From Pomacea canaliculata (taxonomy: Eukaryota > Mollusca > Gastropoda > Architaenioglossa > Ampullariidae), in NCBI RefSeq assembly GCF_003073045.1, contig NC_037600.1, positions 11,086,758 through 11,150,757 of the forward strand: DNA of 64,000 nt. Direction: 5' to 3'. Shown piece by piece: positions 1 to 64,000 of the stretch. The number at the start of each line of letters is the position of its first letter. Position 1 is the first letter of the stretch. The position numbers were made by a program, and so were the translations under genes. Below the pieces are notes generated by a model, which saw only the letters and a program-made list of their open reading frames with translations, was not told where the DNA came from and did not search any database.

Positions 1-99
1 AGTATAACTGCGTTTGTTTGTCCATTTTTTTTTGTTTATTTCTGATTGTTTTTTTTTAACCATACGCTGAAATGCTTTCTAAATAGAATTAAAAAAAGG

Positions 100-345
100 A
101 AAAGGAAAAGGAAAAGAAAGGAAGCAGTAAATAAAGAAGAAGGAAAAAAGACTATGGTCTCGTGCTATTAAGGAAAATATCAAAATTTGAGCCGATCACA
201 TGACATGGTGAATGTACCGATGATAAGCAGTGTAAGTAGAGTTTACAGTGAGTTTGAGATAAAAATTTAAGTGAGGCTTGAATCTGCCTGGCCTGACAAT
301 GTATCTGAATATTCTACACTAAAGAGTCAAGAATTTTTTACCTTA
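100..345 (-). promoter_or_regulatory. Second, worn leader copy at the left edge
   Basis: Similar to the far-5' part of other modules (AAGTGAGGCTTGAATCTGCC, CTAAAGAGTCAAGAA) and to the sequence near 10440-10510. The CCGCCAT core is lost. Confidence 0.35.
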
Positions 346-1699
346 GATTGACTTCTCGGTATTATTACAGAAATGCAATGTTTTTTTAGAAGCCTTCGAT
401 TCACACATACTGCTTTTATTTCTAGACTTTTTTAAACACATTTGCACGCATTTAGCTTAGCTATACTTCTTATAACATAATTTAGCTTAGTTAAACTGCC
501 TATTACCAGCGCCAACACCATCTACTTCTCCACTTCTTTAAATCTTGACTGACTGTCGGCTGGGGGATAGGACTTGATTGCCTCCGACACCTACTGCGCA
601 CATTGCAGTCAGTCAAGTGCAGAACAGATTTTATCTTCATCATTTGAGAAATTATCCTACAAGAGATAGACAGACAAAGGGAAGCATCAGAAATACAGGG
701 GAGGGAGAGAAAGTAGCCGTGTGACAGAGATAGACGATGTCCTGTTCATATCCTTGACATGTTGGCCACCTGTTATAGTACATCAGACAAAGATGTTGAC
801 CTGAGCTTTATTTACTAATCTTCGTCGGAGTTAGGACCAATTTGCATGCAGTGGACCCTGCTGTTTGCTTGCACTTTACGCTGCCTTGGTTCCCAGCTAT
901 ACATGTGAATCATCCTTGAAGACACATCAGAAAACTATTCAGTATCTCTACAGCCCGACTGTAGTAAATGTGTCCCAGCTGTTTACTTTTATTTAAGGTT
1001 TCTTAAACTACAGTTCTAGTTTAAACTCCATTTTTGACCAGGTCACGTGTCACTAAAAAATTAGAGTAAGGGAGAAGGAAGTAGGGAAGGTCCGATAAAG
1101 TTTTAAGCTTAGTAGGAGGTACATCAGCCATGAGCTAAACATTCCCGTGTTGTCAGGCGTTCTTTCCACTCTTTACACTCTCGAGATAACACCAGTGAGC
1201 AAACTCAACTGCTCACAAGCAAAGCCCAGAAGATATCACCTCCCGATTTTTTTTTTTTTTTTTGTGCTTGTTTTTTTTTTTTTTTTTGCTATTCTCGTGA
1301 TAATTTTATTTTTATAGGCAGTGAACAGCCTCAGGTTTTATATTTGACATTTGCTTTTTCAATTTTTAAAATGTGGTGATATATGTAAAGCCGATTCATG
1401 CGCTAGGGCTTACCGATACTGATAATCCCATTGTAAATACTTTCTTAACTACTGCCTTTTTTTTTTTTTTTTTTTTTTGATTTTGAGTGGATTTTTTTCC
1501 TTTATTTTTTTATCAGACTTTAGTTTTGTATTTTTTAGACATTAAATCTTGGAAAACAATCTAATCTAATAACATGGTTGGAAATGTCTGTCAAAACAAA
1601 AGTTTTATTAATTAGTAACTTTCCTTTAAGGCTTTTTTTGTTGTTGTTGGAGGTTCCGACTGATTAAAAAAACTGTGAGTTTAAATGAATACCTGCAGC

Positions 1700-1925
1700 A
1701 ATGAATGTAATTATTTAAAGGCTGATCGGAGTCACACTATAGTTCACCAAGATGGCGGTTAGCTGCATGCATTGCCCGGATGTTAGCGAGTGTGGCGATA
1801 TTAGGTGGTGAAAGTATTGAGAGTTTACTCACCGTCTCCTTTGGATGAACGAGTTAGATTGGGCTTGACTCTGTCTGACCTGCAGTTTACCTCAGTACTT
1901 TCAAAAGTTGAGAACTTTGTTCCTT
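1700..1925 (-). promoter_or_regulatory. Leader module of a gene off the left edge
   Basis: Has AACCGCCATCTTGG, the closest match in the window to the YY1 consensus, and ACGGTGAGTAAAC. No RING exon follows within the window, so the gene it led to should lie to the left. Confidence 0.45.
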
Positions 1926-2885
1926 AGAGGATCTGTGCAATACGTTAGTCCGAGCTATAGCATCCAACCACGGTTCAGGTTACCCTTGTACACTTCCACA
2001 AACTAATCTAGAAATTCCTGACGACACAAAACGTCCTTCTGATAGTTGAGTTCACACTTCTACTAATCTCCTATCTGTGACCCACGATGTGAGTGCTTTG
2101 CCCTTTCCTCCCACATCCGGTGACGTGAGCGACAGGTGGAAGGACTACTTTGGGTGAAAGGCAGGGGAGTACGTTTGTCCTCAGGGAAAGTCCTGGTTCG
2201 CACTTTTTATCCTCTGGGGACGGTATTACTCGATGAACAACCTTTAAAAGTCTGTGGACTAGAGAATCTATTGGACCTTGAAGCTCTGTACCTCTGTCCA
2301 TATTCTCCGCCTGGCAGATTAAGAACATGTCCCTTCTACCTCCGTTACTCTAACAAACTTTCTTTTGCTGGGTCTGCAGAATCGAAATGTAAAGGAATTT
2401 TTGTTTGTACAAATATACGGAGATTTATTTATTTATGTTAAACCTTATTGAAAACAGTATGTCACTTGATCTGTCACACTGTTACACGGCATAAGGATAA
2501 TTGTCGGACACTTGTCAAGAGGCCAGGCAGAGAGGAACAGAAGGTGATGGATGATAATGTGACTTGGACTTGAAACGAGTCTTGAGAGTTTTTAAAGCAT
2601 TCCACGCTGGGTTAATATCAGAGATAATAAGTGTGAGCTTTTGAAAAAGATCCCTCTATAATGTAAATGGCGTGTATGAGATACAAATATGCTGTCATGA
2701 AAGCTGTATATGATAACGTACTCCTCACTCGGTAAAACATTTTTTGTTTATAAAATCGTTCCTGGAGTGAGTAACAAGAGTACAGAAGGTGCTGCGAGAG
2801 TTCTAATGTGTTCAAAAGTCCATTCGCAAATTTGAACCTCTAAGGACACAAAGAACTAAACAGCATTCCATCTTTTCAAGATTTT

Positions 2886-2887
<2 letters not shown>

Positions 2888-2919
<32 letters not shown>

Positions 2920-2931
2920 TAATAATAATGA
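2888..2931. repeat. (AAT)n microsatellite
   Basis: About 14 AAT-type units with one interruption, in the interval to the left of TN1. Confidence 0.9.
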
Positions 2932-3545
2932 AAAATTTTAAAGTGCATACTGACTCTCCAAAGGAGCATGCTCTTAGCTCTTAAGAAGAAGAACGAACCA
3001 TATCATACGAGTGACAGGAAAACAAACAAATAATATATGAACTATAAAAGAATTAACAACCGCAGTAAACGAAGAATAAAATCAAATATAGAAAAAAGAT
3101 GAACCAAATAACAAGAACAAGAGTTGAGAATAACATGATATTACAAAAGTAAGGGTGTGAAAAAAGGACTCGCATTATGGGAAAGGTTGTTGGCGGACAT
3201 CACTTGGAGGAGGACAATGAAGTCTTTCTCTGGCAGACGACACTGTCAGTACCGTTGTGACGCCATTTCTGTTCTGACGCAAAATATTGTTTAGTATTGA
3301 CGTCATTGTCACTTTTCGCATCATAGACGCTTCACACACACACGCAAAATATCAATGAGCGGAGGAACTACATTATAGAGCCAGCCATGCCAGTTAGGTT
3401 GGCAGACGTGTCAGGATTGCAGAAAAAACTTTAGCAAATGAAACTTAAATCTCGATAAAAAAAAGTGTGTCAGGGTTGACATTGTTGTCAGCGAACAAAG
3501 ACATTCGTGTTTTACTGTCACGACATTCTTGTTCTTGGATATTCT

Positions 3546-5434
3546 TCATGTCCTCCTGGATGTACGAAGGGCTGTCACCTGCTCAATAGACAATAAAGCA
3601 GCAGTTACAATGCCGGATTATTTACTTAGCGAGGAAAAAAAAACAATTCAAAAAATATTGAGCTCAGTGGAATATAAGATAAAAGTATTTCCTATTTATT
3701 ATTCATTAACTACAGATTTACAGGCGCTATAACAGTAGAACAGTGCATATGACCTTAATAGGTCCCCGAGGAAATCCCAAACTTCTCTGTATAATATATC
3801 TGTGTCTCTCACCCTATAGACTGAAGAAAATAGGTCAAAAACAGCAAAACAGGGCTGTACGACTTGTTTTGCTGCAACACCCTTGTCCTGTCCGTTGATG
3901 TAGAGGTGAAGGTCGCTTGATGAGTCCACAAGACCCCAACTCGACTCCCGACATGAAGTCTCTCGAGATCATTTCCTAAAGTGTGCGATACCTGATACAA
4001 ATACCTGATACCGTTACCTATTAACAAACTATTGTTGGGGAGGGAGATTATTTGATTTAACCTGTACCCATTCTAACTCCCGACTTATCTGCTTTTGTGA
4101 CCTTTTCCATATTTATTTTTTAATTGTAAACATTGATGAAGGAATGCTCGATGCCTTCCAAAAACATTTGTTAGGAGCAGAGATAATATGATTTTTTGTG
4201 GCCTAATGCACAAAAATTAAGAAAAAAATCCATTATTTTAGGGCTAAGGTCACATTTATTAATATCAGTTAAAACTTTAACTGTGTGATTTTCTTTTGAA
4301 TGGTAACCCTCCGCTTCAGATAATATTTTAACAAATCTAGGTGAATACCCTAATCTATATCTTTAGGCAAACGTTTGTAAACTTCATTGCACACATGATC
4401 CAAATAATCACCTATGTAACACATCGCAACTAACACATTAATTGTAATTGTCACGACACTAATGTGTACAAATACGATTCTGATGTATATCTATTTAATC
4501 CTATTCTGTAGAATGTGACGTATGCATGACTATTTTTTTACCGAAGGCAAGAAAACATTCAATTAAATATTGATAATAGTATTTGTCCCTGAATTTTACC
4601 TACTCATTAGAAAACGAAAAAAATGTCCAACTAAACCTCTAAGAATACTAAGCTAAGGAAAAGGTTAAAAAGACGTGAAACAACCTAAATTCTTCCATGT
4701 AGACCAAACCACAAAGCTATTTGATGCACTTGTATTCATGGAAACTCACACGTTTTCCCTGATGGTGAATCCAATAGGGACCGATGATGATGAAGTCTGC
4801 CTGGTCTGTGGAACACGGGGTCACAACGAGGCGTGAAGGAGGGATACTTGTCACACCCACTAACATGATGTTTTCAGCGTATGCTTTATCTACATTAACC
4901 TGCATTAACAGTACAGTGTCATCACTTGGCAAACTGCCACATTCGATAAGACGACTACGAGAACTGAAGAATGTTTATCTCTCAGTAGAAATACGAAAAA
5001 AATTGTGACCCGAGGTACTAAATATTGTAACCAGTCAATCCGTTCTTAGTGAGGTTTTCTCTAACTTATCTCAACAATTTTAAACAAATAAGATTGCTTT
5101 AACCTTGTCTGTGCACGATGAAAGAAAACTCAGAAAAATACATAAGAAAAACTTTCCTTAGTAGCACATTTTAATAACAATATTTCTCCTCCTCCTTCTC
5201 CTCCTCCTACCCCTCCTCCTCCACCTTCTCCTCCTCCTCCTCCTCCTCCTCCTCTTCATCATCATCATCATCAAAATCACTTACTTCATACAAGAAGTTT
5301 TCCACCATAACATCACGGGACACAACCACCCCATTGAAGATGCCATTGTTCTCTGCGGTGGTGTTGCCGGGCAACAGACGAATGTTGGCCCCGCAGTTTT
5401 CATGAAACACAAGGACTGGTTGCTCAGCGGTCCG
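3546..5434 (-). CDS. TN1 NHR exons (NHR1-NHR3 and terminal exon)
   Basis: NHR1 reads FHENCGANIRL then GVVVSRD, the usual start of a Neuralized repeat. NHR2 carries MLVGVTSIPPSRL, the family LxxGVTxxxP signature. NHR3 carries GSRVGVL and, in the shifted frame, DLHLYINGQDKG (family pattern LHxxINGxDqG). The terminal exon adds VTALRTSRRT and TGA. The one-base loss in NHR3 separates the two halves of that exon. Confidence 0.75.
5185..5275. repeat. (TCC)n/(ATC)n microsatellite after the TN1 NHR1 donor
   Basis: Triplet-rich tract starting about 10 bp inside the intron. It encodes an artificial acidic run if translated and is not treated as coding. Confidence 0.85.
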
Positions 5435-5877
5435 CTATAAACAACGCCCTCTTTTTGATGAAATTTATTGACAGATATTTACCAATATCTATAATGTATA
5501 ATAATAAAAAGTTAAGTAACAAAAGTTATTCGTCATAATTATTATTGTAATAGTTAATATCTCAAATGTTTTTCCTATTTGTTTTATGTGTTGTATTTTG
5601 GAGACTGGTTATTTTTAATTTTTGTACGCAAAAATTTTAGATGCTTTAAATATTTTGAGGACCTGCTAGTAAACACTTATACAAGCCGGTGTGTTCTGAA
5701 TCCAGAAAACTATTGCTTAGAATATTTTAAAAGTGAAATGTTTAAACAGTAAATTATGTAGTAGTCTCTTTTTATTGCTTGAGATGTTAAAGTTGTTAAC
5801 GATGTTTGAGCGAGCAATTTATATGATTTTTTTAAATTACTTATATAACACTGAACATACAAAAAAGCATTATTTAC

Positions 5878-5964
5878 CTGGCTGCTTTTAATAGCCTCTT
5901 CTAGCTCGTAACAGAGAACATTGAGAAACATGTCCTTACTAAGATCTTTGGCATGGTTAACAGT
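5878..5964 (-). CDS. TN1 candidate extra exon (29 codons)
   Basis: An 87-nt open block between exon 1 and NHR1, bounded by TTTTTGTAG and CAG|GTAAAT and phase 0 at both ends. It could be included without disturbing the frame. It encodes an acidic, probably helical peptide containing MFLNVLCYELEEAIKSSQ. Decayed relatives lie at about 7030-7130 in the same intron, 55725-55815 (TN6) and 16290-16390 (TN2). Whether it is spliced in is unknown. Confidence 0.45.
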
Positions 5965-6420
5965 CTACAAAAATCGGGCTTATGAGATTCGTCGGTTACT
6001 GTGTTTCCATTTTATTTAAAATGTTTACCATTGGCTGCTTCTCTTTATTTATAATTTTTATTACCCTCTTTCAGTTACTCTAAAAACCAGGTTAGTAGAA
6101 GACAGAAAACGTTGTACATTATGGACTTTAACATATCCTTAACTCGATTATTTTGAACTGCTGTACAGATACTGTATCCTCTAAAACCTTTTCATGAGGT
6201 AATAAGTAAGAAAAAATTGTTTGTAAATCCTAAAAATATCAAGAAACATCTCTATTTAATCAACAAGAAGGTCAGGGGTTATGTAATTATACTTTCTTCC
6301 TTTGTTATATACCTCCCTAAAAAGCATGCAAGAGTGAGAATATGCGCTATATAAGTCTTCACATATCGTTATTATTATATATTGTCAGAGCTTTTTCTGC
6401 CACAGTGGACTGTGTTTAGT

Positions 6421-6441
6421 TTGTGTGTGTGTGTGTGTGTA
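6421..6441. repeat. (TG)n microsatellite
   Basis: Ten TG units in TN1 intron 1. Confidence 0.85.
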
Positions 6442-7536
6442 AAAGATTGTGTCTGCTTAAGTTTAAATGTTGTATGCTCACTAAAATGCAACATTTACTA
6501 AACCGGTGTAACAGTAAGCCTGACCAAACTAAGGACAACTATTATAATGGAATGTTAGATGCTTTAAACTTGTTGATGACTTTCTTTAAAAAAGTGTATA
6601 TGGAAAATTATATACATACCTTCTTCCAGCTGTTAGAGCTTTTACAGTTAAGGAAATTAAGCAAATGTTCAAAACTGTTTCTAGACATGTTTTATAATAT
6701 ATATATATACGATGCTAAAAATATAGAAAAATTGTACCTTGCTTTTATTAAAAGATATTTTCTTTTTGGAAGAAACACTTGGCAGGTGAGGCTAGTAACA
6801 GAGAGAGAAGATTCAGAAATATGCGATCTTTGACTGCTAAATGTAATATTGTATTGTTCCCCTAAATGAGTTACTCGTGAAATTTCTAGACGTGTAATGT
6901 GATAGAAAATAGGTGAAAAATATTTTACACAATTTACATACATACTTGCTTTTTATAGCTACATTAATACATATATCACGAGTAAAAATAAAATGTGTAA
7001 AAAGATTATTTACCTTGATTTGCTTATCAGTCTTTTCCACTTTGAACGAGCAGCTTGAGAAGGAACTCTATTAACAGACAGAGAGCATTGAGAAACATGT
7101 CATTTGATGATCCCCAACTTGATTAACAGTCTGAAAACAAGACTCTTTTAAGAATTTTTCTTTGAGTTAGTTTGCATATTTAAAAAAAGATTTTTATCAT
7201 TTACTGCTTCTCTTTATTTTAATGTTTATTCTTTTCAGTTACTCTAAAAGGCATTTAGTAGGACAGAGAAAACAAGGTTGTAAATCATTGACTTCATTAA
7301 ATCGTTAACTTGCTTCACTGACCACAACTGATGGCCCTTATATATGTTTTATCTTGTACTTAGCGCAGTTAAATAATATACATAAACACATTAAAGTTTA
7401 AAATCTATTATATGTATATCACCAAAAACAGTTATTTATTAAGATTGCATACTAGTTTCACATACCATTAGTATGGAGTCTTAATTTGTCTGTTACTGAA
7501 TGCATTTGATGTCGTAATGAATATAAAGGTAAAAAT

Positions 7537-8140
7537 CTATCTATCTATCTATCTATCTATTCCTCTTCGTGCATCAGGTTGCACATAAGGCCTCAACCAG
7601 AGTCCGCCACCGATGTCGATCGGCTGAAACCCGCTCTAGGTGACCCCATGTCCAGCCCTTTCACTTCATCTCCCTTTCCACTGTTCTTCTCCAAGTTTCC
7701 TTTGGGCGGCCTCGTTTTCTTCGGCCGTCTGGAGTCCATCGTAGGGCGACTGTGGAGAGGTCTGCTGTCTGCTGGTGGAGCACATGTCCAATCCATCGCC
7801 AACGCCTTCGTTGAACCTGCGTGGTGATGGACTCGGTTTGAGTTCTTTGGTGGAGTTCTTCGTTGGTGATGGTGTTTGGCCAAAAGATGTTAAGTATGCG
7901 CCTGAGGCATCTGTTTTGGGAGAGATCAAGTCTGTTACAGATCGATTTGGTCATCTTCCAAGATCCTGATCCGTAAAGGAGGGTGCTGATCACATTTGAC
8001 TTGAAGATTCTCAGTTTGATCTTCTGGCTGATGTTTTTTGCCTTCCATGTGCTCCTCAGTGAGGCGAAGGCCTGGCGGGCTTTCGCCACTCGGGCTCTAA
8101 TCTCCACCTCCGCATCCCCGGCGTTTGACATTTTGACATT
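7537..8140 (-). mobile_element. 5'-truncated LINE fragment in TN1 intron 1
   Basis: Encodes the C-terminal end of a non-LTR retrotransposon ORF on the minus strand: RRWRWIGHVLHQQTADLSTV, ALRWTPDGRRKRGRPKETWR, then a stop and DRHRWRTLVEALCAT. The 3' end is an (AGAT)n tail (seen as ATCT repeats at 7537-7560). TN6 has the uninterrupted site near 56215. The flanks share AAAT, a possible short target duplication. The in-frame stop shows it is dead. Confidence 0.85.
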
Positions 8141-8677
8141 AAATAGACATTTAAAAATGAATGGTTTGTCCATAAATATGCATATCTATACACTTTTATA
8201 ATATAAATTAATACAAATAATACAAATTAAATGTGTAATGTATAAACCTATTACAAACATCAACATAGTATCTTAACATACATAACAATTACTCATTACA
8301 ATTTTATCCCCAAAAAAAATTCGAATATAATTTACTAATAAATATCGGGTCTAAGAATTTTCTTGACGAGTTACCCTAAGTGACTGTTACTTACACGGCC
8401 AAGTTAATATAAGTATCAACCGTTATCACAAACACGCAGAGTAACATCTTTTTTCTCTTTTTCTCAAAAATGTCTACAGACTACATATAACAGCACAGAA
8501 TGGGATTTTATGTACACATACACCTTTCTCTATCGCATTGTAACTTGGACACACTCTCGCTGGATACTTCTACCAGAGAGGAGAGGACCATGAAAGAAGG
8601 ATGACTGAAAGACGAGGAAACCTTTTTTTTTTTAACAAAAAACTAACTAATTAATAATACAACAAAATCCAGTTAAC

Positions 8678-9751
8678 CTTTTGTTTTAACTCAGTCTTCA
8701 GCTGCTCCACCTTCAGTAGCTCGTCTTCTATCCGACCCACAACATCTTGACAATATTCTACACTTGAAAAGGGCTTGACCCACACCTCTTGTTTCAAGTC
8801 AGCGCTGAGGTCAAGGCTGTTGACCCTGTCTGTCAGAGCCTCTGTCATGTGCATCAGTGCAGGACGTGGTGACACTGCCGCCGCTCGCGTCACAATGTGT
8901 TTGTGTGACGTCACCTTCCCTAGACGGTTGCTAAGGTCTGTCTTGACGTCACGTAATGAATTCCTGATTTGCAGATGTGACGTACGTGTCTTTTCCATCA
9001 ACCTCCTACGGAAATCTTCCACTAACTTCTGAAGACGGTCACATGTCTTGTCTACTTGCGCCATGTCTTCTTGTTCGCTGACATCAACTTCCTGTAGACG
9101 TGACGTCAGCTGACCTATAACCTGCTCCAGCTTCTGCTCCGCTTCTACCAAAATCTTTGTTAGGTGGGTAAGTGAGTTTTCAGCTGAATGTATTTCAAAG
9201 TCAAAATCGCTTACTTTTAAACATTCACTGTGTTTCTGAACCTTACAGGATTTGCAGACGGCAAGTCGGTGATAGAAGCAAAAGCTGTCCGCCTGTTTGT
9301 CGCCGTGGTCAGCACACAGTGCAGGGCGGCTGGCAGCCAGACGTTCAGGTGTCACAGTGCTGACACTCTCCACATCGTGACTGCGGCTCACTGACATCTT
9401 CTTGTGTACTTTCGTACACGCTGTACACATCATGTCCTGACACTGCATACAGATGAAGTCCGCCCTGACGTCCTCACACACACAACAAAGGTGATCTTTA
9501 CTCAGCACACCAGCGCTCTCCACCAGCGCTTCCATCACAAAGTCTGTCGGCAGGGCGTCAACAGTGTCGGACGAACTTCCATCTGACTGCTCTACTATAG
9601 GACATCTACACAGTGGACACCCGGCATCACGTTTGGAATCCATCCAGGAAATGACACATTCTCGACACAGGAGATGACCACAGGGTAGAATCTTTGGTGT
9701 GGTGAAGTCATTTGTGCACACGGCACACTCTCTTTCGTGTGGCTCAGCCAT
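8678..9751 (-). CDS. TN1 exon 1: RING, two B-boxes, coiled coil
   Basis: 358 residues from ATG 9751; an acceptor (TATCTTCAG) lies 11 nt upstream of the ATG. RING: C9, C12, C24, H26, C29, C32, C45, C48, a complete C3HC4 set expected to recruit an E2. B-box 1: C89, C92, C101, C104, C109, C112, H116, H125. B-box 2: C146, H149, C158, H161, C166, C169, H174. A heptad-rich Glu/Lys/Leu stretch at about residues 185-290 is the likely dimerising coiled coil. All zinc ligands are present, so this exon looks functional even though the downstream NHR is broken. Confidence 0.88.
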
Positions 9752-9974
9752 ATCGAATAATCTGAAGATACAAAATGTTTAAAGATAATGCTCAGTTTGC
9801 AGTGTTGGGTTAGTGATTATCTCTGTAGAATAGAATTTAATGTGAAGACATTTAAGGTAACAAGACATAAAGGTAAATTGCATTTCTGTGTTTTTTAAGA
9901 GGTATTTTCGAGTGAAACCAAAACAACAAAAAGAGGAGTACAATCGAAGAAGGATAAAGGTTTTATTAAAAAGA

Positions 9975-10130
9975 AAATCTGTCGGCAGGTTGTCAAGAGT
10001 AGAGGACGAACCTCGATCTGACTGCTCTACGATAAGACATGTACACAGCGGACAACCGGCTTCACGTTTGGAATCCGTCTAGGAAGTGACACATTGTCGA
10101 CACAGGAGATAAGAAGAAGGTTAAATCTTT
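9975..10130 (-). pseudogene. Decayed RING-exon fragment upstream of TN1
   Basis: The minus strand retains LCRQCVTS, then a stop, then TDSKREAGCPLCTCLIVEQS and a LPTDF-like end. This is the second half of the RING with a stop and no start. It lies about 225 bp upstream of the TN1 start codon, the same spacing as the fragment upstream of TN7. Confidence 0.75.
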
Positions 10131-10714
10131 AGAGTAATCATTTATTGTCGATCACTAAACGTTGTCTTTCCTATTTCTGAGCCATCTTTGAGTCTATGTT
10201 ACTGATGTTACGAAACAGAAACGTTTCGATTTTTCTAAATTACATACTCTACGGGATAAACTCTATATTGAAAATGTAAATTTCGTAGATGAAGACTAAT
10301 AACGTGTGAAATGGAGGAAAGGAAGAAGGAAAACAATGTGAGTTTAGTAGACATCTTTCAGTGCTGTTTTCTCTATTGCTGATTGTTTTTCTCTTAGTGA
10401 TTCATCTTGCAAGTTAAATACTCTGGATGTAGAAAGAAACGAAAAAGAAAAAGAAATAAAACGTCCGCCCCGTGACATTAAAGAAAATATCAGAATTTCA
10501 GCTGATTACATGAATTCTTTTATTATTTCTATCGAATGAGATAATTTGAACACAATGATTAGAAGCAGCGAGTTGTAGATACATGATCAGTTATCGACCT
10601 GAGCAAATGTAAAATAACATGAAATATTATCCAGCACCTGAGCTCTAATACTTGTTATTCTAATTCTGTAGAAGTTTCAGGCTGTTAAAGCAAACTGTGA
10701 TTTTAACTGAACAC

Positions 10715-10950
10715 CTTGAGCAATAAATACACAATGGCTGACCTACCTGAGTCACCGTCTTGTCTCCAAGATATGGCGGTTAGGTGACACACAGACCTGG
10801 ATGTTACTCAATGTGTCGACGTCCGTAGTGTAAGCAGGTAGTGGACTCACCTGCTCCTTTAGATAAGGAATTGCAAAGTGGGGAGAGGGTTTAATCTGCC
10901 TGAATTGACAGTCTACCTGAGTATTTCAGACTAAAGAGTCAAAACGTTTT
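10715..10950 (-). promoter_or_regulatory. Leader/promoter module upstream of TN1
   Basis: The minus strand contains a donor-like AGGTGAGTCC, then TAACCGCCATAT, then GTGACTCAG|GTAGGTCAG. This order recurs upstream of most copies. I infer one or two non-coding 5' exons; the transcription start cannot be fixed from sequence. Confidence 0.45.
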
Positions 10951-11463
10951 CACTAAGAGTGTTTGTCGCTACGACGACAGTTCGTGTCTGTGCACGTCAC
11001 GTCACATTTAAAAAAAAACCCAGCAACTAATTTTGAAATTCCTGTTAAAATAAATTACTATACAATCAGATTTTACTTTTTTTTTGGGCGGGGGGGGGGG
11101 AATGTAAAGAAAATTGCTCTAGACGTCTTAAACTGAAAATAATATATTAGAAATAACTGTCTTCAAGTACAGTGACCGATACTTACTTGTGTCGAAGTTT
11201 GTTCAAAAACCTTATCTATCATGTCCTGTAATTTTATTGTACACAATGAGAATAATTGTTGGTAAGCTCCCACGTAACCAGATAAGAATAACCAAATAAG
11301 AATAGAAGGTAATACAAACACGTGGGCGACCATGTTACTTGAAGGAGCTATAAATATGGAAAGTAAGGACCTCGGGGTTTATGAAGGCTCCCTGACTGTG
11401 AAGTAAGGAGCCACACAGTCCCACTGACTGTCAGACACCCCGCTTCACTCTCACACACTCACA

Positions 11464-11487
11464 AACACACACACACACACACACACA
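11464..11487. repeat. (CA)n microsatellite
   Basis: Pure CA run in the TN1-TN2 interval. A degenerate counterpart at 46077-46116 supports homology of the two intergenic regions. Confidence 0.9.
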
Positions 11488-12103
11488 AACAAGCAGCCAC
11501 TCATATATCCTTACATATACACAAGCACACATATTCTGTAGTAGGATTTCTTAAAACCAAATTATTTGTGATGCGAGCTATGAAACATGAAAGTGTTTAA
11601 TCCACCCACACAGTCCGGAAAGTCTCTTTACGCAGAGGCACAGAAACTGTAAATAATAATTTTACTTATTGGGTAGCAGAAGAAAATCACAACGGATGAT
11701 TATTTTCACTGTCGATGAACAGTAACTTATGAACAGCCTTTTTAAAATTAGTGAACACAACAAGAAACCAAAGGTCAATGCAAGGTATTTACTAAATTTA
11801 TAGCAGCCCTTATGTGTATAGTTTCGTAGTGTTTACACAATATATTTTATTTGCTGAAATAATATATCATTCACTTCTCTTCATGCTAAGAAGTTGTTTC
11901 ACTCGTTTCTTTATGTGTGTATGGGAGAGGGAGGCAGCTCATCCAGTTTTCTTATTTGTTAATGTCTTTCAACTGGAAAAAAATCATAATCAGATACAAT
12001 GTGTACTCGTCTTGTTTTGGATAGCAATCAAATTCACTGGAGCTCTACGTGGTAATGTTAACACTCAGGTTGGTGTCATCCTAAATCAAAAAAATATTTT
12101 AGT

Positions 12104-12109
12104 TTTATT
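12104..12109 (-). terminator. Possible polyadenylation signal of TN2
   Basis: AATAAA lies on the minus strand about 30 nt past the TN2 stop. If used, the 3' UTR would be very short. Confidence 0.35.
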
Positions 12110-12138
12110 CTCTCAGCCTTCTTGTTCTCTAATATTCT

Positions 12139-15066
12139 TTATGTTCTCCGAGATGTAGGAAGGGCTGTCACCTGTAAAACAGACAACAGAGCAGCAGGTA
12201 CAAAGCTTAGTGCTTTACTTATCAAACAAACAAACATTTGTACAAATATCAACTTTACTAAAAAAAAAAAAAGTCTGTACGCCAACTCCAGGAAATAGGT
12301 AAGACAAGAGTCTTCTCTTTATTGCTCATTAACTGCAGTTTTCTAGACACCTTCATGTTATCACCTCTCAAGAGACCGTTCTAGTCTCCCCAGGCAATCC
12401 CAAACTCCTCTGTGAAATATAAAGTGTGTTTGTGTCAGGAACTCGACTGGTTACGATTGTGTAGTGTGTTGTTGTGACTGTGGATAACTAACCATTGTTT
12501 AGTATGGAGACTTGTATTCACTGTAAACTCATTTGAGGCATTCCCTAATAGGCCTGTGGTGCAGAAAGAGTGTGTGAAGTTTGTGTAGGAAAGAGTCGGG
12601 AAGAATGTAGTTCCTTTCCTAGCCAGTGGGGAAAAATAAAGGAAAGACATGCCCGGACAAGTGTCAAAGTTGACAGTTGAACCGCACCGAGATATTACAA
12701 ATATTACAAATATTACAAAGGTTCTACCTTCCTCATAGCTGTAACAGTTTGAACTACTGGAGCTGCAAACCGAGGCTCATTTGTTTCAAAGAATATTGAG
12801 ATTTTATTTCGGAGGTAAGGGATAACCGTCGCTACTCCCAGACTAACAGAGGGGATCCACTGACGGATAATTTTCTTCCTGTGTTGTGATTAGTCTAACA
12901 ACCTAGTGACCCACAGATGCTACCTTGCCCGACATCTTCAGTGAAAGTAGTTTATAGTTTGTGAAAGCCAATTAGTGGATCGATATCCATTATCGGACAT
13001 TGGAATTTCTTGGTTTTGAAAAAATAAAGCTTTAGAGACTGTGACCCAAGAGGTCCTAGTTAATTAAGAAAACTCAGCGATAGTCTAGAATATTTAAATA
13101 GATTTAGAGTGATTCATGTGTTTATGTATTTGTGTGTGTGTTTTCAACCCTGCATGAAGTTCTTTAGTAAAATTAACCAGTGTTTGGTTATAAACATATA
13201 GAAATTAAGGATCATGCTTAGAAAAGAGAAAAAGAATTTAAAAGAAAATAACTATGATAACAACAAATGAAGCTAATCAAGTAAAAAAATAAATTCCACT
13301 GGGCACTGAGACACCCACTGATCTCTTTGTTTTCTTCTGTCAGTGTCAGTGTCTGCCTGTATGACTGACTGTTGTGTTTGTGATAACCTGTGTCTCTTAC
13401 CTTAGTAACTGTACTGCCAATATCAAAGACAGCAAACCAAGGTTGTGTAACATTTTTTGCTGCAACACCCTGGTCCTGTCCGTTGATGTAGAGGTGAAGG
13501 TCGTTTGATGAGGTCACCAGTACCCCGACTCGACTCCCGACTTGAAGTCTCTTGAGACCTTCTCCGAGCGGTAACGGCATCTACATATAAGCACCTGGTA
13601 TTTTTGTATTTTTGATAAAATATTGAGCTTGAGGTGAGCACCCCAGCTTGACCTCCGCGTTTAACTCTACCACGCACTTTTCCACAAATACTTTTTGTAA
13701 CAGTATACGCAGGGTTGTCCATGGGACATATTTTTCTATCCCGTCCCATCCCGTCCCATGGCAATTTATGCCTGTCCCATCCCGTCCCATCCCACGGGAT
13801 GTTTCCCATGGGATTCCCATGGTATTAACAATCCTATGGACAACACTGAAAACCACTTTTCGGCTTTTGTTCTATAATTCCTGCTACTTCACATACAATA
13901 GATGATTCAGAGGAAAGATTTAAATCCTTGATGAATGAAATAACAGTAAATTTATTTTGCAATATCAAGTATCGACTACCATGGGAAATACAAATGTGTG
14001 CTGTCCCATCCCATCCCATCCTATGGGACGTTTCCCATGGGATTCCCATGGGATTCCCATTCCTATGGACAACACTGAGTATACGATAAACAATGCTTAA
14101 ACCATTCAATAAATGTTAGGTATAAGCAGGGTGATTTCATTTTATTGTCAACATATACACATCCGTCTAAGGTCTCTCTTATTGGCCTCATTCTATATAT
14201 TTGAATGTTTGTAGGCTTTTATTTACAGTAGATATTAATTTAAATTTGGGAATTGCTTTTTGTCCCTAAGTTTTACATGCTCATAAAAAAATCCACATAA
14301 ACCTTCAATCATCCTCTGTAAAATAAAAAAGTGAAAATAAGTAAATGTCACTTAGCTTTCTCTCTTACACATAGACAATACCACAATGCATTTGTACTCA
14401 CATGGAATGCCATAAATGATTGCGTGCCGTGGACGTGACCGGCCCCGATGATAACCGAGTCTTGCAGCGCTATAGAACGCTGTGTTACAAGGAGGTGTGC
14501 AGGAGAAATTTTTGTCACACCCAGTGATAGATAGTTGTTGCCACCTGTTACTTCGTCCACTCTGACCTGCGTCAACATCCCAGTGTCATGACATGTCAGC
14601 TGATTAGGATGACTATTTGCACTAAAGGATGTCAATCTTTCAGTAAAGCTACAAGCTTGACCAGAGAAAGAATGTATTGAGACTACTCAATCAGTTCTCA
14701 GTAAGCTGTCATCAAACTTGTATCAACGATGTTTGAAAAAAATGGAAACAAAATAATTCAGAGTGATTTTTTTTGTTCGTGTCTGTACCCTGTAAAAGAA
14801 ATAATCGTGCATACCAATAGTGTTTATTCTGAACTCCGATTTATTAATAACAGCACTAATAATCAAAAATAATCACTAATAATCATCGTTGTCATCATGA
14901 TAGTTTTAGTCAAATGTCTTACTTCATACAAGACGTTCGCCAAAATAGGGTCACGTGACACGACCACCCCGTCACCAAAGGTATTCAGATTTATCTTCTC
15001 CGCGGTCCTGTTACCGTTCGTCAGACGAATGTTGGTTCCGCAGTTTTGGTGGAAGACAGGGACCAA
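12139..15066 (-). CDS. TN2 NHR exons
   Basis: NHR1: FHQNCGTNIRL and GDGVVVSRDPILANVLYE. NHR2: VRVDEVTGGN and LSLGVTKISPAHL. NHR3: VGSRVGVLVTSSNDLHLYI, then NGQDQGVAAKNV and WFAVFDIGSTVTK. End: VTALPTSRRT. The 173 NHR-region residues match the usual size of one Neuralized repeat. Confidence 0.85.
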
Positions 15067-18000
15067 CTGTAAATAATATCCTTTGTCCATCAAAATTACT
15101 AACTGATCTATAGTCAACATCTATAATGTTTTAAAATAAATAATAATAAATAAGTAATCAAACTTTAATATTATTTTTTTATTGTTGTTGTTATTATTAT
15201 TCTACGTTTATTAACTGAAATTTTTTGGCATTAGTGTTATGAGTTTTGATATGTTTTTTTTATTAAGATTTGCAATCATTCTCTTAGGAAAGCCTTGTGT
15301 CCATAAGAGTCCACTTCACATACAATAAATCCCAACATACCACACATAAAACTTTACATTCGTTTGAAGAATTTCCTGGCGGTGTGATCATAGGAAATAC
15401 ATTTTACAGTTAGTAGATGACTTTACCACAAATTTCTGGACCTAATGACTTCATAAAGCATAAATAAGTGAAATAAATTTAACGAAACTACAAGAGACTG
15501 TGATTGTGTGTGTGTCTTTAAGTGTATATGTAAGGAGTTTGGATGTGCACCTTTGTGTTCAGGGTCTTTATAGTTACAATATTAGTGCATACATTTCTTT
15601 TCAACCTCTAAACAACAGTCACAACAGGATCTTGATAAAGATGTATAACAGTCTAATTTCCTCTGTTTACTTGGACCGCTGTAGGAACAGGTAATGAACA
15701 ATTATTTAGTGATGCTGTGTAGATACTTTGCATCCTCTTAAACCTTTTTAAAGGAGCCTTCTCATAGAACTTCGGTTCGCGCGTTCGGTTGCATCGATTT
15801 AAGTTCAAATGTCATGGGTGGGTGTATTGGTGTTCGGTATCGCACGAAAAAGTACAAAAAAATGATGCTTTGAATCTACAGTATATTGATATTGTGTTGT
15901 CGTTAGTCTAGAGCACATACGACCCAAGGCGTCTGTTATAATGTCTGTGTGAGCGGTAAAAGAGCACATACTTTGTTGAGTAAGATTCTACATTGTTTGC
16001 TTGTTTGGCAGATGGGTGTATTCTAAAATGACTGTTACTTTCTAGGTATGTGTTTGTTTTTTGCTGTAAATATTATATTGTATGTGTCGTGTATCTGCAA
16101 AAGATTATAAATGTGAAAAAAATCAAAAAATGTTTAAAACTGTTTCTACACGTGTTACATATATGTGTGTGTCTACACAGTTTTAAACAATTTATGTAAC
16201 ATGTGTAGAAACAGTTGTAAACATTTTTTTTCTAACATATAATGCTTAAGATATATAAAAAGATTACTGACCGGCCTCTTGTTTGCAGCATTTCTTTTTT
16301 TGAGCGAGCTGTCTGACAATGAAGTCTAGTAGAAGACAAAAAGCATTGATAGACATTTCATTACTCAGGTCTTGAACTTAGTTCTCAATCTATAAACACA
16401 GCTGTTTGTGATATTTGTCATTTACTGAGTCTAAATGAAAACAAAATGCTGCTTTTCTTTGACGGAGTCTCTTAATTTTTGTTTTTTACTGTTACTCTTT
16501 ACTCAGTTAATCTCAAGAGCAGATTAGTAGGATAAAGGTATGCAACATTTATAATTGTTGACTTCGCTAAATAAATAACTTGCTTCAATGACGACAAGTA
16601 AAGGATCTTACATTTGGATAGCTAGGGCATTAAAAATAATAATAATATATATATGTCTTACGATAAAAAATGTATATATGAACTTCAACTTTATCAGCTA
16701 AATCCAAATATTACATCGTAGGACATCACAAAAGTATTAACATAGAGGTATCACTGAGATGACCAAAACAGCTTCTTACTGTGTCAGGTTGAACTTGGCC
16801 AGGGCTGGAAACACTTGGTGGAAAAGATGTGTGTTGCATGGTCGGGGCTACATTCTGAAATAACAATTGGAGGAGGGAATCTTATGAGAGGGAAGCTTAG
16901 CAATGTTGCGAGTTATAACCTACTAAAATATGAATAAAGCTGCAAGAATGCATTTCTGCTTTATTACAGGAACGAACCGTGCAGACTGAAGTTTCCAGTG
17001 ATATACACACACATACACACAGCGATATGGATATTACTTATTGTTTTAAGCACATTGGCTATAGACGTTTTCTACAACCTTCTAAACTATGGTTATAAAT
17101 CCAAATATATACAGTTATCCTTCCCGATTCACCTATATTCTCACAAAGTCATATACATTTTCATTTAGACTGCAAAGACAGCGCAGAAAATATTATAAGG
17201 GTGCACACCCACTTCCACACCTTTTACATCCCTCCCACCACTACAATCCACCATATTTCTGAAAGATATTTTAAACAAATTGGAAATAAATAAAATTATT
17301 TTTCACAATTTGGTGTTTTTGTATAGTTTCATTACATATAAATTTCTCATCAAGTGTAACAATTAAAAACTGAATAATGGTATAATAAGGAAAGAATACC
17401 TTTGTCTTTGTTGTTTGCGGTGCCAACATCATTAAGTCTTTTTCTATCCGCCCAGCAACTTCTTGACAATATTCTGCACTTGACGAGGGCTTTTCCCACA
17501 CCTCTCCTTCCAAGTAAACGTTGCGGTCAAGGCTGTTGACCCTGTCTGTCAGAGCCTGTGTCATGTGTATCAGTGCATGACGTGGTGACACCGCCGCAGC
17601 TCGTGTCACAATGTGTTTGTGTGACGTCACCTTTCCTAGACGGTTGCTAAGGGAAGTCTTGACGTCACGTAATGAACTCCTGATTTGCAGATGTGACGTG
17701 TTAGTCTTCTCCTTCATTTTGTTACGAAAATCTTCCACCAGTTTGTGAAGTCGGTCACATATCTTGTCCACCTGCGCCATGTCTTCCTGTTCACTGACAT
17801 CAACTTCCTGTAGACGTGACGTCACTTGACCTATAGCCTGCTCTAGCTTCTGCTCCGCTTCTACCAGACTCTTTGTCAAGTGTTTTAGTAAATTTTGAGC
17901 TGATTGTATTTCCTCGTCAAGAAAGTTTACTTCCGGGCATACTTTGTGTTTGTTAGACTTACAGGCTAAGCAGACAGGGAGCCCGTGAGAGCGGCAAAAC

Positions 18001-18467
18001 ATCTCCGCCTGTTTGTCGCCGTGGTCAGCACACAGTGCAGGGCGGCTGGCAGCCAGACGTTCAGGTGTCACAGTGCTGACACTCTCCACCTCGTGACTGC
18101 GACTCATTGAAAGTTTTCTATGAACCTTTGTACACGCTGAACACAACATGTCCTGACACTGCAGACAGATGAAGTCCGCCCTGACGTCCTCACACACACA
18201 ACAAAGGTGATCTTTACTCAGCACACCAGCGCTCTCCACCAGCGCTTCCATCACAAAGTCTGTCGGCAGGGCGTCAACAGTGGCTGACGAACTTCCATCT
18301 GACTGCTCTACTATAGGACATCTACACAGCGGACACCCGGCATCGGGTTTGCAATCCATCCAGGAAATGACACATTGTCGACACAGGAGATGACCACAGG
18401 GTAGAATCTTTGGTGTCGTGAAGTCATTTGTGCACACAGCACACTCTCTTTCGTGTGGCTCAGCCAT
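12139..18467 (-). CDS. TN2: TRIM-NHR gene, open
   Basis: Predicted 529-residue RING/B-box/coiled-coil/NHR protein. Exons: 18467-17400 (356 codons), NHR1 15066-14923 (48), NHR2 14566-14402 (55), NHR3 13580-13401 (60), last exon 12171-12139 (10 plus stop). The start is the MAEPHERE methionine. An in-frame ATG 36 nt upstream lies before the probable acceptor (TATATCTACAG) and was not used. NHR2 is five codons longer than in TN1: the donor (CAT|GTGAGT) follows an extra FMAFH. The NHR half is closest to that of TN6. A 368-bp hAT-like MITE sits in the NHR2-NHR3 intron at 13710-14077, and LINE and RING remnants lie just upstream of the gene. No disruption is visible. Confidence 0.88.
13710..14077. 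mobile_element. hAT-like MITE in the TN2 NHR2-NHR3 intron
   Basis: A 368-bp element with ends CAGGGTTGTCCATGGGA and, inverted, CAGTGTTGTCCATAGGA. It is flanked by AGTATACG on both sides (13702-13709 and 14078-14085), an 8-bp target duplication as expected for hAT. The interior has many GTCCCATCCC-type repeats and a second internal copy of the right end near 13833-13847, so it may be a nested dimer. TN6 lacks it at the matching site (near 51680). No coding capacity. Confidence 0.85.
17400..18467 (-). CDS. TN2 exon 1: RING, two B-boxes, coiled coil
   Basis: 356 residues with the full RING ligand set (CAVC, CGHLLCRQC, CPLC). B-box 1 starts at CCVCEDVRADFIC. B-box 2 runs from CADHGDKQAEMFC to HKVC. 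The coiled coil contains the LVEAEQKLEQ heptads. The donor is AAG|GTATTC. Confidence 0.88.
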
Positions 18468-18584
18468 CTCTAAAAAATCTGTAGATATAAAACATTTAAA
18501 CATAAAACACAGTTGTTAAGTTTTGTTTTAAACAAAACTGTGTCTTTAAACTGCAGACTTATATATATATAAAGCGGACAAAGG

Positions 18585-18860
18585 GGAATAATAATTTTTC
18601 TATGGGCATTTAATATTAAAATGGGCAAACTATCTGACACCATTACCAAGCAGTCACTTAACTGGAATCTTTAAGGGAAGAGGAGAGTTGGGAGACCAAA
18701 GCAGACTTGAAAAAAAAAATAATAAACATCGAAACAAAGGACGTCAGAACCACATCGGCCAAACTGAGTAAGGCGAAGGGGGCTGCCCAGTACCGTGTCC
18801 ACTGATGAGTGTTATTGCGGCCCTATGGTACTCAAGGAGTAACCAGGACTAAACTATCCA
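18585..18860 (+). mobile_element. Decayed LINE 3' end between TN2 and its upstream RING fragment
   Basis: The plus strand retains ITKQSLNWN, a stop, then GKRRVGRPKQT, and further on AKGAAQYRVH and VIAALW. This matches the order of C-terminal motifs in the 43.5-kb LINE, with several stops and frame breaks. Confidence 0.65.
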
Positions 18861-18904
18861 ACAATAAAATTTAACTTAAAGACGATTGCGTTTGTTTATA
18901 TCGT

Positions 18905-19095
18905 GAATTCTCCGACAAACGTCCATCTGACTTCTCTACAATAGGACATATACACAGCAAACACCCAGCTTCAGGGCTGGAATCCATTCAGTAAATAATA
19001 CATTCTCGACACAGGTGATGACCTCAGGGGGAAATCTTTGGAGTGGTAAAGTCATTCGTGCACACAGCACACTTTTTTGTGGGGCTGAACCCTCT
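18905..19095 (-). pseudogene. Decayed RING-exon fragment upstream of TN2
   Basis: The minus strand retains CAVCTNDFTTPKI, GHHLCREC, MDSSPEAGCLLC and PIVEKSDG, interrupted by stops after KISP and in the segment before MDSS. It is more complete than the other two fragments because it includes the first zinc-binding pair. A LINE remnant lies between it and TN2. Confidence 0.78.
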
Positions 19096-19769
19096 TTTAA
19101 TCTTAGTTATGACACCAAACAAAGAAACGTAGTGGAATTTTTATTGCTATCCTAAGGTATGGGGAAAAGTATATTTAAATGGTGAATGTAATAGATCACG
19201 AGTTATTTCATTAAAAAGGAATGGAGGGTGAGTGAAATTTTTTTTTTTAAAGACAGTAAGGATAGTGTAAATCGCTTTGTGTTGTTGGATTTGCTATTTT
19301 TTGCAAGCATTTTTATCTATGTCTAATTGTTTTTCTGCAAGCCATGGTCCTTGTCGCTTAATTGTTCTAGAAGTAGAAGATAAATAAAAAGAAGAAAAGA
19401 AAAAGAAGCAGCTAATGACGAAGAAGAATAAGCCGACTTGCCTCTGCCATTAAAATGTTTATCAGAATTTCAGCTAGGACTTTTTTTTTATTTCTGATTA
19501 ATAACTTTATAATACTTTCCTTCTTCTTTATTAAAAAAATATGGAACAACATTTTTAACGGCATCAGCGAGTTTTAAAACAAATTCTTGTATTTGATTTC
19601 TGGATAACTTAATTATACTAAGGACTAAAGCGGTCTTTTTGTGCTAGACTAGTACCGAGCTGATAAAATACATAGCGTTTAGGTCAGAGGGAAAGCTTCG
19701 ATAATCAGCACCTTATCTTTATTCTTTAAAATCATTAATTTCTCAGTGAGTTTAATTGAATACGTTTAG

Positions 19770-20440
19770 CAATGACTGTCATGACATAATCACTGACCTA
19801 CTTGAGTCACACTGTTGTTTGCCAGGCGGTTTGTTTGACACACTGACCCTGATGTTAGCTTGTCTTACCGTCTCTTTCAAATGAACGTTAGGTGAGGTTT
19901 CAATCTGCCTGACCTGACAGTTGACCTCATTAGTTAAGACTAAAGAGTCGATAAATGTTACCTGTAGACTAGAGAGTTTCGTCGCTCCTCCCACAGGCCG
20001 TGCTGCTCACGTAGCACTTATTACGGCTACTAAATTGGGAATTCCCGTTAAAAAAAAAATTGTAGGATTTTTATAATTGTTTTTCTTTCTTTCTGTTGTA
20101 GAGAAATGGGTTTAGGCAACCGTCGAGATTAATACAAAATTAATAATTTTGTGCAACTTTAAATAGAAACTCTTTTCATCATGCTCTGGTCATTACAAAC
20201 GTAAGCTTACTCATGGCTGCACACAACGGCTGACATACCAGGGTCACAAAATGGCGGTTAGCTGCACACAGACCCGGATTTTAGCGAATGTAAGCGGTGT
20301 AAGTATGTAGAGTTTACATGTAGAGTTTACTTGTAGAGTTTACTCACCGGATCTTTCAAATGAACAATTGTTAAGTTGAGTGAAGCTTGAATCTACCTGC
20401 CTCACAGTTTAGCTGAATACTTCACACAACAGAGTTGAGA
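19770..20440 (-). promoter_or_regulatory. Duplicated leader modules upstream of TN2
   Basis: Two adjacent copies: 20220-20440 with AACCGCCATTTTG and CCGGTGAGTAAAC, and a more worn copy at 19770-19960 that keeps only AAACCGCC and GTGACTCAAGTAGGTCAG. The stretch TGTAGAGTTTAC is also tripled within the first copy. Confidence 0.45.
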
Positions 20441-21565
20441 AGTTTTTCTCTTCAACTGTTGCTTGTTACCGAGACAGGTTGTGGATGTGTTGGTCACGTG
20501 ACATTCATAGACGTACAACTAATCCGGGAATTCCCGTTAAAACAGTTTAGTACATAATTACCTTTTTATATGGTAAAGAAAAGGGTTTTGACAATTCAAA
20601 CGAATTATTAATATAAAAACGATATTTTGTCTTTAAACACACTGACGTATATTTTTTATGTAGAACTTTGTTTAAAAACATGTATCATGATCGGTAATTT
20701 TGTGACACAGAATAAGAATAATTGTAGGCACGTTGCCAGGAAGCCAGGGCAGTAAGAATTCAAGGTACTAGAAACACCTGGGTGACCACGTGACTTGAAG
20801 AAATCACGATGGATGAGGTGTGAACAGTAAAAAGCTCAGGGTTCCACTTGCTGTCGATTAGGGAGCAATACGTGCATAAGCAAACACAGTTTGGCATGAA
20901 AATTGTGCTTCTATAAATTTATATTTTTATGTGGCATGCTCGTTCTCTAGATCTTACTGCATGTGAAGCATACAGTTTTCTTCATGATTTTTTTTCGATA
21001 CTCACTTTTGTCACACTGGTAAATATTTTTTAGCATTTTACTGTTTCTGTGAGTGTACATGCTGATTGGATTGCAATAACAGTTTTTTTCCCAATCCTCA
21101 TCCACTACTTGTGTAACGCTATCTTTGTCGCTAATGTCCATTTTTTTATACTAGTAAACTTCAGTATTGCTTCCATTAGAAACTTATCTTCATTAGACAT
21201 TGTACCCGTTAATAGCGTTCGTTAGAAAGTCAGCTGAATCACGGCAAACACACAGATAAGAACAATAACTATATCATAATGATTAGATTCTCTTTATTTC
21301 AAGAATGTATGTTGGTTGTTGTTTGTGTACGTTTGTGTTTCATACTTCATTATTAATGAGTATTAATTTTATGAGTACATTCTGTAGCAGGATTTCGGAG
21401 AAGAATAGACACATTTTACTTTGTACCATATTGAGCTGATACACAAAAAGAATTGTTCATATTTTAGCAATAGTAACTAGGCTATTTACAGGTTAACACA
21501 CAATGCTAATTAAAAAACTAATAAGTGCAATAGAAATCCCTTAACCCTACCAAATGAATTATTCA

Positions 21566-21575
21566 GCGCATGCGC
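21566..21575. promoter_or_regulatory. NRF1-type palindrome GCGCATGCGC (TN3/TN2 interval)
   Basis: Sits in a conserved block about 350 bp past the end of TN3 and about 1.2 kb upstream of the TN2 leader. Confidence 0.5.
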
Positions 21576-21926
21576 AGTACATACTCTCTGATAATTACAG
21601 CGAATCATCTTCTATGAGCAGCAGGCTTTGATAAAGAAAAAGAGTTAGTAGTATCAAAGAGAATTTCACAGTCTGATAAAATCCCTTTAAAGTGAGTAAT
21701 AATTTTATTTAGTGGACAGCAGAAACAGAGCAAAATTGATGAAATCGAGACTTTATTCATGAAAGTGCCATCAAAGTCTGTCTGTGTGTACTCTTCAACC
21801 TTTACCACTGTTGTAGAAAACATCTGTCAGCTGCTACTATCGTCAACACCTTTGTTACCGAGTGAGGAGAACTGGACAGAAGGCGTTAAGTGGTTTAACT
21901 ATATTTTTCTTCTTCTCTGATATTTC

Positions 21927-23790
21927 TTATGCCATCCTAGGTATAGGAAGGGCTGTCACCTGTTTAACAGACAACAACGTAGCAGGTACAAAAAAACCTA
22001 ATGATTTCTGTATAGAACAAGCAAACTCAGGACAAATGTCCACTTTACGAACAAGCTCCTGTACGTCAGCACTAGAAAGTAGGTAAGAAAACGGTTCCCT
22101 CTTTAGTATTCATTAACAGACAATATCTGAAGATTTTTACGGTTTTTTTTTTTAGTTCAAGAGACCATGATAGCCTCCCCCTTAGCAAATCTCGAACTTC
22201 TCTGTGTAATGTAACGTGCATCTGTATCTCACCTTTGTTACTGAACTCCAAATATCAAAGACAGCAAAGCAGGGCAGTGGGACACGTTTCGCTACAACAC
22301 CCTGGTCTTGTCCGTCGATGTAGAGGTGAAGGTTGTTTGATGAGTCCACCAGTAACCCAACTCGACTCCCGACTTTGAGTCTCCCAAGAACTTTTCCTTG
22401 CTTGGTCAACACCTTTAGACAAATACTTGATACTTTTACCTTTAAAAAAATAGTAAGCGGGATGTGAGTACCATAAATTAGTCCTAGTCTTTATTCTTAG
22501 CGTGCGTTGTTTCACAATTATTTATGTAACTGTGTACGATAAAAAAGATACTTGATTGAAGAAAAATACAAGGTAGGGACAGGAGTGATTTCGTTGTATC
22601 GTGACATGATGTGCAAAGACAAGAGCTCTGGATTTACAAATAACAACTGATTTATTGAGATCAGTTAAAGCCTTAGTTGAATGTCTTTCTCCTCACAGAT
22701 TACTCCTCAGCTTGAGATAACATTCCCAAAAATCTAGGCAAATAACCCATTTCCATTCGTGAGGTACACTTTTATAAAATTTACTGTGAATGATATGAAA
22801 CTCATAGCCGCCTAAATAACAAATCCCAGCTCACCTGTTGGCTGTCACCCTGTCTACGTCAACATATACACATCCGTTACTGAGGTTTTTCTTGTTAGAC
22901 TTATTCTATATAATGGGATGTTTGTAGGCTTTTATTAACAGTAGGGGAAAAAACGTTTAATTTTAGGAAATAATATTTGTCTCTGATTTTTACCTGCTAT
23001 TTAGAAATGGAGAAAAATATAGAAGTAAACCTTTTAGAACGCTTGGTTGTATAAAAATGGGGAAATAAGGGAATGATAATTAGCTTCAACTTTTATGCAT
23101 AACCCGAATCACAAAGTCATTTAGACAGACCTGGAGCCATTAAACTTACATATTGTCCCCGATAGTAGATCCCAATGTACGAGACGATAAAAGAATCTTC
23201 CAGGTCTTTAGACAACTCTGTCACAAGGAGACGTGCAGGAGAAATTCTTGTCACTCCCAATGATAACTTGTTGTGCTTATATGATACTTTGTCCACTCTG
23301 ACCTGTGTCAATATTAAAAGGTTATGAAATGCCGAACTGTGACAGCTGATTTGGGTAACTACGTGTACTGAAGTTTGTCTCTCTCGGTAAAGTAAAAATA
23401 TTGCCCAGACACATACAGTATGAATAGAGATTACTGTTCTTAGTAAGCTTTCGTTAAAGTAGAGTCAGCTATTTAAAAAAAACTGAAGCAAAATATTACG
23501 GATTAATTATTTTATTTACGTCTGTGTACTATAAAAAAATAAAAATTCACAAGAGTATTTTTTGTTCTGTTTTTATAAGTGACATTACTCCACCTCCTCC
23601 TCATCATCATCATTCTAGCTTAATATCTTACTTCATACAAGACGTTCGCCACCATGGCGTCACGTGACACGACCACCCCGTTACAGAGGGCAAGTGGATT
23701 TATCTTCTCCACAGTCGTGTTCCAGTTCGTCAGACGAATGTTGGCTCCACAGTTGTCGTGGAACTCAAGGACTGGTGGCTGTGGGTCCAG
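21927..23790 (-). CDS. TN3 NHR exons
   Basis: NHR1: LDPQPPVLEFHDNCGANIRL and CNGVVVSRDAMVANVLYE. NHR2: VRVDKVSYKH and LSLGVTRISPARLLV. NHR3: GSRVGLLVDSSNNLHLYI, DGQDQGVVAKRV and PCFAVFDIWSSVTK. End: VTALPIPRMA. All four exons are open and phase 0. Confidence 0.82.
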
Positions 23791-24516
23791 CTGTAAATCA
23801 AAGTTCCACTCTCGTGTCAATAAAATTTATTAACAGATATTTACTCGACATTTATAATGTTTAGTCATAAATAGTTAAGAAAATAGAAATATGAAACACT
23901 AATATTATTTTAATATTTAAAAACTAAAAATGTGTTGACACTAGTGTTGTTAGATGTACTGTAACTACTCTTTTTTAAGCAGTAAACAACAGTCACAAGA
24001 GGATCTTCATAATGATGTAGAAAAGTCAAATATCCTCTTTTTACTTAGAAAGGCCTAAAACCAGGTAAAAGACACATTCATTTGGCGTTTTTTGTCTTGA
24101 TGTTTACTGAAGTCTGAATTTTTTCAGACGTTAGAAATAGCAAATTCTAACCATTAAATCAATATTCTATAATTTTTTTAATCAGCTTTAAAATCATAAG
24201 TAAAACTTAATCGGTTTAATAACACCTTACCCCTCTTATTCTTGTTCTCATTTCCTTATCTTCCACATTGGCATCTGTTTACATTAAAGTTAACTGTCAA
24301 TCTGCTCGATACAATGACAGTACTTCATTCCATGACACATATGAATTCCTTAAATATTAAAACTGCTGCCTTCTATCACGCACGAAAACACACAGTCAAT
24401 GCAACAATAACACTAAATCTCATGATGTAACTTTAAATGCTTTGAATATTCTGATGACCATATTTTTTAAAAAAGTATGCAAACATAAAATAAAAAAAAA
24501 ATACTAATACATTTAC

Positions 24517-25562
24517 CTCCAACATCAGTAGCTCTTTTTCTATCCGTCTCACTTTTTCTTGACAACAATCCACACTTGACAAGTGCTTTACCCACACTTC
24601 TTGTTGCCAGTCGGACCTAAAGTTCAGGCTGTTGACCCTGTCTGTCAGAGCCTGTGTCATGTGTATCAGTGCAGGACGTGGTGACACTGCGATGACTCGC
24701 GTCACAATGTGTTTGTGTGACGTCACCTTCCCTAGACGGTTGCTAAGGTCAGTCTTGACGTCACATAATGAATTCCTTATTTCGAGATGTGACGTCCTAA
24801 TCTTGTCCCTAAACCTGTTACGAAAATCTTCCACCATCTTGTGTAGACGGTCACATGACTTGTCTACCAGCGCCATGTCTTCTTGTTCGCTGACATTAAC
24901 TCCCTGTAGACGTGACGTCAGCTGACCTATAACCTGCTCTAGCTTCTGCTCTGCTTCTGCCAGAATCTTTGTCAAGTGCTTCATTGAATTTTGAGCTGAC
25001 TCTACTTCATCGTTAAGACAGTTTACTTCGGGGCATACTTTGTGTTTGGTAGTCTTACAGGCTGAGCAGACAGCGAGGCGGTGCTCGCGGCAGAAGAACT
25101 CCGCCTGTTTGTCGCCGTGGTCAGCACACAGTGCAGGGCGGCTGGCAGCCAGACGTTCAGGTGTCACAGTGCTGACACTCTCCACATCGTGACTGCGGGT
25201 CACTGAGAGTTTTTTATGAGCTTTTGTACACGCTGAACACAACATGACCTGGCACTGCAGACAGATGAAGTCCGCCCTGACGTCCTCACACACACAACAA
25301 AGGTGATCTTTACTCACACACGAGCGCTCTCCACCAGCGCTTCCATCACAAAGTCTGTCGGCAGGGCGTCAACAGTGGCGGACGAACTTCCATCTGACTG
25401 CTCTACTATAGGACACCTACACAGCGGACACCCGGCATCAGGTTTGGAATCCATCCAGGAAATGACACATTCTCGACACAGGAGATGACCACAGGGTAGA
25501 ATCTTTGGTGTTGTGAAGTCATTCGTGCATACAGCACACTCTCTTTCATGTGATAGAGACAT
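24517..25562 (-). CDS. TN3 exon 1, frameshifted: RING | B-boxes, coiled coil
   Basis: The first frame holds a complete C3HC4 RING (CAVC, CGHLLCREC, CPLC). The second frame starts at SKDHLCCVCEDV and holds both B-boxes and the coiled coil. One missing base would restore 349 codons. The coiled coil groups with TN2 and TN7, not with TN4, although TN4 shares the N-terminal start and 5' flank. Confidence 0.8.
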
Positions 25563-27390
25563 CTTGGATTCTAAGGCACTGATGATACAAAGCATAAAAA
25601 TTAATGGAATTAAAAAAAATCTTATTCTAAAAAAAATTCAAGTACATCTTTTGCAGATGAATTTATTTGTGAGTTTGAAAAGCAAAGGAGAGAAAAAAGA
25701 AAAAAAAACCATAAAGACAGTCAGATCAATTTAAGTTTTAGAGCATCTTTTTCTTTGCTGAATATTTACATTTTTTTATTCATGCGCCTTTTCCCTTGTT
25801 CTACAATTCTCAAAAGTAACCCCAAAAAGTAACAAATAAAAAAGAAGTATAACAACTTTCTGTTGCCATAAAGAAAAAATTTTAGAAATCCTGGTGTTCA
25901 CATAACTACTTTTATTATTTTTTTTTAATTAGTAAAGTAGTATTTGGTTTTTACTCTAAATAAAAATAGAAACATCACAAGCGGCAGCAGCTAGTTTAAA
26001 ATATTAGTCCATTATAGTTTTGACATTACAAACGCTATTTTAGTAATGTATAAAACGATCTTATTGTACAAGACTGACTGATGAACTGGGTAGAAACGTT
26101 TATGTCATAAACAAGACATAATATTTAAACGCTTTTCCTCTAATACCTTACTTTCAGTTTTTATGCATTTTTGACCGTTAAAAGAAACTGTCAACCTATC
26201 TGCCGCAATGAATGTCACTATACAAGGACTTACCTGCTAAAGTCACACTGTAGATCATGAAGATGGCGGTTTGTTACACACTGACCTGAATGTTAGTGAA
26301 TGTGCAGTGTAAAAATGTACAGTTTACTCACCGTGTCCCTCAAAACAAACAACTGAGGTAAGACTGAATCTGGCCTGACAGTTTATCTTCGTACTTTAGA
26401 CTAAAGATTAGAGAACTTTTCGTTTAGATTAAGTCCTCGCTATTACTAGAGGTTATCTTTGTGGACCTCACCTGACAGTCATAAGAATGACTGTGTTTAT
26501 TTTAACATGTTGACATTTTCACATAAATTAAATATTTAGACTGAATTGTTTGTCAGAGTACAAGTTGTGACTGTCGTTGCTCTGATGTGACCGTTTACAG
26601 CAGTGTTGCTGATGTCTTTTCCTTGTTGTTATTCTTACGAGACGTTTTCGTTAACCTTGTTGCCAACGCTGCTTGGCTTTTGAATGTTGAAGAGAGACCG
26701 GCTGTAGTTGTAAGGACGGTTACTAAACTCGTTTTATCTTTTTTCTGTAAACGATGTTTATAGGCACAGTCACAAACATAGTGGAAATGTTTACTCAACA
26801 CCAATCACATCTCCCACGATAATAGACTCACATGCAGTGGACACTGACTACAGACTGTCAGACTGACAACAGTCTCTCTCTAGCAGACGACACTCGGTCA
26901 GTCTCGGCAAAGTCCTATTTATGCTCTTACGTCATATATTTCACCTCAGTGATGTCATTTTCAGTCTATGCGTCACAGACACTTCTTTCAAGGTCGGTCA
27001 CTGACCCTCACCTTACCCTGACACACACAATCGCCGCACGGGTCACTACGTTAGCAAACCGGACTGAAGGTGTCTGTCAGGCTCGCAGACTTTCAGCATT
27101 TCTTAGCAAATTAATTAAACTCGACACAAACACATTTTAATTAAATCTTTATTTACAAGCAACTATTGAAGACTTGATTACAAATGTGTAGTAAGAAGCA
27201 AAGGTAATTACATAATGTTAACAGTTGTAGTAAAGTAAGTTATTACAGCTCTTATCTCTGGTTTTTGTGAGGCGGCGCCTACCCTATGTGCCCTAAGTCC
27301 ACAGCCCCTAAGGAGCCAGGGGCACATTTCACACCTGAGTAGGCTTAAGGATTCTCGATGTTCCACACATATATCAAACGGGTACCAAAA
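25560..27390. repeat. Duplicated 5' flank, copy A (TN3)
   Basis: Matches 33450-35275 almost base for base with scattered substitutions, covering the leader, a CRE-like site and the far flank. The match continues into the RING half of exon 1 and is lost around B-box 2. Confidence 0.9.
26205..26420 (-). promoter_or_regulatory. Leader module upstream of TN3
   Basis: The minus strand has ACGGTGAGTAAAC, then ACATTCAG|GTCAGTG, AAACCGCCATCTTCATG and TTTAGCAG|GTAAGTCC. That is compatible with a short internal non-coding exon of about 60-70 nt between the last acceptor and donor. Confidence 0.5.
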
Positions 27391-27804
27391 CAAGTACATT
27401 TTAAAAAATATCCAATTTGTAAAATCTCCGACTTAAGACTCATGTCGATGTGACGGGTTACAAATAATTACCTTTAGTTTACTCCAAAAAGAAAGTCTCA
27501 AAATGATTTCCAGTTAAAAAAATAAAAGCGATATAAACTGGAGAGATCAGCCCCCTAGAAAGAATAGTCCACTTTGTTAATGATACAGCAAACTGCGATA
27601 AATAATACAGAGATAGTGGGTTAGAGAAGGATAAACACATTTAACTTTGTAAAATATTAAACGAATATACAAGAGAATTGTACATATTTTAGTAATATGG
27701 ACTAGGCTATTTACAGGTTAACACACGATGTATATTAAAAAAAACCTAATAAAAACCTAATAAGTGGAACGGAAATCCTGGAACCCGACGAAATGAATCA
27801 TTCA

Positions 27805-27814
27805 GCGCATGCGC
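27805..27814. promoter_or_regulatory. NRF1-type palindrome GCGCATGCGC (TN4/TN3 interval)
   Basis: Same palindrome and flanks (TTCA before, AGTACAT after), about 390 bp past TN4. Confidence 0.5.
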
Positions 27815-28199
27815 AGTACATCCTTGTTAGTGATTACCGCGAATCATCTTGTATGAGCATTACGCTTTCACGATAAAGATAAAAGCGACTAGAATCAAAA
27901 AGAATTTTATAGTCTGTCAAAATCACTATAAAGTGAATAATAATTTTACAAGTCCACAGCAGAAACAAAAGAAATTGATAAAATAGAGTCCAACAGTCTG
28001 TCTGTGTCTCGCTCTTCCACCTTTTCCGCTGTTGTACAAAACATCTGTCGGCTGCTACTATCGTCAACATCTTTGTTATCGAGTGAGGAGAACTGGGCAG
28101 AAGGGGTGGAGCGGTTTAACTATATTTTAACTGTCGATAAACAGTAACTTACAGATGAACATCATTTACTGTGTCAGCCTTCTTGTTCTCTGATATTTT

Positions 28200-29835
28200 T
28201 TATGTCATCCTAGATGTAGGAAGGGCTGTCACCTGTTCAACAGACAACAAAGCAGCAGGTACAAAGCTAATGATTTGTACATAGAACAAGGAAATTTTGT
28301 ACAAGTGTCCACTTTACGAAACGTCAGAACTAGAAAGTATTTAATAAAATGTTTCATCTTTATTATCGTTAACTGAAAATTTCCGAAACATTTTCACATT
28401 ATTTTAGTTCAATAGACCGTTATAGTCTCCCGAAGTAATTCCGAACTTCTCTTTGTAATGTCGGTTGTACTTGTATCTCTCACCTTTGTTACTGAACTAG
28501 ACATATCAAAGACAGCAAAACATGGCGGTGTCACACGTTTCGGTACAACACCCTTGTCTTGTCCGTCGATGTAGACGTGAAGGTAGTTTGATGAGTCCAC
28601 CAGTAACCCAACTCGACTCCCGACTTTGAGTCTTCTAAGAACTTTATCCAGCCTGGTCCGCACCTAAAGACAAATACCTGATATTTTTACCTTTAAATAA
28701 AATACTAAGCGGGATGTGAGTAACCTAGCTTAATCCTAGTCTTTATTTCTAGCCTGCGCTGTTCCACAATTATTCATGGAACTGCGTACGAAAAAAAAGA
28801 AATGCTTGATTTCTTCAGAAAAATAAAATGTAAGGTAGGGATGGGACTGATCTGATTGTATCGTGACTTTATGTACAAAGGAAAGAGATTTTCATTTACG
28901 AGTAACGACTGATTTATTGACATCAGTTAAAGCCTTCGTTGTCTTTCTTCTCACGGGTTACTCCTCAGCTTGAGATAACATTCCCAGAAATCTAGGTAAA
29001 TAACCCATTTCCATTCTTGAGGTACACGTTTATAAAATTTACTGTGCCTAGCCACCTAAAAAGCATATTCTTTTGGCTTTCATCGTGTCTACGTCAACAT
29101 ATAGACACCCGGTACTCAGGTGTTTTTTGTTTGTTTGTTTGTTTTTTTTTTGTTTACCTTATTCTGTATAATGGGATGTTTGCAGGATTTTATTTACAGT
29201 TAAGAAATCTTTTACATTTAATTTTAGGGAAAAAGTATTTGTCACTGAATTTTATATGCTCATTTGAAATAGAAAGAATATAGAACTAAACGTTTAAAAC
29301 TGATTTGTTGTATAAAAAGGTAAAAAGAAGGAAATGATAATTAGCTTCAACTTGTATACATAGACCAAGGAACAAAGCCCTTTGTACGGACTTCAAACCA
29401 TTAAACGTACATGTTGTCCATAGTAGTAGATCCCACTGTAAGAGACAAAAACAGAATCCTCCAGGTCTCGATGCTCTTCTGTCAGATGGAGATATGCAGG
29501 AGAAGTTCTTGTCACTCCCAATGATAACTCGTTGTTGTTAAGTGATACTGCATCCACTCTGACCTGTCAATATTAAAGTGTCATGACATGGCAAACTGTG
29601 TCAGCTGATTAGGGTAACTAAGTGGACTTAAGTAGGTCTTTCTCTCAGTAAAGTAAAAAAGTGACCAAAGACGGACTCTATGAATTGAGACTACTCATCT
29701 AAGTAAACTTTCTTTAAAGTAACTTCAGCTTTTTAAAAAGGAACTCTAAACAAAACATTACGGATTATTTTGTTTGCGTCTGTGCACTATAAAAAAGTGC
29801 ATATGAGTATTTTTGTTTTGTTTTTATTAGTAACA

Positions 29836-29926
<91 letters not shown>

Positions 29927-30143
29927 CCACCTTCGTCATCGTCATCGTCGTCGTCGTCATCGTCATTGTAGCCTAATATCTTACTTCATACAAGACGTTC
30001 GGAACCATAGCGTCACGTGACACGACCATCGCGTTACTGAAGAAAAGTCGATTTATCTTCTCCGCAGTCCTGTTACCGTTCGTCAGACGAATGCTGTTTC
30101 CGCAGTTTTCGTGGAACACAAGGACTGGTGGCTGTGCGTCCAG
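28200..30143 (-). CDS. TN4 NHR exons
   Basis: NHR1: FHENCGNSIRLTNGNRTAEK, then a SNAMVVSRDAM segment. NHR2: VRVDAVSLNNNELSLGVTRT then SPAYL. NHR3: GSRVGLLVDSSNYLHVYI, DGQDKGVVPKRV and PCFAVFDMSSSVTK. End: VTALPTSRMT. The interval includes the 12 nt (30132-30143) that would be exonic if the paralogues' upstream acceptor were active. Confidence 0.82.
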
Positions 30144-32356
30144 TTGTAAATAAAGTCCCTTCCCGTGTCAAAAAATTTATTAACAGATATTTACTGGACA
30201 ATAATAAATTTTAGTAATAAAAAGTTAAGAAATCGAAATACAATACAGTAATATTCTTTTAATATTTAATAACTCAAATGTTTTGGTATTTGTGTTTTAG
30301 TTATACTTAATAAGACGGGTTATTTCTCCGTTAATATCTGCAATTATACAGTAATTATAAATATTTGTGTGTGGAAGAATCCACTTGCCATACATTACAT
30401 CACAATATGCCACACAAAAACCTATACATTTGTTTAAATAAGTTACTGGGGATGTGATAATATACACATTTAACGGCTGGCAGATACAATACTACACATT
30501 TTGGCATTTTATTAAAACATACATTCTGAAATAATTTTAACGAGCTAGAAGTGGATGTGTCTGTGAGTGTGTTTGTTTACTTTTATTTTAGATGTAAGGT
30601 ATTGAGATAAGCACTTTGCTTAATGCCTTGCCAGGTACAATGTCGGTCCTGACATATTTCACACATCAGCTGTCTATTGTTCTAAAATTAAATATATTTT
30701 ATAACACACATACAAACAGAGACTTGCACACATTATTGTCATTTTAGCCTAGAAAGTGTTTTCAACCTTACATGCATTTATTTACCATTGCATAATTCTC
30801 ATTGTTTGTTTGTTTTTTTAATCGTTGACTAAACAATAACAAAGATTGCTTCACAAACAGCGATAAAGTAAAGTATTCAATCTTTAGATTTATCGGCTAC
30901 AAAGTTTCATGCATTAAAAATAAAATTCTTACAGGGTTTATGAAATTATAGTTTAATTTGGTAAAGATATATGATTTTACCGTGTGCGGACGTATTGCCG
31001 ACGGACGTTTCGCCGCTGGACGTTTCGGAGTCGGACGTTTTGCCGCATTATGTCAGAGAGAGAGAGAGAGAGCTTACTTACTTCTCAAAGAATGAAAGTA
31101 ACTACTAGATTACACAATAATTCTTTATTTCAAACAAATTTTACACACAGACTTCACAGACAGTTCACTTTGATTGTCACAGATTATGCGCAACAGCTTT
31201 GAGAAAAAACATTGATACAATGGCGAGAGAAATGTGTGAGCTAACGGTTTATATGAGGAGGGATAGTGAGAGAGAGTTGACTGATACATTGATACAATGG
31301 CGAGAGAAATGTGTGAGCTAAGGGGCGTCCCACACTTGACTTCGGCTAAAGGTCCCGCCTGAAATGCCGAAATGAAGTGCCCCGCGCCGAAACGTCCGGC
31401 GGCGAAACGCCGGTCGGCAAAATGTCCGACTCCGAAACGTCCAGCGGCGAAACGTCCAGTCGGCAAAACGTCCGGCTCCGAAACGTCTGGCGGTGAAACG
31501 TCCGTCGGCGAAAAGTCCGTGTACCGATTTTACACTTATCAAATAAAATAAGTAATACAGCAAGTAATTTACAGCCAATATATAATAATCGAATACTTTT
31601 TGTATACACTATTTGTGTTTACATCTTAGTGTAATTGAAACTAACCCAAAAATCAGCAAAAAAAAATCGTTTATTCAAGTATTTTGTCAGAATAATATTA
31701 ATACACAAACATCAATACTTGATATTACCGTCTCACTTAGGTCGACACGGGTGTTTGCGATCTTTTCTGTGAGTAATGTGTTAGCCTCCTGTCTTTGCTG
31801 GTCCTGGATTAAAAAAAGTTTTCTCGCTAAAAACAACCAATCTCTCCTTTTTCAGAGTCCAAAGCTTATATTAATTCAGTCCCTGTTTGTAATGTTTAAC
31901 TTTTATCGCCTTAGGAATTGCTTTGTGATTGGTCAATAGGACTTTCTGGCTACCTAAAGAAGGGGCCTTGAAACACTCACTAAACTAACTCTAGTCTATT
32001 AGTTCTCAGATCACATATAACATAAAACATTAACATAATTTATTCACATCTAAATGTTTCGGATTTGCATTTAAAAGTAACCGTCTTTCATGGAATAAAC
32101 ACCTAACAGCTAAGATATGGATGTAGTTTAATGGTTGATGCGTACAAATCACCAAACGGAGTTTAATTTGCATGTAAGTGTTTGTATAATAATACTAAGC
32201 CACTTCCAAATGAAAGAATGACAAGTCAGTGAATAGCGAGTAACTTAGATAAAAAAAATAAATTAAAATTATTTCTAAAAATATAGGTTAAACATATTAC
32301 AGGATGAAAGAACTGTATACTTTAGGCTTGGTCTGTTGCTGTTGTTGTTGTTGTTG

Positions 32357-32387
<31 letters not shown>

Positions 32388-33451
32388 TGTTGTTGTTGTT
32401 GTTGAAATTGATGTAGTTTATCCTCTATGGCTTTTTCCAATTCGTTGTAGAATTTCACACTTATCTTACGTGAAGTCATCCAAGAGCCTTCATCTAGATG
32501 GGAATTGAGGTCAAGGCTGTTGACCCTGTCTGTCAGAGCCTGGGTCACGTGTATTAGCCCCGCACGTGGCGCCACTGCTCTAGCTCGCGTCACTATATTC
32601 CTGTGTGACGTCACTTTCCCCAGACGTTTGTCGAGTTCTTGTTTAACTTCCAATAACGAATTCTTCACTTGTAAACTTAAATCATGTATCTGTTTCTTCA
32701 GTTCTTTTCGACAGCTTTCCACCATGCTCTGAAGTTTGTCGCATGTCTTGTCTACCTGTGTCATGTCTTCTTGTTCCATGTCCTCCACCTTCTGAAGACG
32801 TATGGCGAGCTGCTCTGTACCTTGCTTCAGACTGTACTCGGCCTGAACCAGTTGGTCAGTCAAACCACAAAGTGTTATTTCAGCCGCTTTCATTTCGTCG
32901 TTGATATCTTTCACAGCTGAACATGTTCTGTGTTTGATGGACGAACAAGACGCACAGATACTAAGGTGATGATCAGCGCAAAATGCCTCCGCGTGTTTGT
33001 CGCCGTGGTCAGCACACAGTGCAGGGCGGCTGGCAGCCAGACGTTCAGGTGTCACAGTGCTGACACTCTCCACATCGTGACTGCGGGTCACTGGGAGCTT
33101 TTTATGAACCTTTGTACAGGCTGAACACATCATGACCTGACACTGCATACAGATGAAGTCCGCCCTGACGTCCTCACACACACAACAAAGGTGATCTTTA
33201 CTCAGCACACGAGCGCTCTCCACCAGCGCTTCCATCGCAAATTCTGTCGGCAGGGCGTCAACAGTGTCGGACGAACTTCCATCTGACTGCTGTACTATAG
33301 GACATCTACACAACGGACACCCGGCATCAGGTTTGGAATCCATCCAGGAAATGACACATTCTCGACACAGGAGATGACCACAGGGTAGAATCTTTGGAGC
33401 GGTGAAGTCATTCGTGCACACAGCACACTCTCTTTCATGTGATAGAGACAT
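28200..33451 (-). CDS. TN4: TRIM-NHR gene with a polyglutamine tract, open
   Basis: Predicted protein of about 547 residues. Exons: 33451-32321 (377 codons), NHR1 30131-29985 (49), NHR2 29563-29411 (51), NHR3 28663-28484 (60), last exon 28232-28200. At NHR1 the upstream acceptor used by TN3/TN5 (TTTACAG) reads TTTACAA, so I chose the next AG 12 nt downstream (GCACAG|CCA), which keeps frame. The NHR2 donor is GTACGT, less usual than GTAAGT. Exon 1 is a mosaic: start and RING like TN3, coiled coil like TN5, ending in 24 glutamines. The first intron holds a 547-bp fold-back element, and a long (ATC)n array starts close to the NHR1 donor. Confidence 0.86.
29836..29967. repeat. Long (ATC)n microsatellite after the TN4 NHR1 donor
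   Basis: About 130 bp of CAT/CGT triplets starting about 20 bp inside the intron; the longest such array in the window. Confidence 0.95.
30980..31526. mobile_element. Fold-back MITE-like element in TN4 intron 1
   Basis: Left arm (30980-31053) and right arm (31450-31526) are imperfect inverted repeats of about 75 bp, built from GGACGTTTCGCCG-type subrepeats. Further subrepeats extend inward from the right arm to about 31380. ATTTTA flanks both sides (possibly 8 bp, GATTTTAC, depending on the border). TN5 lacks the insert at the matching position (near 39355). An internal block (GGCGAGAGAAATGTGTGAGC) occurs twice. No transposase is visible. Confidence 0.78.
32321..33451 (-). CDS. TN4 exon 1: RING, two B-boxes, coiled coil, polyQ
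   Basis: 377 residues starting MSLSHERECAVC with intact RING and both B-boxes. B-box 2 reads CADHGDKHAEAFCADHHL with CASC after it. The coiled coil (DEMKAAEITL, LVQAEYSLKQ) is the divergent type shared with TN5. The polyQ codons (32333-32404) mix CAA with an uninterrupted CAG run, a length-unstable configuration. The donor is AAA|GTATAC. Confidence 0.87.
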
Positions 33452-35275
33452 CTTGGATTCAAAGGCACTGATGACACAAAGCATGAAAATTAATGGAATT
33501 TAAAAAAAATCTTATTCTGAAAAAATTTCAAGTACATCTTTTGCAGATGAATTTATTTGTGAGTTTGAAAAGCAAAGGAGAGAAAAAAGAAAAAAAACAA
33601 CCCTAAAGACAGTCAGACCAATTACAGTTTTAGAGCATCTTTTTCTTTGCTGAATATTTACATTTTTTTATTCAAGCGCCTTTTCCCTCGTTCTACAATT
33701 CTCAAAAGTAACCCCAAAAAGTAACAGATAAATAAGAAGTATAACAACTTTCTGTTGCCTTAAAGAAAAAAATTTAGAAATCCTGGTGTTCACATCACTA
33801 CTTTTATTATTTTTTTTTAATTAGTAAAGTAGTATTTGGTTTTTACTCTAAATAAAAATAGAAACATCACAAGCGGCAGCAGCTAGTTTAAAATATTAGT
33901 CCATTATAGTTTTGACATTACAAACGCTATTTTAGTAATGTATAAAACGATCTTATTGTACAAGACTGACTGATGAACTGGGTAGAAACGTTTATGTCAT
34001 AAACAAGACATAATATTTAAGCGCTTTTCCTCTAATACCTTACTTTCAGTTTTTATGCATTTTTGACCGTTAAAAGAAACTGTCAACCTATCTGCCGCAA
34101 TGAATGTCACTGTACAAGGACTTACCTGCTAAAGTCACACTGTAGATCATGATGATGGCGGTTTGTTACACACTGACCTGAATGTTAGTGAATGTGCAGT
34201 GTAAAAATGTACAGTTTACTCACCGTGTCCTTCAAAACAAACAACTGAGGTAAGACTGAATCTGGCCTGACAGTTTATCTTCGTACTTTAGACTAAAGAT
34301 TAGAGAACTTTTCGTTGAGATTAAGTCCTCGCTATCACTAGAGGTTATCTTTGTGGACCTCACCTGACAGTCATAAGAATGACTGTTTATTTTAACATGT
34401 TGACATTTTAACATAAATTAAATATTTAGCCCGAATTCTTTGTCAGTGTACAAGTTGTGACTGTCGTTGCTCTGATGTGACCGTTTACAGCTGTGTTGCT
34501 GATGTCTTTTCCTTGTTGTTATTCTTACGAGACGTTTTCGTTAACCTCGCTGCCAACGCTGCTTGGCTTTTGAATGTTGAAGAGAGACCGGCTGTAGTTG
34601 TAAGGACGGTTACTAAACTCGTTTGATCTTTTTTCTGTAAACAAAGGTTACAGACAGAGTCACAAACACAGCGGAGATGTTTACTCAGCACCAATCACAT
34701 CCCCCATGATGGCAGACTGACATGCAGTGGACACTGACTGTCAGACTGACTGCAGTCTCTCTCCAGCAGAGGACACTCGGTCAGTCTCGGCAAAGTCCTA
34801 TTTCTGCTCTTACGTCATATATTTTACCTCAATGACGTCATTGTCAGTCTTTGCGTCACAGACACTTCTTTGAAGGTCGATCGCTGACCCTCACCTTACC
34901 CACAACACACACAATCGCCGCACGGGTCACTAGGTTAGCAAACCGGACTGAATGTGTCTGTCAGGCTCGCAGACTTTCAGCATTTCTTATCAAATTAATT
35001 AAACTCGACACAAACACATTTCAATCAAATCTTTATTACATGCAACAATTCAAGACTTGATGACAAATGTGTAGTAAGAAGCAAAGGTAATTACATAATG
35101 TTAACAGTTGTAGTGAAGTAAGGTGTTACAGCTCTTATCTCTGGTTTTTTTGAGGCGGCGCCCACCCCGTGTACATCATCGCCTTATGTCCACAGCCCCT
35201 AAGGAGCCAGGTACCCATTTCACACCTGATTAGGCTTATGGATGTTCGCTGTTCCACACATACATCAAACAGGTT
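33450..35275. repeat. Duplicated 5' flank, copy B (TN4)
   Basis: Partner of 25560-27390. Contains an intact TGACGTCA near 34836 where copy A has TGATGTCA. Confidence 0.9.
34100..34320 (-). promoter_or_regulatory. Leader module upstream of TN4
   Basis: Near-identical to the TN3 module, part of a longer duplicated flank (33.45-35.27 kb). The CCGCCATCAT core differs by one base from TN3, and both donor-like sites are unchanged. Confidence 0.5.
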
Positions 35276-35940
35276 GGTGTGTGTCCTTCAGGTCTATACT
35301 GTATATAAATATGAGCCCACTGGTATAATGGGGCTGAATTCCTTGGAGAAGTAGAATAATTATTTAGCGGATACTTATCGTTACAAGGTCAGTATACAAG
35401 TGTGTGAACACACCGGTACATTCCGTGTATGTGTTAGTTATGAAGAAGCTCACACCACCTGCCATGTTCTGGTAACAAGATGCGTTTCGTGTTATCCTGC
35501 ATCTCGCTCCTTCCATGTTTCTAGTCTATTTTTGTGTTTGATTCATTTAAAGAAAAAGCTGAACTTTGAAAAGCAGTGTTACACATCACCATGAGTGTGG
35601 CCCCACAGGATAATTAGGCACCAAACAGAAATGGCTGGACACAGATGTGCAACAATCTTATGTCATCTCTCATTGTTTGGCTCGGTCAGTTGTATGAAGA
35701 ACAGAGAACAGGACTGTTAGTAAAAGAGTAATACACTGACAAAGTATCGGGGAGTTGACAGCTTCTTTCTACCTAACCGCAGGACAGCGTTTGCTTTGTA
35801 TTATATTGAACAAATACACAACTGAATTGTACATATTTTAGTAATATTGACAAGGCTATTAACAGGTTAAAACACAATGTATATTGAAAAACTAATAAGT
35901 ACAATAGAAATCCAGTAACCCTAAAAAAATGAATTATTCA

Positions 35941-35950
35941 GCGCATGCGC
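35941..35950. promoter_or_regulatory. NRF1-type palindrome GCGCATGCGC (TN5/TN4 interval)
   Basis: Same palindrome and flanks, about 390 bp past TN5. A worn copy (TTTAGCGCAGGAAAC) is near 39205 inside TN5 intron 1. Confidence 0.5.
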
Positions 35951-36341
35951 AGTACATACTTGTTGATGATTACAGCGAATCATCTTGTATGAGCAACACG
36001 CTTTAAACCTTAGATAGAATCAAACAGAATTCCAAAGTCTGACAAAATCATTTAAATGTGAGTAATAACTTTAGTTAGTGGACAGCAGAAACAGAGGAAA
36101 TTAATTAAATCGAGACCGTATTCCTGAAAGAGTCCAGCACAGTCTGTATGTGTGTGACTCTTCCACCTTTTCCGCTGTTGTACAAAACATCTGTCGGCTG
36201 CTACTATCGTCAACATCTTTGTTACCGAGTGAGAGGAACTGGACAGAAGAGTGGATCGGTTTAACTACATTTTAACTGTAGGTGAACAGTAACTTACACA
36301 TGAACATCATTTACTGTCTCAGCCTTCTTCTCTGATATTTC

Positions 36342-38346
36342 TTATGTCATCGTAGATGTAGGAAGGGCTGTCACCTGTTCAACAGACAATAAAGAAACAG
36401 GTACAAAACCTAATGATTTCTATATAGAACAAGGATTTTTTGTACAAGTGTCCACTTTACAAAACAAACTCCTGTACGTAAGAACTAGAAAGTAGGTAAC
36501 AATAACAATAACAATAATAACAACCGACTTTATTAATCCCAACGGGCAATTTAGATGGGAGATGTGCCCTGTTTCCAAAATATATGTATATGGGGGAAAA
36601 AAACGACAAAAAAACCAAAACACACCCACACACACACACACACACACATGCACACCTACCCATCACACACCGCTGACAGTTCATCTGTGATTGAATAGTT
36701 GGACTGCGGATTGCACAAAAGATTTCAGATGCCTATTGCTTTTGCATACTGGCATGGCATAGCGATTACCGGAGCTTAATAAAACAAATTCTCCCGCTAG
36801 CACATGCTCAGGTATGGACAGAATGCGGGAAGCTTTCCTAAATAGTTGTTGATTACAGAAGGAAGTCAGGTCCCTCTGTTTAATACCAATTATCTTGGAA
36901 CAGATGTGGACAGTTTTATTCAAACTGTTCCTGTCATGAACAGATAGATTATGAAACAGGCATACAAATGAGAAGGATAAAAGACTCTCAATGAAAGATT
37001 GGTAAAAACGACCTACAATTGCTCTGCTAACACAGAAGCTATTTAACTTCCACAAAAGGTACATTCTTTGCCGGCCACGTTTGACAATGTGTTCAGTAAT
37101 AAAATGGTTCACTCTTTATTATTCGTTAACTGAAAATTTATAAACATTTTCACGTTATCTTAGTTCAATAGTCGTTATAGTCTCCCAAAGCAATCACAAA
37201 CTCTAATGTGTAATGTAATGAGTACTTGTCTCTCACCTTTGTTATTGAACTGAAGATATTAAAGATGGCAAAACAGGGCGGTGTGAAACGCTTAACAACA
37301 CCTTGGTCCAGTCCGTTAATGTAGAGGTGAAGGTAGTTTGATGAGTCCACCAGTAACCCAACTCGACTCCCGACTTCAAGTCTCTCGAGACCTTTTCCGA
37401 GCGTGGTCAACGCCTAAAGACAAATACCTGATACTTTTACCTTTTAATAAAATATTGAGCGATAGGTGAGCATTCTAGCTTAGTCCTCGTCTTTAATTCT
37501 AGCGTGCCCTGTTCCACAATTTTTCATTTAACTCTGTACGATAAGGTAGAGACAAGATTGATTTGATTGTATCGTGACTTGATTTACAAAGAAAAGCTGC
37601 CACCTGTCTACGTCAACATTTACACATCTGTTATTGAAGGTTTTCATGTTATCATTATTCTATATGATGAGATGTTCGTATGTTTTTATTTACAGTAGGG
37701 AAAAATCTTTTAAATTTAATTTTAAGCAATAGTATTTGTCACTGAATTTTAAGTGCTCATTAGAAAGAATATAGAACGAAAACTTCACGAATGCTTTGTT
37801 GTATACAAGGGTAAAAAAAAGGGAATGATAATAAAGCTTTAACTTTTATGCAAAGCCCAAAGCACAAAGTCTTATGTAGGAGCTGGAAACCATAAAACTT
37901 ACAAATTCTTCCTGGTAGAGGACCGCACCGCACGAGATGATAATAGTATCATTAAGGTCTACAGACAACTCTGTCACAGGGAGACGTGCAGGAGAAATTC
38001 TTGTCACTCCCAATGTTAACTTGTTGTTCTTATATGATGCTGCGTCCACTCTGACCTGTGTCAATATTAAATTGTCATGACATGCAAAAACGTAACAGCT
38101 GATTAGGGCAACTTCGTAGACTAAAATATTTCTTTCTCTCAGTAAAGTTAAACAGTGACCAAACACAGACACTGTTAATTGAAACTACTGTTCTAAGTAA
38201 CCTTTCTTTAAATTAGAGTAAGCTATTTAAAAAAAAAACTAAAACAACAAATTACAGATTAATTATTTTGTTTGCGTCTTTGCATTATAAAAAAGTGATT
38301 AAGTATATTTTTGTTCTGGTTTTTATTAGTAACATCATCATCATCA

Positions 38347-38379
<33 letters not shown>

Positions 38380-38563
38380 TCATCATTCTAGCCTAATATC
38401 TTACCTCATACAAGACGTTCGGCACCATAGCGTCACGTGACACAACCTCCCCGTTACGGAAGTCATCTTGATTTATCTTCTCCGCGGTCCTGTTATCGTT
38501 CGTCAGACGAATGTTGGTTCCGCAGTTGTCGTCGAACACAAGGACTGGTGGCTGTGCGTCCAA
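36342..38563 (-). CDS. TN5 NHR exons
   Basis: NHR1: VFDDNCGTNIRLTNDNRTAE, then NGEVVSRDAMVPNVLYE. NHR2: VRVDAASYKN and LTLGVTRISPARLPV. NHR3: ALTTLGKGLERLEVGSRVGL, LHLYINGLDQGVV and PCFAIFNIFSSITK. End: VTALPTSTMT. NHR1 has both possible acceptors (TTTACAG and GCACAG, 12 nt apart). Confidence 0.84.
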
Positions 38564-40122
38564 CTGTAAATAAAGTCCCTTTTCGTGTCAATAAAATTTA
38601 TTAACAGATATTTACTCGACATTTATAATGTTTAGTAATAAATAGTTAAGAAAATCGAAATATAAAACACTAATATTATTTTAATATTTAATAACTCAAA
38701 TGATTTAATAATTAGTGTTATTAGTTGTACTTTATAAGACGGTTATTTTTTTTTAAGATCTGCAATCATACTCTAATTTTAAATATTTGTGTGTAGGAGA
38801 ATACACTTCCCTTACATTACATCACTACATACCATACACAAACCTATACATTTGTTCGAAGAAGATTAAGAGAAACACTTTGATTATGTCTTGCCAGGTA
38901 CAATGTCAGAGCTGACATTCAATGACATGTTTGACACTTCAGCTGTCTATTGTTCTATCAAACACACACATACACACGTGAACACATTATATTGCTCTCA
39001 GCCTAGAATGTGTTTGCTTGGAGCTAAAAGTTATTTTGAACTAAGTAAATAGATTGTCCCGCTTTTCTTTCAGACGGAATAAAAAAAAGGATTAAGTAGA
39101 ACATTACAGGCGTTTGACTAGGCTATTTATGTTAACACACGATGTATATTAAAAAACTAGTAAGTACAATAGAAATACCGTAACTCTACAAAATCAATTA
39201 TTTAGCGCAGGAAACAAGAACGAACATTGCTTCACAAAGAGCGATTGAATGAAGTATTCAATATTGAGATTTATCGGCTACACAGTTTATGCCTCGAAAG
39301 TAAAATTCTTACAGTGAATATGAAATTATAATTATTTTGGTAGCGATATGTAATTTTGTATATATAACATAAAGTAAGTCAGTAACACAGCAAGTAATTG
39401 ACACCGAAGATATAATAATTCAATACTTTTGTTATACCCGAAAAGGAGCCAGAAAAAAATATTTTTCAAGTATTTTGTCAGAATAATATTAACCCACACA
39501 CATGAATACATGATATTACCTCGTCACTTAGGTAGGCATGGGTGATTGCTCTGAATGATATGCTAACTTCCTGTCTTTGCTGCTCCTGAACCAAGAAAAG
39601 TTTTCTCACTTTAAAAAAAAAACAATCGTTCCTCTTTCGAAGTCCAGAGCTTATATTAATTCAGACCCCATTTGTAATGTTTAACATTCATCGCGTTAGG
39701 AGTTGTTATGTCACTGGTCAATAGGACTCTCTGTCTACTTGAAAGAATGGCCTTCGAACACTCCTTAAACTAATTTCTATTCCTGTAGCTCTCAGATCAC
39801 TTATAAAAACATCAACATAATTGAATCATCACTAAAAGTTTTGGCTCCGCACTAGAAAGAAATAACAATGTCATAGACTGAAAAACAAGACGCTAAATTA
39901 TGGATGTAGTTTAACGCTACACGCAAAAAAAATCAGTTTAATTTGCATGTAAACATATATATATATATAATAATACTAAGCCTCTTCCAAAGGAAAGATT
40001 GACAAGTCAGCGAAAAGCTAGTAACTAAAATACAAGTAATAGCATACCGGCACTAAATTATTTTTTAAAAAACAGCTTAAACATGTGACAAGATGAAAGA
40101 AAAGGATACTTTTTGTTTGGTG

Positions 40123-40168
<46 letters not shown>

Positions 40169-41234
40169 GAAATTGATGTAGTTTATTCTCTATGGCTTTT
40201 TCCAATTCGTTGTAGCATTCCACACTTATCTCAGGTGGAGTCATCAAAGACAGTTCATCTACATCGGCGTTAAGGTGAAGGCTGTTGACCCTGTCTGTCA
40301 GAGCCTGGGTGACGTGTATTAGCCCCGCACGTGGCGCCACAGCTCTAGCTCGCGTCACTATATTCCTGTGTGACGTCACTTTCCCTAGACGTTTGTCGAG
40401 TTCTCGTTTAACTTCCAATAACGAATTCTTCACTTGTAAACTTGAATCATGTATCATTTTTTTCAGTTCTTTTCGACAGTTTTCCACCATGATCTGAAGT
40501 TTGTCGCATGTCTTGTCTACCTGTGTCATGTCTTCTTGTTCCATGTCCTCCACCTTCTGAAGACGTATGGCGAGCTGCTCTGTACCTTGCTTCAGACTGT
40601 ACTCGGCCTGAACCAGCTGGTCAGTCAAACCACAAAGTGCATTTTCAGCCGCTTTCATTTCGTCGTTGATATCTCTCACAACTAGACATGTTCTGTGTTT
40701 GATGGAGGTACACGATGCACAGATACTAAGGTGATGATCAGCGCAAAATGCCTCCGCCTGTTTGTCGCCGTGGTCAGCACACAGTGCAGGGCGGCTGGCA
40801 GCCAGACGTTCAGGTGTCACAGTGCTGACACTCTCCACCTCGTGACTGCGGGTAGCTAACATCTTCTTGTGTATCTTAGTACACGATGGACACATCTTTT
40901 CCAGGCACTGCATACAGATGTACTCAGCTCTGACGTCATCACATACAGTGCACATGTCATCCTTTCCCAGCACACGAGAACTTTCTACTATCGCTTCCAT
41001 CACAGAGTCTGTAGGCAGGGCGTCAATAACATCAGCTGAACTTTGAGATGAATTACCTTGATGCTCTACTATAGGACAGGTACACAGAGGACAACCAGCG
41101 TCAGATTTAGAGTCCATCCAGGAAATGACACATTGTCGACACAGGAGATGACCACAGGGTAGAATCTTTGGTGTGGTGAAGTCATTGGTGCACACAGCAC
41201 ACTCTCGCTCGTGTGGTTGAACTACTACCTCCAT
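36342..41234 (-). CDS. TN5: TRIM-NHR gene with a polyglutamine tract, open
   Basis: Predicted 548-residue protein. Exons: 41234-40110 (375 codons), NHR1 38563-38405 (53), NHR2 38055-37903 (51), NHR3 37413-37237 (59), last exon 36374-36342. The start is MEVVVQPHERE, 19 nt downstream of a clear acceptor (TTATTTCAG). This is the most divergent RING/B-box 1 of the set: an EHQGNSSQSS linker replaces EQSDGSSS, and B-box 1 reads CTVCDDVRAEYIC. NHR3 lacks one codon (GVVKRF against GVVAKRV), and the NHR1 opening FH motif is FDDNC. A LINE 3' fragment lies in the last intron (36500-37095). The 5' flank is unlike that of the other copies. Confidence 0.87.
36500..37095 (-). mobile_element. LINE 3' fragment (L2/CR1-like) in the last TN5 intron
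   Basis: The minus strand encodes the reverse-transcriptase ORF end: VKRGRQRMYLLWKLNSFCVS, FYQSFIESLLSFSF, VHICSKIIGIKQRDLTSF. It is followed by a 3' region with a (GT)n tract and an (AATAAC)-type tail. GTAA flanks both ends (36496-36499 and 37096-37099). TN3 and TN4 have the uninterrupted site. The clade call rests on remembered family appearance and is tentative. Confidence 0.75.
38333..38387. repeat. (ATC)n(GTC)n microsatellite after the TN5 NHR1 donor
   Basis: Same position relative to the splice donor as in TN4, but mainly CGT units. Confidence 0.9.
40110..41234 (-). CDS. TN5 exon 1: RING, two B-boxes, coiled coil, polyQ
   Basis: RING ligands CAVC, CGHLLCRQC and CPLC are all present. 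B-box 1 ends in CPSCTKIHKKM and B-box 2 carries CADHGDKQAEAFCADHHL. The tract at 40125-40169 is 15 pure CAA codons, against mixed CAG/CAA in TN4, so the two tracts have changed independently. The donor is AAA|GTATCC. Confidence 0.88.
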
Positions 41235-41249
41235 GTTAAAATGCCAGTC

Positions 41250-43480
41250 TGAAATAAAAAAATGTAAGAAATGTATATGTTTTAATTCACAAGAAAGCGG
41301 CTCGTCAAAATAGATAAACCATTTTTTTACACTTTTATTTTATTATTAGTATAGCGATAAAGTAAAATAAACGTGTTTAGTGTATCGAGGCAAACATTCC
41401 CCATCTTCCTGAAGCTTTATCTTTAAACTCAATCTCTGTACCCTAACTAGCTGTTTAATACACTCCTTTCTCTGTACTCTAACATAGTCCTCCCTTTGTA
41501 CCCTCGAGCACTGTTTTAAACCGCTGAAAGGGAGGGAAGTCATCAGCCAGTACAGTGACATTTCCAGAATTGCCTCCCATATTCTGCTGTTTTAGCGAGG
41601 TATTCCTGTTATCACCCAAAAGATCGGCGGGGATTCTGTTCTATTTTATTGTCTATAAGTCCGGATAAAAATTTGTAGCCATAACATGAGATAAGACACA
41701 CAACACACAATAACAATCTCATCCTAACAACAAATGATGGCAATATTGCAAAAAGTGGGATTGGATCTTGTACTTCCGGAAGCAAATGGCTTCTGTCAGT
41801 CATGTTCGCTTTCTATAATAGTTCAAAAAGTATGCACTCCTCATGTACAAAAAAAAGTGTCTTTAGTTAGCCATGGTGTCTAGTCTTTCAAAAATAAGTC
41901 AATATACACTACAACTGATAGAACCTAGTAAAGTCATAATAAGCACACCACTAGTTCAGCGAGCTGAGTCAGAGAAAACTGATGTGTCAGGTGGATTAAA
42001 GGTGTGTCAACATCATTTGACAAACGGGTAACAGACATCATAAAACATTTCTAATGAATTTACAGCGATTACCTTTATAATTTACTAAGTTAATTACTAA
42101 TATTACAACAAGAAAGTCTCACCTTTAAGAAATAGAACAGACGAACGCCTCAATGATGGTCTGCGTCAAAAGATCACGTGACTCTCGTGTATTGATTGTT
42201 CTTCTTCATTGGGGATTTCCGTTTCTTGGTGAGTAGACTAGCATTGATTTTCTTTTTCATTTATCCCATCTGTTCATCTCCCTAGTAATGTTTCACTACT
42301 TGTGTTTGGTGTGTTTAGCACAGGAGACAGGCGTCACTCAGGCACATGACTGCATCCTCCCCTCTTTATTAATCCCTTTGTGTGTGGGACTGCCATCGCC
42401 TGGATGTCACCTTCGTTTGGCACAGCTAATACTGGATTGACATCAGGATGTTGTCGATTTTAATGGTTTAAATCGTTTAGACACTCTCATGTGTCCGCTC
42501 ACGATTCATGTGGGGATACCGGGTATTGTCAGTGAATGACTTACAAGACTACGTCGTCTTCTCATTTGTGTCAGCCAGATCACATCTGTCTGCCGTTCCT
42601 ACCCATTGGTCTAGTCTAAAGGAATCTGTATTCCTATGTCCATCTATGATTCTTCCGCTCCTGAAAACCTTAACAGGCTCAATTCGACAAATTTACTTGT
42701 CAGGACTTCTTTTTCTTTCCTGTTTATAAACCGAGGAGAAGAATATCACTTTCCTCGACTCATTAAAGGAAGAGACGACCCCACAATTAAAACAAAGCAC
42801 AATAAATCATCTTTTTTTCATTCATCCCTACCTAACACGTTTTGACCTTTCAGGAACCCTTATTTAAAAACACAAACCTATTGCTCGCCTTCTACACCTT
42901 CTTTCTTCCTTATTTCCTGTCCCTTTCCAAGGTAAAAATAAAACAGCAGCTCAATGACACCTACATTCCATTAGCCTGTCCTTTCTAAAGACAAATATAT
43001 CTACCAAAAAAATCTTGTCTACACATATATAAAAATGATTTGCTTTAAAACTTTCGATATTACATCTTTAACATCTACATATATCTAAGAATATATACTA
43101 CAGATACAACAAATAATCAAGACACGTATATATGCAGAAATACATATATGGAGTTCTGATTGATTTCAAGTGGTCAGTAATGCCATACTTGCACATCGAA
43201 ATCTCTGTCAGCGCGTGTGTATGCATGTGTCTTAGTGACAGAGAGAATTTCTGTCTGCCTGTGTTTGTGTCTTATATTTCCTTATTGATCAGTATTGATT
43301 CCATGTGCACGTTCTACACTCGAGCTTTTTACAGAAAATGCACATTACATTGTGTACAATATTGAATGAATGTACACGAGGAAATACTAAATAATTTATC
43401 AATCAATGCAAATCAACAAGCGAATCATTTCGAAATTCTAATAATAGCGCAATAAAACGGCGCGTAACCCAAGAAAAAGA
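41250..43480. other. Intergenic, upstream of TN5
   Basis: Holds the candidate TN5 leader at 42.1-42.2 kb. From about 43.1 kb it holds a block similar to 21.28-21.6 kb and 59.1-59.35 kb. The rest is AT-rich with no supported gene. Confidence 0.5.
42115..42195 (-). promoter_or_regulatory. Candidate leader exon for TN5
   Basis: The minus strand carries GTCACGTGATC (E-box core CACGTG at 42175-42180) followed by TTCTTAAAG|GTGAGAC, a good donor at 42122-42123. It lies about 0.9 kb upstream of the TN5 coding exon and has no counterpart upstream of other copies. Confidence 0.35.
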
Positions 43481-43488
43481 ATTATTAA

Positions 43489-43498
43489 GCGCATGCGC
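43489..43498. promoter_or_regulatory. NRF1-type palindrome next to the LINE
   Basis: Palindrome intact, with flank AGTTAACAC. It lies 15 bp before the LINE start and marks the remnant of an intergenic block upstream of TN5. Confidence 0.45.
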
Positions 43499-43512
43499 AG
43501 TTAACACAGTGC

Positions 43513-44825
43513 AGCAATTGGCGAGGGATTACGCTGTTGTCCATTCCAAGCAAGGTGTTGACCAAAATCATCCTGGAGCGACTGAAAACCGCCCTCGATA
43601 GGAGACTTAGGCAAGAACAGGCAGGGTTTCGGCAGGGAAAATCATGTACCGACCAAATCGCTACTCTGCGACTTACTATCGAACAGTCCATCGAATGGCA
43701 GTCACCACTATTCATAAACTTTGTAGATTTTGAGAAGGCCTTTGACTCCGTAGACAGAGAAACCATCTGGAAACTGATGCAGCACTACGGATTTCCACCA
43801 AAGTTCATTGCCATCATCCAGCAGTTGTATGAGAACGAGACATGCCGGGTGATACACAAGGGTAAGCTGACTGACCCCTTCGCAGTGAGGACTGGAGTGA
43901 GGCAAGGTTGTCTGCTCTCAGCAACTATCTTCCTGATCGTCATAGACTAGATCATGAGAAGAACAACCTCTAACAGCAACACGGGCGTTCAGTGGACCTT
44001 CGCCAGGCAACTTGAGGATCTTGACTTTGCGGATGACATCAGCCTGGTGTCCCACAAGCAACAACACGCACAGACAAAGCTCACTCGGCTCGCAGAAGAA
44101 GCAGCAATGACTGGCCTGACCATCAACATCAAGAAGACGGAGGTAATGCGGGTCAACATAAAGCAAGAAGCCCCACTCCAACTACATAGAGAATGTATTA
44201 CACAGTCTGACCGTTTCACCTACCTTGGCAGCATAGTCAGCAGCAAGGACGGAGGTACAGATGAAGATGTCAGAAGCCTAATAAGCAAAGCCAGGCTTGC
44301 ATTCCACACCCTAAGACCTATCTGGAACTCCAAGGCTTTGTCTCTACACACCAAGATCCGCATCTATAATACCAATGTAAAGTCAATCCTTCTGTATGGA
44401 TCTGAGACATGGCGGGTGACAAATTCCATCACCAACAAGATACAGACATTTATCAATAAATGTCTGCGCCGCATCCTTAACATCCGATGGCCTGAGAAGA
44501 TCTCCAATACAGACCTGTGGGAGAGAGCCAACCAAAACCCTGCCAGCGACGACATCAAGAAGCGGAAGTGGTGGGGCTGGATTGGCCACACTCTACGAAA
44601 GCCAGCCGACAATTTAACGCGACAAGCTCTGGGCTGGAACCCACAGGGGAGGCGCAAGGTTGGGAGACCCAGACAGACGTGGAGGAGATCAGTCCACAGA
44701 GAGGTAGAGACAGCTGGCATGACATGGTCCCAACTAGAAAGGGATGCCCAGGACCGGGTCCGATGGCGGCGTGTGGTTGCGGCCTTATGCTCCAATGGGG
44801 GCGAATAGGAACGAAGAAGAAGAAG
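43513..44825 (+). mobile_element. 5'-truncated LINE with reverse-transcriptase domain
   Basis: Starts inside the RT domain (NWRGITLLSIPSK), then FVDFEKAFDSVDRETIW, RTGVRQGCLLS and the catalytic-site segment LDFADDISLVSH. It ends DRVRWRRVVAALCSNGGE and a GAA-rich tail. One TAG (43948-43950) interrupts the frame between the GCLLSATIFLIVID segment and the FADD box. There is no endonuclease domain. It is much more intact than the other LINE pieces and shares its C-terminal type with the TN1 fragment. Confidence 0.9.
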
Positions 44826-44844
44826 ACAACTTGTTTCTAATGAA

Positions 44845-44957
44845 AATGGTATCTGCTCTATTTTTTTCTTTTTTTGCATTTGTGCGGCGAAGGGACCCGT
44901 GACACGCATGTCGGAAATGTATATGGCCCGCAGGCAGAAAAAGGTTGGGCATCACTG
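44845..44957. mobile_element. Possible hAT-type transposon end
   Basis: Read inward on the minus strand, this begins CAGTGATGCCCAACCTTTTT and continues with a GC-rich CGGGCC segment, the style of non-autonomous hAT ends. Only one end is recognisable; the other may have been lost when the neighbouring LINE inserted. Confidence 0.4.
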
Positions 44958-45584
44958 ATTTAGAGCAATGATTTATTCTTGATCAGTGGAGGTTGTCTTT
45001 GGTATTGCTGAGCCATCTTTGAGTCTTAGTTACTGATGTTACAAAACAGAAACGAGACATTTTTTTCTGTTCTTACTCGACAAGATAAACTCTATATTTA
45101 AAATGCAAATTTGGTATGTTAAGATTAATGAGATGTGAAATGGAGAAAAGGAAGAAGAAAAAAATGTGAGTTTAGTAGACATCGTTGAGTGTTGCTGCAG
45201 TTTTATCTATTGCTGATTGTTTTCCTCTTAGTCATGCACATTGCTTGTTGAGTGTTCTGGATGTAGACAAAAAAGGAAAAGAAGAAGAAAAAGAAATAAA
45301 GCATGAATAGAAGAAGGAATAAAACAAATGTCTCTTGATATCAAAGACAATTGCAGAACTTTAGCTGATTACAGGAATTCTTTTATTATATTTATTTAAT
45401 AAGGTAACTTGAACACAATGAGTAGTGGTAGCAGCGAGTTGTAGATACAAGATCAGTTACCGAACTGAGGAAATGAAAAGCAACACGAAAAACTTATGAT
45501 CCACCATCTGAGCTCTAATACTTGTTATTCTTGTTCTGTAGACGTCACAAGCTGCTACAGCAAACTGTGATTTTAACTGAACAC

Positions 45585-45830
45585 CTGGAGCAATCAATGT
45601 CACTACACAACGACTGACCTACATGAGTCACCGTCTACTTACCATGGTATGGCGGTTAGGTGATACACTGAGTGATATGTTTCTCAATGTTCTGGCGTTA
45701 AGTAGTGTAAGTAGGTAGAGTACTCACCTGCTCCTTTAGATAAACAATTGCTAGGTGTGGAGAGGCTTTAATCTGCCTGACCTGACGGTCTACCTGAGTA
45801 TTTCAGACTAAAGTGTGAGAACATTTTCAC
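45585..45830 (-). promoter_or_regulatory. Orphan leader module
   Basis: Resembles the TN1 module (AGGTGAGTACTC, TAACCGCCATAC, ATGTAGGTCAG), but the RING exon that should follow is missing: a LINE and a different intergenic block come next. It may now serve TN5, about 4.4 kb away, or nothing. Confidence 0.45.
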
Positions 45831-46171
45831 TAAGAGTGTTTCATTTATAGACACAGCAACTAATTTGGAAATTCCCGTTAAAATAATTTTGTACAACAGT
45901 AGATTTTGCTTATTTGCTTTTTGTGAATTGTAAGGAAATTGCTCTACACAGTTTAAACATAACAATAATTCATAAAAAATATCTGTGTCTTCAAATACAG
46001 TGACCTATATTTAATTATGTCGAGGTTTGTTGAAAAACATTATCTATCATCACACGCCGCTTCATGTGTATGTCACACACACACACAAACACTCACACAC
46101 ACAAACACACATACACATAAACAAGCAGCCACACATATATCCTTACCTGTACACAAGCACACATATTAAGA

Positions 46172-49100
46172 AAAATATTTATGAAGTCTTTCTTTGAATG
46201 CAACAATTTAGTTTACGACTTTAAACTTGAAGTTAAACAAAAAAAGACAGTCACGTGAACTTTTGGCCGTAAGTAGGAAACCATTAGCTGGACGGGTCAT
46301 TCAGCTTATAATAGTAATCTTATTTGGTTTTAACTCTTATTATCTGAATACTTAATCATAGCTTCAAGCGAGAGAATAGAGATTGGCTTGTGTACATGGT
46401 TGTAAAAATACAAACAGAAACAGCTTTAAATTCAGACATTAATAATCTTCTGTCTGTGTTGTTTTCAGCCAAATGTAATTGGTGTTGCGGTAATTATTTT
46501 GTTTTTATTTTTATTTTTGTTTTGTTTCCAACATGTTCTACACATTTATTTGACGGGTTAACGACAAAGAGTATAATTAACGAATCAAAAAGATGTATTT
46601 ATCCTGCAGCACCGTCCCTTGACAGTCTTCTTTCCATTCACAAAATGTCACCATTAATGATTTTAAGTAGCATGAAACACTACACATATCTTATTCGCTG
46701 ATTTAAAATATGAAGGCAGAGTTCTTTTGTTAAGTAAATTATGTCAGAGTACACAACTACTTTTGTACAAAAAAATATTTCAAGGAGTAAAACCAGTGAA
46801 TCGACGACTTGTATAATCTATCACTCAATGAAACATTTTAATCTTCGCTTTTAGGTTACTACAGTAAATCAAAAAGTGCAGTTTGAAAATGAAAATAGAG
46901 GAACAAATAGAAGAAATTCACTCTCTGGAAAGAGTATTTCACCTTTGTGTCGGGGACGCGTTCAATTCACACTTTCACACTACTCGCACTCACTGTACGC
47001 TCACTTCCCCTTAAGTGTTCTGTCATTCACAAATCACAGAGATTTGTCGTGGGCAAACAAAACTTTTATATCAGTCAAAATTAAACACACAAACACGATA
47101 CTGCGAACTACATATATATAAAGTCTGTAGGTCTTCCACACCACGGCATGTAAATCAAAGCTGACGTATGTTTTTGAATATTTCGTTAAAGTCTTAGTTA
47201 CTCACACCGCACTGCCTGAAGTGAACGTCTGTGCAACCCAAAAATAAAACGTCCTGGTAAATTCCTCCCTTTCCCTGGTCCAGAAGTTGTGCAGTCTTGG
47301 CAACACTTGACTGATATCCACGAACAAAACTTTTAGGGGAAACCACATACACGTTCCGGTTCTTAATAGGAGTAAGTGCTGACTTGGCAGATATCTAGTC
47401 GACGACTAAGAATATATTCTCTGGGATCAACACACAAGATCCAAAGCAAACACCACGAATATATTCTCTGGGATCGACACACAAGATCCAAAGCGGACAC
47501 TCCACACTTTCAGTCCGCCTCTCTTCACTTCTCACAACCGTCTGCCTTCTTCCAAATAATTTTCACGCTACGTCCCTCTAAAATTACGTCATAAAATGAC
47601 GTCGGGTTCTGACGCGAAACTACGACGCAGCAAACACACTCTCATACTGGTAAGGGCAATAATCCCTAACAACAGACAGGGGCAACAACCTTTTTTTTTT
47701 TTTACTTAAGTCTAACATTTGAGTTGTAGTCGGCTATACAACAGACAAAACTTAAGGACAGTAACAATTTCATGAAATATTTGACTCTCTGTGTTGCCTG
47801 GCGATTAACATCAAACGCACAGGTGATTACATTTTAGTTCTTCTATTGAATATTTTTTTAAATTTATGCTTACAATTGACGAATCCCAAAGAATATAAAA
47901 ATTAAAATATGTAAGAATGTATAAAAAAAATTCAAAAAAGGTTCATTCTTTATCTCACTATGTGAGACAATAGCTATATATATATATACTGTACTTGAAA
48001 ATACAAGCGAAATATCATATTAGTCTGTGTATGTCGTTGATTGTGTATCGTTATTTGTACATCTGAGTTGTGGTTCCTATATATACAAATCTATCAACTT
48101 CTACTCTTCTGTTTACAGTTGATGAAAAACAAGAAAAAAAGTGATTCAAAAAATCAATTTTTATAAACATTTTTTAAGGCAGGCCACGTGTCTGTTTGTG
48201 CTGTCAATCCCTCGTGTATTAAAGAATCCAAGCGTAAGAAGAAAATACAATTAAACGATATAGAAATTTAAATATTATTAGATTTTATTTCTAACGAGTT
48301 TCTTTAACACACATGCTAATCTCATTAAGTTTTACTAAATATTAAAACACAAAATCGATTACAGGGTCAAAAGCCAACAGATGGCGTTAATATATAATAT
48401 ATAGCCTATGTTCAGCCCACATATTAAAACAAAGCAGGAAGACTCATATGTAGCATACACAATCACAAAAAGCGATAATTTTACAAAGTAAGTAAGAAAT
48501 CAACTAAACATTGTTGCTTTAGGATGTCTCAGAATGTGGAGTCGCTATATTCATTCCATCACACATGGAGTCCTAGTGTCTAGTTAGAAAGTCACGTGAT
48601 GACATCAGTAACAGAGGTTGGCACAGTACAGTACAAAGCACCCATTGTTGATTCATTAGGCATGTGACGATTGTTTACAGTTAACTACTAAAATGAGGCT
48701 GGGGTATACAAATCTTCCGGTTAAGTAATATTAATTGTTGAGACTAACAGTGAAGAGCTTTACAAGAGGCTTAGTGTTGGTTTCGGCAGACATCAATCAG
48801 TCCACCTACACACGTCCGCGGTATTATCGGACTGTGTTTCCAAGACAAAGAATAGGGTTCACACATTAACCATAATTTTCAGCCGATATATTAAAACCAT
48901 ATAAACAAGAAAACACATCTTTAGTAAGTGCAAACTGAAAACATGAACTGATGAAATCCCCATAAAATCAGTTTAACATCTTAGCTCATCGATGTGTCAG
49001 ATAACTGAACTGTGAGTCGCTTTATTGTATTGTTAAAATCACAACTGAGTATATCAATAACATTAGTCTCTGTGACACCGAGCTGAAGAAAACAAACCTG

Positions 49101-49496
49101 AGTGCAGATTGATGCACATTATTATATTCAAGGAATTTCTAAAGTCTATTTCCTATTAAAAGGTTTATTCTGAGACTAACAGGCAGTTACATTTGATTTC
49201 ATCCTTTGAGCTTTGTAGTGTTTGAGTAGAACTGCTCAACATACTATCATCGTTACTAGTTCCCCTTTTTTCTCTTTTGCTTTCCTTTAGTCGTATTTTT
49301 AGAGGCCATTTTATCTTTTCTTAAACCAGAAGAAGACACACAATAAACTCAGTCGTACCACCGCCACCATAAATCACAGTTAAGCAGCTTTCCACAGAAG
49401 TGTTTACAAGTCACGTACAGTGTATTTACAACTACTGTACTGTCTGCTGTGCATTTCACTCATTTTCACAAAACTGCGTTAAAGCTAAAGCAAAAC
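46172..49496. other. 3.3-kb insert with no recognised gene
   Basis: Compared with the TN1-TN2 intergenic region, homology stops near 46166 and resumes near 49500. ATTAAGA occurs at both borders. Inside I see only short scattered open frames, a two-copy tandem repeat at 47410-47496, a TCACGTGATGACATCA stretch near 48592-48607 and AT-rich sequence. It may be a mobile element too old or unfamiliar to name, or ancestral DNA deleted elsewhere. Confidence 0.5.
47410..47496. repeat. Two-copy 47-bp direct repeat
   Basis: Both units begin GAATATATTCTCTGGGATC and contain CACACAAGATCCAAAGC. They are adjacent and nearly identical. Confidence 0.85.
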
Positions 49497-50083
49497 ATTA
49501 AGATGTGAGCTATGACTCAGTGCCTCGTGAAAGTGTTTACCTACTCAGTATGGAAAGTTTTTTTTTAACAAATGAATAGAGAAATTTTCTTCACGCAGAG
49601 GCACAGAAACTGTACGTAATAATTTTACTTATTATGTAGCAGGAGCAAAGCACACAACGTATGATTATTTTAATTGTTGATAAACAGTAACTTATGAACA
49701 ACCTTTTTTCAAAATTAATGAACACAACCAGAAGCCAAAGGTCGATTCAAGGTATTTAACAAGTAACTAATTGACAGCAGCACTTATGTGTATACTTATA
49801 TAGTGCTGACACAATATATTATATTTGCTAAAATAATATATCATCCCACTCCTCTTCATGCTAAAAAGTTTTCCCTCTTTTCTTTATGTGTGTGTGTAAG
49901 GGGGAGGTAGCTTTATTTTTTTTTTGTTAATCTCTTTCAACTGGAAAAAATCCTACACAGATGCAATGTGTACTCGTCTTGTTTTGGATAGCAAACAGTC
50001 TGACAAAACAAATTCACTAGAGCTCTCATTGGTAATATCAACTCCCAGGTTGGTGTCATCCTCGATCACAAAAAAATTCTACT

Positions 50084-50089
50084 TTTATT
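50084..50089 (-). terminator. Possible polyadenylation signal of TN6
   Basis: AATAAA lies on the minus strand about 27 nt past the stop, at the same relative place as in TN2. Confidence 0.35.
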
Positions 50090-50115
50090 CTCTAAGCCTT
50101 GTTCTCTGATATTCT

Positions 50116-52900
50116 TTATGTTCTCCAAGATGTACGAAGGGCTGTCACCTGTAAAACAGACAACAGAGCAGCAGGTACAAACAATGTACAAGTGTAAACT
50201 TTAATAAATTGAAAAAACGTTTTATGCCAACTCCAGGAGATAGGTAAGACAAGTGTCTTCTCTTTATTGTTCATTAACAGCAGTTTTCTAGACAACTTCA
50301 TGTAATCACCGTTAAAGAGACCGTTATAGTCTGCCCAGGCAATCCCAAACTCCTCTGTGTAATATAAAGTGTGTTTGTGTTAAGACCTCGACTGTTTACG
50401 ATTGTGTAGTGTGTTGTCGTCACTGCAGATAACTAAACATTCTTTAGTAGGGAGACTAGTGTTCACTGTAAACTCATTTGAGGCATTCCTTAATAGGCCT
50501 GTGGGGCAGAAAGAGTGTGTGAAGTTTGTGAAGGAAAGAGTCGGGAGTAATGTAGTTCCTTGCCCAGAAAATGGGGGAAAATAAAGGAACGACATGCCTG
50601 GACAAGTCCCAAAGTTGACAGAAGAACCTCACCAAAATGTTACAAATATTACAAAGGTTCTACCTCCCTCATAGTTGTAACAGGTGGAACTACTGGAGAA
50701 GCCAACAGAGGCTCATTTGTTTCAAAGAATATTGAGATTTTACTCGGAGGCGTGGATAACCGTCGCTACTCCCAGACTAACGGAAAAGATCCACTAATGG
50801 ATAATTTTCTTTTTGTGTTGTGATTAGTCTAACAACCTAGTGACCCAGAGATGCTACCTTTGCTTTTCAAAAGGCCTCGTGGCGGACATCTTGAGTGAAA
50901 GTAGTTTATAGTTTGTGAAAACCAATTAGCGGATCCATATCCATTATCAGACATTGGAATTTCTTGGTTTTCAAAAAAACAAGCTTTAGAGACTGTGACC
51001 CAAGTCGTCCTACTTAATTCAGAAAACTTTGAGATAGTGTAGAATATATAAATAGATATAGAGTGATTCATGTGTTTATGTATTTACTTTTGTGTTTACA
51101 ACCCTGCATGACGTTCTTTAGTAAAATTGATCGTAAAGATACAGTGTTTGGTTGTAAACATATCTACATTAAGGATCATGCTTAGAAAAGAGAAAAAGAA
51201 TTTCAAAGAAAATAAGTATTACAACAGCAAATGAAGCTAATGAAGTAAAAATAAATTCCACTGGGCACTGAGACACCCACTGATCTATGTTTGTTTTCTT
51301 CTGTCAGTGTCAGTGTCTGCCTGTATGACTGACTGTGGTGTTTGTGATAACCTGTGTCTCTTACCTTAACAACTGAACTGCTAATACTAAATACAGCAAA
51401 CCAGGGTTGTGTAGCAATTTTTGCTGCAACACCCTGGTCCTGTCCGTTGATGTAGAGGTGAAGGTCGTTGCATGAGGTCACCAGTACCCCGACTCGACTC
51501 CCGACTTTAAGTCTCCCGAGTTCTTTTGTGAGCGGTATCGCCATCTACATATAAATACCTGATATTTTTATCTTAATAATAAAATATTGGGCGTGGAGTG
51601 AGCCCCCCACCTTGACCTCCGTCTTTAACTCTAACACGCACTTCTCGACAATTATTTTTTGTAACTGAGTACGAGAAAAAATGCTTAGTATTTCCGAAAA
51701 ATGTTAGGTATGAGTAGGGTGATTTCATTTACTTGATGTACAAAAGAAGATTTTGTTTAAACACTAGGGTCTAATTTATTTAGGTCAGTAAAAGCTTTAG
51801 TTCAATTTCTCCAAACGGATTTTCCTCGGCTTAGGAAAACATTTTTACAAATCAAGTCTTAGAACACACTTCCATTTTTTTCTCCACAATTTTATAAAAT
51901 TTACCGTCCAAAAAAATCAAACCGCGAAAATAACTTATCCTATTTCACCTAAGCAAACATATACGCATTCGTCTAAGTCTCTCTTATCGGCCTCATTCTA
52001 CATATTTAGATGTCTGTAGGTTTTTATTTACAGTAAGCAAAGATTTTGATTTCAATTTGGAAATAAATTTTTTGACCGAAGATTTACCTGCTCATTAGAA
52101 ATAAAAGAAAAGAAAATTAAGCTAAGCCTTCAATTGTGCTTTGTGTAATAAAAAAAGATAAAAAAAGTGAATGTCACTTAGCTTCCTCTCTTACACGTGG
52201 ACCAAACCACAAGTCATCTGCACTCACAGATATAAAGACTTACATGTTTTTGCTGGTACAAGACCCAACCTGGCATGATGATTACGGAGTCTTGCAGGTC
52301 AGTAGACCATGTTGTCACAGTAAGGCCTGCAGGAGAAATTGTTGTCACACCCAGTGCTAGCTCGGTGTACCCATCTGTTACTGCGTCCACTCTGACCTGC
52401 GTCAACATCCCAGTGTCATGACATGTCAAGCTGTGACAGTTGATTAAGATGACTATTTGCACTAAAGGATGTCAATCTCTCGGTAAAGCCACAAGCGTGA
52501 AAAGAGAAAGAATGTATTGAGACTACTCAATCCGTCGTAAGTAAGCTGTCATCAACGTGTATTAACGATTTTAAGAAAATGGAAACTAAATCATTCAAAA
52601 TGATTTTTTGTTCGCGTCTGTAAAAGAAAGAAACATAAATAAAGTAATTTTTAATCTGAAGCCCGATTTATTACTAACAGTACTAATCATCATTATAATG
52701 ATAATCGTTGTCATCATCATAGTTTTAGTGAAATGTCTTACTTCATACAAGACGTTCGCTAACATAGGGTCACGTGACACGACCACCCAGTCACCGATAG
52801 TATTCAGCTCTATCTTCTCCGCGGTCCTGTTACCGTTCGTCAGACGAATGTTCTTTCCGCAGTTGTCATGGAACACAAAGACTGGTGGCTGAGGGTCAAA
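50116..52900 (-). CDS. TN6 NHR exons
   Basis: NHR1: FDPQPPVFVFHDNCGKNIRL and VVVSRDPMLANVLYE. NHR2: VRVDAVTDGYTELALGVTTI then SPAGL. NHR3: MAIPLTKELGRLKVGSRVGV, LVTSCNDLHLYI, NGQDQGVAAKIA and WFAVFSISSSVVK. End: VTALRTSWRT. The NHR2 donor is CAT|GTAAGT. Confidence 0.85.
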
Positions 52901-55900
52901 CTGTAAAAAATATTCTCTTGTCCATGAAAATTATACACATATCTATAGTATACTGTGTTTACTTACTAAAAATGTTTGTGTATTAGTGTTATGATTTCTA
53001 TTTGATAATTATTTTTTCTGCTGACATCTACAATCATACTCTTCGGAAAGTCTTATGTCTATAAGAGTCCACTTCCCATACATTAAATCATATCACACAT
53101 TAACCTTTACATTCGTTTGAAGAATTTACAGGCGATGAAATAAAACATTCATTCTGAAATAAATTTAGCGAAACTACAACAGACTGTGTGTGTCTGTAAG
53201 TTTTTATGTAAGGAAATGGGATATACACTTTTGTGATCTGCGTTTTGCTAGCTACAGTGTTAGTCCTGACATTTATTTAAGCTCTAAACAACAGTCACAA
53301 CAGGATGTTGATAAAGATGTATAACAGTTTGTCACGGACCATCCGCAGACATGCGCATTCTTTCCAAAAACCAATATAAGATCGCTTAAGGGTGGGCGTC
53401 CCTCCTTAGAGGCACCACTAATTATTAGAACCAAACACAAGTTTACAAGTAGACAAAATATGCACAGTAATCCACAGTCAATAATAATAACACTCCATCA
53501 CGTACACACCATCAAAGTTTACCAAGTCACTGCCGGAATCCACACGGCACCAATTTAAAGAGTTACAATAATAACACACCATCAAAGTTCAACATGTCAC
53601 TCAGCCGGAATCCACACGGCATCATATGAAGAATTACCATAATAACACACCATCAAAGTTCAACATGTTAATAACCGTTTAGTCCCTGCAGCTCTCCAGT
53701 CCCCTGGTTTCTTTTAGTCTACTTTAATCTTTTCTTCTACAGTTCAATAAATGATAAAAGAGTGTTTTTACCATACCGATAAGTTACTGTCAGGCGGGGT
53801 AGAACAATATGCAGCTGGGATAAAACTTAGAGGGAAACCATCCCTCCTCCGGCGGTTAGTTTCAGCTGACCAGGCACCCTCCCTGGTGGTGGTCGGTACG
53901 TCCGCGTAAGGAAGCCCCCTCCTTACTCCGAGTCCACTGCTCCTGCTCGCCCACGTCGGTGTGCAGTTTCTTGGCCCCCAAGAATGTGCACGGCCGGTTG
54001 CTCTCACCACAGAGCTCCCACGGCGATGATTTAGTTTCAGCTGACCAGGTACCCTCCCTGGTGGTGGTCGGTACGTCCGCGTAAGGAAGGGCAGGGTAGC
54101 CCCCTCCTTACTCCGAGTCCACTGCTCCTGCTCGCCCACGTCGGTGTGCAGCTTCTTGGCCCCCAAGACTTTGCACGGCCGGATGCTCTCACCACAGAGC
54201 TCCCACGGCGATGACGCGGACTACAGAAACACGATGTACATCCACAGTAGTACATCTGCACTAGTACATCTCCCGTAATACAGCCACTGTATCACATCCA
54301 CAGAGATGGTACTACCACAAAGTAGATCCCCCGTAATACATACATATTTTTACGTCCACAGAGATCGTCGAGTCGGTGAATTAAAACCACAAATCCACCA
54401 AATTATCATCAGCCGCCCCCTGGCCACTTATGGTCGGGCTTAAATATACCCACCCCAGTCTCTCTAGACCAGGTGTCAGCACTGCCTGTCCCGCACGTGG
54501 TCTTCGCTGAAGTGCGTCGCAAGCATTTTCTAAAAACAAACCGTCAACACCGGATGTCAACCTTCCCCCATCCCGTCTTGCCCCCTCTACTACGCAGTTG
54601 TCCGTTACACAGTTAAATTTCCTCTGTTTACTTTGAGAGCTGTAGAAACAAGTAATGAACAATTATCTAGTGATGCTGTGTAGATACTTTGTGTCCTCTT
54701 AAACCTTTTTACAAGAGCCTTCTCATAGAACTTGCTTATCGTTAGATCGTGTGTTTGAGCGCACGTTCGGTTGTATCCAGTTAAGTTCAAATGTAATTGT
54801 TGAGTGTATCGGTATCGCATGCAAAAATACAAAAGGAAAGTATGCTTTGAATCTATCACAATGCTTCCTAAAATAATACATTTCCTGAACACATGTCACA
54901 TGACCAGACTGTTTTCATAATATATTTTAAGATGGTTAAAGATTCTAACGACCTGCTTGTTAAAACTTAAGCACCCCGATGTGGTGAGAAATCAGCGGGC
55001 ACAGATAACACAGATATATGGCAAACGTGCTTTCTCTCTGTTTTGAATCACATATATATACACACTACATATAACTCCATTTTCGCTTTGTCACTAGCTG
55101 CTGATACAAGGGATTGAAAAAGGTTTCTGAAGAAATGGAAAAAGACTAGCAAACAAAAATTTTGTTTAAATGTTACAAAAACCCCGAAGAAAGAGAGAGA
55201 ATTAATTTGACAGATCTTAACCATAGAATACTCTTCATTTAATCAACAAAGTCGCTGATGTGATTCAATACCCAACTGTAAATGGAAAATTATAGACATA
55301 CTTTCTTCCAGCTGTTAGAGCTTTTACAGTTGAGGAAATTAAGCAAAAGTTCAAAACTGTTTCTTTATATGTTTTATGATATATATATATAGACGATGCT
55401 AAAAATATTGAAAAATTGTTACCTGGTTTTTCTTTACAAACTTTTTCTTTTTGGAAGAATCATTTGGCAGGTAGTAACAGAGAGAGAAGATTGAGAAATA
55501 TGCGATGGACTTGGACTGCTAAATGTAATATTGCATTGTTCCCCTAAATGAGTTACTTGTGAAATTTCTAGGCGTGTAATATAATGGAAAATAGGTGAAA
55601 AATATTTTACACAATTTACATACAAACTTGCATATAGCTACATTAATACATATATCAGGAGTACAAATAAAATGTGTGAAAAAGATTATTTACCTTGATT
55701 TGCTTATCAGTCTTTTCCACTTTAAACGAGCAGCTTGAGAAGGAACTCTATTAACAGACAGAGAGCATTGAGAAACATGTCATTTGATGATCCCAAACTT
55801 GATTAACAGTCTGAAAACAAGACTCTTTTAAGAATTTTTCTTTGAGTTAGTTTGCATATTTAAAAAAGGTTTATATCATTTTCTGCTTCTCTTTATTTTA

Positions 55901-57825
55901 ATGTTTATTCTTTTCAGTCACTCTAACAGACATTTAGTAGTGAGAGAGACAGAGAACGTCGTTACTCGTTGACTTCATTAAATCGTTCACTTGCTTCACT
56001 GACCACAACTAATGGCTCTTATATGTTTCATCTTGTATTTAGCGTATTTAAATAATATACATATACATAAACACATTAAAGTTTAAAAATCTATTATATG
56101 TATATTACCAAAAACAGTTATTTATTATGATTGCATACTAGTTTCACATACCATTAGTATGGGGTCTTAATTTGTCTGTTACTGAATGCATTTGATGTCC
56201 TAATTAATATAAAAGTAAAAATAGACATTTAAAAATGAATGGTTTGTCCATAAATATGCATATCTATACACTTTTATAATATAAATTAATACAAATAATA
56301 CAAATTAAATGTGTAATGTATAAATCTATTACAAACATCAATATAGTATCTTAAAATATATAACAATTGCTCATTACAATGTTATCCCAAATAAAAAATT
56401 GGAATACAATTTACTAATAAATAACGGGTCTAAGAATTTTCCTGACGAGTTACCCTAAGTGACTCTTACTTATACGACCAAGTTAATGTAAGTATCAACC
56501 GTTATCACAAACACGCAGAGTAACATCTTTTTTCTCTTTCTCTCAAAAATGTTTACAGACTACACATAACAGCACAGAATGGGATTTTATGTACACACAC
56601 ACCTTTATCTATCGCATTGTAACTTGGACACACTCTCGCTGGATACTTCTAGCAGAGAGGAAAGGACAATGAAAGAAGGATGGCTGAAAGACGAGGAAAC
56701 CTGTTTCTTTTAACAAAAAACAAATTAATAATACAACAAAAAGCAGTTAACCTTTTTTTTAAACTTAGTCCTCAGATGCTCCAATTTCAGGAGCTCGTTT
56801 TTTATCCGACCCACAACTTCTTGACTCCATTCTGCACTTGACAAGGGTATCTCCCACACCACTTGTTTCAAGTCAGCGCTGAGGTCAAGGCTGTTGACCC
56901 TGTCTGTCAGAGCCTGTGTCATGTGTATCAGTGCAGGACGTGGTGACACTGCCACCGCTCGCGTCACAATGAGTTTGTGTGACGTCACCTTCCCTACACG
57001 GTTGCTAAGGGCAGTCTTGACGTCACGTAATGAATTCCTGATTTGAAGATGTGATACACGAGTCTTGTCCTTTACCTTGTCACGAAAATCTTCCACCAGC
57101 TTGTGAAGACGGTCACATGTCTTGTCTACTTGCGCCATGTCTTCTTGTTCGCTGACATCAACTTCCTGTAGACGTGACGTCACCTGACCTATAGCCTGCT
57201 CTAGCTTCTGCTCCGCTTCTACCAGAATCTTTGTTAGGTGGGTAAGTGAGTTTTCAGCTGAATGTATTTCAAAATCAAAATCGCTTACTTTTAAACATCC
57301 ACTGTGTTTCTGAACCTTACAGGATTTGCAGACAACGAGTCGGTGACAGAAGCAAAAGCTGTCCGCCTGTTTGTCACCGTGGTCAGCACACAGTGCAGGG
57401 CGGCTGGCAGCCAGACGTTCAGGTGTCACAGTGCTGATACTCTCCACATCGTGACTGCGGCTCATCGAAAGTTTTCTGTGAGCCTTTGTACACGCTGTAC
57501 ACAACATGTCCTGACACTGCAGACAGATGAAGTCCGCCCTGACGTCCTCACACACACAACAAAGGTGATCTTTACTCAGCACACGAGCGCTCTCCACCAG
57601 CGCTTCCATCACAAAGTCTGTCGGCAGGGCGTCAACAGTGTCAGACGAACTTCCATCTGACTGCTCTACTATAGGACATCTACACAGCGGACACCCGGCA
57701 TCAGGTTTGGAATCCATCCAGGAAATGACACATTCTCGACACAGGAGATGACCACAGGGTAGAATCTTTGGTGTGGTGAGTTCTTCTGTGCACACAGCAC
57801 ACTCTCTTTCGTGTGGCTCAGCCAT
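50116..57825 (-). CDS. TN6: TRIM-NHR gene, open, mosaic of TN1 and TN2
   Basis: Predicted 532-residue protein. Exons: 57825-56752 (358 codons), NHR1 52900-52742 (53), NHR2 52396-52244 (51), NHR3 51544-51365 (60), last exon 50148-50116. The start is MAEPHERE; the ATG 33 nt upstream precedes the acceptor (CCTATAATCAG). Exon 1 and its 3' intron sequence (to about 55.29 kb) match TN1. From about 54.85 kb leftward the intron, NHR exons and 3' flank match TN2. The long first intron (3.85 kb) carries a 1280-bp solo LTR at 53330-54609. No frameshift or stop is seen, so this could be a working recombinant gene. Confidence 0.88.
53505..53665. repeat. Tandem repeat within the solo LTR
   Basis: About two and a third copies of a roughly 70-bp unit with recurring CACACCATCAAAGTT and GGAATCCACACGGCA motifs. 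Confidence 0.75.
53856..54214. repeat. Two-copy tandem repeat (about 175 bp) within the solo LTR
   Basis: Units start at TTAGTTTCAGCTGACCAGG (53856 and 54031) and end with CTCCCACGGCGATGA. The second unit carries a short GGGCAGGGTA insertion. It is far more GC-rich than the surrounding intron. Confidence 0.85.
56752..57825 (-). CDS. TN6 exon 1: RING, two B-boxes, coiled coil
   Basis: 358 residues. The RING has TEELTTPKI where the others have TNDFTTPKI, with all eight ligands kept. B-box 1: CCVCEDVRADFIC to HRKLSMSRSH. B-box 2: CADHGDKQADSFCFCHRL, where a Cys replaces the Tyr next to the zinc-binding His of TN1. The coiled coil starts EIHSAENSLTHL as in TN1. The donor AAG|GTTAAC is weak and shared with TN1. 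Confidence 0.88.
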
Positions 57826-58399
57826 CCTGGATTCTAAGTTACTGATTATAGGAAACATACAGACAAGTTAGAGGGACAATAACACAAATTTAATGCAAGA
57901 AAATTAATGTAAATTGTGAACTATTGTTTCAGGATTTTTTGCAGACATTTCTATCGCTGCTGGTTTTCTTAACCGTGCTCCGTGACATGTATGTGTGTTG
58001 TGATTAGAAGAAAAAAAGCAAAGGATGGAGAGACTAGAAAAGAAAAGCGAAGGAGCAGCAGAATAGTGAAAAGATAAAATTTTTTTCTCTTTCTAAAACG
58101 AAACATGAGAAAGTCTCCTAAAGAGAATATCAGAAAGTTATTCGATTATAATACTTCTTTTATTATTTCTGATTGATAATTATTCACAAATATTTTAATG
58201 TCATCAGCTTTGGCAGGTTCTTTCAGTGACAACCTATTTTTTCGCGGACATTTACAATTGTATTAACTTTCTTATTTTAACAAAGACCAGAACCCGAATT
58301 GATGAGGTGTAAAGTAATGTTTATGTCAGTAGCTTCTCTTTTGATTTTATTTATTTTCTAGAAGTTACCAACCACTAAAGCATACTGTAAATTAACTAA

Positions 58400-58650
58400 A
58401 TACCTATTGACTGTTATTACACAACGACTGACCTACCTGAGTCACACTGTTGTCACAAAGATGGCGGGTTGCTGTATCCACTGACCCAGATGTTGGCGAA
58501 TGTGTTAACGATATGTGGTGTATTGCAATGTTATGATACTGTTTACTTACTGCCGCTCCTTCTAATGAACGAGTTAGGTGAGAGTTGGCTGTCTGGCCTG
58601 ACAATATACCTCAATATTTCAGACTAAAATGTCCAGAAACTTATCTTTCA
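58400..58650 (-). promoter_or_regulatory. Leader module upstream of TN6
   Basis: The minus strand has a donor-like CAGTAAGTAAAC, then AACCCGCCATCTTTGTG and GTGACTCAG|GTAGGTCAG. It lies about 0.6 kb upstream of the TN6 start codon. Confidence 0.48.
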
Positions 58651-59345
58651 CAACGTCTTCTCGCTATCACGACAGGCGGAGCAGTGACAATAACAATCAG
58701 GTTTACGTGACGTTCATAGAATTACATCTACTAATCTGGGAATTCCCGTCACAGTAGTTCAATCCACTTTTCGTTTCGTTCCTTTTTATCTTTTATTTTA
58801 GAGAAATCGGCTTAGCTTACATCGATTACTTTTTAAAAATTCTTTTGTACATATACAGTGACCTCTACTTATTTCTGTTGAAATTCGTTGAATCACATTA
58901 TACATCATGATCGGTTATTCTGCCACATTGTAAGAAATCAAGAGTGTGTGAAATGGGATGGAATGACAGCTTTTGAAAAGACCTGATTAGACTGTGGATG
59001 GTGTGATCCAGGGCTGAACGTGTTGCATTGAATAAAAGCTGTGCTAGGTAGCGTACTCATCACTTAAGAAAAGAATCTTATCTTCATTAGCGATTGTTTG
59101 TGTACGTGTGTATTTTCGGCTTCATTATTGATCAGTATTGATTTTATGTGTACATTCTCTTGAGAATCATAGCGCAGAAGTATTTACAAATTTTATTTTG
59201 TGCAATATAGAACTACAACAAAAAAGGAACTGTAAATATTTTACCTATACTGACTGCGATTTCCAGGTTAACACAAGATTCACATTATAATACTATTAAA
59301 TCGCATTAGAAAGGCCCGTAGCCCTACCAAATTTAAAATTATTCG

Positions 59346-59355
59346 GCGCATGCGC
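59346..59355. promoter_or_regulatory. NRF1-type palindrome GCGCATGCGC (TN7/TN6 interval)
   Basis: Same palindrome and AGTACATAC flank, about 800 bp past TN7. Confidence 0.5.
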
Positions 59356-60157
59356 AGTACATACTCGGTGGCGGTTAGGACCAATCGTCTTTTACTAGCT
59401 ACACTCTTTCATCTTCATTGATGCAAATAAAGGGTCAATAGAATCAAAGAAAATTTCATAGTCTTAAAAAATCACTTTGAAGTCAGTAATAATTGTAAGT
59501 AATTAATAATTTTAGTTAGTGGACAACAAAAACAAAGCAAAACCAATGAAAGGGAAGCGAGACTCTCGAGTCCAGCACAGTCTGCCTGTGTGTAGCTCTT
59601 CCACCTTCTACGCTGTTGTACAAAACTTTTTCTGGTGTTACTATCGTCAACACCTTTGTGAACAAGTGATGACAACTGGACATTGAGTGGTTTTATTTTT
59701 AAACCTTTTTCTTTCATTTTTACGGTAGATAAATATTTGCTTATTCATAAGCAGCATTTTATTACAGAACACAATCATGTAAATGCTAATTTAAAGATAT
59801 TAATTTAAAAAAATAATTTCTGGAAACACTATTATGTAGACGTTTTTGTATTGTTTACACAAGATAAAACACGGACTTCTTTTAATTTCAAGATTTTCCT
59901 ACTCTTTTCCTTTTTGTGTCGGGTGAGTGAAGAGTAGCTCAAACAAAAGCAAAATATGTATTTTTCCCCTAGTTGTTAATGTCTATCAATAGAAAAAGTA
60001 ATCATATGCAAAACATATGTACTCTTCGCGTATAATAAACAGGTTAACAAAACAAACTAGTGTTCTTATTGGTGGTATCACTACGCAGTTAAATGTCTTC
60101 GTCAGTAACACAAATATTCCTCTTTTGCTGCTTCAGGCTTCTTCTTCTTTAATTTTT

Positions 60158-61812
60158 TTATGTCCGCCTTGATGTGGGAAGGGCTGTCACCTGTTAAACA
60201 AACAACGAGGCAACAAGAACAGAACATAATGTTTTACCTATACAGCAAATAAACATTTTTGAAATCTCCACTTTCCGGGTAAAATCTGTACGTCAGCGGC
60301 AGGAAAAGTACTTATAATGTTCACACATTTTTTTTTACTTTAACTTCAGACTTCTGGGCATTTTCACGTTGTCACAGTTTAATAGTTATACTATCTCTAT
60401 CCGATCCGACACTATGCTGTATAACTTGTCTCTCACCTTAATGACTGTATCGTAAATACTAAAGACAGCAAAACATGGTCGTAATACAGATTTTGCTGCC
60501 ACACCCTGGTCCTGTCCGTCGACGAAGAGGTGAAGATCGTTTGATGAGTCCACTAGGACCCCGACTCGACTCCCAATTTGAAGTTTCTGGAGACCTTCTC
60601 CTAACGCGTTCAACACCTGAAGACAAATACCTATTAATTTAAGCTTTTAATAAAATATTAAATATTTACACTAATCCCCCACCTTGAATCACGTCTTTAA
60701 TTGCAATGTGCCCTTTCCAAGAATTATTTGTAACTGTGTATGATAACAAAAATTCTTCCTGCCTTCCGAAAACTATTGGGTAATGGCTATGATGGTTGTA
60801 TTGTTTCGTGACACAAAGGTCCTGACTTACGACTGAGGTCTGATTTATAATGAGGTCAGGTAAAGCCTTAATTAAATTTCTTTCTCCTTACTATGTATTC
60901 CTCGGCTTAAGTCAACATTCCCACAGATTTGTGGGAATCACCTACTTCCTATCTTATACTCATTCAAGCTGAACGTATACATAAGGGATTTTTATGTCTT
61001 GTTGAAATTTCCCTGTACACTGTGATGTTGTTAGGCACATATCTACAGTAGACAAAGAAGTTTGGGTAAATAGCATGTCACTAATTAGTGTGTACTAATT
61101 AGAACACGATCATTTAAGTAAACCTTTAAAATGCTGAGTTAACATGAAAAAAGTGAAGGAAGACCAAACCACAGAGCCATTTGTTTGTACATGTAGCCAT
61201 GGAAACTCACAGTTTCTCCTTGGTGGAGGACAAAACTGGGCCCTACAATGACGGGGTCTTTCAGGTCAATGGACCCGTTTGTCACTAGCAGCTGGTCAGG
61301 AGGGATTCCTGTGACACCCACGAATAGTTCACTGTATCTTGCTGATACTGCGTCCACTCTGACCTGTGTCAACATTACACTATCATGACATGCCAATATG
61401 TGACAGCTAATTAGGGCGAGTACTTGATCTACATACTGCCTCTCTCTTACTATAAATTAAACAAAAAGCGTGACCAGAGACATTATGTTATGATACTACT
61501 CAATCCATCGAGATAAGCTTTCAAATTGTCTTCACGATTTGAAGCAAAAATTCAGAATGATTGTTTTGTTTTCATCACTGTGATATAAGAGAAATAGGTG
61601 TGAATGACATTAAATGTTTTACCGTAGCACTTTAAAAAAAATATTACTACTAATAATCATCATACTTCATACAAGACGTTCGTCGACATAGCGTCACGAG
61701 ACACAACCTGCCCGTTGCCCAATGTATACGGCTCAATTTTCTTGGCGGTCATCTTAAAGTTCTTCAGACGGATGTTGGTTCCGCAGTTTTCATGGAACAC
61801 AAAGGCTGCTGG
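60158..61812 (-). CDS. TN7 NHR exons
   Basis: NHR1: FVFHENCGTNIRLKNFKMTA then NGQVVSRDAMSTNVLYE. NHR2: VRVDAVSARYSELFVGVTGI then PPDQLLV. NHR3: LQIGSRVGVLVDSSNDLHLF, VDGQDQGVAAKSV and PCFAVFSIYDTVIK. End: VTALPTSRRT. All exons are open. Confidence 0.84.
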
Positions 61813-63137
61813 CTGTGTGTCCAAATGTAAATGATATCCAGAAACAAAAACATACACACGCACACACAGACTGTCTTTCTCAAAAGATAGTTCTACAGAC
61901 TGCATATGATACCATAATTTTTTTAACGCACACACATTGACGCTCTCTGAATGCCGATACAAGCAAGGGAAAAGTAAAGGTCCTTGAGATGAGAATGACA
62001 ACTATAAGACAAAATAACTGTTGTGTTAACAAAAAGGGCTAAATGAATAATAAAATACCAAAAATATACCTCTGACTCTGTGTTCTGTTGACTGAACTTC
62101 ACGAGTTCGTTTTCTATCCGACCCGCAACTTCTTGACACCATTCTACACTTGACAAGGGTTTTACCCACACCTCTTGGTGCAGTTCAGCGCTAAGGTCAA
62201 GGCCGATGACCCTGTCTGTCAGAGTCTGTGTCATGTGTATCAGTGCAGGACGTGGTGACACCGCCGTGGCTCGCGTCAAAATGTGTTTGTGTGACGTCAC
62301 CTTCCCGAGACGGTTGCTAAAGTTAGTCTTCACTTCACGTAATGAATTCCTGATTTTGAGATGTGACGTGCGAGTGTTTTCCTTTAACTTGTTACAAAAA
62401 TCTTCCACCAGCTTCTGAAGACGATCACATGACTTGTCTACCTGCGCCATGTCTTCTTGTTCGCTGACATCAACTTCCTGTAGACATGACGTCACCTGAC
62501 CTATAGCCTGCTCTAGCTTCTGCTCCGCTTCTACAAGAATCTTTCTTAGGTCGTTCAGTGAATTTTGGGCTAATTCTTTTTCATCTTCAAGATAGTTTGT
62601 TTCTCGACATACTTTGTGTTTGTGAGACCTACAGGCTGAGCAGACAGCGAGGCGGTGCTCGCGGCAGAAGAACTCCGCCTGTTTGTCGCCGTGGTCAGCA
62701 CACAGTGCAGGGCGGCTGGCAGCCAGACGTTCAGGTGTCACAGTGCTGACACTCTCCACATCGTGACTGCGGCTTACTGAGAGCTTCTTATGAACATTGG
62801 CACACGCTGAACACAACATGTCCTGACACTGCATACAGATGAAGTCCGCCCTGACGTCCTCACACACACAACAAAGGTGATCTTTACTCAGTACACGAGC
62901 GCTCTCCACCAGCGCTTCCATCACAAAGTCTGTCGGCAGGGCGTCAACAGTGGCGGACGAACTTCCATCTGACTGCTGTGCTATAGGACATCGACACAGA
63001 GGACATCCAGCTGCAGATTTCGAATCCATCCAGGAAATGACACATTCTCGACACAGGTGATGACCACAGGGTAGAATCTTTGGAATGGTAAAGTCATTCG
63101 TACACACGGCACACTCTCTTTCGTCTGGCTCAGCCAT
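60158..63137 (-). CDS. TN7: TRIM-NHR gene, open, compact
   Basis: Predicted 526-residue protein. Exons: 63137-62070 (356 codons), NHR1 61812-61666 (49), NHR2 61363-61211 (51), NHR3 60616-60437 (60), last exon 60190-60158. The start is MAEPDERE. The first intron is only 257 nt, by far the shortest in the array. At NHR1 the upstream acceptor position reads TTTACAT, so the AG 12 nt further on (CACACAG|CCA) was used. The NHR1 donor is GTATGA. The distal leader is expected beyond the right edge of the window, judging by the TN1 arrangement. Confidence 0.86.
62070..63137 (-). CDS. TN7 exon 1: RING, two B-boxes, coiled coil
   Basis: 356 residues. RING: CAVCTNDFTIPKILPCGHHL then CREC and CPLCRC, all ligands present. 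B-box 1 has SACANVHKKL. B-box 2 reads CADHGDKQAEFFCREHRL as in TN3. The coiled coil contains LVEAEQKLEQAIGQVTS. The donor is GAG|GTATAT. Confidence 0.88.
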
Positions 63138-63334
63138 CTTGACAAACCTCAATATACAAAACATTTAAACATAATGCACGGTTTGAAGTTTTAGGTTAGT
63201 GGTTATCTCTGTAAAACAGAATTTAGTGTAAAGACATTTACATCACATTGCTGTGTTTTTGAAAAGGTATTTTCGAGTGGAACAAAATCAAGAAAAAGAG
63301 GAGTGCAATCGAAGAAGGATAAAGGTTTAATGAA

Positions 63335-63490
63335 AAAGAAAATCTGTCGGCAGGTTGTCAAGAGTGTAGCACGAACTTCGATCTAACTGCTCTACGATAG
63401 GACACCTACACAGCGGACAACGAGCTTAACGTTTGGAATCCGTCGGAGAAGTGACACATTGTCGACACAGTAGATAACAAAATAGTTAAA
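63335..63490 (-). pseudogene. Decayed RING-exon fragment upstream of TN7
   Basis: Near-copy of the fragment at 9975-10130, at the same distance from the gene start. It is related to the RING segment from the CRQC pair to the LPTDF-like end, with extra base changes and no open frame through it. Confidence 0.72.
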
Positions 63491-64000
63491 TCATCAGAGT
63501 AATGATTTAGTGTTAATCACTGGACGTTGTCTTTCTTATCGCTGAGCAATCTTTGAGTCTATGTTACTGATGTTACAAAACAGAAACGTGACAATTTTTT
63601 TTCTTTTCTTACTCGACGGGATAAACTCAAAATTTTAAATACAAATTTGGTAGATAAAGATTAATGAGATGTGAAATTAAGGAAAGGAAGAATTAAAACA
63701 ACGTGAGTTTAGTAGACATCGTTGACTGTTGCTGCAGTTTTTCTATTGCTAATTGTTTTCACTTAGTCTTGCACCTTGCAGGTTGAATGTTCTGGATGTA
63801 GGAAGAAAAGAAATGAAACATAAAATAGAAGAACTAAAACAAATGTCTCTTGACATTAAAAACAATAGCAGAATTTCAGCTGATCACATGAATTATTTTT
63901 GTTATTTAATGAGGTAATTTGAACAGAGTGATTAGTGGCAGCAGTGAGGTACAGATACACAACCAGTTAGCGAACTGAGGAAATGAAACTGTCGTGAAGA

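What the first reader, a model, noticed from the sequence alone, without database searches (positions are those of the whole stretch)
3546..63137. Tandem array of seven TRIM-NHR ubiquitin-ligase genes, an unusual domain pairing
Seen: RING, B-box 1, B-box 2 and coiled coil in one exon, followed in phase 0 by four exons that spell a complete Neuralized repeat, seven times head to tail. Known: TRIM proteins usually end in B30.2, NHL, FN3, filamin or similar domains, and Neuralized-family proteins usually carry NHR with a C-terminal RING (NEURL1/3). Inference: the NHR serves as target-recognition domain of a lineage-expanded TRIM family, possibly in immunity or Notch-ligand-like trafficking.
Basis: partly seen in the sequence, partly recalled or inferred. 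Interest (0 to 1): 0.9.

Follow-up and report, generated by a model that had tools for sequence, protein, structure and literature searches.

The report
Giant snail TRIM–Neuralized ligase array
An apple-snail chromosome carries dozens of tandem genes that join a TRIM-type ubiquitin ligase to a fast-changing Neuralized domain, in the place where well-known antiviral TRIM proteins carry their pathogen-recognising domain, so this is a probable immune gene family.

Summary
Seven minus-strand genes each encode RING–B-box1–B-box2–coiled coil, then four phase-0 exons completing a Neuralized repeat (NHR); five are open, genes 1 and 3 carry frameshifts. The window lies in Pomacea canaliculata, in an array of about 760 kb with at least 61 RBCC loci; 44 more lie on C2 and elsewhere on C11 (some broken). 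Annotated models join both halves. All 85 proteins with RING plus NHR in two capped listings come from five caenogastropods. The predicted NHR matches solved NHRs, then TRIM9/67 SPRY domains. It evolves under strong diversifying selection (about 25% of codons, omega about 3.7), while all 24 zinc ligands are kept in 16 of 16 open copies. RBCC and NHR trees conflict, pointing to module exchange between units. Best reading: NHR replaces PRYSPRY as the variable target-binding domain of a finTRIM/TRIM5-like defence ligase family. Expression, ligase activity and targets are untested; nothing found indicates a Notch role. Nine literature searches returned no description.

The parts
8678..9751 (-). 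gene 1 exon 1: RING, B-box 1, B-box 2, coiled coil
7014..7067 (-). gene 1 linker exon, 18 codons, same peptide as in gene 6
   Evidence: by match to annotated protein P0002
5285..5434 (-). gene 1 NHR exon 1
4750..4899 (-). gene 1 NHR exon 2
3813..3991 (-). gene 1 NHR exon 3, 179 nt, frame broken (pseudogene or assembly error)
3546..3578 (-). gene 1 last exon (end of NHR, stop)
17400..18467 (-). gene 2 exon 1 (RBCC)
14923..15066 (-). gene 2 NHR exon 1
14402..14566 (-). gene 2 NHR exon 2
13401..13580 (-). gene 2 NHR exon 3
12139..12171 (-). gene 2 last exon
24517..25562 (-). gene 3 exon 1 (RBCC), frame broken
23632..23790 (-). gene 3 NHR exon 1
23150..23302 (-). gene 3 NHR exon 2
22233..22412 (-). 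gene 3 NHR exon 3
21927..21959 (-). gene 3 last exon
   Evidence: NHR part 100% in annotated protein P0037
32321..33451 (-). gene 4 exon 1 (RBCC, polyglutamine at its end)
31729..31803 (-). gene 4 linker exon, 25 codons
   Evidence: by match to annotated protein P0021
29985..30158 (-). gene 4 NHR exon 1 (start implied by P0021; my first model began at 30131)
29411..29563 (-). gene 4 NHR exon 2
28484..28663 (-). gene 4 NHR exon 3
28200..28232 (-). gene 4 last exon
40110..41234 (-). gene 5 exon 1 (RBCC, polyglutamine at its end)
38405..38563 (-). gene 5 NHR exon 1 (a start at 38578 is also possible)
37903..38055 (-). gene 5 NHR exon 2
37237..37413 (-). gene 5 NHR exon 3
36342..36374 (-). gene 5 last exon
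56752..57825 (-). gene 6 exon 1 (RBCC)
   Evidence: annotated protein P0002
55694..55747 (-). gene 6 linker exon, 18 codons
52742..52900 (-). gene 6 NHR exon 1
52244..52396 (-). gene 6 NHR exon 2
51365..51544 (-). gene 6 NHR exon 3
50116..50148 (-). gene 6 last exon
62070..63137 (-). gene 7 exon 1 (RBCC)
   Evidence: first 406 residues of the spliced protein 100% in annotated protein P0020
61666..61812 (-). gene 7 NHR exon 1
61211..61363 (-). gene 7 NHR exon 2
60437..60616 (-). gene 7 NHR exon 3
60158..60190 (-). gene 7 last exon
10002..10169 (-). decayed RING-exon relic upstream of gene 1
18911..19078 (-). decayed RING-exon relic upstream of gene 2
63367..63534 (-). decayed RING-exon relic upstream of gene 7

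Best explanation
A lineage-expanded family of TRIM-type RING E3 ubiquitin ligases in which the NHR, a SPRY-like beta-sandwich, takes the place that PRYSPRY has in antiviral TRIMs. Proposed mechanism: the coiled coil makes an antiparallel dimer, the RINGs recruit E2~ubiquitin, the fast-evolving NHR surfaces bind foreign or otherwise changing proteins, and bound targets are ubiquitinated or trigger signalling. Diversity arises by tandem duplication, diversifying selection on the NHR and exchange of RBCC and NHR modules between units. Shown here by sequence analysis: domain composition, annotated joined models, array size, SPRY-like predicted fold, selection pattern, tree conflict, caenogastropod origin of the listed relatives. 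Inferred: dimerisation, ligase activity, target binding, defence role.
Against: No expression, infection or biochemical data were examined. Selection of this kind can also come from sexual, maternal or allorecognition conflict. Selected codons are clustered along the sequence but not enriched in loops of the model (15 of 29 against 61 of 131, p 0.68), and clustering in space could not be tested. Counting estimates of NHR dN/dS are under 1 (0.65-0.78), lower than the model estimate. The RBCC exon also shows a site-model signal (LRT 26, 12% of codons at omega 2.2); it is not far above the largest value from NHR simulations with recombination, and no simulation was made for the RBCC exon itself. 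Many annotated models end after exon 1, and most window genes lack a full annotated model. Codon models were my own code, checked only by the simulations.
Confidence: 0.62

Rival explanations
1. Reproductive or self/non-self conflict: the family diversifies against endogenous, fast-evolving partners (gamete proteins, transposon proteins, allorecognition), not pathogens.
For: Tandem expansion with diversifying selection is equally expected.
Against: The nearest known family of this build, finTRIMs, was found as virus-induced transcripts (abstract). A TIR domain combined with a neuralized domain is reported in Pacific oyster and a centipede (passage of PMC5094078), and NHR is listed among the domains of Aplysia TIR and COR proteins (figure legend of PMC9334734).
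Confidence: 0.2
2. Notch-ligand-like trafficking: copies are Neuralized-like ligases acting on Delta/Jagged-type or other membrane proteins, subfunctionalised by tissue.
For: The NHR is closest in fold to KIAA1787 (NEURL4) and Drosophila Neuralized NHRs.
Against: One-ratio omega above 1 and many units with a split or incomplete exon (10 of 26) do not fit a conserved developmental substrate; RING is N-terminal and of TRIM type.
Confidence: 0.07
3. Mostly decaying duplicates under relaxed constraint.
For: 10 of 26 four-exon units in the 304 kb have an exon that is split or incomplete in the profile search; two of seven in the window are frame-broken.
Against: Models with a neutral class are rejected by LRT about 150; zinc ligands kept in 16 of 16 open copies.
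Confidence: 0.05
4. RBCC exons and NHR exons belong to separate transcripts.
For: Many annotated models end in exon 1.
Against: Eight mapped proteins join both halves within one unit; order and strand hold in 69 of 74; the joined protein is annotated in four other snail genera.
Confidence: 0.03

Closest known systems
finTRIMs of teleost fish (PMC2657112, abstract read)
   Same: Tens of clustered TRIM genes, nearly constant RING/B-box region, variable C-terminal beta-sandwich under positive selection, lineage-specific expansions, signs of domain exchange.
   Different: C-terminal domain is B30.2 there, NHR here; fish, not snails; virus induction shown there, untested here.
TRIM5alpha and other PRYSPRY TRIMs
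   Same: RBCC plus C-terminal SPRY-fold recognition domain; diversifying selection (recalled, and named in the finTRIM abstract).
   Different: The domain here matches solved NHR domains better than SPRY domains; array of dozens.
Neuralized family (NEURL1, NEURL3, NEURL4)
   Different: RING lies N-terminal with B-boxes and coiled coil; single NHR; no C-terminal RING.
Littorina RBCC-SPRY protein P0111
   Same: RBCC nested in the TRIM-NHR rows (support 100/100).
   Different: Carries PF00622 SPRY (39.1 bits) and no PF07177 match at E 0.001; a single annotated model.

Membership tests
TRIM (RBCC) proteins | N-terminal C3HC4 RING | tested here: met
   zf-C3HC4 33-39 bits in 5 of 5; 8 ligands in 16 of 16
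TRIM (RBCC) proteins | one or two B-boxes | tested here: met
   zf-B_box over cut-off in 5 of 5; 16 further ligands in 16 of 16
TRIM (RBCC) proteins | coiled coil after the B-boxes | tested here: met
   predicted helix 183-293; profile matches solved TRIM28, TRIM25, TRIM72 and TRIM3 chains over this part; pairing of helices itself not tested
TRIM (RBCC) proteins | ubiquitin ligase activity | not testable with these tools
   none
Neuralized family | NHR domain | tested here: met
Neuralized family | C-terminal RING after NHR (NEURL1/3 type, recalled) | tested here: not met
   protein ends about 10 residues after NHR exon 3
finTRIM | clustered expansion with near-constant RING/B-box | tested here: met
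finTRIM | positive selection in the C-terminal recognition domain | tested here: met
finTRIM | B30.2 domain | tested here: not met
   PF07177 and no SPRY match at E 0.001 in 5 of 5
finTRIM | induction by virus | not testable with these tools
   none

The most novel reading that the evidence does not exclude
Caenogastropods built their own large, diversifying TRIM recognition system by putting a Neuralized repeat where vertebrate TRIMs have PRYSPRY, and they generate diversity combinatorially: constant ligase modules and variable NHR blocks are reassorted between dozens of tandem units, a germ-line mix-and-match repertoire of cytosolic immune ligases.
Probability: 0.45. Interest if true: 0.86.

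Novelty: new variant of a known kind. Interest (0 to 1): 0.78.

Why it matters
How molluscs, which lack antibodies, recognise viruses and parasites inside cells is poorly known (general knowledge, not searched here). Dozens of tandem ligase genes with a fast-evolving recognition domain in an invasive snail give a concrete candidate system. The find also suggests that the SPRY slot of TRIM proteins can be filled by a different domain of the same fold; one annotated Littorina model hints at a swap to SPRY, so the recognition logic may be more general than the domain. The conflict between RBCC and NHR trees makes modular reassortment in a tandem innate-immune array directly testable.

Tried and rejected
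Cross-unit splicing. Annotated protein P0021 joins the RBCC part of gene 5 to the NHR of gene 4. The switch lies inside the polyglutamine run (gene 5 before, gene 4 TKPK after), not at a splice site, so I treat it as a likely read-mapping or annotation artefact; it is kept as a lead.

Surface loops. They are clustered along the sequence (16 neighbour gaps of 2 or less, 9.2 expected, p 0.0017).

NHR-only homology search from Littorina P0070 (residues 366-537) returned 4 proteins, all Littorina: too insensitive to show range. The alignment search found 258 proteins and listed 120; both wide searches scored only the 7,996-7,997 candidates that share most words. Absence from other molluscs is therefore not shown.

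tRNA and Rfam scans of the window were empty.

One search ended with a script error after printing; only the printed part is used. In one search some rows were missed by my parser and the printed tree labels are shifted; I read trees by number and printed two full tables. The count 67 of 71 left out three matches that met the same rule (C11:10134686, C2:30953436, C2:30795935); one search puts them back and gives 69 of 74. The other 44 of the 118 matches were left out: 5'-end pieces and the separate Neuralized-type genes on C2:37.3 Mb, C5, C10, C12 and C2 pieces ending before profile position 110.
Full report
What is there. The seven genes are real. Each has an exon of about 1.05-1.13 kb that encodes RING, two B-boxes and a coiled coil, then three NHR exons and a short last exon, in phase 0 on the minus strand. 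Spliced proteins of the five intact genes score PF07177 over nearly the whole profile (71.7-91.0 bits), and RING and B-box over their cut-offs. Genes 1 and 3 are frame-broken. The annotated protein of gene 6 (P0002, 550 aa) agrees with my exons and adds an 18-codon linker exon at 55694-55747; gene 1 has the same exon and gene 4 a different one. Among the 120 proteins compared, gene 7 is matched for 406 residues (P0020), gene 3 by a model without RING (P0037), genes 4 and 5 by one chimera (P0021), genes 1 and 2 by no model of their own.

Where it is. The genome has 440,159,624 bases and the window lies on a 24,344,826-base contig; the protein search names Pomacea canaliculata on a contig of that length. 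Neuralized matches run far beyond the window. A search with the gene 2 RBCC exon scored 114 of 308 candidates; merged, they are 105 loci: 61 in C11:10.86-11.62 Mb, 22 on C2 at 30.7-31.0 Mb, 22 elsewhere on C11. These are lower bounds for RBCC loci; some are broken or only about 40% identical, and not each was checked for an NHR. Strand changes in blocks: plus to 10.976 Mb, minus to 11.150, plus to about 11.40, minus from 11.42 to 11.45, mixed beyond. In the 304 kb that I could read (10,846,758-11,150,757; one gap of 100 N) there are 26 units with all four exon types, 9 plus and 17 minus; in 16 of 26 all four exons are complete and unsplit in the profile search. Of 74 Neuralized matches that reach the 3' half of the profile, 69 have a same-strand RBCC locus under 12 kb upstream, and for 71 of 74 the nearest RBCC locus is on the same strand.

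One gene or two. I gave 76 Pomacea proteins; 26 of them map to the 304 kb at 98.5% or more (one, P0017, is the window's own reading frame, not an annotated model). Eight of the 26 join RBCC and NHR3 of the same unit (P0002, P0005, P0008, P0010, P0037, P0043, P0063, P0073); many of the others stop after exon 1, one fuses two units (P0001) and one (P0021) is a chimera through polyglutamine. I recall that RefSeq models of this type use RNA reads; I did not see the reads.

Selection. On the 16 complete units, counting dN/dS is 0.44 for the RBCC exon (0 of 120 pairs with dN over dS) and 0.65, 0.78, 0.69 for NHR1-3 (34, 40 and 28 of 120). M8-M8a gives 149. Each NHR exon on its own tree is significant, and 143 gap-free interior codons give 135. 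Simulations under M1a gave at most 4.9 in 24 runs, and at most 19.5 in 16 runs in which exons had different trees; simulated one-ratio omega was 0.50-0.70. The RBCC control gives omega 0.55 and LRT 26, not far above the largest recombinant NHR simulation; no simulation was made for RBCC itself. All 24 zinc ligands and W36 are kept in 16 of 16. Exchange within exons could inflate the NHR values; that it would lift the one-ratio omega over 1 seems unlikely to me (inference).

Shuffling. RBCC distances do not correlate significantly with NHR1 or NHR2 distances (Mantel r -0.03 to 0.26); with NHR3 r is 0.20-0.45 and significant for two of four RBCC segments, B-box 2 (p 0.040) and coiled coil (p 0.001); NHR exons correlate among themselves (0.29-0.55). 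The NHR alignment rejects the RBCC tree (difference 169 log units) and the RBCC alignment rejects the NHR tree (837). The NHR alignment accepts the NHR1-2 tree (AU p 0.09) and marginally rejects the NHR3 tree (AU p 0.017). The two halves of the RBCC exon also reject each other's trees (183 and 573), so exchange happens inside that exon too. Units 10995828 and 11004156 show it: the first shares the RBCC clade of genes 4 and 5 (bootstrap 100) but not their NHR clade, the second the reverse. Misassembly of a tandem array is the caveat.

Spread. In the two wide listings (120 of 124 and 120 of 258 hits) I count 85 distinct proteins with a RING and PF07177: Littorina 43, Pomacea 21, Babylonia 9, Batillaria 8, Nucella 4, all caenogastropods (lineages of four species checked, Nucella recalled). 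Some are isoforms or fused models. Unnamed environmental hits in these lists carry RING without PF07177 and were not placed. In a tree of 62 of the 85, the 18 Pomacea rows form one side of a branch (100) and Littorina forms several groups: expansions are lineage-specific. An RBCC-only tree of 43 rows places the Littorina RBCC-SPRY protein P0111 inside the TRIM-NHR rows (100/100), which suggests a swap of NHR for SPRY; it is one annotated model.

Literature. Nine searches of the held library listed no paper whose title or abstract describes a TRIM-NHR family; I opened passages of the papers that looked nearest and the abstract of the finTRIM paper. The Pomacea genome papers PMC6129957 and PMC11417965 have no occurrence of Neuralized, and the matches to trim that I was shown concern read trimming. 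Papers outside this open library were not searched.

Verdict. Ordinary parts in a new arrangement, at large scale, with an evolutionary signature of recognition. Family membership: TRIM proteins with an unusual C-terminal domain; they work, most likely, like finTRIMs without being finTRIMs.

Noticed in passing
window 43489-44808 + and 7664-8185 -: Reverse-transcriptase fragments of a retrotransposon (RVT_1 and DUF6451) between and inside units; the frame is interrupted at 43948-43950.
   Followed up: partly
window 10002-10169, 18911-19078, 63367-63534 and C11 array: Decayed RING-exon relics upstream of exon 1 in 7 of 26 units: old duplicated first exons carried along with the units.
   Followed up: partly
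RBCC exon, alignment codons 60-90 and 120-150: Synonymous divergence is unusually low there (dS about 0.14; the other printed segments 0.24-0.80), as if this stretch were homogenised by gene conversion or constrained at DNA level.
   Followed up: no
annotated protein P0021 versus window genes 4 and 5: Chimera: RBCC of gene 5 with NHR of gene 4, switching inside a polyglutamine run; artefact or real transcript unknown.
   Followed up: partly
protein P0111 (Littorina saxatilis): Same RBCC clade but SPRY instead of NHR: possible natural swap of recognition domain.
   Followed up: partly
C11:11013774 and C11:10979537: RBCC exons in the array without a full set of recognisable NHR exons downstream; a divergent annotated protein, P0047, has a C-terminal NHR- or SPRY-like predicted fold.
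   Followed up: partly
window 7014-7067 and 55694-55747: Linker exon with identical peptide in genes 1 and 6, about 49 kb apart, within a longer similar stretch.
   Followed up: no
window 31384-31519: Tandem repeat, units of 15 and 46 bases, in an intron of gene 4.
   Followed up: no
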